Below, one piece after another: positions 1 through 38,168 of a stretch of 38,168 nucleotides of DNA. The first letter of the stretch is position 1. Every line of letters begins with the position of its first letter. The translations under genes and the position numbers were made by a program. Origin of the DNA: Bacteroides caecigallinarum (GTDB taxonomy: Bacteria; Bacteroidota; Bacteroidia; Bacteroidales; Bacteroidaceae); NCBI RefSeq assembly GCF_021530995.1, contig NZ_JADYTF010000020.1, positions 1 through 38,168 on the forward strand, in the 5' to 3' direction. Under the pieces are notes generated by a model. The model did not search any database. It saw nothing but the letters and a program-made list of their open reading frames with translations, and was not told the origin of the DNA.

Positions 1-36
1 TAGACCCCACGCATGATATAGAAAACTGCTGTTCAT
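1..36 (-). CDS. Start of a probable ISL3-like transposase (partial)
   Basis: Twelve codons read from an ATG at 36 to the window edge, giving [12 protein letters not shown]. This resembles the opening of ISL3-family transposases of Bacteroidales, which commonly begin with a Leu-Tyr-His-Ala motif. A TATATTTG -7 element at 69-62 on the same strand fits a transposase promoter. The adjoining metallophosphoesterase reading frame stops looking like its family near 127-115, where GGTTCATCCGACATTTCG could be the terminal inverted repeat. Only 12 residues are visible, so the family is a guess from pattern memory. Confidence 0.4.
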
Positions 37-268
37 AATTGTACGTTTGCTTGTGCTTATTCAAATATACAATTTGTGCAGCGGTTTTCTTCTTTAATAA
101 ACTATCACGCGAAATGTCGGATGAACCGTAATTTTCATCTCCGATGTACCCTATGTCACCTGCCAATACAAGGACATCTCCTGCAACTTGCAGCGGATTA
201 TGTTTGATATAACTGCCATTTTCCGCAAATTCCAGATGAAGGTCGGATGCGTATTGGAGCCGTATCAT
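2..268 (-). pseudogene. Metallophosphoesterase, N-terminal fragment interrupted by an IS
   Basis: From the ATG at 268 the protein starts [14 protein letters not shown] and continues with LVLAGDIG. These are the first two metal-binding blocks (D-x-H and GD) of calcineurin-like phosphoesterases. The usual GNHE block is missing. After about residue 47 the sequence becomes lysine-rich and unlike the family, although the frame stays open to the edge. The ATG overlaps the TGA of the upstream toxin (ATGA), so the gene was probably translated as the third member of the AbiE-like operon. I infer that IS insertion near 115-127 removed the rest of the gene. Confidence 0.65.
62..69 (-). promoter_or_regulatory. 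-7 element of the left IS
   Basis: TATATTTG on the minus strand matches the Bacteroidales -7 consensus TAnnTTTG. It lies 26 bases before the putative transposase ATG. No convincing -33 TTTG was found at the usual spacing. Confidence 0.3.
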
Positions 269-1050
269 TTTACAAAAAAACTGTTTTTCAGTTGTTCCAA
301 CATCTGCTCCCCGGTAATGTTCTGCAAACCGGCCGATTTGAAGAAGTCCTGATTGGGAAGTTCATCCTTTACTTCCTCACAGAAATGTGACACATCGTCC
401 ATTAATGTCTGCGGCACATCCTCGAACCTGTCGGAAGGAGCGAGCATGGCTGCAAGCCTGAACACATCCTTTTTGTGTTTTTGTATATGCTTGCTGTCAA
501 CCTGGCCACCCTGAACCTTTCTCTCGGACATTTCAAGGAATGCCTTGCATTTTAGGCAGATTAGACTCTCCACATTTGCTATATGCACCCCGTCTTCAAC
601 ATAACTGTGTCCTATTGTGAAATTGTAATAGTCATCATCCATGAGTATGGCCGAAAGGCTTGACAGGTCATCGTCTGTCGGAATGGGAGTTATGTGGGCA
701 TCTTCCGGAAAGTCCAACAGTCCGATATTACGCGAGAAAAGCTCTATTTGATAAGGAAATTCCATATTTGTCGGTTTCATAAACCGATAATACTCATGTT
801 TGTGCAGATTGCCTTCACCCGATCCTATGTTGCGTTGCTCGTATCCTGCGGCTTTTACCAGTTCCCAAAACCGGGCGACAAATTCATGTGAAAGCGCTTC
901 AACAATCAGAATGATGTCTATATCCTTGGTCGCTCTCGGAGTCTGTGCATACAGTTCCTCGTGTATTTCACATGCCGTACCGCCTATTATTACATAGGAA
1001 TTCTCAAATCCCTTGAAGAACTCCTTGAATCTTTCAATACCTTTTACCAT
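265..1050 (-). CDS. AbiEii-like nucleotidyltransferase toxin
   Basis: This 261-residue protein has the nucleotidyltransferase-fold signature: GGTA at residues 23-26 and KDIDIIL at about 42-48, where the two acidic residues would bind metal. This arrangement is typical of AbiEii/MenT-type toxins, which transfer nucleotides to RNA acceptors in type IV toxin-antitoxin systems. The start overlaps the end of the upstream antitoxin gene by seven bases, and its TGA overlaps the next ATG, so the three genes are translationally coupled. The region is more AT-rich than the conjugation genes, consistent with separate acquisition. A general nucleotidyltransferase of other function remains possible. Confidence 0.65.
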
Positions 1051-2021
1051 TTCATGTCGTTAATAAGATTATCCAACTCTATTTTTACACGCTCGTCTTC
1101 ATTGTCTTTAAGAGATAAAAACAACGACAGCTTATCTACAGTCCCTGTATGGCTCAACAGTTTCGGATCATATTTCCAGACTTCGATGCGGCATGTCCCA
1201 TATTCCTTGTCGGTGATGATGCCCGATTGCCGGATACCCGTTTTGTCTATTGCGACCATATTCACAGATTCTTTGTTAATCATTGTATATTCCGACAGAG
1301 CGTTTATACCGCACTCCAAACCCTTATCAGGAATTATGTCTGAGAAAACCGTCTTGTCAAGCGGAGATACGAGCAAGGGCAGGGCTTTCTCCCAGAGTAC
1401 CCGGCCATAGTAAACCAATCTTACTTCTTTCGTCTTTTTCCCTTCAAGTGAAACCAACCCGTTTTCACTCAACCACCGTAACGAGCGGTTGATGGTTGCG
1501 TAAGAGACTTGAAAGATTTCCATCAGGTCTTTTGCCTCGCATCTGTCTATGGATTTTATCTCCAAATTGTACAGTAGCATACATTGGGCAATGGGAGGGA
1601 TTGTCTCTTTTATATCCGCTCCTATGGTTCTTGATTTTTTCAAGTCAATTAGAAGCGATGGGATGAACATCTGTTTCTTCGGAACAATAAAATTGCTTCT
1701 TTGTGCAACCAGTCTTCCAATATTGTAAGATGCTATGTTTTCAGCGACAAGTATGACAGGACATCCGCATTTCTTTTCTATCAGATTGAATTTTCGCTTC
1801 AATAAGGCCGGAGTAAAGCCATTTTCGTCATGGGTCAATGCAAATATAACCGTGCAGCCGAATAATTCACCTTTGTAAAGTTTGAAATTCTGTGTTATTG
1901 CGACAGGGATCGCATCCGATAGCTGTTTCTCTAACGGGGAAAGAGCGACTTTTTCGTCCAATACGGAGTAGATATAGTCAGCCGTGTCTTTTATAAATTC
2001 ATTATTGTTGCACATAATCAT
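1044..2021 (-). CDS. AbiEi-like antitoxin / winged-helix regulator
   Basis: The protein is about 325 residues from the ATG at 2021. A longer reading from 2111 exists, but a canonical promoter (-7 TACTTTTG at 2046-2039) lies inside that extension, so 2021 or 2015 is preferred. Residues about 161-192 form a winged-helix segment (ATINRSLRWLSENGLVSLEG). The N-terminal half resembles a degenerate nuclease-like or sensor domain and cannot be named. A DNA-binding protein immediately before a nucleotidyltransferase fits the AbiEi/AbiEii type IV arrangement, where the antitoxin also represses the operon. Autorepression is inference. Confidence 0.6.
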   Translation of the reverse strand: MIMCNNNEFIKDTADYIYSVLDEKVALSPLEKQLSDAIPVAITQNFKLYKGELFGCTVIFALTHDENGFTPALLKRKFNLIEKKCGCPVILVAENIASYNIGRLVAQRSNFIVPKKQMFIPSLLIDLKKSRTIGADIKETIPPIAQCMLLYNLEIKSIDRCEAKDLMEIFQVSYATINRSLRWLSENGLVSLEGKKTKEVRLVYYGRVLWEKALPLLVSPLDKTVFSDIIPDKGLECGINALSEYTMINKESVNMVAIDKTGIRQSGIITDKEYGTCRIEVWKYDPKLLSHTGTVDKLSLFLSLKDNEDERVKIELDNLINDMKW

Positions 2022-2038
2022 ACTGCTTTGATTTTGTG

Positions 2039-2069
2039 CAAAAGTAATGATTTTATTTTGATGAGCAAA
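2039..2069 (-). promoter_or_regulatory. Promoter of the AbiE-like operon
   Basis: On the minus strand TTTG (2069-2066) is followed after 19 bases by TACTTTTG (2046-2039), an exact fit to the Bacteroidales -33/-7 consensus. It would start transcription about 10-15 bases before the ATG at 2021, so the 5' leader is very short. Confidence 0.7.
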
Positions 2070-2144
2070 GAGATAATCACTTTTATTGCATTTGTTTAGA
2101 CTCAACATCATTTGATTTCATTCCCGGCTGCCTGTCAGTCCTGC

Positions 2145-2395
2145 TTTCCCGTGCAAAAGTACTGTGGCGGGCGAATGTCAAGTACCGCCATGCTAACTGG
2201 CCGGCGTATCGGATGACAACTTTCCGCAAATCGCAGATTTGGGTATTTCATCGGCTACTCTGTACCGTTCACTTGCCTTATTGCCCTTGACCCGCAGTCT
2301 TTCCATGCACGAAAATCAATTCCCGACACGGAAGCCGGAAGAGCTTCAAGAAGAGGGAAAGGAAAAATGAAGTTCAACCAATAAAATTTGTGATT
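2145..2395 (+). repeat. Leader repeat L1
   Basis: This 251-base noncoding leader aligns almost end to end with L2 (3204-3455). It holds a small hairpin CAAATC-GCA-GATTTG (2227-2241) and a second one GAAGC-7nt-GCTTC (2331-2347). It ends with AGAGGGAAAGGAAAA 44 bases before the start codon. In L2 both stems are unchanged while the loops differ, which argues for structure. No TAnnTTTG is seen on the plus strand. A minus-strand TACTTTTG occurs at 2161-2154. The stretch 2022-2144 holds only the AbiE promoter and nothing else I can name. Confidence 0.7.
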
Positions 2396-2977
2396 ATGCC
2401 AAACTGGTGTTCAACAGCGTATGCAATAGAGGGCGACGCGAAGGAAATCAAGAGCCTCTATGAGTTAATGAAAAGACTGGAAGACATGGAAAAACCTTCA
2501 GTGGAAAACGGCTTTGGGACTACATGGCTGGGATGCCTTGTGGATGCCTTGGGCAAAGACTGGCACAACGTACATTGCCGTGGCTCGTGGAGTTGTCTCG
2601 AACTGGAAGGTGATGTGCTGAAATTCTCAACGGAAACGGCATGGTCTCCGTGTAATGAGACATTTGACCTTGTACTGGAGAAATATCCATCACTCCAATA
2701 TTATTTTCAGGCAGAAGAGCCGGGCATCGGAATATATGAGACCAACGATGAAGACGGAACATATTTCAGCGACAGATATTTCTTGGATGCCTGCACTCCC
2801 GATGAAGAATATATCAGTGAATATTTCGAGGAACTGGAAGATGCGTTCCAATGGCTTGAAGAAAAAGTCGGGAAGCCCGTCAGGTCTGTGGAGGATGTCA
2901 ATGCTCTTGCCGCTGCTTGGGAAGAACAAAATGAGGACGCTTTTTGCTATCTGCACGAGTTTGATGTGGTAAGTTGA
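2396..2977 (+). CDS. YubB/DUF1281-like protein
   Basis: The protein has 193 residues from the ATG in a GATTATG context; a GTG six bases earlier is less likely. It begins MPNWCSTAYAIEGDAKEI, and the MPNWC start plus a following ferredoxin-like alpha/beta pattern is typical of the plasmid and conjugative-element YubB/DUF1281 (Api92-like) family. It is rich in acidic and aromatic residues and has no signal peptide. No biochemical role is established for the family. It is the first gene behind a repeated leader and is closed by a hairpin at 2994-3026. Confidence 0.5.
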   Translation: MPNWCSTAYAIEGDAKEIKSLYELMKRLEDMEKPSVENGFGTTWLGCLVDALGKDWHNVHCRGSWSCLELEGDVLKFSTETAWSPCNETFDLVLEKYPSLQYYFQAEEPGIGIYETNDEDGTYFSDRYFLDACTPDEEYISEYFEELEDAFQWLEEKVGKPVRSVEDVNALAAAWEEQNEDAFCYLHEFDVVS

Positions 2978-2993
2978 CCTGCAAAAAGTATCC

Positions 2994-3026
2994 AATCACC
3001 CGAATGGCATGGCTGTTCGGGTGATT
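2994..3026 (+). terminator. Hairpin after the YubB-like gene
   Basis: A perfect 11-bp stem (AATCACCCGAA / TTCGGGTGATT) with an 11-base loop lies 17 bases after the stop codon and is followed by an AT-rich but not pure T stretch. It is probably a terminator or 3' stabiliser. The rest of 3027-3203 has no gene I can support; it carries a TTTTATA motif near 3121 also seen near L4, L5 and 27685. Confidence 0.55.
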
Positions 3027-3203
3027 ATTATGATTCCACACGCCATTCCTGACTCCTATAGCCAGTTTTAAGAAATGTCATAAAGACAAGCGCCTCTTAT
3101 ATTTTCCGACGACCTGCCTGCTTTTATACCCTGCGAGTCCCATCCATTTATATCCTGTCCCATTTCCTCGTCCTCAGCCGTCGGCACTCCTTGCCGGGAT
3201 TGA

Positions 3204-3455
3204 TTTCCCATGCGAAAGTACAGCGGCAGTCCGGATGTCAAGCATCGCTGTGCTGACATGCCTCAGAATTTGGCGGCAGCCTTCCGCAAATCCGAGATTT
3301 GGGTATTCCGCTAAATTCCTCCATGTCCTGCTTGCCGTACCGCCCTTTTCCCGCTGTGTCACTTGCATGTAAAATCTGATTCCCGCAAGGAAGCCGAAAG
3401 AGCTTCAAGAAGAGGGAAAAGAATAAACGAAGTTAAACCAATAAAATTAAAGATT
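3204..3455 (+). repeat. Leader repeat L2
   Basis: This is a 252-base diverged copy of L1 with the same order of blocks: a GCGAAAGTA block, the hairpin CAAATC-CGA-GATTTG (3287-3301), the hairpin GAAGC-7nt-GCTTC (3390-3406) and AGAGGGAAAAGAA at 3411-3423. The gene starts 45 bases after that purine block. The stems match L1 exactly while loops and flanks differ. No recognisable plus-strand -7 element is present. Confidence 0.7.
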
Positions 3456-3938
3456 ATGCACAGCAGGATTTTTCAAATTTCGACAGAACCGATTGTCAAA
3501 GAGAATTATCTCAATGAAAACACTCTCTATCAGGGTGACGGAAGTTTCTATGATTATTGCTCCAATATCGACGATGTAGAGCGCAAGGAGAATATAGCCT
3601 GCCTGGTCAAAGATATTCTTCCTAAGGGTATGTTCGAGCTGTTAGGAGATGATGCCATGCGGTACAATGGCGGTTTGGAACAATGGAAAGAGGAATATGT
3701 TACCAACATCCATAAAAGAGCGGATGCTCTTACCGTTGAGAATATGCTGGAATGGAGTTCTACCTATTACCTCAAGCGGGCGATAATAAATCCTTTGGAT
3801 ACGGAATATCACTTCTATCTGGACGGAAGCGGATGCCAGTCCTTTGCCGAACAATCCTTTGCCTTCATGCAATTTGTAAGCACATTGGAGCCGGAAGCAA
3901 TCCTCTACATCGGAGGTGTCATAGATTATCATTTCTAA
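3456..3938 (+). CDS. Conjugative-element protein of unknown function
   Basis: This 160-residue protein is read from the ATG at 3456 (GATTATG context, 45 bases after the L2 purine block); an open frame extends upstream into the leader but is not expected to be used. It is a soluble, acidic protein with many aromatic residues and no signal peptide or membrane segment. I recognise no family. It is followed 17 bases later by a small coiled-coil protein, with which it is probably cotranscribed. Its place behind a leader shared with other small ICE genes suggests an early-transfer or accessory role. Confidence 0.55.
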   Translation: MHSRIFQISTEPIVKENYLNENTLYQGDGSFYDYCSNIDDVERKENIACLVKDILPKGMFELLGDDAMRYNGGLEQWKEEYVTNIHKRADALTVENMLEWSSTYYLKRAIINPLDTEYHFYLDGSGCQSFAEQSFAFMQFVSTLEPEAILYIGGVIDYHF

Positions 3939-3955
3939 CTCTGAATTTTAAGATT

Positions 3956-4138
3956 ATGGACGAAAAGGAAAGACATAGTTTGAAACAGGAACTCCGGAGG
4001 GGACTTTCTGAATTGAGAAACCGCTTTGACGAACTGCACAAAGACCTCGAATGGGCAGAAATGACAGAGTGTTATCCTAAAGCGTCTGCCGTATATCGAA
4101 TGATTGAACGGCTGGAAGAAATTATAAGGAAAATATAA
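3956..4138 (+). CDS. Small coiled-coil protein (60 aa)
   Basis: The protein starts MDEKERHSLKQELRRGLSEL and is almost entirely charged alpha-helix with heptad-like leucines, consistent with a short coiled coil. The ATG sits in an AAGATTATGGA context identical to neighbouring genes. No family is recognised. It lies 17 bases after the preceding gene and before a long perfect hairpin. Confidence 0.55.
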   Translation: MDEKERHSLKQELRRGLSELRNRFDELHKDLEWAEMTECYPKASAVYRMIERLEEIIRKI

Positions 4139-4155
4139 TCCGTTTATTGACAACA

Positions 4156-4200
4156 ATCATCCATCACCGGCGGACAAGAGCCGTGCCGGTGATGGATGAT
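4156..4200 (+). terminator. Perfect 16-bp stem hairpin
   Basis: ATCATCCATCACCGGC is followed after 13 bases by its exact reverse complement. It starts 17 bases after the 60-residue gene and ends 18 bases before the next ATG. It lacks a following T-run, so it may be an RNA-processing or stability element, or a protein-binding site, rather than a plain terminator. Confidence 0.5.
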
Positions 4201-4218
4201 ATTCAGGAAAATACTGAT

Positions 4219-4413
4219 ATGAGAACAAAGACATTATACAGACGGGACGGCGAAAGAATCGGCATAGGCCGTTTCCCGAATTTCCACAAATCCGGGAGTA
4301 TTGTCGGAATGAAAAGACTGTACTACGGAAAGAATGCCCTGCTGGTACGCTGCGGCAGTTGGATTTACAATGTATCGGGTGAACCGCGTATTTACCACAA
4401 TTTAGCGCATTGA
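4219..4413 (+). CDS. Small basic protein of unknown function (64 aa)
   Basis: The protein starts MRTKTLYRRDGERIGIGRFP and is strongly basic, with several Tyr and Arg residues and a predicted beta-rich pattern. The upstream in-frame extension from 4147 runs through the perfect hairpin and is unlikely to be translated. It is followed three bases later by the next gene, so the two are probably coupled. No family is recognised; nucleic-acid binding would fit the charge but is not shown. Confidence 0.5.
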   Translation: MRTKTLYRRDGERIGIGRFPNFHKSGSIVGMKRLYYGKNALLVRCGSWIYNVSGEPRIYHNLAH

Positions 4414-4416
4414 ATT

Positions 4417-4710
4417 ATGGACAAGAAATTTTGTGACGAAAATCAAAGAGACAACTATGTCAGACGACTTTGCCGGAACATAGTGAACGACCGCTTCGAC
4501 TGGCGCAGATACTGCACGCCGCAGACCTATTTCGGTATCGTGATATGCGTTACTCCTCTGTTTTGCTCCTACGGCCAGATAGGATATACGGTAAGTTTTC
4601 CATACCGGCACGATATGCCGGAGGTCGAATTTGACTGGGAACTGAACAGCCTGACCCTTGACGAAATGGACTGGCGTGAATATCTTGAAGCACCGGCCGA
4701 AGAGGAATGA
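4417..4710 (+). CDS. Conjugative-element protein of unknown function (97 aa)
   Basis: The ATG is in a GAATTATGGA context. The first half is basic (several Arg, RDNYVRRLCRNIV) and the C-terminal third is acidic (EFDWELNSLTLDEMDWREY). A short hydrophobic patch in the middle (FGIVICVTPLFC) is too short for a clear membrane anchor. No family recognised. It is the last plus-strand gene of this block and converges on the ArdC gene. Confidence 0.5.
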   Translation: MDKKFCDENQRDNYVRRLCRNIVNDRFDWRRYCTPQTYFGIVICVTPLFCSYGQIGYTVSFPYRHDMPEVEFDWELNSLTLDEMDWREYLEAPAEEE

Positions 4711-4719
4711 TTAAAGCAA

Positions 4720-4748
4720 AGAGTGGCTGCCCCGCAAGGCAGCCCTCT
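4720..4748. terminator. Bidirectional terminator between convergent genes
   Basis: GGCTGCC-CCGCAA-GGCAGCC (4725-4744) is extended by AGAG/CTCT with one bulged base. It lies between the convergent stop codons at 4710 and 4768, so it can serve both transcripts. The T content downstream is only moderate. Confidence 0.6.
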
Positions 4749-4767
4749 CTGCATTTACTTTTGATTG

Positions 4768-6456
4768 TCACCTGTGGAACGCGCTCCGCTGTTCCATCTC
4801 TTCCGCCTGATATTCCTCCATACCGTTCAGCTTTTCGCTCACTTCCTCCAGATTGGCATCCAGTGATTTGTCGTAGTCGTATGGAAAGCTGTGCCGCACG
4901 GCAAGCCCCGCGTTGCATACACTCCCCACATCGAGCGAGTCGGTATCCCTGTTATAGGCGATATGCAGAATATCGCCGCTTGGCATCTCCAGCACCGGCT
5001 CCCGTTGCAGGGTCATCGCCGAGAACCGCTCTGCCGTCATGTCTCTGGCGACCTCCCTCACATCCACGCTGGCACGGTCAATGCCGTAGCGGTTGATGTG
5101 GTCGCGTACCTCCTGTTCCGAGTATTTCAGCATCACCTCATAGGTGCCGCCCACGCTCCCGTTATACACGACGGCAAAGTCCTTGTCCTCGACAAGCAGG
5201 TTATCGCCCCTGTGCTGCAAGGGGGTCTGGTAGGTGTATTGTTCATCCATGCCGTTCCCGTCATAATATTCCTTGGCGCAGGCCAGCAGCCCCTCATAGT
5301 CCCCTTTGTCCCTCAGTTCGTCCAGCCGGCTTGTGTCGTCTGTGGACTGGAGGTAGGCAACGGACGCATAGAATGTCTTTTCCTGCGGAGAGACATCTTT
5401 TTTCCCCTCTGCCATGCCTTCATCCAGACCCTGAGCAATCCTGTCCACCCTCTGCGTGATCAGGGAAGTTGCCCTTTTCACATCCAGCAGGGTCGTCTTG
5501 ATGAACTGCGGGGACTCTTTCAACTCGTCAAGCCATGATTTGAGGTATGCGCAACTGTCCTCCTTGATGTGTTTGGTCATTCCGTAGCGTTGTGATACCA
5601 GTGCGCTGCCGAGTTCGGCCACCAGTTCCTCCCTGGCATACTCTTTTGATCCGAACGAAGTCGGCTTGAGCCGGTTAAGCACACCCTCCGCACCGGTGGA
5701 ATGGGTCATCTCATGGAACAGGGTGCCGTAGAACGCTTCCCCGTCCTTGAACTGCCTCTTTTCCGGCACTACGATTTCATTCTTCGTAATGGAATAGTAC
5801 GCACTATCCTGATGCATGGGCCGTATGGGACAGATCCACAGGTTCTCGCTTATCATCCGGTCCACCGGCTCGAAGTCGAACTGTTCGCCTGCCTTGACTT
5901 CAGGACGGCCGTTTTCCTTTTCCAGTTTTTCCCACAGTTCCGGACGCGCCTCCTGCAGGTTGGTCTGCTGCACATTGAACACACGGAACACCTGCATCTT
6001 CGGATAGACATTGTACTCCTGCTTTTCATCATCGGAGAGCCTCTTGTAGTCGTCATACTTGATTTTCTCTTTCGTTTCCTTGTGTATGCAGGTGAATGTG
6101 GTAAGCATCACCGGGAAGGATTTCTCGCCGCGCAGTACGGAAACCCTCGGCAGTTCCTGTCCGTCCTTGCCCGGCTTGTTCATGCGCTGTACGCAGTCGA
6201 ATGTGCAGAAGCGGGGTATCTTGTATCCCTCTTTCTCGCAATGCAGGAGCAGCATGAGGGCGTTCATTCCGTTGTATTCGCGACCGGACAGGTTACGAGG
6301 CCACTGCAACACGCCTTCCGTGAACCAGGGCTTGCGCCAGTCCTTGCTGATGCTCTCTATCTTTTCAATCATCATTTCGGCGAACAGGTCGAGAGCCTTC
6401 TCCTCGCTGTTCGGTCCGTCCGTCTTCTGTCGTCTGTAACCGGCCATATCCGTCAC
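4768..6456 (-). CDS. ArdC-type antirestriction protein with zinc metallopeptidase domain
   Basis: The protein has 562 residues from a GTG at 6456 (the next ATG is 6447). The N-terminal 150 residues are an ArdC-type ssDNA-binding domain (DWRKPWFTEGVLQWPRNLSG). A zincin motif HEMTH lies at residues 248-252, followed by a distal EELVAELGSALV helix, matching the PolyVal-type metallopeptidase domain fused to ArdC. Family members protect incoming conjugative DNA from restriction. The C-terminal 200 residues are acidic and of unknown role. The start overlaps the TGA of the SSB-like gene, so the two are coupled. It is the last gene of the long minus-strand operon. Confidence 0.85.
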   Translation of the reverse strand: MTDMAGYRRQKTDGPNSEEKALDLFAEMMIEKIESISKDWRKPWFTEGVLQWPRNLSGREYNGMNALMLLLHCEKEGYKIPRFCTFDCVQRMNKPGKDGQELPRVSVLRGEKSFPVMLTTFTCIHKETKEKIKYDDYKRLSDDEKQEYNVYPKMQVFRVFNVQQTNLQEARPELWEKLEKENGRPEVKAGEQFDFEPVDRMISENLWICPIRPMHQDSAYYSITKNEIVVPEKRQFKDGEAFYGTLFHEMTHSTGAEGVLNRLKPTSFGSKEYAREELVAELGSALVSQRYGMTKHIKEDSCAYLKSWLDELKESPQFIKTTLLDVKRATSLITQRVDRIAQGLDEGMAEGKKDVSPQEKTFYASVAYLQSTDDTSRLDELRDKGDYEGLLACAKEYYDGNGMDEQYTYQTPLQHRGDNLLVEDKDFAVVYNGSVGGTYEVMLKYSEQEVRDHINRYGIDRASVDVREVARDMTAERFSAMTLQREPVLEMPSGDILHIAYNRDTDSLDVGSVCNAGLAVRHSFPYDYDKSLDANLEEVSEKLNGMEEYQAEEMEQRSAFHR

Positions 6457-7064
6457 CTGTTATCGTTGCCGGCATCCGGCACATACTGGCTGAGTTCTTC
6501 CACCCGGCAGGAGATGTCCGGCTTGCCATCATACAGCGAGAGGGACATTTCGCCTTTCACATCCACCTTGACGCCCGGCTGCAGCCATTCCTCCTTTTCC
6601 TTGCCGAAACAGAAGAAGCGCACCCATTGGTACTCGAAGCCGTCATTGACCTTTTCCGCGCTGAATGCGGAGAATATCTGGTACGGCTTGCCGCTTTTGT
6701 CCTTGCGCTCTTCTATGTGCTGGCCGATCTTTCCACGGAATACCATCTGCCCCTTGAAGGAATCCATATTCCCAACATCGGAAAGGCTGACGGAATCCGC
6801 CGACAGGTTGAAATAGAGTTTCTCGCCTCTGCGCTTCAGAAAAAGGGTGCCTGCAACCTTGACCCGGGAACCGTACTTGAAGCCGTTGGCTTCATCCTGT
6901 CCGCCGTCTTTGCTGACGCTGATTTCCAGACTTCCGCCATTCCCGTCCTTTCCGGGAACAGAAACCTGCAGAGGGAAACTTACGAACTCCTTGCCGTCCT
7001 TGCCTGTGCGGACGGAGGCGTCGCGGCAGATTGTGCCGCATATTGTGACATTGCATTTAATCAT
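6453..7064 (-). CDS. Single-stranded DNA-binding-like OB-fold protein
   Basis: The 203-residue protein begins with an SSB-like OB fold: an N-terminal beta strand (KCNVTICGTICRDASVRTG), a central strand pattern and a second OB-like half from about residue 105 (FRGKIGQHIEERKDKSGKPY). It seems to hold two OB-like halves, longer than a one-domain SSB core and without the usual acidic DDDIPF-type tail. It would coat entering ssDNA. Its stop overlaps the start of the ArdC gene, a pairing that fits protection of transferred DNA. Confidence 0.7.
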   Translation of the reverse strand: MIKCNVTICGTICRDASVRTGKDGKEFVSFPLQVSVPGKDGNGGSLEISVSKDGGQDEANGFKYGSRVKVAGTLFLKRRGEKLYFNLSADSVSLSDVGNMDSFKGQMVFRGKIGQHIEERKDKSGKPYQIFSAFSAEKVNDGFEYQWVRFFCFGKEKEEWLQPGVKVDVKGEMSLSLYDGKPDISCRVEELSQYVPDAGNDNR

Positions 7065-7144
7065 CGCTTGTATTTTTTATGTGTGACATTTTCCATCGGA
7101 AGGCGGAAGCTGCCCTGTTGAAGTTGAACCGGGTAAATCAGCCG

Positions 7145-7318
7145 CTAATCGGGTGCCCTAATACGGATGTAGATTATCCATGCGGCAAGCAGTACCTGTA
7201 TCCCGATGATGACAAATGCCACCATGCGGCTGAACAGCATAAAGTACATGACGGTATGCAGCACGCAGGCGGACAATCCGAGTAAATAAACACATAATTG
7301 CATCATCACGCTTTTCAT
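7145..7318 (-). CDS. Small two-helix membrane protein (57 aa)
   Basis: An ATG at 7318 gives MKSVMMQLCVYLLGLSACVL and ends IYIRIRAPD at a TAG. Two hydrophobic segments, about residues 4-25 and 31-52, are separated by a very short turn, so this is a hairpin-type membrane protein. It sits three bases after the stop of the wall hydrolase and 80 bases before the SSB-like gene, in the same operon and direction. No family is recognised. Conserved hydrophobicity and tight spacing are the only evidence. Confidence 0.55.
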   Translation of the reverse strand: MKSVMMQLCVYLLGLSACVLHTVMYFMLFSRMVAFVIIGIQVLLAAWIIYIRIRAPD

Positions 7319-7321
7319 ATT

Positions 7322-8833
7322 CTATCTCTTTAGGCTTTCTGTCTGTCCCTGCTGTTGCTCCATTCCCATCTCGAAGTTGCGGGATGCCGTCTCGGAGAGG
7401 ATGACCGTGTTGAGCAGTCCGGTCACGCGCATCCGCTTGGTCTCTTCGGAGAGGGAACCGTTGTTCAGCGTGACGGACAGGCGGCTGAGTTCGGCTGAGG
7501 ACAGTTCCCTTGATATTTGGGCACTTCCGTTGTCGGCATGAAGCAACGCCTTGCCGTTTTCGTTGACAGTCAGGGTGCAGCTTTTCATGCCCGGCAACAA
7601 GGGCTTGAGGTCGATTTTCCGGCTGTCCATTGCGGCGGACACCTCCGCCTTCTGCCGTTCCTCTTCTTTGTTGTCAATCTGTACAGCCAGCAGCATCAGG
7701 GAGGTAAAGGCGGTCATGGCCATCTCCACGACAGGGTCACTGCATCCGGACAGTCCCACTCCGCTGTCCTCGGACGAGAGCAGTTTTTTCATCCATCCTT
7801 CGGTGGTGAGCGGTCTGCCGTCCCTGACACTATCCGGACTCTTGTATCTGGCAAGCAGGTCACTGCCGTTATGCAGCACCTGTTGCCGGATACCGCCTTT
7901 CTGTGCGATTTCCGCCAGATACGCCGCCGGGTCGATGTCCCGCTGCGTGCCGTCCGCATAGATGTTTCTGACAGAGAAATGCAGATGCTCTCCGCCCGTC
8001 TTTCCGAGCTGTTGTCCCGCCTTGACCGTGTCACCGACCTTGACGGATACTTCGCCGAGGTGCATATAGGAGCATTGCACCTTGCTGCCGTCCTTCCGGC
8101 TGTATTCCACGGTCACGGACTGCCCGGCACCGCTGCCTTTTACCGAGATGACCTTGCCTTCGTTTTCAGTAGCGAGTACGCTGTCATCATTGCACCGGAT
8201 ATCCATTCCCTTGTGTACTTTCTCTCCGCTGTCGAAGGATTGGCTCTCCACACCGAACGGGGTGGTGACGAAAAGGAAATCCTTCCTTTCGACCGGGAAT
8301 GAATAGGTCGTATCTTCAGCTTCACCCAAAGGATTTTCTTCCAGTCCGAAACACCGTCCCTGTTCCTTCATCTCCTGCATGACCTGCCGGTCATATTCCT
8401 GCAGCCCGTTCTGTTCGATGATTTTCTGCAATTTGCCGGCATAATCGCTTCCCGTGGCATACCCGGCCTGTGCGATGCCTTCCGTCCACCCCTTGTAGTC
8501 ATCCGCTGAAAGCCCGAAACAGGCAGCATAGCGGCTGTTTTCCTTCAGAAAACGGGAGTGGTGCTCGTAGGAATCGCCCACGGAGTCATAGCTGCAGAAC
8601 TTCTCGTCCGGTCTGTCATCGGTGTACAAGGCATACCGTCCTCCCTCGGCAATCCAAGACGGCGTGGCCTTGATGCCGAAGTGGTTGTTCTCGTTCTGTG
8701 CCAGACGGCTCTGCCCGTTGCTGCTCTCCAGTATGCCCTGCGCCAGCGTCACAGAGGCGGGAATACCGTAGCGGCGCATCTGCTCCATCGCATATCCGGC
8801 GTATTCCTGTGCGTATTCTTGATTCTTGCTCAT
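7322..8833 (-). CDS. Conjugation-associated cell-wall hydrolase: GH73 glucosaminidase plus M23 peptidase
   Basis: In this 503-residue protein the first 150 residues form a glucosaminidase (GH73) domain, with the likely catalytic Glu at 36 in AQGILESSNGQSRLA and a YATGSDYAGKL block. A LytM/M23 domain follows at about 185-305, with metal ligands in VHKGMDIRC and the HxH motif in GEHLHFSV. The C-terminal 190 residues are unrelated to either and include a small hydrophobic patch. No signal peptide is visible, so export would need another route. Such fusions open peptidoglycan for conjugation machinery. It is followed at once by the 57-residue membrane protein. Confidence 0.85.
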   Translation of the reverse strand: MSKNQEYAQEYAGYAMEQMRRYGIPASVTLAQGILESSNGQSRLAQNENNHFGIKATPSWIAEGGRYALYTDDRPDEKFCSYDSVGDSYEHHSRFLKENSRYAACFGLSADDYKGWTEGIAQAGYATGSDYAGKLQKIIEQNGLQEYDRQVMQEMKEQGRCFGLEENPLGEAEDTTYSFPVERKDFLFVTTPFGVESQSFDSGEKVHKGMDIRCNDDSVLATENEGKVISVKGSGAGQSVTVEYSRKDGSKVQCSYMHLGEVSVKVGDTVKAGQQLGKTGGEHLHFSVRNIYADGTQRDIDPAAYLAEIAQKGGIRQQVLHNGSDLLARYKSPDSVRDGRPLTTEGWMKKLLSSEDSGVGLSGCSDPVVEMAMTAFTSLMLLAVQIDNKEEERQKAEVSAAMDSRKIDLKPLLPGMKSCTLTVNENGKALLHADNGSAQISRELSSAELSRLSVTLNNGSLSEETKRMRVTGLLNTVILSETASRNFEMGMEQQQGQTESLKR

Positions 8834-8846
8834 GTCATATTCTTGT

Positions 8847-10799
8847 TCATCGTTTCAATCCTGTAGTCTGTTCTTCTTCCCTCAGTTCTTGCTGCCGTTC
8901 GACCGATGACCCTGTTTCGGGGGCATTACCCTGTACCTGCCCTTGCCGCATTACATCGGAGAAAAGCGAGGCAGCCAGATGGAGCTTATATCCGTCCCTG
9001 TCCTCGGCAAGCCACATCCGTTGCCATTGTTGTTGCGTGATGCTTCTCGGCTCCAGCCTGCGTCCGTCAATGGTCGCCGCACACAGGATACCATCTTTTT
9101 TCGTCTTGAAAACGGAGACACGCTGTATCCGGCTCAGGTCTGCATCATCCGCCCCACAACTGAACAGGTCAACTTTCAGGTCGGGTTTCGTCTCTGCAAG
9201 GGCGTAATACTTGTGTGCCAGCTCCATGCGAACCTTATCAATGTTGTCCATTGCCTGCTTGAGCGTGGAGAAGAACCGGTTCACATCCTCCTTGTCAGGA
9301 TAGACGCTGTAGCCGCTTTCGTTCTCCGGTTTGATGTAGAGTGCCCAGCGGTTCTTGTCGTCCTGTATCATCTGCACCCGGTCGAAGCCGACCTCGCAAG
9401 CCTGTTTCACCGCAGGAGCCACATCAAGCGTGGAAAGTTCCTGTATATCCCAGTTCTTCAAGCGGGCCAAAGCAACTTCTTTCCCGGAGAAATAGCTGTC
9501 ATCAGGTCTGAATCCCATTGCCCCATCCGGATTGAAGAACTTTATCTGTTCGAATCCCTCTTTCTGCAAGGCCCGTTCGATGCGTGCCTTGTTCATGCCC
9601 GGAATTTCATTGTCCACTTCCAATGACGCGCCGGCAGGCAGAATCACATCCGCAGACTTCGAGGCTTTGTCCCTTACCACGACAATGGTCTTTTTGTCTT
9701 TGTCCGGGTGGCGGGCTATCTCGTCTGCAATGGCATGGTGTTTCGGGAGCTGTTCCCTCATGCCGGTTGTCTGTCTCCGATTACACAGGGTGGCGTATTC
9801 GATTTTCTCGCCGCGTTCCGCCTTGCGGATTACTTCGAGGGCGTTGTTCACATCGCTTTCGAGAGCGGCCATCATGAGCGGGTTCTCACGCAGCTCCCGG
9901 TTCCAGTAATCCACTGTCTTCAGGCTCTCTTCCGACAACCTTGCGGGCAGGCCGAGCTCCAGCATCTTGATTCCGGAAGCCACTTCCACGACAAGCCTTT
10001 CCTGCTTCAGCGCATCTTCCGAGGGTGCCATGCCGTTCTTCATCACCATGCCTTCACGGGCAAGGCGTTGCTGATGCCCGGTGGCACTGACTATCTGCCG
10101 CAGGGTCTCCTGCATATAGTCATGGTAATGGTCGAAATCCCGTTGCCGGGGCATATAGACGGCATCCCTGTCCGTCTCGTAATGGGGCATCCCGCTTCCG
10201 TCATAGCGGACAGGCACGAGGTTGTCTTTCATTTTCAGCAGAAAGTCATTGAACCGGATATGCAGTTTGCGGTCATCGGCTTCCGTATGGCCTTTGTCTG
10301 CGGCATTTCCGTATTGCTCCAATGCAGCCTCGTAGGATTCCCGGTCAATATCGGGCAGCGTGGTCTGGTCGATATTGAAAAGGGTGCGTATCTCCCGGTT
10401 ATGCACGCCCTTGTAATGTTTCCTGTCCTGTGCGTCCAGTCCGAGATAGGCCGTGCGGCTGATAATCTCCTCCGGATTGTTCCGGTTGACATACTTGTTC
10501 CAGTTGTAGAAAAGGAAAGGCACGCCACGCTCATGTTCCCGGACGGATGCGCCCATTGCCTTGGCTTCGTTGAAAAGGGTGAACAGGTTCGTCCTGCATC
10601 CGTTCCTGTCCGAATGGAGGGCCATGAACAGCCCGTTGAAGGGACTGACGGACACACCGCGCGGATAGAATTTCGGATAGCCCTTGCCGGAGGCATTCAG
10701 CCAGTATCCGTTTGCACTTGAGGCACCGTTCAAGGCTTCGGAGAGCAGTTCTGTCTGCTTCTTCTCTGCATTTTTCTCTATGGGTGATTTCTCTTTCAT
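8847..10799 (-). CDS. ArdC-like N-terminal domain protein without zincin motif
   Basis: This 650-residue protein has an ArdC/DUF1738-like N-terminal region (NGYWLNASGKGYPKFYPRG and NEAKAMGASVREHERG), a pattern of ssDNA-binding proteins on conjugative elements. No HExxH is found, so the peptidase half of ArdC is missing. The middle and C-terminal parts contain helix-rich segments and a repeat-like KFFNPDGAMGFRPDDSYF region seen in DUF3945-type proteins, but I cannot assign domains with certainty. It lies in the same operon as the full ArdC and SSB-like genes, so a role in protecting or processing entering DNA is a reasonable inference. Confidence 0.65.
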   Translation of the reverse strand: MKEKSPIEKNAEKKQTELLSEALNGASSANGYWLNASGKGYPKFYPRGVSVSPFNGLFMALHSDRNGCRTNLFTLFNEAKAMGASVREHERGVPFLFYNWNKYVNRNNPEEIISRTAYLGLDAQDRKHYKGVHNREIRTLFNIDQTTLPDIDRESYEAALEQYGNAADKGHTEADDRKLHIRFNDFLLKMKDNLVPVRYDGSGMPHYETDRDAVYMPRQRDFDHYHDYMQETLRQIVSATGHQQRLAREGMVMKNGMAPSEDALKQERLVVEVASGIKMLELGLPARLSEESLKTVDYWNRELRENPLMMAALESDVNNALEVIRKAERGEKIEYATLCNRRQTTGMREQLPKHHAIADEIARHPDKDKKTIVVVRDKASKSADVILPAGASLEVDNEIPGMNKARIERALQKEGFEQIKFFNPDGAMGFRPDDSYFSGKEVALARLKNWDIQELSTLDVAPAVKQACEVGFDRVQMIQDDKNRWALYIKPENESGYSVYPDKEDVNRFFSTLKQAMDNIDKVRMELAHKYYALAETKPDLKVDLFSCGADDADLSRIQRVSVFKTKKDGILCAATIDGRRLEPRSITQQQWQRMWLAEDRDGYKLHLAASLFSDVMRQGQVQGNAPETGSSVERQQELREEEQTTGLKR

Positions 10800-10823
10800 A
10801 TTCGTATGCTGCTTGATGTCGGA

Positions 10824-12611
10824 TTATTGAATGCCTCGTGTCCGCACGACGGTCTCCTGACGGCTGTTGTCGTAGTTCTGCGATGCCAGTGCGTTCAGGC
10901 GGTCGCTTTGGGCAAGCACGGCGTTGGCCAGCGTGTTCAGCGGCAACGCCCCGGCTTTGTACGCATCCGCTACTGTCGGACTGAGCTGCACGGTGCAGGG
11001 AATATGGTCTATCGTGGCGACCAGCGTGCATCCTTGCAGCACGGGATTGGCAATGCGGGGACTGAGCGGTTCATCGGGATACTGCCTGTACCGTGTTTCT
11101 CCGCCACCGGCGGTCAGTCCTCCCGACCGCTTGCGTTCCAGGGCTTCGTGTCCTGCCTTGTTCAGCAGGTTCGCTCCGCCCAGCCCGACAAGGAGCATCT
11201 TCAGCAACGGATTTCGGACGAACAGGCCCGCAACGATGCTCGCCATCGGCAGCAGGTTGTCCTTCAGGCGCAGGGATTGTGTCTTTCCCGTAAATGCGCC
11301 CAGCAGGATATCCGGAAGCATGGCGATGACATAGCCGAGATTGCCGGTAATGTCATTCAGCCCGTCCAGTCCCATTGACCTCACCAGCCCGTCCCAGCCG
11401 TCTTCGTTGGTCTGGACGGCTTGTGCCTGCGGGCTTTCCTGCCCGATGGTGGCAGTCGCATCACCGCCTATATTGTGGTCTTGTGATTCCGTTTCACTTT
11501 CTTCCCTCTGTTCACTTTCCTGTAATGTTTGTACTTCTTCGGCCACCTCCTGCCTTTCCATGTCACGCAGGTAGGCTTCCTCCTGACCGGGAGCGATGAC
11601 CAGCGGCACATCCTTGTATCTTTCTTCCCGCTCGTTTCCTCCAAAATCCGGCCACCACTGCGTGTTCTCTGTTTTCATCCATTCCGTAAAGTCGAATCCG
11701 CCTACAGGTATCTTCTTGTGCAGTTGGCTGTTGGCTTCGGAAATGGTTCCGTTCTCTTGGGAAGGGATGGCGGCGGATTCCTGCCGGAAAGAGGCAAAGA
11801 CATCACTGTCGCTGCCGAACAAGCCCTTGCTGATGCACGCTTCTACTGTAGGGACTTCCGGATTATCCGTTTCGAGGTGTCCGGCGACGGCGGAGATGGC
11901 GGCGTCCGCTCCGATGAACTTGGCGAATGTCGCCCATGAGCCTGCACCGCCCAGCATGACGGCATCGGCCGATGCCCCCAATGCCCAACCCACGCCTTTC
12001 TCCACTTTGCTTGGCCTGTAGGCGGCCTCTCCACGGGCTTCTATCTCCTCGGCAAGCGGCGAGCGGCCCAATACCTGCGGCAGTCCCAGCAGGCTCGACT
12101 CCGCAGCCTTGCGGATGATATATTCTGCAGAGGACTTGGGCATCCGTTCCTTGACCAGCCTGTCAATCATCAGTTGCTCCACGCGGTAGTCCACATAGGC
12201 ATAGGCAAGGTCGCATCCCAGTTTTTCCGACAGTTCGTCATAACGCTCCCTGCCGACTTCCTGTACGGCGGCATCGCGCCATTGTCCGGCGATATAGGCA
12301 ATGTCCTGCTGCATATCTTCGGACGAGACGATTTTCTCCCGGCACATCGCGATGTAGTCCTCGGTGGTTTTCGAGTTCCATTCTCCCGTGACCTTAAGGG
12401 TCTGGTACGGATCGCCGAGCGGCTGTCCCGCCGTTGCCATCATGCTGAGTATGCCGCCGAGGGAGGTGGAATATTCCATCATCTCCTCGCCCTGCTTCTC
12501 GTTCAGGTACGCCTGCGTCTGTTTCATGACAGGGGCTATGTGGCAGACGAAATAATTGTCCATGAGGGCTTCCGTCTCCGCAAACTGTCTGCTGTGCTTT
12601 ATTCCTTCCAT
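10824..12611 (-). CDS. Conjugative-element protein with hydrophobic C-terminal region, unknown function
   Basis: This 595-residue protein has no recognised family. The first 200 residues are helical, the middle has an acidic glutamine/glutamate-rich linker (about 355-390) and residues about 420-490 contain two or three hydrophobic stretches (IAMLPDILLGAF, LPMASIVAGLFV, LLKMLLVGLGG) that may associate with the membrane. The C-terminus carries a beta-rich 100-residue module. It follows the split M23-like gene by seven bases. It is probably an ICE-specific structural or mating-related protein. Confidence 0.55.
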   Translation of the reverse strand: MEGIKHSRQFAETEALMDNYFVCHIAPVMKQTQAYLNEKQGEEMMEYSTSLGGILSMMATAGQPLGDPYQTLKVTGEWNSKTTEDYIAMCREKIVSSEDMQQDIAYIAGQWRDAAVQEVGRERYDELSEKLGCDLAYAYVDYRVEQLMIDRLVKERMPKSSAEYIIRKAAESSLLGLPQVLGRSPLAEEIEARGEAAYRPSKVEKGVGWALGASADAVMLGGAGSWATFAKFIGADAAISAVAGHLETDNPEVPTVEACISKGLFGSDSDVFASFRQESAAIPSQENGTISEANSQLHKKIPVGGFDFTEWMKTENTQWWPDFGGNEREERYKDVPLVIAPGQEEAYLRDMERQEVAEEVQTLQESEQREESETESQDHNIGGDATATIGQESPQAQAVQTNEDGWDGLVRSMGLDGLNDITGNLGYVIAMLPDILLGAFTGKTQSLRLKDNLLPMASIVAGLFVRNPLLKMLLVGLGGANLLNKAGHEALERKRSGGLTAGGGETRYRQYPDEPLSPRIANPVLQGCTLVATIDHIPCTVQLSPTVADAYKAGALPLNTLANAVLAQSDRLNALASQNYDNSRQETVVRTRGIQ

Positions 12612-12618
12612 TATATTG

Positions 12619-12957
12619 TCATATCATGTTCACCTGTTTCAGTAACTGTTCCTTTGTCTGCTCGATGGCGTTGTGGTACACCTCCATCTGCTTGGGAAAA
12701 AACTCTTCGAGCCATGCGTCCTTCCCGATGCGGTCGTGTATAAAGTCCACGGCCTGCATCCGCTCTATCTCCACGGAGGCTTCGCCTTCCTCCCGGTTGT
12801 TGAACCAGGCTTTCGTCCACCACCGCAGACCTGCCCGGTCGGGATAGACGGTAACGATCCTTGGTATGTCGAAGCTCTGGATGTCGATGTCAAGTTCCGC
12901 CAGCGGGTCGATGATGCCGCTGGAGGCTACTGCTTCGGCATGAAGTTTTTTTTTAAG
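12619..12957 (-). pseudogene. 3' part of the split M23-like gene (-1 frame)
   Basis: This frame continues the upstream M23-like protein after a run of nine A residues (plus positions 12946-12954) and reads LHAEAVASSGIIDPLAELDI through to QLLKQVNMI, about 111 residues. It has no plausible start of its own: the only upstream ATG is buried in the other gene's coding sequence, and the next is far inside. Codon use and helix content look like a real protein. It is either the product of -1 slippage or the remains of a frameshift mutation or sequencing error. Confidence 0.7.
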
Positions 12958-13751
12958 TCTCCGCCCATCGTGGAGAGGTACACCCCGTGCCGCAGGGCGA
13001 GGTAGTTCAGGAAGTCCGCTATCAGCAGGTTCTGCACCTTGCACACCAGAGGCAGGGCTTTCTGTCCCAGTCCGAGCGGATTTGCCATGCTCGGCATCCG
13101 TTCATAGAAATACTCCTTCATCGCGCCTGTCGTGAAGATGTTGCGCAGCGACTGCTCCGTGTGTTCCGGAACTACATATCTCCCCAGCCGAAGGTCATCC
13201 ATGTAGAGCGGCAGGAAACGGAACATCAGCCGTTCTATTTCCTCCCTGTCCTGCTCGTAATCGGTCTCCGGTGCGGTATCGTAAAAGCCGCCGGAACTGT
13301 CGCCACCCGCCTCTTGCATCGCCTTGATATTGCCGTACAGCATGGCAAGGAACTCCAGCGGATCCATCTCTTCCCCCTTGAACCTGACCCCGATATGCAG
13401 CAGGTCTCCGCTCATCGCCACGGTCTGCCCGGCTTTCACCTGCCTGCCGAACTGGGCGAACACATTAGCAAGATGTCCGTATGTCACCTCATACTGTCCG
13501 TAGCGGATGGTCTGGCAGATGCCGTGCGCAGGGTCGTTGCATACGTCCGACACGACACCGCTGGCAACGGCGGACAGCATGTACCGCCGCACGCTGAAGT
13601 CGATACCGTGATGGAAAAACTTCACGCCGCTCTCCGGGTGGGTCTGCTCGCCGTAGCCGAGCGACATGGACACATCCTTGCCGGAGGGTTCCGCGAACGG
13701 CATACAGTAACCGCTGTCGGAGGGGAGTATCATTTCTTCTGTATATTTCAT
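12927..13751 (-). CDS. M23-like peptidase domain protein, 5' part of a frameshifted gene
   Basis: The 274-residue frame has an M23-type core: metal-binding HHGIDFS, a YGHL block and a final LLHIGVRF. In that last motif the usual first His of HxH is Leu, so the catalytic His is missing while the likely metal ligands remain; the enzyme may be inactive or scaffold-like. The frame ends seven codons after a nine-A run, in the tail KKNFMPKQ. The -1 frame continues for 111 more residues, giving an expected full product near 376 residues. The motif A-AAA-AAC is a classical -1 slippery heptamer. There is no signal peptide. Confidence 0.7.
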   Translation of the reverse strand: MKYTEEMILPSDSGYCMPFAEPSGKDVSMSLGYGEQTHPESGVKFFHHGIDFSVRRYMLSAVASGVVSDVCNDPAHGICQTIRYGQYEVTYGHLANVFAQFGRQVKAGQTVAMSGDLLHIGVRFKGEEMDPLEFLAMLYGNIKAMQEAGGDSSGGFYDTAPETDYEQDREEIERLMFRFLPLYMDDLRLGRYVVPEHTEQSLRNIFTTGAMKEYFYERMPSMANPLGLGQKALPLVCKVQNLLIADFLNYLALRHGVYLSTMGGDLKKNFMPKQ

Positions 13752-13771
13752 TTTCTTCTATGTTTGATGTC

Positions 13772-14440
13772 CTATCTTCTCATGCCTCCGCCCTGCGTCT
13801 GTCCTTCTTCGGCGGAAAGATCCGGTGCAGGATTCCTGCGGACGGTTTCCGGGGTTTCCGTGCGGACAAGCCCGGCATTGTTGCCGATGAGCATCATGCC
13901 CAGGAACAGGCCCGCTATCTTGCCGAGCCATCCGGTACGTCCGAATACCAGAAAAGCGGCGGCGACAAGCCCCGCTATGCTCAACCCGGACACGTTGCCA
14001 CGCCCGAGGTTACGGAAGAAGCCGCCGAGCATGTCTCCAAGTCCGCCTCCAGTAGCCTGTCCCATGAAGTTCGACACTCCGTTCAGGCTGGAGCCGATGC
14101 TTTCCGCCGCACCGCTCACCGCATCGACTGCTTCTCCGGCCTTGCCTTTCAGTTCCCTTATGTTTTCTGTCGAGCCTGCAAGGGCATCTGTGGCCGACTC
14201 ACCGATGACGGCATCGCCCACAATCCTCGCCACGCTCTTGTCCGTGGTCAGTTTCTCCCATGCCACATAACCTGCCGCGCTTCCTACTGCGGCGGTCTTC
14301 ATTGCCTGTCCCGCGCCGCGCAAGGTCTGCGAGGGATGCAGGACGGCCTGTCCAGCACTCCTCCCGGTGGCGGCGGCTGCGTGACCGGCACCTTTGGCGG
14401 CCTTGCCGCCGTATTTCAACAATGTATTCCAGAATCCCAT
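13772..14440 (-). CDS. Gly/Ala-rich membrane protein of the conjugation operon
   Basis: This 222-residue protein starts MGFWNTLLKYGGKAAKGAGH. It has a long glycine- and alanine-rich amphipathic first half and two adjacent hydrophobic segments near 152-188 (LSIAGLVAAAFLVFG and IAGLFLGMMLIG). The tail is polar. No known family. It precedes the split M23-like gene by 20 bases. A membrane-inserting or pore-like role is suggested only by composition. Confidence 0.55.
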   Translation of the reverse strand: MGFWNTLLKYGGKAAKGAGHAAAATGRSAGQAVLHPSQTLRGAGQAMKTAAVGSAAGYVAWEKLTTDKSVARIVGDAVIGESATDALAGSTENIRELKGKAGEAVDAVSGAAESIGSSLNGVSNFMGQATGGGLGDMLGGFFRNLGRGNVSGLSIAGLVAAAFLVFGRTGWLGKIAGLFLGMMLIGNNAGLVRTETPETVRRNPAPDLSAEEGQTQGGGMRR

Positions 14441-14451
14441 ATCCTTATTTT

Positions 14452-15141
14452 TTATGGTCTCACATTCCTCCCGTTCTGCCGCCAGCGGCGTTTGGCGTTC
14501 TCCACGATGTCACGCTTGTCCGCCACGGGGACCGAGCCGCCGTCAATCTCTATCCAGACATCGCCCATCGTGGTGTACTTCACCGCTATGGTCAGCCGTT
14601 GCAGTTTCTTGTTCATCATCTTGAGCTTCGGTCGTATGCCGAACACGACCTCCATCCGTTCCTGCTCCGTCATCTTGTTGTCTGACAGGCAGGCTGTCCG
14701 GATGTCGTTCACGATTTCCACGCTGCCGAGTATCAGCTCACGGTATATCTTGTTCCGGCGTGACGACAGGGCGACGGCAAGGGCGTTGGACGGGTGCCTT
14801 GAAAGCTGCTGCGTGAAATCACCCATGTTGTCCGCCAGCTGCGCTATCTCATGGTAGAAGCCGTAGGTCTGTGCGGCATAGCATACGATCGAGCGGAACG
14901 AGTCCAGATAATCGTTGAACTCCCTCTGCAGGTCGGTGGTGGCCTCTATTTCCTCTTTCGTCCAGATGTGGCCGGTGGTCTGCATCAGCATCACCTTTTC
15001 CTGGCTTTTCAGCTCCTTCTGCGCCTTGTCGGTATAGAGCAGGATCATGCCCGCCAGAACGGGGTCGTTCTGCGCCCGGAGTTCCGATGTCACGAAGCAC
15101 AGCAGAGGAATGAATATCAATGTCATGGTCAGCCTGTTCAT
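14452..15141 (-). CDS. Exported conjugation-operon protein, paralogue B
   Basis: The preferred start is the ATG at 15141, giving MNRLTMTLIFIPLLCFVTSE with a signal peptide ending near LRAQ. A longer frame from 15177 would lack a clean signal. The 229-residue protein is mostly helical. Its C-terminal block (TIAVKYTTMGDVWIEIDGG and ENAKRRWRQNG) matches the end of the gene just upstream (LSIRYYTLSDVWNNV and ALTRWRRAA), so the two are paralogues. They may form a periplasmic part of the transfer apparatus, similar in place to the exported TraI/TraF-type proteins of Bacteroides elements, but I do not identify a known Tra protein. Confidence 0.6.
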   Translation of the reverse strand: MNRLTMTLIFIPLLCFVTSELRAQNDPVLAGMILLYTDKAQKELKSQEKVMLMQTTGHIWTKEEIEATTDLQREFNDYLDSFRSIVCYAAQTYGFYHEIAQLADNMGDFTQQLSRHPSNALAVALSSRRNKIYRELILGSVEIVNDIRTACLSDNKMTEQERMEVVFGIRPKLKMMNKKLQRLTIAVKYTTMGDVWIEIDGGSVPVADKRDIVENAKRRWRQNGRNVRP

Positions 15142-15154
15142 GCTCCTCCTTTCT

Positions 15155-15850
15155 TTAATGTGCGAGGGCGGCAGCACGCCGCCACCGGGTCAGGGCCAGC
15201 TGTGCCACTTCTCCGTTGCTGCGGTCGATCATGCCTGCCGTCACATTGTTCCATACATCGCTCAGCGTATAGTACCGTATGCTCAGGTAGAGCAGGTGCA
15301 GTTTCCGGCTGAAAGACGACAGTCTGTCGTTCAAAGCCCACAGGGTCTGGCTCCGTTCCGCGCCTGTCAGCATGTTCTCCTTTCCGCCCTTGGCCACGGC
15401 ATCATTCAACAGCGAGAAAACGGATACCAGTTCCGTCGCCGTCTCGATATAGAGGTTGTTCATGCTCATGCCGGCGATGATGCCCTGCGGGTTGTCCTTG
15501 ATGGCCTTGCCCAACTTGCCGAGGGTAAGGAATATCCTCACACCGTCATTGTACAGGTGCGTGCAGGCTTTCAGCGACGAGGCATAGCCGCTGGCCGTCT
15601 TCAGGTAGCTGTTGTATTCCTTCTCCCACTGGTGTATCCGGTTGAACTCTGCGGCGATGCTGTTCTGCAGTACCGCCGTCTGTGTCTGTCCCTTTATCTG
15701 TTTGTCAATCTGACTGTTTATAAGTTCGTTGCCTTCCGCAAGGGCCACCCATTCCAAAGGGTTGGAGGCCGCTATCTGCGCCTGCGCGAGCTGCGGCAGC
15801 AGGATGGCGGAAACGGCGGCAAGGCAGATGCTAATGATTCGTGATCTCAT
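15155..15850 (-). CDS. Exported conjugation-operon protein, paralogue A
   Basis: The 231-residue protein begins MRSRIISICLAAVSAILLPQ, followed by LAQAQ, a clear signal peptide. The mature part is helical with a coiled-coil-like stretch near residues 45-90. The last 60 residues resemble the end of the next gene (SDVW and RWRR motifs), pointing to an old tandem duplication. Its start overlaps the preceding PH-domain gene by 20 bases, so it is translationally coupled. No known family is recognised. Confidence 0.6.
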   Translation of the reverse strand: MRSRIISICLAAVSAILLPQLAQAQIAASNPLEWVALAEGNELINSQIDKQIKGQTQTAVLQNSIAAEFNRIHQWEKEYNSYLKTASGYASSLKACTHLYNDGVRIFLTLGKLGKAIKDNPQGIIAGMSMNNLYIETATELVSVFSLLNDAVAKGGKENMLTGAERSQTLWALNDRLSSFSRKLHLLYLSIRYYTLSDVWNNVTAGMIDRSNGEVAQLALTRWRRAAALAH

Positions 15851-16328
15851 ATATTCCCTTTTTTCGTTTGTTGTATTCCACCCGTCCCCGGATAAGAGGC
15901 ACGATGTCGTTTTTCCCTCTCATTCCCGTCAGGTCGAGCCGTGGCGTGTTCCGGTCGGTCGAGAAGATGCGCACCGTTTTCAGTCCGCAGAGCTGCTGCA
16001 TCAGGCTCTGGTGTTCCTGAAAGTCCACGACACGGTAGAGTTCCATGTAGTCCACCTTGCGGACAAGCACGCCCCGTTCGCAGACAAGCTGCTCGGTGCC
16101 GATGCGGAAGCGGATCCTGCACAGGTAGATGAACCGGTAGAGCAGGACAAGCATTAGGCAGAGGAAGACGGCGACACCGACAACCGGGTATGGCACACCC
16201 TCCATGCCGCCGTAGATGCCTCCGGCACAACAGACGACAAGGGAGGGCAGATTGTCGATGACGAACTGCATCCTGTGCGGTCTCAACTCAAGACCCTCCG
16301 GCTGTGATAGGGACGATGTGGCTCTCAT
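15831..16328 (-). CDS. Membrane protein with bacterial PH-like domain
   Basis: This 165-residue protein has two hydrophobic segments at about 27-45 and 47-70 (VGVAVFLCLMLVLLYRFIYL), followed by a YdbS/YdbT-type PH domain at about 75-150 (GVLVRKVDYMELYRVVDFQE; VRIFSTDRNTPRLDLTGMRG). Such proteins anchor a PH fold at the inner membrane; their role is unclear. The ATG overlaps the TGA of the primase gene (ATGA). Confidence 0.7.
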   Translation of the reverse strand: MRATSSLSQPEGLELRPHRMQFVIDNLPSLVVCCAGGIYGGMEGVPYPVVGVAVFLCLMLVLLYRFIYLCRIRFRIGTEQLVCERGVLVRKVDYMELYRVVDFQEHQSLMQQLCGLKTVRIFSTDRNTPRLDLTGMRGKNDIVPLIRGRVEYNKRKKGIYEITNH

Positions 16329-17482
16329 CGGTGGTATCCTGATTTATATTCTACATCTTCCTGTTCTTCCCTTGTTCCCTTGCCCGCTACCGGAACAATG
16401 CAGTCCTTTGTTTCCTGCATATATTCGGAGCTGACTTTCTCCAACAAGGCGTCGTTCCAGTCCTTATAGCATGGAAGGATGGGAAATGTCCTGATATTGT
16501 CGGGATTGATATTCATCTGACCGGCTATCTGCCTGAAACGTGCGTCAAATTCACGCCCGGCACGGTCGTTGTCGAAACACAGGTAATGGCGGGTGTCGGG
16601 TGTGACGGAAAGCATCCCCCTGATCTGGGTGTCAGTCGGAGTGCCGCCGGTGGACACGAACACGCTTTTATTGGACAGTTCCGGATTGCTCCTGAATGTT
16701 TCCCTGTGTATCTGATAGAAAGCCATAGCGTCGTATGCGCTTTCAAACCATGCCACGCTTCCGGCTTTTTCCAGCGGCCCTTTCAGATTGGCTATCCACA
16801 GTCCTTCACTCGAATTGCTTCCTTCCGCCTTGCCCTTGTAACTGCCGCTTCCGTCCATCCTGGCCCGTCCCCGTTCCTCGAACCCGACAATCCTGTCCGT
16901 GTCCTTGGGCAGGCGGAGCGGAAAAGCGAGGTTGGTGTAGCTCTGGCCGTCCGGACGGTGCCGGGTCGCCAGGCAGAAGTCCCGGTGGAAGGCATACTGT
17001 GTATACAGGTCGATGCCCCGGTGCTTGAAGAAGAAATAGAATTTCTTCTGCGACGCCCTGTCCTGGGGATTGAACTTGTGGATGTCGTAGTCGTCGATGC
17101 TGAAGGGTCTGATGTCCCGTCTGGGCTGGATGATCCGTGTATCCCTGTTCTCGATGGGATGGTTCAGCAGGCGGTTGCACACGAGATTGACCAGCCTGTC
17201 GCCCGATATGCCCGACCGGTATTCCGCAAAGAACTGCGGATGTTCCTTGATGAAGGAGATGATGTTGTACAGTTTCTGTTGGGGTGGCTGGAAGCAGCAT
17301 TGCCCGTTGGCCGTTACGATGAACTTGTCGCCGCGCACGCGCCTGCCGTCCCCGTCCGTCCGCACGTATGACGGATAGCGCAGGCCGTCCCGCCTGTTCA
17401 GCCGGTAGCCTGCGTCAATCAGCACGTCCTGTATGGTCAGGCGTTGCAGGAAGTCGTCGTATGTCAGTTCGTTACCGTTCAT
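16325..17482 (-). CDS. Toprim-domain primase-like protein
   Basis: From the ATG at 17482 (MNGNELTYDDFLQRL) the protein has 385 residues; an upstream start at 17518 is possible. The C-terminal half has toprim motifs: FESAYDAMAFYQI with the metal-binding Glu, a STGGTPTD turn and a HYLCFDNDRAGREF block with the DxD-like acidic pair. This matches the DUF3991/toprim primase-like proteins common on Bacteroidales mobile elements, which make primers on transferred strands. The N-terminal 60 residues show no clear CHC2 zinc finger. The stop overlaps the PH-domain start. Confidence 0.75.
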   Translation of the reverse strand: MNGNELTYDDFLQRLTIQDVLIDAGYRLNRRDGLRYPSYVRTDGDGRRVRGDKFIVTANGQCCFQPPQQKLYNIISFIKEHPQFFAEYRSGISGDRLVNLVCNRLLNHPIENRDTRIIQPRRDIRPFSIDDYDIHKFNPQDRASQKKFYFFFKHRGIDLYTQYAFHRDFCLATRHRPDGQSYTNLAFPLRLPKDTDRIVGFEERGRARMDGSGSYKGKAEGSNSSEGLWIANLKGPLEKAGSVAWFESAYDAMAFYQIHRETFRSNPELSNKSVFVSTGGTPTDTQIRGMLSVTPDTRHYLCFDNDRAGREFDARFRQIAGQMNINPDNIRTFPILPCYKDWNDALLEKVSSEYMQETKDCIVPVAGKGTREEQEDVEYKSGYHR

Positions 17483-17486
17483 AAGG

Positions 17487-19046
17487 CTACCTCCCCATGC
17501 GCATGTCACTGATTTCACGGTTCATCTCTGCCTCAAAGTTGCGTATCGCCACATCCCTCGGCGTGTCCACTCCGGGCTTGAAATAGGGTCTGGGAGGACC
17601 GCCGAACCGCTCGCCGTAGAACTCCGGCGCATGATGGCAGTGCTTTATCCCGTGTACGACGCCTGTCGTGACGACGGCACCGGCCGTCAGAGCGGCGAAT
17701 ATCTTCACGCCGAGCCCTTTCCGGGCTTCGGGGTGCATCTTCATATCCACCTCGCTGAATATCTTCGAGAAGAGCTTCATGCGGTGGAAGTCATCGACCG
17801 CAAGGAATTTGTCATAGTCCTTCTGGCTGATTTCATGGCTGATGACCTGCCCGTCAATGACGGCGGTCATCCGGTACTTGCCCTCGCTCTCTGCCGGATG
17901 GACGGCGATTTCGCTCACTTCCACTTCACGCCCGTGCCGTCCTTCCTTGTACCAGCCTCTGTTCCCGTTGAGATAATAGAGGTCTCTTCCGTCAATGACG
18001 GCTCCTTCAGATATCTGTCCGGTATGAAGTTCCTGTTGTCCTTCAAAGAGCTGCTGCTCTTGCTGCTGCCGTTGTGTCAGTTCTTCTTCCACTTCCGGAT
18101 GCAGGCTGATGTCGATGCGCCTGTCGCTGTCAAGGGTTTCCATTGTCACCTTGTCCCGGTAGTCCGCAGCGATGATGTTGTTGATAAGTTCGATGCGCTT
18201 CTCCACAGGATGTTCCTCGATAGAATTGGAGGTAAGTACCGCTGTCTCTTCTTCTGTAAGGTCATAGACAAAATCGGCGGAAACCGACTCCGACTGGACG
18301 GTCAGCGTCCGTTTTTCCGTATCCACGATAAGGCCGTGCGAAGAAAGGCATTCCTGCCACTTTTCGTTGGAGAAGTACACGGGTGAGCTGACCAGCTCCT
18401 TGTAGGGCTTGGCCGGTTCGGTACTCCGTTCTCTGGTGACAAGTGGTGTGATGGCGGTCTGGAGGTTCTGAAGCACATCCGCCGGTTGTGCCGGCGTTTC
18501 CCTCCGGTCGCCTTTGTAGTAGAATCCGTAGCCGCCGGACTGGAGTTCCCCCGGCTTCATGCGCCCGTCCCGGCGTTCGGCGACGACCGGGCCGGGATAG
18601 AAAAGCTGCCCGCCGACCCTGCGCAGGTGGAAGCCCCACTGCTGGCGGGGTGTCCATCCCAGGAACGGGGGCGGCATACCCATGCGTCCGGTACGCCCGT
18701 ATTCGCCGATACCGATGCGGTATCCGTGAAGTCCCATGGCGACACGTCCGTTGGCGTTCCTTGCATGAACGAAATCCTTGGGCAGGAAGAAATCTTTCCC
18801 GACAATGCTTGTGAACACGTTATAGGCTTTCTTGTTGGCCGTGTTCGTCCCCCAGTCGGTAAGCGCGAGCATCTGCCGCTCGGTGATGGGATAGGCAAGC
18901 AGGGGCGAGTCATGCCCCTGCACGACCAGGCTGTAGCCTGCGCCGTCAGGCACGATATGGGCCTGCATACCGTTGCGCATCAGGATGTCGCGCATCTCCG
19001 GCTGCAGGTCCATAGCCCGTGGGTTGGTATTTTTTCGTATCGCCAT
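17487..19046 (-). CDS. Large conjugative-element protein of unknown function
   Basis: This 519-residue protein starts MAIRKNTNPRAMDLQPEM. The first 170 residues include a Gly-rich, Arg-rich segment (GYRIGIGEYGRTGRMGMPPP). A glutamine-rich coiled-coil stretch lies near residue 330 (LTQRQQQEQQLFEGQQEL) and one hydrophobic segment near 448-466 (KIFAALTAGAVVTTGVVHGI), so the C-terminus may be membrane-anchored. No known family is recognised. Its end lies four bases from the primase start, implying coupling. Confidence 0.55.
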   Translation of the reverse strand: MAIRKNTNPRAMDLQPEMRDILMRNGMQAHIVPDGAGYSLVVQGHDSPLLAYPITERQMLALTDWGTNTANKKAYNVFTSIVGKDFFLPKDFVHARNANGRVAMGLHGYRIGIGEYGRTGRMGMPPPFLGWTPRQQWGFHLRRVGGQLFYPGPVVAERRDGRMKPGELQSGGYGFYYKGDRRETPAQPADVLQNLQTAITPLVTRERSTEPAKPYKELVSSPVYFSNEKWQECLSSHGLIVDTEKRTLTVQSESVSADFVYDLTEEETAVLTSNSIEEHPVEKRIELINNIIAADYRDKVTMETLDSDRRIDISLHPEVEEELTQRQQQEQQLFEGQQELHTGQISEGAVIDGRDLYYLNGNRGWYKEGRHGREVEVSEIAVHPAESEGKYRMTAVIDGQVISHEISQKDYDKFLAVDDFHRMKLFSKIFSEVDMKMHPEARKGLGVKIFAALTAGAVVTTGVVHGIKHCHHAPEFYGERFGGPPRPYFKPGVDTPRDVAIRNFEAEMNREISDMRMGR

Positions 19047-19067
19047 TGTATGATCGGGTGTTAGATG

Positions 19068-19292
19068 TTATGCTTCTCCGGTTTCGAGGGCTGCCTCCAG
19101 TTCCTTGTCCTTGAAATGGACAAAGGCCTCTGCGCTTGAATCGCCGGTCAGAAGGCCGTTCTCCCTGCAATAGCGGAGATACTCCTCCTGCCATTCCGCC
19201 GAGTAGTGGTTGACATAATCGAGCCAGCCGTATTCGCCGCTTTCCAGTTTCTCTATGAGGATTTCCTCCGGATAATATTTTCCCTGCTCCAT
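19068..19292 (-). CDS. Small acidic ICE protein (74 aa)
   Basis: The protein begins MEQGKYYPEEILIEKLESGE and contains WLDYVNHYSAEWQEEYLRYC, a pattern I know from small acidic proteins of Bacteroidales conjugative elements, though they have no assigned function. It has no signal peptide or membrane segment. It sits between DUF4099 and the large 519-residue protein with 21-base gaps. Confidence 0.6.
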   Translation of the reverse strand: MEQGKYYPEEILIEKLESGEYGWLDYVNHYSAEWQEEYLRYCRENGLLTGDSSAEAFVHFKDKELEAALETGEA

Positions 19293-19313
19293 GACTGTTT
19301 CCGGTTCAGAGGG

Positions 19314-20072
19314 TTATTTGCGGAGGGCGGCGGCACGGTTGCGCTCGGCGCTCTTCTTCTGTTCGTTCCACAGCTCCTCGGTATAGTCGTCCTCGGATAC
19401 ATAATTGAGGTTGCCGTCATCGTCCATGACCCAACAGCCGTAGCAGCCGAAGGTGTACTTGTCCCATTCCCGTTTGGACTGCTCCCTCCACCGCTGTCCG
19501 TCGCCGTGGCAGGAGCGGATGCCTGTCCGGGTATTGAGGTCGATGCCGACCGTGACAGGCTCGTCATCGATGATGAGCGTCAGCGGCTCACCGCGCTGCA
19601 GGCTGTTGACTTCCGTAGTGCCGAGGTGCAGTTCCTCTGCGGCTACCTGCAGGTTGCGCCCGATGATGGGAGTGGGCACGGAAAGCACCTGCTTCGTTTC
19701 CGGGTCTATCTGGACGAACGCCTTGCTGCGACGTCCGTCAGGAGTGTCTACATCCACGATGACGGCCTTTCCGTCAAGCAGCTGTTTCTGCTGAGCCTCG
19801 CTGAATTTTTCAAGCGGAGAGGTCTTCAGCACCGGATAGAACACCACGTCCGCCTGACCGTCGTCCTTACGGACGAAGGCGATGCGTGTGCGGCTTTCAA
19901 AGCTCTCGCCGTTCTCGCCGGTCACACGGACGGGAAGCACGGGCGAATGTCTTCCATGACAGATGTCCTCCAGGACATACATGGGAAGATCCTCTATCAT
20001 TTCCTGCGTGAGCCCGAAGCGGGCAAGCGTTCCGAACGGCAGTTCGGTCAAATCAAATCGTACTTGTTTCAT
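19314..20072 (-). CDS. DUF4099 / DUF3945-type conjugative-element protein
   Basis: The 252-residue protein starts MKQVRFDLTELPFGTLARFG and LTQEMIEDLP, the DUF4099 signature. A DUF3945-like module follows, with GRRSKAFVQIDPETKQVL and a GKAVIVDVDTPDG strand pattern. In other elements these modules occur in proteins next to topoisomerases or primases, here in the same operon as a toprim primase. It is the first gene behind the promoter at 20104-20136, so it may be made earliest. The biochemical role is not established. Confidence 0.75.
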   Translation of the reverse strand: MKQVRFDLTELPFGTLARFGLTQEMIEDLPMYVLEDICHGRHSPVLPVRVTGENGESFESRTRIAFVRKDDGQADVVFYPVLKTSPLEKFSEAQQKQLLDGKAVIVDVDTPDGRRSKAFVQIDPETKQVLSVPTPIIGRNLQVAAEELHLGTTEVNSLQRGEPLTLIIDDEPVTVGIDLNTRTGIRSCHGDGQRWREQSKREWDKYTFGCYGCWVMDDDGNLNYVSEDDYTEELWNEQKKSAERNRAAALRK

Positions 20073-20239
20073 ATTCTGAAATCATACTATAAATTATATG
20101 CGGCAAAGATAGAGCGATTTTAATATGACTGGCAAATATGGCCTATAATAATGATTTAGAATATACTATTTTTATGATTAGAATATGATTTTGACGGAAA
20201 AATCATATTCTGAATGGTTAAATTATCATATTCAGAAAA
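20067..20239. promoter_or_regulatory. Divergent control region with repeated TCATATTC motifs
   Basis: The motif TCATATTC or its complement occurs at 20069, 20180-20189, 20203-20211 and near 20226. A strong inverted repeat AGAATATGATTTT-N6-AAAATCATATTCT spans 20180-20211, and a small palindrome TTTCA-TATTC-TGAAA covers 20067-20081. The region lies between the divergent DUF4099 operon and the M23 gene, so a repressor that binds here could control both. No repressor gene is adjacent. Confidence 0.55.
20104..20136 (-). promoter_or_regulatory. Promoter of the long minus-strand operon
   Basis: On the minus strand TTTG (20136-20133) and TATCTTTG (20111-20104) are 21 bases apart, matching the Bacteroidales consensus. 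Transcription would start near 20097 and run through about 15 kb of tightly packed genes to the terminator at 4720-4748. No other clear minus-strand promoter was seen between. Confidence 0.65.
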
Positions 20240-20255
20240 GAAAGTCCTCACGGCA

Positions 20256-20288
20256 TTTGCCCGTACCGGATACGGCTTGTTACCTTTG
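20256..20288 (+). promoter_or_regulatory. Promoter of the M23 peptidase gene
   Basis: TTTG at 20256-20259 is followed after 21 bases by TACCTTTG at 20281-20288. The ATG at 20293 is only four bases past the -7 element, so the mRNA probably begins at or beside the start codon (leaderless). Confidence 0.65.
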
Positions 20289-20292
20289 CCGC

Positions 20293-20928
20293 ATGAAAAA
20301 AATGATTATGATGATTGCCGCCGGTGCCATACTGACTGCGGTGCCGCTTTCCGCACAGTTTAATACGCTCATGGCCGGCACGGAAAACACGGACGGGGAC
20401 ATTTCTTTGGAAACCGGAACCGGCGATACGGAAGGGGCATCCGGCATGACGGCTGATGCTGTCAGGGAAGTGTGGGTGCGGCGGTATCTGAGCGTATGCT
20501 ACCCGCTCCGGAAGATGAAGGTCAATTCGCCATACGGCTACAGGACGGATCCGTTTACCGGAAAGAGAAGATTCCACAACGGTATCGACCTGCACGCGCG
20601 GGGCGACGAAGCCCTGGCCATGATGGAAGGCACGGTACTCAAAGTGGGTCAGGACAGGACATCGGGGAAATATGTGGTGCTGCGGCATGGCGAGTTCACC
20701 GTCAGCTACTGCCACCTCTCACGGATTCTGGTCAGCAAAGGAGCATCCGTCCGCCCGAGGGATGCGGTCGGCATCACCGGCTCTACAGGGCGCAGCACCG
20801 GGGAACACCTGCACATCACCTGCAGGCGCAACGGAAAGTATGTGGATCCGACAGAGATTTTCGGTTACATAAAAACCACGCGGGAGAAATGCGTGGCGGC
20901 ATTGGCGGAAATGTCACAGGACGTGTGA
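20293..20928 (+). CDS. Secreted M23 peptidase
   Basis: This 211-residue protein begins MKKMIMMIAAGAILTAVPLS and has a signal peptide to SAQ. The M23 core is complete: metal ligands in RRFHNGIDLHARG, the YCHLSR block and the HxH motif in GEHLHITCR. It should cleave peptidoglycan peptides in the periplasm. The upstream frame from 20185 crosses the promoter and is not used. The gene reads away from the conjugation operon and converges with a phosphoribosyltransferase gene, overlapping it by 15 bases. A second, larger wall hydrolase is encoded in the long operon; this one is exported by Sec. Confidence 0.85.
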   Translation: MKKMIMMIAAGAILTAVPLSAQFNTLMAGTENTDGDISLETGTGDTEGASGMTADAVREVWVRRYLSVCYPLRKMKVNSPYGYRTDPFTGKRRFHNGIDLHARGDEALAMMEGTVLKVGQDRTSGKYVVLRHGEFTVSYCHLSRILVSKGASVRPRDAVGITGSTGRSTGEHLHITCRRNGKYVDPTEIFGYIKTTREKCVAALAEMSQDV

Positions 20929-21753
20929 CCTGCGCTTGATGGTGTGGACTATATGTTCTCCCCAGACATGGGCCTTTATCAGGAACAGCGGCGGCATCGT
21001 GACCGTCTTCCCGTAGAAGATGGCCGCCACCACCTCGCCGCCGCACTGTTCTATTTCACCTTTGAAATCCAGCAGGCTTTGGCCGCTTGTGAACACGTCA
21101 TCGATGATGATGATTCTTTTTCCCCTGATGCTTCCCGTAATGCTGTAGTTCCTTTCCAGAATGCGCTCGCTTCCCTTGCTCTCGTGCAGGCTCTCGCGGG
21201 CATCCGCCACATCCACATCGTAAAGTCCGGAGGTCAGTTCCGGCCGGTGGGTCGTGATGTACCAGTGAAGTCGCTTGAAACGCTGCCCGTACTTTATCCA
21301 GTTGCTGCACGGCATGAACATGATATGGCACGAGGCCGTATCCAGCGGCAGGGCCGCCATGCAAGCTTTGAAAAAAGGAATGCCGTGGTTCTCTCCCTCC
21401 TTGAAGGCATAGAGGGAACGGCAGAACTCTCGCTGTTCTTCGCTGAGCAGCTTTTTGTACCGCGACGGATAGTAGTGCCCGTAGAACGCCACGCTTATGC
21501 CTTGGAAGCGGAAGGGTTTGAGCGGATGCCTGTCCTCGAAAAAGTCGGAACGGGCGAAGCAGAACATCCTGCAGGCATCCCTGTTCCCGGCCATCACAGC
21601 CAGACGGCAGTAGCGGTCACGTTCTTCCGCCTTGTCCGTGAGCAGGGCGGCGGCAAATGCGGCATTCCCGGCTTTCTTTCTCCAGTAACCGATAAGGTAA
21701 ATCAGCACGACCGCTATGCAGACCAATATCAGAAACACCAGCCTCGGTTCCAT
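20914..21753 (-). CDS. Membrane-anchored phosphoribosyltransferase-like protein
   Basis: The 279-residue protein starts MEPRLVFLILVCIAVVLIYL, one N-terminal membrane anchor, followed by a helical segment that resembles a Sel1/TPR-like pair (LAVMAGNRDACRMF). Residues 214-226 give IIIIDDVFTSGQS, the PRPP-binding loop of type I phosphoribosyltransferases, as in ComF-like proteins. The zinc-finger cysteines of ComF are not obvious. Membrane anchoring is unusual for this family. It may act in nucleotide salvage or as a DNA-uptake-related protein, but this is not shown. It overlaps the convergent M23 gene by 15 bases. Confidence 0.7.
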   Translation of the reverse strand: MEPRLVFLILVCIAVVLIYLIGYWRKKAGNAAFAAALLTDKAEERDRYCRLAVMAGNRDACRMFCFARSDFFEDRHPLKPFRFQGISVAFYGHYYPSRYKKLLSEEQREFCRSLYAFKEGENHGIPFFKACMAALPLDTASCHIMFMPCSNWIKYGQRFKRLHWYITTHRPELTSGLYDVDVADARESLHESKGSERILERNYSITGSIRGKRIIIIDDVFTSGQSLLDFKGEIEQCGGEVVAAIFYGKTVTMPPLFLIKAHVWGEHIVHTIKRRSHVL

Positions 21754-21781
21754 TGCAGTTTAGATGGTGACAATGGCTACT

Positions 21782-22693
21782 TCACATTCTGTCTTTCCAA
21801 AGACTTTCGTTTTTCCAATCGTCAGGAAAACCCATTGCCCTTACATCGATGGATGGATATCGCTTCAGAAGTTCGCAGAACCTTGGAACAAACGAATGGT
21901 TCGGATTGACCGTGTTCAGCAGATAGATGATCATGCTCAATACGAAATAGGTCTGCTGTGTTCCGCCGGCCGGCAATACAATAAAAGTGTTGCGCGGAGA
22001 ACGCGGCATCAGCGGACGGATGCTTAGAGACCTATTCCACAATCGGCTGTGGTGCGCACAGATATTCCTTACATACACGATGCAGTGCAGCCATGATGCG
22101 AAAACCTTGTCTGCCAGCCCAAAGTAGGCGGCTATGGAACGCTTGGCCCGTCCAGGCAACAGGTTCCCGTACAAAATGGAGAGTGTGCCGAATGAGGCTA
22201 TTTCCATTGTAATCCAGCTTGGCGGGAAGTGGTCAGAATATTTCGCCTTGAACGCCGTTATGAACTCTTCATCGCTGCGGCTGTATTCTTCATCGATTTT
22301 AGACAGGATTTTTGCATAGCGGACAGGGTTTGAGAAAAGCGAGGCATCTTCAAACCAGTGCGCATGATACTGTGACGAAAGGATATATGCCGTCTGTGTA
22401 CGGACAGCCACCTCTATCTTTTCAAGCTCGGCTATAATCAATTTGCGGAGTTCGCTGTCAAACTTGTAGATGTTATAGGCAGCCTCAAATGTGCTGCCCG
22501 GTTTGAAAATATGCTGTTGCTTGTCCGCCAGAAGCGGATACCAGTAACCGCTCAAACGGTAATAACTGATGTTCTGGAGCAGGTGGAGGGCTTTGGCTTC
22601 ATCCCCGAAAACCATGCCCCTCTGTTTGAGCAGACTTATCTGATCCGTAAAGGATATGAGCTGTTTGGGATAAGGTGTCTTGTTCGTTGTCAT
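21782..22693 (-). CDS. Abi_2 (AbiD/F) family abortive-infection protein
   Basis: The 303-residue protein is read from the ATG at 22693 (MTTNKTPYPKQLI). It has the Abi_2 pattern NISYYRLSGYWYPL near residues 41-54 and a HEPN-type R-x4-H ribonuclease motif at R209-N-I-C-A-H214. Such proteins cleave RNA on phage infection. An in-frame extension to 22804 overlaps the promoter and is rejected. It has its own promoter and a short hairpin followed by a T-run before the ATG, suggesting controlled expression. It lies between conjugation and accessory genes as cargo. Confidence 0.8.
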   Translation of the reverse strand: MTTNKTPYPKQLISFTDQISLLKQRGMVFGDEAKALHLLQNISYYRLSGYWYPLLADKQQHIFKPGSTFEAAYNIYKFDSELRKLIIAELEKIEVAVRTQTAYILSSQYHAHWFEDASLFSNPVRYAKILSKIDEEYSRSDEEFITAFKAKYSDHFPPSWITMEIASFGTLSILYGNLLPGRAKRSIAAYFGLADKVFASWLHCIVYVRNICAHHSRLWNRSLSIRPLMPRSPRNTFIVLPAGGTQQTYFVLSMIIYLLNTVNPNHSFVPRFCELLKRYPSIDVRAMGFPDDWKNESLWKDRM

Positions 22694-22700
22694 GGGTATA

Positions 22701-22724
22701 TAAAATAAAAAGCTCACCCTGAGC
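22701..22724 (-). terminator. Attenuator-like hairpin in the Abi leader
   Basis: On the minus strand GCTCA-GGG-TGAGC (22724-22712) is followed by TTTTTATTTTA, the look of a weak intrinsic terminator, ending eight bases before the ATG at 22693. It lies between the promoter and the coding region, so it could limit read-through of a potentially toxic gene. Strength is uncertain because the stem has only five base pairs. Confidence 0.5.
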
Positions 22725-22762
22725 GCGCTGTTCTTACGGGAAGCGGGGTAAGCATGTTGCTG

Positions 22763-22793
22763 CAAAGGTAATACATTTCTCCTGTCCCACAAA
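22763..22793 (-). promoter_or_regulatory. Promoter of the Abi_2 gene
   Basis: TTTG (22793-22790) and TACCTTTG (22770-22763) lie 19 bases apart on the minus strand, a full consensus promoter, about 70 bases before the ATG. Confidence 0.65.
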
Positions 22794-22887
22794 ATTTTCA
22801 TCAAGTTTTCTCTTCCTTTTTATAATTTCCTTCTCTTCCTTATCTCGTGCATCCCATTATATACTGTTTTCATTCTGCAACGAAATC

Positions 22888-22931
22888 CTAATCGGAAAAA
22901 CCGTCATTACATGACACTTTTTTTCGATTAG
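22888..22931. repeat. Nested inverted repeat (cruciform-like)
   Basis: An outer 13-bp inverted repeat, CTAATCGGAAAAA at 22888-22900 against 22919-22931 (one G-T wobble), encloses a smaller GTCAT-TAC-ATGAC at 22903-22915. It lies in an AT-rich strip (22794-22930) between the divergent Abi gene and leader L3. This could be a terminator pair, an operator or a recombination/transfer site; the sequence alone does not decide. Confidence 0.55.
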
Positions 22932-22939
22932 TACATCAT

Positions 22940-23245
22940 CCCGAAACCGTTTTCACTGCTTTTCTCTTTTACCCTGCATTCCGTCCATTCAGCCGTGCAG
23001 CCTTCCGGGAATTATTTTACTGCAAAATTCCACGGTCGTCACAATCCGGACAATGCCGTTAGGCCGCCGGGGGTGATCCGGAAAAATCTTCCTCTCCGCC
23101 GTCGAGCGTATTTCTCCGTCCAGCCTTGTACGGTTGTTCCTTGCCGCCCTTCGGGGCAGAAAAATAATCCCGGCGGTCGCAAGCAGGCCGAACAGAGGGA
23201 AAAGAAAGACGACAGACAATGTTGAACTCTAAATATCAAATGATT
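22940..23245 (+). repeat. Leader repeat L3
   Basis: A 300-base GC-rich stretch with no gene I can support. Its last part shares a 21-base block (23187-23207, ending in CAGAGGGAAAAGAAA) exactly with L4 and L5, and it lies before a gene with a GATTATG start. The upstream 250 bases are diverged from L1, L2, L4 and L5. No plus-strand TAnnTTTG is visible. Confidence 0.6.
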
Positions 23246-23470
23246 ATGACGGAAGAAATAAGACAGGACGGCAAAGTGGTATTGTCAAGCGACGCCGAAC
23301 ACGCAATACCCATGATTTTCAACAACCTTTGCGGAAAGAACTTCTCAGGGGAAGAATACCGTAACTATATCCGCTATGTAGCCCTCGGCGAAATGGGCTT
23401 CAAGCCCGGACGTATCGAACTTTACAGGGATGGGGAACTGCTGAAGCATGGCGACATCCCGAAACTCTGA
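23246..23470 (+). CDS. Small conjugative-element protein (74 aa)
   Basis: The start is placed at 23246 because the ATG sits in the GATTATG context shared by the neighbouring genes; ATGs at 23240 and 23219 are in the same frame. The protein begins MTEEIRQDGKVVLSSDAEHA and is acidic with a likely alpha/beta fold; ending in a GDGELLKHGD-like strand. No family is recognised. It is followed 42 bases later by a 210-residue gene on the same strand. Confidence 0.5.
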   Translation: MTEEIRQDGKVVLSSDAEHAIPMIFNNLCGKNFSGEEYRNYIRYVALGEMGFKPGRIELYRDGELLKHGDIPKL

Positions 23471-23512
23471 ATACACTCATGTCATCAAATTAAAATATAA
23501 ACAGTCATACTT

Positions 23513-24145
23513 ATGGATATGGAATCGACCAACATTCATCCGGCGGAAGCATATCTTCGTAGCACAGCCAATCCGCCATCGCTGTATGTGAAGATATACG
23601 GCAAACGCAGACGGCTGTTCATCAACCGGGGCGAAAACGTCATCGGTATTGTCGCACCGGGAAAACGCAAGTCTGGCTATTACTTTTCAGACTGGCAGTC
23701 CATAGAGAAAATCTATTATCCGACAGTCGAAGCGGATACGGACAAGGAGCGAAAACTCGTTTTGAAGTACAAACGGCTTGCAGCCCTTGCCTTTCATACC
23801 AACAGCTGGCTTCGCAGGATTGCCGCAGCCGACCCGGAGAAGTCCCTCTTTGAAAACCATCTCACGACAGGGACAAGGATTGACGGGATGTGCATCCGCC
23901 TGACAACGATAGAGAAATATTGCGGCAGTACGGAAATGGCTCTGTTCAGAAAGGCAATGAAGGACGGAAGAAGTTTCTCGACCTGTCGCTTTGATTTTTG
24001 CGGCTATGACGGCTCACTCTGGTGCGAGCCGGACAAAGACGAGGGTATGAAAGCCGGCTTCAGCAAGGAATACCGGGGTTGTCTGAACGGCTACTATTAC
24101 CTGATGATAAACGATGAGTTCATGATTGGGTATGATGTGGACTGA
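23513..24145 (+). CDS. Conjugative-element protein of unknown function (210 aa)
   Basis: The protein starts MDMESTNIHPAEAYLRSTAN; an internal ATG at 23519 is also possible. It is basic in its first third (KIYGKRRRLFINRGENVIG) and has many aromatic residues, with a DGRSFSTCRFDFCGYD segment near residue 150. There is no signal peptide or membrane segment. I recognise no family. It is probably cotranscribed with the small gene upstream and ends at a strong hairpin. Confidence 0.5.
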   Translation: MDMESTNIHPAEAYLRSTANPPSLYVKIYGKRRRLFINRGENVIGIVAPGKRKSGYYFSDWQSIEKIYYPTVEADTDKERKLVLKYKRLAALAFHTNSWLRRIAAADPEKSLFENHLTTGTRIDGMCIRLTTIEKYCGSTEMALFRKAMKDGRSFSTCRFDFCGYDGSLWCEPDKDEGMKAGFSKEYRGCLNGYYYLMINDEFMIGYDVD

Positions 24146-24164
24146 AGCGCATCGAGTCCGGGAA

Positions 24165-24206
24165 GGAGCCGTGTCGGACGGCATTGTCTGATACGGCTCC
24201 CGTTTT
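24165..24206 (+). terminator. Terminator after the 210-residue gene
   Basis: GGAGCCGT (24165-24172) pairs with ACGGCTCC (24193-24200), with further pairs inside the loop, and is followed by CGTTTT. It lies 20 bases after the stop codon. The following 24207-24700 holds no gene I can support; a TTTTATA motif near 24615 resembles ones before L2 and L5. Confidence 0.65.
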
Positions 24207-24700
24207 CCGGTCTGCCGACGGCAGAAACCTTTATAGCCTTTCATTCCCTTTTCTAATTCGGCCTTTCCCATTCCTGAAATAAGGAAAGATGTCTGTGCCG
24301 CAGTCCGCCCTGCATTACAGGTACGGAAGGCTGCGCCGGAGCAACGGCAGCCTGTCTCATGCCGCTTCATGCCGGAGCTTCAACGACAGTTGAAACAACA
24401 CGGTATTCCGCTTGACAAGGCATCCTGCTGATCGTTGCTCTGGCGCATTGCGCCTTTCATCCGTATCTTTCCATTACGGGCCGATTGCGTCATGGGCAAA
24501 CGGTGACACATTCCGCTTTGCGCCGTCCGTCGTGCCTCCAGCTCTCGCAAGGCGGAAAGAGTCCCCTTTGTGTTTGCCCGGCAGACCGTTGTTTGTCCCG
24601 CCCGGCCGTTGTCACTTTTATAGATTCCATCCACACCGTTTCTATTCCGGCAACGCCGTCATCCCTTTCTACCGTCTCGGAGCCTTTCTTTTCTCGCCGT

Positions 24701-24944
24701 CCATGCCGCCACCGCCGCAGGTTTTGTCGGTGCGAATGTAGGCTGCCGTGCCTGTTCCCTCCGTTTTGAAGTGCATTTCCGGCAAATTCTTCCTTGCGAG
24801 CAAGAGTAATTCGCCGGAAAAAACATCGGGAATGGCTTCTCCGGCGGCCTTCCCTGCACCGTAAAACCCGAAGCGGCTCCGGCAGTAAGGAGCCGAACAG
24901 AGGGAAAAGAAAAAATAATTATTAACAAATTAAATTATTGAATT
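24701..24944 (+). repeat. Leader repeat L4
   Basis: Bases 24701-24914 match L5 (26801-27014) with five substitutions. It contains a 45-base hairpin (24776-24820: TTTCCGGC and GCCGGAAA around an inner CTTGC-GA-GCAAG) and a second hairpin CGGCTCC-8nt-GGAGCCG (24874-24895), then AGAGGGAAAAGAAAA (24899-24913) and an AT-rich spacer to the ATG at 24945. A minus-strand open frame crosses both copies but starts in different contexts and is not convincing as a gene. No TAnnTTTG was found on the plus strand. Confidence 0.8.
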
Positions 24945-26654
24945 ATGGAAATGACAAACATTCAGTCAGCAGCGAGAAACATCGTATCGGTGGCATTGGC
25001 GGACATCCAGCCGAGTGGTTACAACCCACGCAAGACCTTTGACGAGACAAGCCTTGCCGAACTTGCCGAGAGCATACGGCAGCAGGGCGTGTTGCAACCT
25101 ATCGGAGTGCGCCCCATAGAGGAAAACCGCTATGAGGTCATCTTCGGCGAGCGCAGATACCGTGCATCGCTCATGGCAGGGTTGGAAACCATTCCGGCAG
25201 TCATGCACGAAGTGACGGACGAGGTGGCGGAGGAAATGGCGGTCACGGAGAACCTTCAGCGAAAGGATGTGACGCCCATAGAGGAAGCCAACGCCTATCA
25301 GAAACTGATAGAGAGCGGTCGGCACGATGTTCATTCGTTGGCAGTCCAGTTCGGAAAGTCGGAGGACTATATCCGCACAAGGCTCAAATTTACAACCTTG
25401 ATACCCGAAATCGCAGCCCTCTTGGAAGCGGACGAGATAACCATCAGTGTGGCGAGCGAAATCTGCCGTTACGGGGAGGACATACAGAAAGAGGTGTACG
25501 AAAGGCATCTGAAAGACAACGGCTACAACAGTTGGCGTGGCATGAAAGCCGAAGATGTGGCAAGGCGCATCGAGCAGGACTTCACGACCGACCTCAATCG
25601 CTATTCCTTTGACAAGACCCTGTGCCTGTCCTGTCCGCACAATACCAACAACATGATGCTGTTCTGCGAGGGAGCTTGCGGTAAGTGCGCCAATCGGAAA
25701 TGCCTTGAGGACATGAACGCATCCTACCTTGTGGAAAAAGCCTTGCAAATGTTGGCCGAACATCCGACCGCCTCACTCGGCCGTCATCCCTATGCCTGCA
25801 ACGAGACAGCCGTCAGCCGTCTTGCGGAACTCGGATATGAAGTGGAAACCTTGCCATACCGCTATGGGGAATATCCCGAACTGCCCGAAATCCCCACTGC
25901 GGAGGATTACGAGACTACAGAAGAATACGAGGAAGCACAAAAGGACTATGAGCAGGAGCAGGAGGATTACAAGGCGGAATGTGAGGACATCCTGCGCAGA
26001 AGCGAAGAGGGGGAAATATCGCTCTATGTCATTGTCGGGCGCAGCGACCTTTCTCTCGGCTATGTGGAGACCGCAGCGATGAATGCCGCAGAGGGCGCAA
26101 CCACGGCGGACAAGGAGCAGATGACACCGCTTGAGAAGTTGGAGAAGCAGGACAGGCGGAACAAGGAAATTGCCCTTGAAAAGACCGTAGAGGACACCAA
26201 GAAGCGGATTTTGGAGGTGGACACCACCGAAACCAAGTTCGGTGCGGACGAGGACAAGATGATTTATTACTTCCTGCTTACATCGCTTCGCAAGGAGCAT
26301 TATGCAGCCGTAGGCATTGATAGTGAAAATGTGTACTGTCTTTTCGACAAGGACAAAATGAATATCATTGAAAATCTGAACGGCAAGGCGAAAGCCATTA
26401 TCCGCAGGGATTTTCTGATAGCCAATTTCAAAGACGCATTCGGTAGTAATACCGTAGCCACCCTCTTGCTCGGTTTTGCACAGAAGCACATGCCCGAAAC
26501 CCTTGCTGAAATCCGTAAGGGCTATGATGAAGTGTACGAGAAACGCCACCAGCGTATCGAGGAAAAGAAAGCGGTTCTCATGGTGCAGGACAAGGCGAAG
26601 CAGGAAGAAACGCAACCCGAAGAAAGCCGTCAAGCCGAAGATGTAGCGGCCTGA
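24945..26654 (+). CDS. Large ParB-like protein with a cysteine cluster
   Basis: The 569-residue protein has ParB box I (ALADIQPSGYNPRK, residues 17-30), box II with GERRYRAS at 68-75 and ENLQRKDVTPIEEA at 102-115, and an HTH-like block near 130-148 (SLAVQFGKSEDYIRTRL). The N-terminal domain of ParB binds and hydrolyses CTP. Residues 227-253 hold six cysteines (C227, C230, C241, C245, C248, C253), perhaps a zinc or iron-sulfur cluster. The C-terminal half is acidic and coiled coil-like. No parA gene is in the window, so it probably acts as a DNA-loading or anti-SOS-type factor, not classical partition. It is the second gene family behind the repeated leader. Confidence 0.8.
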   Translation: MEMTNIQSAARNIVSVALADIQPSGYNPRKTFDETSLAELAESIRQQGVLQPIGVRPIEENRYEVIFGERRYRASLMAGLETIPAVMHEVTDEVAEEMAVTENLQRKDVTPIEEANAYQKLIESGRHDVHSLAVQFGKSEDYIRTRLKFTTLIPEIAALLEADEITISVASEICRYGEDIQKEVYERHLKDNGYNSWRGMKAEDVARRIEQDFTTDLNRYSFDKTLCLSCPHNTNNMMLFCEGACGKCANRKCLEDMNASYLVEKALQMLAEHPTASLGRHPYACNETAVSRLAELGYEVETLPYRYGEYPELPEIPTAEDYETTEEYEEAQKDYEQEQEDYKAECEDILRRSEEGEISLYVIVGRSDLSLGYVETAAMNAAEGATTADKEQMTPLEKLEKQDRRNKEIALEKTVEDTKKRILEVDTTETKFGADEDKMIYYFLLTSLRKEHYAAVGIDSENVYCLFDKDKMNIIENLNGKAKAIIRRDFLIANFKDAFGSNTVATLLLGFAQKHMPETLAEIRKGYDEVYEKRHQRIEEKKAVLMVQDKAKQEETQPEESRQAEDVAA

Positions 26655-26676
26655 CCTTCCATAATTCAGTTCAGAA

Positions 26677-26700
26677 GCAGGGCGGAGCAATCCGTCCTGC
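26677..26700 (+). terminator. Hairpin with GCAA tetraloop after the ParB-like gene
   Basis: GCAGGGCGGA-GCAA-TCCGTCCTGC is a ten-pair stem with one G-T wobble and a GNRA-type tetraloop, 22 bases after the stop codon. There is no T-run, so it may be a 3' stability element or terminator. The next 100 bases hold no gene and lead into L5. Confidence 0.5.
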
Positions 26701-26800
26701 ATACTGTCGTGTGCCGGCCATCCCTTTTTTAGCACTCTATCCTTTTCTAACCTCCCGTCAACCTTTTATACCGGTCTGAATTGTCTCTTGTCCCAGTCCT

Positions 26801-27036
26801 CCATGCCGCCACCGCCGCAGGTCTTGTCGGTGCGAATGTAGGCTGCCGTGCCTGTTCCCTCCGTTTTGAAGTACATTTCCGGCAAATTCTTCCTTGCGGG
26901 CAAGAGTAATTCGCCGGAAAAAACATCGGGAATGGCTCCTCCGGCGGCCTTCACTGCACCGTAAAACCCGAAGCGGCTCCGGCAGTAAGGAGCCGAACAG
27001 AGGGAAAAGAAAAACAATTCATTAAATTTCAAGATT
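26801..27036 (+). repeat. Leader repeat L5
   Basis: This is the near-identical second copy of L4. The long hairpin is at 26876-26920 with its loop changed from GA to GG, which keeps every stem pair. The second hairpin (26974-26995) is unchanged. The AGAGGGAAAAGAAAA block is at 26999-27013, 38 bases before the ATG. A TTTTATA motif lies just upstream at 26764. Confidence 0.8.
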
Positions 27037-27312
27037 ATGGACAACATCAAGGAATCGAAAGAGTACAGGCTCGCAAAAGACTGGGAAATGGCGGTAAACG
27101 ACTATGGTTTCAATCCGAAACGCTTTGCTGCAGCTATCCCTGACATGCACCCCACGCTTCAGCAGAGCCTTTACCGGCTTATCAGGGAGTGCATCAAGGT
27201 CATGGCAGACGACAGCCGCCGTTACGATGACCGCAACAGGGCTTCGCACGAGGAAGCCAAGTGCATCATGGAATATCTCAATGAACACGGACGTAACATA
27301 CCGTTAAGATAA
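27037..27312 (+). CDS. Small conjugative-element protein (91 aa)
   Basis: The protein begins MDNIKESKEYRLAKDWEMAV and is alpha-helical, with a basic middle (LIRECIKVMADDSRRYDDRN) and no membrane segment. The ATG is in an AAGATTATGGA context. It is followed ten bases later by a second small gene. No known family is recognised. Confidence 0.5.
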   Translation: MDNIKESKEYRLAKDWEMAVNDYGFNPKRFAAAIPDMHPTLQQSLYRLIRECIKVMADDSRRYDDRNRASHEEAKCIMEYLNEHGRNIPLR

Positions 27313-27322
27313 GGAGGGCAAT

Positions 27323-27595
27323 ATGAGAACAAATGATTTGGAATTTGAAGGCAGGACATACACCTGCCGTGTCGTGGAGTCGGCGGACGGTGAAGATTTG
27401 CTGATTGGCTCCACCGAACTGCTCGATGCTCTGCAGCCGGGCAGCTTCGAGGATGCGAATGAAGGTTTCGCCAACAAAGAAGCGGAAGCACTTTATGACG
27501 AGGTGTTCTACTTCACGGAGCCGGAGAATCTTCTCCTGCCTGACGAGGAACTGATTGAAGTCTTGAAGGAAAGCAATCCGGACTGGTTTGAATAG
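27323..27595 (+). CDS. Small acidic conjugative-element protein (90 aa)
   Basis: This protein starts MRTNDLEFEGRTYTCRVVES and is very acidic, ending LLPDEELIEVLKESNPDWFE. An AAGGAGG-like ribosome binding site precedes the ATG (TAAGGAGGGCAATATG). Acidic small proteins on mobile elements sometimes mimic DNA, but this is only a possibility. It is closed by the hairpin at 27619-27655. Confidence 0.5.
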   Translation: MRTNDLEFEGRTYTCRVVESADGEDLLIGSTELLDALQPGSFEDANEGFANKEAEALYDEVFYFTEPENLLLPDEELIEVLKESNPDWFE

Positions 27596-27618
27596 CCGGA
27601 CAAGCGCCTGTGTATGGA

Positions 27619-27655
27619 CACCGCCTGCATATCCGTGTGGGCGGTGCCGTCTTTT
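27619..27655 (+). terminator. Terminator after the 90-residue gene
   Basis: CACCGCC (27619-27625) pairs with GGCGGTG (27640-27646) and is followed by CCGTCTTTT. It separates the ICE gene block from the fimbrial operon. Confidence 0.6.
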
Positions 27656-27802
27656 ACGGTCGGACAGGCGTCGACGGGATTTCCCTTTTATAGCATAGCA
27701 ACACAAACAGATACGGCCGGAACGGTCGGACAACGTCCTTTTCCCGCTTCGGACAGTGTTCCCAAATAAAAAATTGTACTTCCGGCGAAAATAAATGCCT
27801 GT

Positions 27803-27838
27803 TTTGCCGTTGTAGCACAAAAAAATTCCATACCTTTG
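27803..27838 (+). promoter_or_regulatory. Probable promoter of the fimbrial operon
   Basis: TACCTTTG at 27831-27838 fits the -7 consensus. TTTG at 27803-27806 is 24 bases before it, slightly long; TTG at 27810-27812 gives 18. Transcription would start near 27845, about 460 bases before the first fimbrial gene. Confidence 0.55.
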
Positions 27839-27844
27839 TAGCCG

Positions 27845-28307
27845 GTTAATTATATCACAATGAATTATGACGATAGAATACGAAGGACACGGCAGGCATC
27901 CCTTGTTTCATCTGCCTGCGCAGCCACTCCTGAAAGAATGGCGATGCGTCCTTTGTGTGCTTCTATCTGTCGTATAGCCGGACAGGATGCCGGAACTTCT
28001 GGAATAGCGGACAATCTTCCTGTGTTAAATTTTACTAATGGTAGTGAAATTTTGCAACGGGGGGGTACGCGCAGGAATTTACTCCAAATTATTTAATTTC
28101 CAAGAGGTTATCGGAAGAAATCTTTCTTCCTGCGACCATTCATTACTCAAGAATCACACAAGACATACCGTATCTCCGCCATGCGGCAACGCGCTGGCGG
28201 AGACTTTCATATATCCCCGGAACCGTGCCACGCACGTCAATGCTGTGCCCGCAGGTTTCCGGGGCTTTTTGTATCCAACAGCAAACCGATAAACCAGATA
28301 TGAGAAT
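27845..28307 (+). promoter_or_regulatory. Long structured leader before the fimbrial operon
   Basis: No convincing gene is seen in this stretch. A short frame of 36 codons from 27866 (MTIEYEGHGRHPLFHLPAQP) and a 78-codon frame from 27860 exist but neither resembles a known protein. A hairpin CTCCGCCA...TGGCGGAG (28174-28202) encloses GCG-GCAA-CGC with a GNRA loop. AAATTTTACTA-ATGG-TAGTGAAATTT forms another near 28030-28055. A strong terminator-like hairpin ends the leader (28215-28270). The arrangement looks like an attenuated leader or riboregulator. Confidence 0.5.
28215..28270 (+). terminator. Intrinsic terminator just before the fimbrial genes
   Basis: CCCCGGAA (28215-28222) pairs with TTCCGGGG (28257-28264), followed by CTTTTTG. 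It is placed between the promoter and the first fimbrial gene (ATG 28308), so it probably acts as an attenuator rather than the end of an upstream gene. Confidence 0.6.
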
Positions 28308-29426
28308 ATGAGCAAGACTTTGAGAACCATAGCGACCGCCATCTGTGCTTTATTCCTGCTGCCGCTGTCGGCACAGGAGAAGGCTGATACGGTCTACACT
28401 TTCCGCTTCGTCTCTGACCGGGACATGTTCTATGTCCCGTACGGAGGCAACGATGCGGAACTGGAAAGGCTGATGCGGTGCGTGGAGCAGTATAGGACTG
28501 ACATCCTCTCCGGGGAGACTCCGCTCTATGTGGACGGCTACAGCACGGCAGGACAGAACGAGGCGGAAAATATCGCCATGTCGAGAGTGCGCTCCAACCG
28601 CGTGAAGTCGGAGCTGATTGTACGGCAGAAACTGACCGAGGAGTGCTTCATTACGAAGAACCATTCCGGCAGCGGCGACTATGTGACCGTGCGAATCGTC
28701 ATCCCTGCGGAGAAGGACGAGGAAGCGAGGCTTGCCACCGAACGTGCCGAGCAGGAGAGAATCGCAGCGGAACGGGCGGAGCGGCAGCGGATAGCCGCTG
28801 AACAAGCAGAAGCGGAACGCATCGCACGTGAGAGAGAACAGGCCCGTCTTGCCGCAGAGCAGGCCAGGGCCGACAGCCTTGCGGCGGAGCAAGCGAAAGC
28901 AGAGGCGGAACGCCAGTCTGCCGGGAAAGCCGAAGATGCAGACAGCTACACCCTCTCCCTCCGAGCCAACTTTCTGCGCTGGGCGACCCTCACTCCCGAT
29001 CTCGGCATCGAGTGGCGCATCAGCTCGTCAGTAGGTATCATGGTTAACGGCAGCTGGACGTCTTGGACATGGCAGGACAACGCCCGCCGCTATGCCCTCT
29101 GGGAGGTAATGCCGGAGGTGCGCTGGTATCTCGGCGAGAAAAAAGCCTGGTATGTAGGTGCGATGTTCAAGGCAGGCGAGTTCAACTACAAGCTGTCCAC
29201 CACGGGCAAGCAAGGCGACCTGATGGGCGGTGGCATCACCGGCGGCTACCAGCTGCCTCTGACCGAAACCCTCTCGATGGACTTCTCCCTCGGTCTTGGC
29301 TACCTGAACGCCGATACGGAGAAATACGATGTGATATACGGTGTACGGGTGCGCAGCGGCAATGAGACGAAACACTGGGTCGGCCCGATCAACGCCGGAG
29401 TGACACTGGTATGGAAGATATTTTAA
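28308..29426 (+). CDS. DUF3575 outer-membrane protein of a fimbrial operon
   Basis: This 372-residue protein has a signal peptide (MSKTLRTIATAICALFLLPL, then SAQ), an N-terminal OmpA-like domain of about 25-140 (YVDGYSTAGQNEAENIAMSR), an Ala/Glu/Arg-rich coiled coil at about 143-205 (repeats of AERAEQERIAAERAE) and a DUF3575 beta-barrel at about 215-372 (ANFLRWATLTPDLGIEWRIS). DUF3575 proteins regularly head Bacteroidales fimbrial operons, probably as an outer-membrane assembly or anchor partner. The next gene starts 17 bases after the stop. Confidence 0.8.
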   Translation: MSKTLRTIATAICALFLLPLSAQEKADTVYTFRFVSDRDMFYVPYGGNDAELERLMRCVEQYRTDILSGETPLYVDGYSTAGQNEAENIAMSRVRSNRVKSELIVRQKLTEECFITKNHSGSGDYVTVRIVIPAEKDEEARLATERAEQERIAAERAERQRIAAEQAEAERIAREREQARLAAEQARADSLAAEQAKAEAERQSAGKAEDADSYTLSLRANFLRWATLTPDLGIEWRISSSVGIMVNGSWTSWTWQDNARRYALWEVMPEVRWYLGEKKAWYVGAMFKAGEFNYKLSTTGKQGDLMGGGITGGYQLPLTETLSMDFSLGLGYLNADTEKYDVIYGVRVRSGNETKHWVGPINAGVTLVWKIF

Positions 29427-29443
29427 GAAAGGAGGACGAGACG

Positions 29444-30292
29444 ATGAAAACGAACAGCATATACAAGACATCACTTTTAACGGCAGCCCTGCTGCTGGCC
29501 GCTACCTCCTGCGTGAAGGACGAGCTGCACAATACGCCCCATCCGGACACCGGTAAGATCACCGTCACCGCCGACTGGACCGACCGGGGCGAGGGCGTGG
29601 ACATCCCTGCGGAGTGGACAGTGACGATGGGTGACTACACCGGCACGGAGACCGGAGAGACCCATGCACCGGATTACCTCTTCAATCCCGGCGATTACAC
29701 CCTTGCGGCTTACAATACCCCTGAGAACATCACGATAAGCGGCACCACCGCCACAATCACCGGCACCCCCGGCTGGCTCTTCACTTCCGTACATGAAGTG
29801 ACCATCGAGGCCGACACTGACTATGACCTGACCGCCACGATGCACCAGCAGGTGCGCCAGCTGACCCTCGTCATCGAGCCGACGGGCGATGCGGCGGACA
29901 GGATAGAGAGCATTGAGGGCTCATTGTCGGGAGCGGCAGGCACGCTGGACTTCGCCACCGGAATCTACGGAGCGGCATCCGATGTCGCCCTGCACTTCAC
30001 CAGGATAACCGAGGGTGACGATGCCGGCAAATGGACCGCCACCGTGCGGCTTCTGGGCATCGCAGGCAACCTCCAAAGGCTGACCGCCACGCTGACATAC
30101 TCAAACGGCAACCCGCAGCCTACGGAACTTGAGAGCGACCTCACGGCAGCCCTTGTGGATTTCAACGCCGACAAGACAGATCCGCTCACCCTCGGCGGCA
30201 CCATAGCCGAGACCCCGACTGAAGCCGGAGTGGAAGCCGGCATCACCGACTGGGAGAAGATTGACGGCGGCGGAGTGGATGCCGAGATGTAA
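29444..30292 (+). CDS. Mfa2/FimB-like fimbrial anchor lipoprotein
   Basis: The start at 29444 has an exact GGAGG eight bases upstream, unusually strong for Bacteroidales. The 282-residue protein has a lipobox AATSC with Cys23. The mature part is beta-rich with two domains: 40-150 (GKITVTADWTDRGEGVDIPA) and 150-280 (TLVIEPTGDAADRIESIEGS), ending in a TPTEAGVEAGITDWEKIDGG strand. The DUF5119/Mfa2-FimB pattern fits a short anchor subunit. Position directly after DUF3575 supports this. Confidence 0.7.
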   Translation: MKTNSIYKTSLLTAALLLAATSCVKDELHNTPHPDTGKITVTADWTDRGEGVDIPAEWTVTMGDYTGTETGETHAPDYLFNPGDYTLAAYNTPENITISGTTATITGTPGWLFTSVHEVTIEADTDYDLTATMHQQVRQLTLVIEPTGDAADRIESIEGSLSGAAGTLDFATGIYGAASDVALHFTRITEGDDAGKWTATVRLLGIAGNLQRLTATLTYSNGNPQPTELESDLTAALVDFNADKTDPLTLGGTIAETPTEAGVEAGITDWEKIDGGGVDAEM

Positions 30293-30354
30293 GACGTACC
30301 GGACAGATAACTGAAAAGATATACGGAAAAGAAAAATAATTAATTTAAGATACG

Positions 30355-31272
30355 ATGAATACCAAGTTTTTTGTACTCGCAGTGCTTGCCCTCAGCCTGG
30401 CAGCCTGCACCAACGACAACGAAGTAATGGACAACAGCCCCGTGGCGGCCCGCATCAACGCCGAAATCTCCAACACGGTAACCACTCGCGCCAGCGGCAC
30501 GCAGTGGGCCACATACGACCAGATAGGTGTCTCCACCATAGCAGGCACGGGTACTTATTACAACAACGTGTGCTACGAATGGAACGGCAGCAGCTTTACC
30601 ACACCGTCGGAGAACGCCATCTACTTCCAGACTCCCGAGAGTGTGACCTTCCGTGCCTACTATCCGTTCACGGGCACACCCGGCGAATCTGCGGGAGTAT
30701 TGACTGGAGTCAGCACGGGAAGTGAGAACCAGACGGCTGAAAACCTGCCCCTCATCGACTTCCTCTATGCCACCGGAGCCACTGCCGATACGCACCATCC
30801 TACGATAGACTTCACCGACAACACCAAGGACAACGGAAGGGACTGTTCCTTCCACCACTGCATGAGCCAGATCACCCTCACCTTCGAGGCAGGTAGCGGA
30901 GTAAGTTTCACCGCTGTCAAGCCTGTAAACTATACGCTCTCCGGACTGACGCTGACGGGCAGCTTTGACACCGAAACCGGTGTAGCCAAGGCGGATGAGA
31001 ACGCGCAGGCAGCCGACCTCACCATGGGACTGGGCGGCGCACTCACCTCGTCGGTCATCCTCTTTCCGCAGACCATAACAAGCATTGACCTGACTGTGAA
31101 TTTCAACGACAATGACTACAACGCCACGCTCACCGTACCCGACGGCGCATTGAAAGCCGGCAACAATTACACCTGGACCGTCACCGTCCGCAACAAGGAC
31201 CTGAGCGTCGGCAAGGCCGAGATTAGCGACTGGAATCCGGTAAGCGGTGGCAATGTGAATGCAGACCTGTAA
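30355..31272 (+). CDS. Fimbrillin family (Mfa1-like) lipoprotein
   Basis: This 305-residue protein has a lipobox LAAC with Cys18 and the Mfa_like_1 pattern: a Thr-Arg cleavage-type segment VTTRASGTQWATYDQIGVST, FRAYYPFTGTPG, DFLYATGATAD and the final strand ISDWNPVSGGNVNADL. Such proteins are processed by an arginine protease and polymerise by strand exchange into a fimbrial shaft. Gene order (DUF3575, Mfa2-like, fimbrillin) agrees. It is the most likely major subunit of the operon. Confidence 0.8.
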   Translation: MNTKFFVLAVLALSLAACTNDNEVMDNSPVAARINAEISNTVTTRASGTQWATYDQIGVSTIAGTGTYYNNVCYEWNGSSFTTPSENAIYFQTPESVTFRAYYPFTGTPGESAGVLTGVSTGSENQTAENLPLIDFLYATGATADTHHPTIDFTDNTKDNGRDCSFHHCMSQITLTFEAGSGVSFTAVKPVNYTLSGLTLTGSFDTETGVAKADENAQAADLTMGLGGALTSSVILFPQTITSIDLTVNFNDNDYNATLTVPDGALKAGNNYTWTVTVRNKDLSVGKAEISDWNPVSGGNVNADL

Positions 31273-31299
31273 ACAAGAACATACAAAATCTGAGGAATC

Positions 31300-32895
31300 A
31301 TGAGTTTCAGACATCTATCATATATTCTCTCCGGTGCGGCAGTGCTGCTTCTTGCGGCGACCGCCTGCACGCAGGACGAACTGGCGGACGACACCCGTCT
31401 GCCTGAGGGTGAATACCCGTTGATTATCAACGCCACCGGACTCTCTGTAGAAGCAACTCCTGCTTCCACCCGCGCCACCGTGGACGGCGACTGGGCCGGA
31501 GTCACGTCCGTGGCCCTCAGCCTGGAAGACGAGACGAAGGAGTACAACGTGACGGCATCCGATGCCGACGGCTACAAGAAGGCCACCCTGAGCAACAACC
31601 TCTCCCCGTTCTGGTGGACGAGCCGCAACGATATCACCGTCAGTGCCTGGTGGCCATACGACCCGACCAACATCTCGCAGATGCCCGCCGTCGTGGTGAA
31701 AGCTGAACAAAGCACGCAAGCCGGCTTCCAAAGCAGCGACTACATCTCTGCCGAGAACCAGACGGTACACTTTGACGACCCGACTTTGACCTTCAGTCAC
31801 CGCACGGCTCGTATAACGGTTAATCTTAGAGAGGGAGCCGGTATCAACGACCTGACAGGAGCGGAAGTCTATGTGACCGGTCTCTCCACTGACGGCGGCA
31901 ATCCGGCCACCATCAGCACCTATGCATCGGGCAACTACACCTACGAGGCACTGGCCGCCCCGCAGACTGTTGCGGCAGGCGAACCATTCATACAGGTGGA
32001 CTTGAACGGCGGCACTTTCTACTTCCGCCCGCAGAACAGCGTGGAGCTGAAGCCTGGCAGCCGCTACACCTACACCGTCAATGTCACTGCCAAGGGACTG
32101 GAGCTGGTCGGCTGCACCATCGGCGGCTGGGCTTACGGCGGCGGCGAGACAGGCAATGCAGAGGATTTGGGGTACTCCTACAATGCGGATACCCATACCT
32201 ACTCCGTCTATACACCCGACGGTCTGACGGAATGGGCAAAAGCCGCACAAAGCGACCCATCGCTGAACTGTACCCTTACCGCCGACATCGACCTCACAGG
32301 CAAGGAATGGACTCCGATAGGTCGTCCCAGAGGCTACACCGGCACTTTCGACGGGCAAGGGCATACCATTACGGGATTGAATATCTCACCTTCAGAGGAT
32401 GCAGCAGCATTATTCCATCAGATCAACGGTGATGGAACGGTCATGAATCTACAGCTGAAAGATGTAACTTACAACGGCGTTACGGCAATGGGCGGAATAG
32501 CCCATGGCAACTATGGCACCATCACCGCCTGCTCCGTAACGGGGACACTGACGAATACGACTAATAATGGTCATGTCGGGGGTATCGCAGCGACCAATCT
32601 GGGCACCATCACCGCCTGCTGGTTCAGCGGCACGATAACCGGAGGAAGCAGTATAGGCGGCATAGCAGGGAGCAATACGAATGCCGGTTCTTATAATGGA
32701 AAAATCACAGCCTGCTACTGGAGCGGTGAGGAAATTAGCAATGGCGTAGGCTATGATGTGACCGGCAACAGCGAAACCACGAAAGTGGAGGGCAACTGGA
32801 CGGATGCCATAGACGGCATGAACGCCGCCCTCACTGACAACGCCTACCAATGGACATCCGGCACCGACGGTCTGCCTGTGTTGAAGAAGAAGTAA
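31300..32895 (+). CDS. Fimbrillin-type lipoprotein with GLUG adhesin repeats
   Basis: This 531-residue lipoprotein has Cys23 in LLLAATAC and a fimbrillin-like N-terminal half (STRATVDGDWAGVTSVALSL) with DDPTLTFSHRTARITVNLRE. From about residue 290 the sequence changes to a GLUG-repeat adhesin (YTPDGLTEWAKAAQSD; then GGIAHGNYGTITACSVTGTL, GGIAATNLGTITACWFSGTI). GLUG modules are found in bacterial adhesins. This is likely an accessory tip subunit. A related gene follows directly. Confidence 0.75.
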   Translation: MSFRHLSYILSGAAVLLLAATACTQDELADDTRLPEGEYPLIINATGLSVEATPASTRATVDGDWAGVTSVALSLEDETKEYNVTASDADGYKKATLSNNLSPFWWTSRNDITVSAWWPYDPTNISQMPAVVVKAEQSTQAGFQSSDYISAENQTVHFDDPTLTFSHRTARITVNLREGAGINDLTGAEVYVTGLSTDGGNPATISTYASGNYTYEALAAPQTVAAGEPFIQVDLNGGTFYFRPQNSVELKPGSRYTYTVNVTAKGLELVGCTIGGWAYGGGETGNAEDLGYSYNADTHTYSVYTPDGLTEWAKAAQSDPSLNCTLTADIDLTGKEWTPIGRPRGYTGTFDGQGHTITGLNISPSEDAAALFHQINGDGTVMNLQLKDVTYNGVTAMGGIAHGNYGTITACSVTGTLTNTTNNGHVGGIAATNLGTITACWFSGTITGGSSIGGIAGSNTNAGSYNGKITACYWSGEEISNGVGYDVTGNSETTKVEGNWTDAIDGMNAALTDNAYQWTSGTDGLPVLKKK

Positions 32896-32907
32896 AAACA
32901 GGACGAT

Positions 32908-34788
32908 ATGAAACGATATACCATACATACATTCTCGGCACTCGCCCTGCTCCTTGCGGCCACCGCCTGCACGAGGGACGATGCGAGAACGCTGCCCGAC
33001 GGCACGCAGCCGCTGACGCTGACCGCCGCCATAGAGGGCAGTGCAGGGACCCGCGCCACCGTGGACAACCGGTGGAACGGCAATGAGACAATAGCCCTGC
33101 AAGTAACCGACGGAGACGGTACAGATTGGTACGACTATATGGTGGACGACAAAGGCAACATGTCCGGCGACTACTACTGGACAAATCCAGGTTCCGTCAC
33201 CGTGCTGGGCCTTTACCCGAATATCATGGCGGAAAGCAACGACTGGACTTGGAGCGTGGAGGAAGACCAAAGCAGCGATGCAGACTATCAGTCAGGCGAC
33301 CTGCTCTGCAGTGAATTCAAGGCCGTGAATTTCGGCCAAACACCCAACCTTACCTTCTACCACCAGACCGCCAAGGTGGTGGTGAATATCAAGCAGGAAG
33401 GCCTGCCCGAAAGCATCAGTGCCACAACGGAGAACATCAGCCTGACCATCGGCGAGGGTGGCATCCTCGCGATGGACGGCTCGTTCACCATCCCGACAGC
33501 GGCGGACAATGACGGCCGTTGGCTCGGCACCTGGAGGACTGGTAGCACCAAAGGCAGCATTAAGCCCCACCTTGCCACGGCCAAGCCGGAAGGCTGCTTC
33601 GCTACTTACGAAGCCCTCGTCATCCCGCAGGACGTGACGGCAGGCACAAGGTTACTTACCTTTACCGCAGAGAAGGGCGGCACATCTTACGGTCCGTTCT
33701 ACTACACCCTTCAGAACAATGCCGAGTGGAAGGCGGGGTATGTCTATACCTACGACATCACCGTCTTCCACTACGGGCTTGAGGTGCAGGTGTCGGAAAG
33801 TATCAATTGGAATGACGGCGGCACGGGCAGCGGCAATATCACCCTGAAAGATTACACTATTTCTGACGATGGAACTTACACTGTCTATACCGCCGAAGGA
33901 CTGAACGAATGGGCGAAAGCGGCAAACGAAAATTTGAGTACCAATTGTATCCTGATGGCAGACATTGACCTTTCGGGCGTGGATTGGGAACCGATAGGCA
34001 ATGGAAACTATTATAATAGATATAACGGCATATTGGACGGCAATGGCCATACCATTCGCAACCTGCGGCAGGATGGTTCCTATGAGTATGGCGGATTCAT
34101 TGGCCACATTGGAACGGACGGCCGCGTGCAGAACCTCACACTGAGTGATGTGAACATTAACAATACCTATTCAGGTAGATATCCCTCCGAAATGGGTGCA
34201 GTAACAGGCTATAATGAAGGAACGATCTCTAACTGCGAAATTTCAGGTTCTGTATCTCAAACCTCTGAATATGGGAATTTAGGAAGTTTAGTAGGTAACA
34301 ATACTGGGAATATTGAGTATTGCCGTTCATCGGCAACGATTCATGGCGATGAGAACAATTATGTAGGTGGATTAGTAGGCCAGCATGGCTCATATGTCAC
34401 ATCTTCATTCGTTAGAGGTTGTTCATTTTCAGGCAATATCATTGGTGGATATTCTGTTGGTGGTATAACCGGATGGTGCCCATATTTTTATACTGTCATC
34501 GCTTGTTATTCCACAGGCACTTTATCGAATGAATACAATAAAGGCGGCATTGTCGGTTTTCTGCAACATGGCAGCGAAACAACAGCTTGCTATTGGGAAG
34601 GTTTCGATGGTGCAAGTTTCGGCTATTGTAATTCAGGTGAAGGTTCCGGAGCCTACCAAATAGACGGCACCACCCACACCTGGCAGACCGCCACACAAGC
34701 CATGAACGAAGCCCTCGGAACGGATGCCGAATACCATTGGCACACCGATGACCCGAACACCCCGCCGACCCTCGTGCCAAACAATTAA
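32908..34788 (+). CDS. Second fimbrillin-GLUG adhesin lipoprotein
   Basis: This 626-residue protein has lipobox Cys21 in LLLAATAC. It has the same plan as the gene before it: fimbrillin-like N-terminus (GTRATVDNRWNGNETIALQV) and a GLUG C-terminal region starting at VYTAEGLNEWAKAANE. The C-terminal third, from about 34140 to 34640, is clearly more AT-rich than its surroundings, suggesting that the exposed tip domain was exchanged by recombination. It may be a tip adhesin with different ligand specificity. Confidence 0.75.
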   Translation: MKRYTIHTFSALALLLAATACTRDDARTLPDGTQPLTLTAAIEGSAGTRATVDNRWNGNETIALQVTDGDGTDWYDYMVDDKGNMSGDYYWTNPGSVTVLGLYPNIMAESNDWTWSVEEDQSSDADYQSGDLLCSEFKAVNFGQTPNLTFYHQTAKVVVNIKQEGLPESISATTENISLTIGEGGILAMDGSFTIPTAADNDGRWLGTWRTGSTKGSIKPHLATAKPEGCFATYEALVIPQDVTAGTRLLTFTAEKGGTSYGPFYYTLQNNAEWKAGYVYTYDITVFHYGLEVQVSESINWNDGGTGSGNITLKDYTISDDGTYTVYTAEGLNEWAKAANENLSTNCILMADIDLSGVDWEPIGNGNYYNRYNGILDGNGHTIRNLRQDGSYEYGGFIGHIGTDGRVQNLTLSDVNINNTYSGRYPSEMGAVTGYNEGTISNCEISGSVSQTSEYGNLGSLVGNNTGNIEYCRSSATIHGDENNYVGGLVGQHGSYVTSSFVRGCSFSGNIIGGYSVGGITGWCPYFYTVIACYSTGTLSNEYNKGGIVGFLQHGSETTACYWEGFDGASFGYCNSGEGSGAYQIDGTTHTWQTATQAMNEALGTDAEYHWHTDDPNTPPTLVPNN

Positions 34789-34867
34789 ACTGAAACGCAA
34801 TGATTCGCAAGATACTGACATACTACGCCGAGCGTCTGAAATAGAATAATATAAAAAAGAGAATGAT

Positions 34868-36481
34868 ATGATCAGGAAAGCAATAATGCCCATAATCCCT
34901 GCAGCAGCCCTCCTGCTGCTTGCCGCCTGTACGCAGGATGAACCGGGTGGACAAGGCAACGAACTGCCTTACGGCGAATATCCCTTGCAGATAGGCGGTG
35001 TTACCCTCGATGTGGAAAGCAGTGCGGAACCGTGGAGCGCAGAGGGACCGCAGACCCGTGTTGCGGAGGATAATACCGATGGCAAGAGCAGTGTATGGCA
35101 ATGGGACGGCTCGGAAATGATAGGCGTGCGGCTGGGCAATGAAACCGCTACCTATACGCTGAACGCCGACAAAAACTTGATAACATACAGACAGCTCTAC
35201 TGGACAAGCACCGCCCCAGCAACTGTCACCGCCTGGTACCCAACGGATGAGACGGTTAACCTCAGCGACCAGTCAAATGGTCTTGTCTATGTGCTGAAAG
35301 CCACAGCGGAGAACGCCACCTACAACAATGAAATTACCCTCGGCTTCAAGCACCAGCTTGCCAAAGTGCGTGTGGTACTCAACGGCACGCAGGCCGGTCT
35401 GGCGCAGAGTGTGGAAGTCTACGGTTACACCACCTGCACGAACAATGAAGGCGCTCCCGTCACCGACAACGCACAGCAAGACTGGCTCAAGATGAAGAAC
35501 ACCACCTACGCCGATGGCACCGAGTGCTGGGAGGCCAATGTTGTGTCTGGCAATATAACCCTTGATAACTTTGTCCGGATAAACGGCCAAACTGCTACGA
35601 TAAATGACGGTTTCCCCACCACACTGGAAGCCGCCAAGATGTACACCATCGACCTCACCGTGGGCAAGGCAATAACGGAAATCACTGCGGAGAACTGCAG
35701 TAACATCAAAGGCGACGGCCACTACCGCCTGAGCGGCGGCTTTGGGAATACTATCACCGTCATCGGCGGCAACCCGACTATCTATCTGGAAGGTGCCAGC
35801 ATCAATGTTGGCGATGGACCAGCTATAAACATAACAGGCGGAACGCCTACCATCCATGTCACGGGTGAGAACACCATAAAAGCCAATGAATCATTATCCA
35901 ATCGTTCATCAGGCATCTACGTGGCACAGGGCAGCAGTGTCACCATCGAGGGCAACGGCACGGACGATGTCCTGCGAGTGACAGGCGGAGCGGACGGTGC
36001 CGCCATCGGTGGATATAGCACAGGCTATAATCAACATACAAACTGCGGAGATATTACGATAAGCAATGTAACTGTTTATGCGGAAACTTATAGTAATTAT
36101 TATAATTCCTATGCTCCCGGAATAGGAAGCACGGGCAACGCTTGCGGAACGATAACCATTACCAATGCCATTGTTCATGCCCGTAGCTTCGGAGATTCAG
36201 ATTACAGTGCCCCTGCCATCGGCGCATACGAAAGTGTGCCGAAAATCGTCATCACCGGTTCGGAAATCCACGCCTATCGCGGTTCATACGGCACCAGCTA
36301 TGCCGATTACATCGGGCAGGGAGGGAATTCATACGGCTATCACGGCGGAGACATTCAATGCGGCACCGGTTCCATCACCAACACTACGGTATATAAAGGG
36401 GCATATAATTGCAGATATGACACCTCGTCGAATGAAGGCAGCGTGTATTATGATGAAGAAGGCAACGAAATTCCCCAATAA
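34868..36481 (+). CDS. Fimbrillin-type lipoprotein with right-handed beta-helix-like C-terminus
   Basis: The 537-residue protein has lipobox Cys21 (LLLLAACTQDE), a fimbrillin-like N-terminal half (TRVAEDNTDGKSSVWQWDGS) and, from about residue 285, a Gly/Ile/Thr-rich repeat region (GGNPTIYLEGASINVGDGPA, ITNAIVHARSFGDSDYSAPA) typical of a carbohydrate-binding or beta-helix adhesin. It has no GLUG repeats, so it differs from the previous two. It is the last gene of the operon and ends before a perfect-stem terminator. Confidence 0.7.
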   Translation: MIRKAIMPIIPAAALLLLAACTQDEPGGQGNELPYGEYPLQIGGVTLDVESSAEPWSAEGPQTRVAEDNTDGKSSVWQWDGSEMIGVRLGNETATYTLNADKNLITYRQLYWTSTAPATVTAWYPTDETVNLSDQSNGLVYVLKATAENATYNNEITLGFKHQLAKVRVVLNGTQAGLAQSVEVYGYTTCTNNEGAPVTDNAQQDWLKMKNTTYADGTECWEANVVSGNITLDNFVRINGQTATINDGFPTTLEAAKMYTIDLTVGKAITEITAENCSNIKGDGHYRLSGGFGNTITVIGGNPTIYLEGASINVGDGPAINITGGTPTIHVTGENTIKANESLSNRSSGIYVAQGSSVTIEGNGTDDVLRVTGGADGAAIGGYSTGYNQHTNCGDITISNVTVYAETYSNYYNSYAPGIGSTGNACGTITITNAIVHARSFGDSDYSAPAIGAYESVPKIVITGSEIHAYRGSYGTSYADYIGQGGNSYGYHGGDIQCGTGSITNTTVYKGAYNCRYDTSSNEGSVYYDEEGNEIPQ

Positions 36482-36497
36482 TGATTAGACAGAATTT

Positions 36498-36534
36498 CAG
36501 CGGCAATCTGCAAAAAAAACGCAGATTGCCGCTG
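36498..36534 (+). terminator. Terminator of the fimbrial operon
   Basis: CAGCGGCAATCTGC (36498-36511) pairs perfectly with GCAGATTGCCGCTG (36521-36534), a 14-bp stem with a nine-base A-rich loop. It begins 16 bases after the last stop codon. The T-run is weak (TTGTTCC). Confidence 0.65.
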
Positions 36535-36632
36535 TTGTTCCTCTGAGTCCGGTCGTTCACAAAACATTCCGGCTGTTTGTAAAACAAATTTTGCTGTAGC
36601 TTTCTCAAGTCTTTTGATTTGTAGATTAAAAC

Positions 36633-36640
36633 TATGTTTG
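36633..36640 (+). promoter_or_regulatory. -7 element of the LytTR gene
   Basis: TATGTTTG fits the -7 consensus and lies four bases before the ATG at 36645, giving a leaderless or very short leader. A TTTG at 36613-36616 is only 16 bases before it, shorter than usual, so the -33 is uncertain. Confidence 0.5.
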
Positions 36641-36644
36641 ACTT

Positions 36645-37178
36645 ATGAGAAAGAATCAACAGCTGGTAATCGTCCTCCCGGAAAGTTCGGAGGAGTTGCC
36701 GATACGGATTGTGAGAGGCTCACGGAGTATGGAACTGAGACTGTGTCTGTGCCCTCCCGATGGTGAAGAACGACACGTCAACGAGACTTGTCCGGAAAGG
36801 AAGTATGTCTTTATCTGGCGGCAGAACGACTATCTCAAAGCGGCAGTGGATGAAATCCAATGGATAGAGGCTGCCGGAAGTTATTCCCGCATCCACCTGA
36901 CAGGAGGTCGCTTCCTCGTAATTTCTTTCAACCTCGCATCGGTCAGGCGCAAGCTGCCCGAAAGCGACTTCATCCGGATCCATCGTTCCCGCATCGTAAA
37001 CCTCAGACATGTGGAGACATTGGTCGGGAACAGTCTGAAGATAGGCAATGAACTGTTGGCCATAGGCCGTGAATATAAGGATGTACTCTTCGAGAGGGTC
37101 ATCTTCCTTGGTGTGGCAGGAAATGGTTTCCCTACAAGAAGGGTTTTGTATAGGTTGGCTGTGGACCATGCAGGATAG
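36645..37178 (+). CDS. LytTR-family DNA-binding regulator
   Basis: The 177-residue protein has a LytTR DNA-binding domain at about 65-155: WIEAAGSYSRIHLTGGRF, LASVRRKLPESDFIRIHRSR and IVNLRHVETLVGNSLKIG. The first 60 residues are not a receiver domain and no sensor is adjacent, so it is an orphan LytTR regulator. It follows the fimbrial operon in the same direction behind its own -7 element and is a candidate regulator of the fimbriae. That link is inference from position. Confidence 0.8.
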   Translation: MRKNQQLVIVLPESSEELPIRIVRGSRSMELRLCLCPPDGEERHVNETCPERKYVFIWRQNDYLKAAVDEIQWIEAAGSYSRIHLTGGRFLVISFNLASVRRKLPESDFIRIHRSRIVNLRHVETLVGNSLKIGNELLAIGREYKDVLFERVIFLGVAGNGFPTRRVLYRLAVDHAG

Positions 37179-37217
37179 AAAGGATTGATAGATGTGAGGC
37201 ATTGATAAAGTCAGGTA

Positions 37218-38080
37218 CTACTTAGCCCCTCGCTTGTTCAGCACGTCCTTTATCATTTCCTTGACATCTTGCCCTACCTGAACGAAGTTCTTGTACAGGA
37301 TGCGTTCCCTTTCCTCCCTTGACGGAAAGGTGTAGAACTTCGGTAGCGGCACATACCCGGCTTCCTCTTTCTTGATTTCCTTCATGTCAAAATCCGTCTT
37401 GCAGAAGAACTTCGTGGTCTTGAACTCCTCTGATTCTTGGATGTTCATTGATCCGCCTGCACCGGTCTTGGTCTTCACAAAGTCCCTGGCAGTCTGGCCG
37501 CATATCCATCCGGTTGACATGTCGGAGATTTTAGAGGCAGGCACAAGGCTGTCCATGTTCTCGTTCAGGTTGATGCTGGTCTTGTCCCGGTCGATGGTCA
37601 CGCCTTTCTTTATCTGCACCACCTTGCCTAAGATGTCATTGCTCAGCCATTCCAATGTCTCTTTTGAACGGGCGGCACCGCTCACCACATTGCCCACGGT
37701 CGTGATGATTTTTTCCATGCCTACCTTGCCGTAGTCGGCTTCCAGCTGCGGCAGTTCCTGAAAGCCCAAGGTCACGCTCACCTTGTTGCTTCGAGCCGTA
37801 CCTATCAGGCGGTCTATCTTGTGGAAATACAGGGTCGGCAACTCGTCAACGATGATACTCACCGGGATGTTCTTGCCCTGTCCGGTATTTACCCTTGTGA
37901 CCAGCCTGTTCAGGATAAGGGCGTTCAGCGCACCGATGATGCTCTCCATCTCCGGGTCGTTGGCAATGAGCAGGTAGCTCGGATGATTCGGGTCGCTCAC
38001 CTTCAAATCGAAATCATCGCCGTCCTTATGGAATATCCAATTATTACTGTCCGCTAAAAGTTCATACATCATTATAATGA
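37218..38080 (-). pseudogene. traG: traG coupling protein, 3' part; 5' part displaced by an IS
   Basis: The visible 284 residues from the first ATG at 38072 correspond to the C-terminal part of a VirD4/TraG-type coupling ATPase of Bacteroidales elements. Walker B is seen in SIIVDELPTLYFHKIDRL, followed by the TARSNKVSVTLGFQELPQLE region. Walker A and the N-terminal membrane helices are missing because an IS-like end begins at about 38081. The ATG at 38072 is therefore not the native start. If the element has no other traG, transfer would be impaired; the rest may be on the other side of the IS. Confidence 0.8.
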
Positions 38081-38097
38081 TAGGGCCGTCCTCCGAT

Positions 38098-38129
38098 TTT
38101 GGAAGTCAGCCCTATTTTGGTTATCTTTG
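38098..38129 (+). promoter_or_regulatory. Promoter inside the right IS
   Basis: TTTG (38098-38101) and TATCTTTG (38122-38129) are 20 bases apart, an exact consensus, about 25 bases before the putative transposase ATG at 38154. Confidence 0.55.
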
Positions 38130-38153
38130 AGTCACCACACTAAAAGTTTAACC

Positions 38154-38168
38154 ATGAGCAAAAGTACA
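38154..38168 (+). CDS. Start of a putative transposase (partial)
   Basis: Five codons (MSKST) remain before the window ends, behind the IS promoter. Family cannot be judged from five residues. Confidence 0.3.

Follow-up and report, generated by a model that had tools for sequence, protein, structure and literature searches.

Candidate single-strand-DNA promoters with a reversed Bacteroidota promoter box in repeated leaders of Bacteroidales ICEs

Five repeated leaders stand ahead of plus-strand genes in the window, a 38,168-nt stretch of Bacteroides caecigallinarum DNA. On comparative sequence grounds, we think it probable that these leaders are Frpo-type single-strand-DNA promoters with a Bacteroidota sigma box, which would be fired from the entering T-strand. 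A sequence-only reading of the window had named such promoters (Frpo/ssi-like) as one possible role. The idea gains from a reversed promoter box at a fixed alignment column, covariation of a DNA type, a strand bias, and the kinds of genes served, and from these we infer firing in the recipient.

Three related leader families

The sequence-only reading treated the leaders (L1, 2145 to 2395; L2, 3204 to 3455; L3, 22940 to 23245; L4, 24701 to 24944; L5, 26801 to 27036) as a single family. The repeats are real, but repeat comparison and profile searches, in which all five appear near full length, assign L4 and L5 to family A, L3 to family B, and L1 and L2 to family C; given these separate profiles, we speak of three related families rather than one uniform family. 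L4 and L5 form a 226-nt direct repeat with 96% identity, L1 and L2 have blocks of 45, 56, and 76 nt in common (72 to 82% identity), and a 24-nt end (GCCGAACAGAGGGAAAAGAAA...) is common to L3 and L4/L5. The shared end reported before the start codons was likewise recovered, with AGAGGGAAA(A/G)GAA beginning 38 to 52 nt before the ATG, provided that the L3 gene starts at 23246. In L4, sequence comparison also picks out the stretch AGAGGGAAAAGAAA (24899 to 24912, plus strand).

The three families recur beyond the window in related Bacteroidales ICEs, where the earlier reading had proposed to look for them; the element of P. gordonii has 15 leaders over a span of more than 100 kb. Profile searches took the place of iterated BLAST, which had strayed into coding sequence. 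The 66 aligned leaders comprise 35 rows of family A, 20 of family B, and 11 of family C. Alignment A4 consists of 34 A representatives and L5, and alignment A3 is without one of the 12 C representatives (L055:17791-18076, which has no box and an unrelated upstream half); to this extent the 66 aligned rows differ from the 66 profile-search representatives. A covariance model (R1, based on an RNAalifold structure of 18 pairs, with strict filters), run on 247 order-level genomes, picked out leaders in a single genome, that of the window itself; either the element is sporadic or the model missed distant leaders. Short motifs were rejected as leader markers: for the AGAGGGAAAAGAA motif alone, AAGAGGGAAARGAA matches 44 of 151 family genomes and a backward control pattern about half as many, while ACAGAGGGAAARGAAA matches 5 of 151, and the 4 loci that it gave outside the window's genome (L034, L035, L037, and L038) are leader-free by BLAST.

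A promoter box that points away from the gene

TAnnTTTG is the Bacteroidota promoter consensus (-7 box). The statement that the leaders lack a visible Bacteroidales promoter holds for the gene's strand only; on the opposite strand, TAnnTTTG is present at the leaders' upstream end. No plus-strand copy lies between 150 nt before and 10 nt past any of L1 to L5, and only one was found in the 16,439 plus-strand positions of the 66 aligned leaders. On the minus strand, a single alignment column carries the box exactly in 29 of 66 leaders (7 of 35 A, 13 of 20 B, and 9 of 11 C rows). Allowing one mismatch raises the count to 62 of 66, compared with 1.2% of all minus-strand positions. Families B and C add a TTG at about -33 on the same strand; none is clear in family A.

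Within the window, all of these elements lie on the minus strand. Box scan and alignment column agree on TACTTTTG in L1 (2154 to 2161, read from 2161 to 2154), on TACTTTCG, with one mismatch, in L2 (3213 to 3220), and on TACATTCG in L5 (26833 to 26840). The same TACATTCG is found in L4 by scan, alignment, and fold (24733 to 24740, mostly unpaired between two stems), and the alignment column places a degenerate version, GAATTTTG, in L3 (23023 to 23030). A -33-like TTGAC accompanies the box in L1 (2177 to 2181, with 17 nt between TTG and the -7 box) and, by alignment and DNA fold, in L2 (3237 to 3241).

Could this be a switch caught in the wrong position? Phase-variable invertible promoters are known in Bacteroides, and inverted arms with an outward-facing promoter are what one in its OFF orientation would display. 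The leaders already contradict this idea, which we regard as scarcely credible: none of the 66 is in the ON orientation, since the minus strand carries the box column throughout and an exact plus-strand box turns up just once, and the arms are imperfect repeats.

A conserved hairpin, probably of DNA

Each leader folds into a hairpin of about 150 to 200 nt that brings the reversed box together with a gene-proximal arm; the coordinates that follow are for minus-strand DNA folds. In family A, the L4 hairpin (24720 to 24868) has stems at 24720-24725/24863-24868, 24728-24733/24856-24861, and 24740-24748/24842-24850, plus inner stems, and is backed by family covariation; that of L5 spans 26820 to 26968. 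The L3 hairpin (family B, 23005 to 23173) has a 17-bp outer stem (23005-23023/23156-23173), again with family covariation. In family C, the L1 hairpin (2150 to 2311) closes with CGTGCA (2150 to 2155) against TGCACG (2306 to 2311), has more stems inside, and is likewise backed by covariation, while that of L2 (3202 to 3376) pairs CATGC (3209 to 3213) with GCATG (3365 to 3369) near its base. When leaders are folded singly, most of the box is free of pairing in no more than 21 of 35 A, 5 of 20 B, and 4 of 11 C leaders, a point against the promoter reading.

Folded alone, L2, L4, and L5 have z scores of -4.4, -4.1, and -3.7, whereas L1 (-1.5) and L3 (-0.6) are not unusual, so that the hairpin in these two rests on the families. 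A z score of -3 or lower was obtained for 44 of 66 leaders versus 5 of 66 control upstream windows. The covariation check suggested by the sequence-only reading came out positive in all three families: cells changed on both sides number 170 in A, 64 in B, and 53 in C, compared to shuffled means of 53.8, 20.7, and 21.2, and pairing falls from 84 to 91% to 28 to 53% when the partner is slid along. A covariation measure based on further pair types was unremarkable, being reached by 93 of 500 shuffles in B and 49 of 500 in C.

In the main hairpin, read on the mRNA strand, G-U pairs number 59 versus 171.3 expected and A-C pairs 92 versus 195.1 (summed). G-U is thus as depleted as A-C, which argues for a DNA hairpin and against the riboregulator that had been another suggested role. 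A riboregulator or attenuator acting in an mRNA from a distant promoter would account for a strong conserved fold ahead of genes, and the small hairpin nearer the start codon (CGGCTC/GAGCCG, 24874 to 24895, plus strand, where the 5' UTR of an L4 transcript is presumed to lie; helix 11 of the family A covariation) may be an RNA element, its G-U count being 17 versus 23.9 expected in A and 5 versus 3.2 in B. For the main hairpin, however, a G-U-tolerant RNA-strand fold was not found, Rfam has no match within the window, no plus-strand TAnnTTTG lies near the leaders, and the reversed box and strand bias would go unexplained; we consider this role very improbable.

The box might instead act in double-stranded DNA as a conventional promoter that fires outward and produces antisense or regulatory RNA, as its near-consensus minus-strand sequence and the -33 TTG of B and C would allow, or the inverted arms might serve an ICE regulator as a protein-binding site or as a cruciform, and the apical sequences, highly conserved in families A and B, could bind a protein. 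Yet RNA from the reversed box would exclude the hairpin and so leave the covarying gene-proximal arm unexplained, no minus-strand gene is recognized left of L2, L4, or L5, and no promoter would remain for the plus-strand genes. We judge this pair of possibilities unlikely. Covariation, Watson-Crick bias, and z scores together point to a non-coding stretch that folds as a single-stranded DNA stem-loop, and within the hairpin the promoter elements lie in the stem, oriented to the gene, when judged by the TAnnTTTG consensus and with no -33 element evident in A.

Genes served and a proposed mechanism

All five genes lie on the plus strand. L4 precedes a ParB-like gene (24945 to 26654, 569 aa) and L3 a DUF7688 gene (23246 to 23470, translated from 23228). 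The L1 gene (2396 to 2977, 193 aa) is weakly DUF1281-like, below the Pfam cutoff; neither the L2 gene (3456 to 3938, 160 aa), which has a homologue behind a C leader in P. gordonii, nor the L5 gene (27037 to 27312, 91 aa), which belongs to the second largest cluster (19) of leader-served genes, falls in a Pfam family. An open reading frame of at least 50 aa directly follows 153 of 156 leaders, near-identical loci included, and the genes served include ssb (SSB), parB, and DNA N6-methylase/helicase genes, so that ssb and other establishment genes are among them.

Do the hairpins serve these genes or the strand itself? The ssi/sso sites of ICEBs1 and rolling-circle plasmids are strand-specific single-stranded DNA hairpins used by host RNA polymerase, and by description the leaders resemble them. 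The leaders might mainly yield polymerase-made primer RNA for second-strand synthesis along a long T-strand, with mRNA secondary, as the strand bias, the many copies over more than 100 kb, and a hairpin with a polymerase box would permit; the title of a 1997 paper by Masai and Arai, cited in PMC11541004, presents Frpo itself both as a promoter and as a site of primer synthesis. But ssi/sso sites serve to prime DNA synthesis and have no fixed link to a gene downstream, whereas the leaders are followed by open reading frames almost throughout and keep a conserved AGAGGGAAA stretch before the start codon that primers would not need. A priming role also depends on the same T-strand polarity, and as the main function it seems to us improbable.

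In the mechanism that we favor, the strand transferred into the recipient would be complementary to the leader genes, and the leader would fold back on itself. The 3' arm of the hairpin would be the non-template strand, with the -7 box TAnnTTTG and, in B and C, the TTG at about -33; the 5' arm would be the template, continuous into the gene. Starting near the hairpin base, the host's RNA polymerase, carrying its primary sigma factor, could then leave the hairpin and transcribe the single-stranded gene template, giving an mRNA with a 5' UTR of about 76 to 86 nt in which the small hairpin and the AGAGGGAAAAGAAA stretch would lie. The folds predict start sites, used in recipients only, at about 2309 to 2313 for L1, 3370 for L2, 23161 for L3, 24861 for L4, and 26961 for L5. 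Second-strand synthesis would then abolish the hairpin and leave the box facing away from the gene, which would fall silent. A backward-pointing promoter makes sense if it is active solely as a folded single strand entering a new cell, as in the F plasmid of E. coli; transfer polarity, polymerase use, start sites, and timing are steps that we infer.

We further speculate, with our judgment evenly balanced, that an "entry regulon" spans the whole element in Bacteroidales ICEs. It would consist of up to 15 single-strand promoters, built on the Bacteroidota sigma box and without sequence relationship to Frpo, that would switch on establishment genes from the incoming strand, shut themselves off once double-stranded, and probably also prime synthesis of the second strand over a length of more than 100 kb.

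Strand bias and transfer polarity

With near-identical loci counted, leaders lie on the ParB strand in 119 of 119 cases and on the relaxase strand in 22 of 22, and they sit among tra operons of opposite direction. In the P. gordonii element, 15 of 15 are on one strand. Five of these 15 precede the relaxase gene, on what would be the leading side, and the other 10 are elsewhere; this dispersal over the element, not just beside oriT, counts against a Frpo-like reading. The P. gordonii relaxase was recognized in the 57- to 171-kb stretch by an HxDExxPHxH motif in translation, and PF01076 matched in the window genome's own copy (G000:C387); PF03432 and Bacteroid_MobB matches in P. gordonii fall outside that stretch and were rejected as the element's relaxase.

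Which strand is transferred? An oriT-like block, AGCCTAATACCCC...CAGCAAGCTG, sits upstream of the MOBV-type relaxase gene, with an inverted repeat and then an invariant block on the strand complementary to that gene, an arrangement that favors transfer of the complement of the leader genes. Four distant MOBV loci (L128 to L131) are without the AGCCTAATACCCC block and keep a GAGCAAGCTC hairpin, and neither lies near the gene for most of 29 further MOBV relaxases in this genus. Two relaxases that belong to the same broad type, pMV158 MobM and MobSag, make their nick on the mob-coding strand (PMC5863519, PMC5090054). Were the same true here, the coding strand of the leader genes would be the one transferred, and our model would fail in the recipient.

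Comparison with known systems

In the literature compared here, early expression from single-strand promoters has been demonstrated for the F plasmid and proposed for others, with Frpo relatives proposed in ColIb-P9 and other plasmids. According to PMC9849209, the hairpins of Frpo1 and Frpo2 rebuild -35/-10 boxes on the transferred strand, and the likeness to the leaders is that of a non-coding hairpin upstream of establishment genes (ssb and others). The leaders differ in their Bacteroidota TAnnTTTG box, in numbering up to 15 across one ICE, in the MOBV-type relaxase, and in that their early expression is predicted. Sequence homology was not detected between the F Frpo1/Frpo2 regions and the 66 representatives (best E value, 0.06), and a scan of F Frpo2 for reversed sigma-70 boxes gave six loose candidates on each strand and no clear reversed-box hallmark.

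If our reading is correct, a sequence-unrelated version with another sigma consensus would mean that the trick is general and that single-strand promoters arose independently in a phylum with a different promoter code. It would account for the way in which Bacteroidales ICEs turn on their ssb, parB, and methylase genes as they enter a cell, and make early gene expression in Bacteroidota conjugation directly testable. It would also supply a search rule: seek DNA hairpins whose gene-distal arm holds a promoter box on the wrong strand and that keep to a single strand of the element.

The leading-region anti-defense islands of Samuel et al. (2024), as presented in PMC11541004, pair candidate single-stranded DNA promoters with genes for SSB, a methylase, and ParB-type proteins that share one strand, the same combination as in the leader regions. 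The string "Bacteroid" is absent from its main text, and the candidate search set out there used the E. coli -35/-10 consensus and so would miss TAnnTTTG. The annotated F leading region itself has SSB, a ParB-family protein, a DNA methylase, an antirestriction protein, and PsiB on one strand, and the leader genes share with it SSB, ParB, and a methylase, here a methylase-helicase.

The reversed promoter box

The five leaders that the sequence-only reading had described as repeats are indeed repeats by sequence comparison within the window: L4 (24701-24944) and L5 (26801-27036) form family A, L3 (22940-23245) family B, and L1 (2145-2395) and L2 (3204-3455) family C. Three family profiles, made from BLAST relatives of these leaders, were searched against 88 loci (1.13 Mb) and gave 156 leader matches, 119 unique sequences and 66 representatives. 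Bacteroidales promoters have the consensus TAnnTTTG at -7 and TTG/TTTG at -33. That the leaders lack a visible promoter of this kind holds for the plus strand, where TAnnTTTG is absent from the five leaders of the window and its exact form occurs once in 16,439 positions of the aligned leaders, but not for the minus strand, where a box lies at the leader's upstream end: TACTTTTG in L1, TACTTTCG in L2 and TACATTCG in L4 and L5. When each family was aligned (35 rows for A in alignment A4, 20 for B in A2 and 11 for C in A3), this reversed box occupied one column, exact in 29/66, with one mismatch in 33/66 and with two in 4/66, against a background for at most one mismatch of 1.2% of all minus-strand positions in the leaders. 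Read by eye, 20/20 B rows and 10/11 C rows have a TTG some 17-22 nt upstream of the box; none was seen in the 35 aligned rows of family A.

What would place a promoter on the "wrong" strand, facing away from its gene? A single-stranded DNA hairpin promoter looks like this when viewed as double strand: because its template arm must continue into the gene, the sigma box falls in the gene-distal, non-template arm. The pattern is present in all three families. Could the box instead be an ordinary double-strand promoter firing to the left? The plus-strand genes would then have no promoter, and no gene that the box could serve was recognised left of L2, L4 or L5; this explanation fits worse than a single-strand promoter. 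An Abi_2-family gene (21782-22720, minus) adjoins L3 and has its own TACCTTTG box at 22770.

Hairpin structure and the folded strand

Folded as DNA, the leaders are predicted to form hairpins, and in the family A consensus fold the reversed box lies in an internal loop between the stems GATGC/GCATC and GGCTGnCG/CGnCAGCC. Covariation in these hairpins is borne out: cells changed on both sides number 170, 64 and 53 (A, B and C) where shuffling gave means of 53.8, 20.7 and 21.2; the observed counts were reached by 0/500 shuffles in each family, and sliding the partner by 1-3 columns lowers pairing from 84-91% to 28-53%. These controls are partial, in that the shuffles ignore relatedness and the tested structures derive from the same alignments; a weaker measure, further pair types, was equalled by 12, 93 and 49 of 500 shuffles and is unremarkable in B and C. 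When leaders were folded singly (minus strand, G-T pairs disallowed), z was at or below -3 in 44/66 (30/35 A, 9/20 B, 5/11 C), compared with 5/66 control windows, which were sampled from 246 that precede other ORFs of these loci. In these single folds, 21/35 A leaders leave at least 4 of the 8 box bases unpaired, as do 5/20 in B and 4/11 in C, so that only in family A is a melted box the usual state. Sequence conservation peaks at the hairpin tip (TCTTCC ... GNGTA(A/T)TT; window 24777-24819 and 26877-26919), which has the same place in the A and B alignments and may be a protein site or an upstream promoter element.

Is the folded molecule RNA, as a riboregulator would require? A folded mRNA would tolerate G-U but not A-C. 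In the main hairpin, G-T is depleted (observed/expected 27/98.9, 19/43.0 and 13/29.4 in A, B and C) as much as A-C (38/103.3, 42/61.0 and 12/30.8), so that the riboregulator role once proposed fits worse than a single-strand promoter. The slight A-C excess, equivalent to G-T on the complementary strand, weakly hints that it is the minus strand that folds. For the small hairpin on the start-codon side, the counts are too few to tell RNA from DNA (G-T 17/23.9, 5/3.2 and 8/10.4; A-C 10/17.0, 6/5.7 and 15/17.5).

Strand bias and the genes served

Leaders lie on the ParB strand in 119/119 cases (ParB-oriented loci plus the window) and on the relaxase strand in 22/22, with leaders in 9/11 relaxase loci; near-identical loci are included in these counts. 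In a Parabacteroides gordonii element with its integrase near 57.7 kb and its last leader near 171 kb (loci L078-L085), 15/15 leaders share one strand, opposite to the integrase, the recognised tra genes, MobC and part of the T6SS cargo. A group II intron reverse transcriptase/maturase also lies within this element (L083:8045-9712, minus).

The window holds part of an ICE on one contig of 38,168 bases (G000:C122), with tra-type genes on the minus strand and the genes behind the five leaders on the plus strand. Its partial MobC coupling protein (37218-38072, minus) has a reading frame of just 284 aa where the family model spans 655 positions, and at the contig end (region 37218-38168) another plus-strand gene starts, preceded by a TATCTTTG box; based on these two observations, the MobC gene was probably disrupted by an insertion.

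For 153/156 leaders, an ORF of 50 aa or longer starts near the leader's end. The largest clusters served are ParB (22), the L5 gene (19), SSB (16), DUF4313 (16) and a 1657-aa N6-methylase/helicase (11), with one member each of the last three checked against Pfam; DUF7688, DUF1281 and LPD11 also occur, and the P. gordonii SSB gene (89417-89830) is preceded by a B leader. The F leading region likewise has SSB, a ParB-family protein, a DNA methylase, an antirestriction protein and PsiB annotated on one strand. Two ArdC-like proteins and one SSB-like protein of the window (ArdC and SSB-like genes at 4768-7064, and 8847-10799, minus) lie at the tra-block end; their genes run opposite to the leaders, and none has a leader in front.

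Likely polarity of transfer

The relaxase, encoded on the leader strand, is of MOBV type by its motif HLDELNPHIH; PF01076 matched the copy in the window's genome (G000:C387), and homologues occur in 17/19 genomes examined. Upstream of its gene, conserved sequence marks an oriT-like block (L085 ~5950-6140, minus; L086-L108). Within it, GCCTAATACCCC, which does not vary across 24 aligned upstream regions, comes before an inverted repeat whose sequence does vary; a spacer and the small hairpin CAGC-AA-GCTG follow. The exact 13-mer AGCCTAATACCCC has 20 unique contexts, with CAGCAAGCTG in 20/20. On the transferred strand (T-strand), the usual order is repeat, then nic. The relaxase gene's complementary strand has the inverted repeat and, directly after it, the invariant block, an order by which the T-strand would be the template of the leader genes, and from the sequence we consider this likely. 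The typical placing of relaxases in the lagging region, as described by Samuel et al. (PMC11541004), fits. Counting against it are the nick on the mob-coding strand described for pMV158 MobM and MobSag (PMC5863519 and PMC5090054), and the distant MOBV loci, which keep only the small hairpin of the block.

Comparison with Frpo

Frpo1 and Frpo2 of F are described as single-strand folds that restore -10/-35 boxes and are required for early expression (PMC9849209). That our leaders work like Frpo, as putative single-strand promoters, is well supported by the sequence evidence; neither a riboregulator nor an ordinary promoter that had been overlooked fits as well. Membership in Frpo is unsupported, as homology is lacking: no sequence similarity to Frpo1/Frpo2 was found (best E 0.06). 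Unlike these, the leaders are distributed across the element, and a reversed sigma-70 box scan of Frpo2 gave six loose candidates on each strand, the hallmark not being clearly seen. The literature searched, with subscription papers largely outside it, contained nothing relevant on single-strand promoters in Bacteroides, and "relaxase," "oriT" and "promoter" are all absent from the main texts of the two searched papers on Bacteroidales T6SS ICEs.

Distribution among genera

Plasmid records with leaders numbered 3 (L4 query) and 4 (L2 query) among 72,556. Relatives of the ParB behind L4 were found in 29 loci, in Bacteroides, Phocaeicola, Parabacteroides, Mediterranea, Xylanibacter, Leyella, Barnesiella, Duncaniella and others. 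Three of the collected loci, from Parabacteroides, Phocaeicola and Leyella (L043, L067 and L068), are identical over the 303 nt that end at the parB start, which suggests recent cross-genus transfer. A ParB locus of the same ICE type (L061) lies in a metagenome bin labelled Acetatifactor, through either contamination or cross-phylum transfer.
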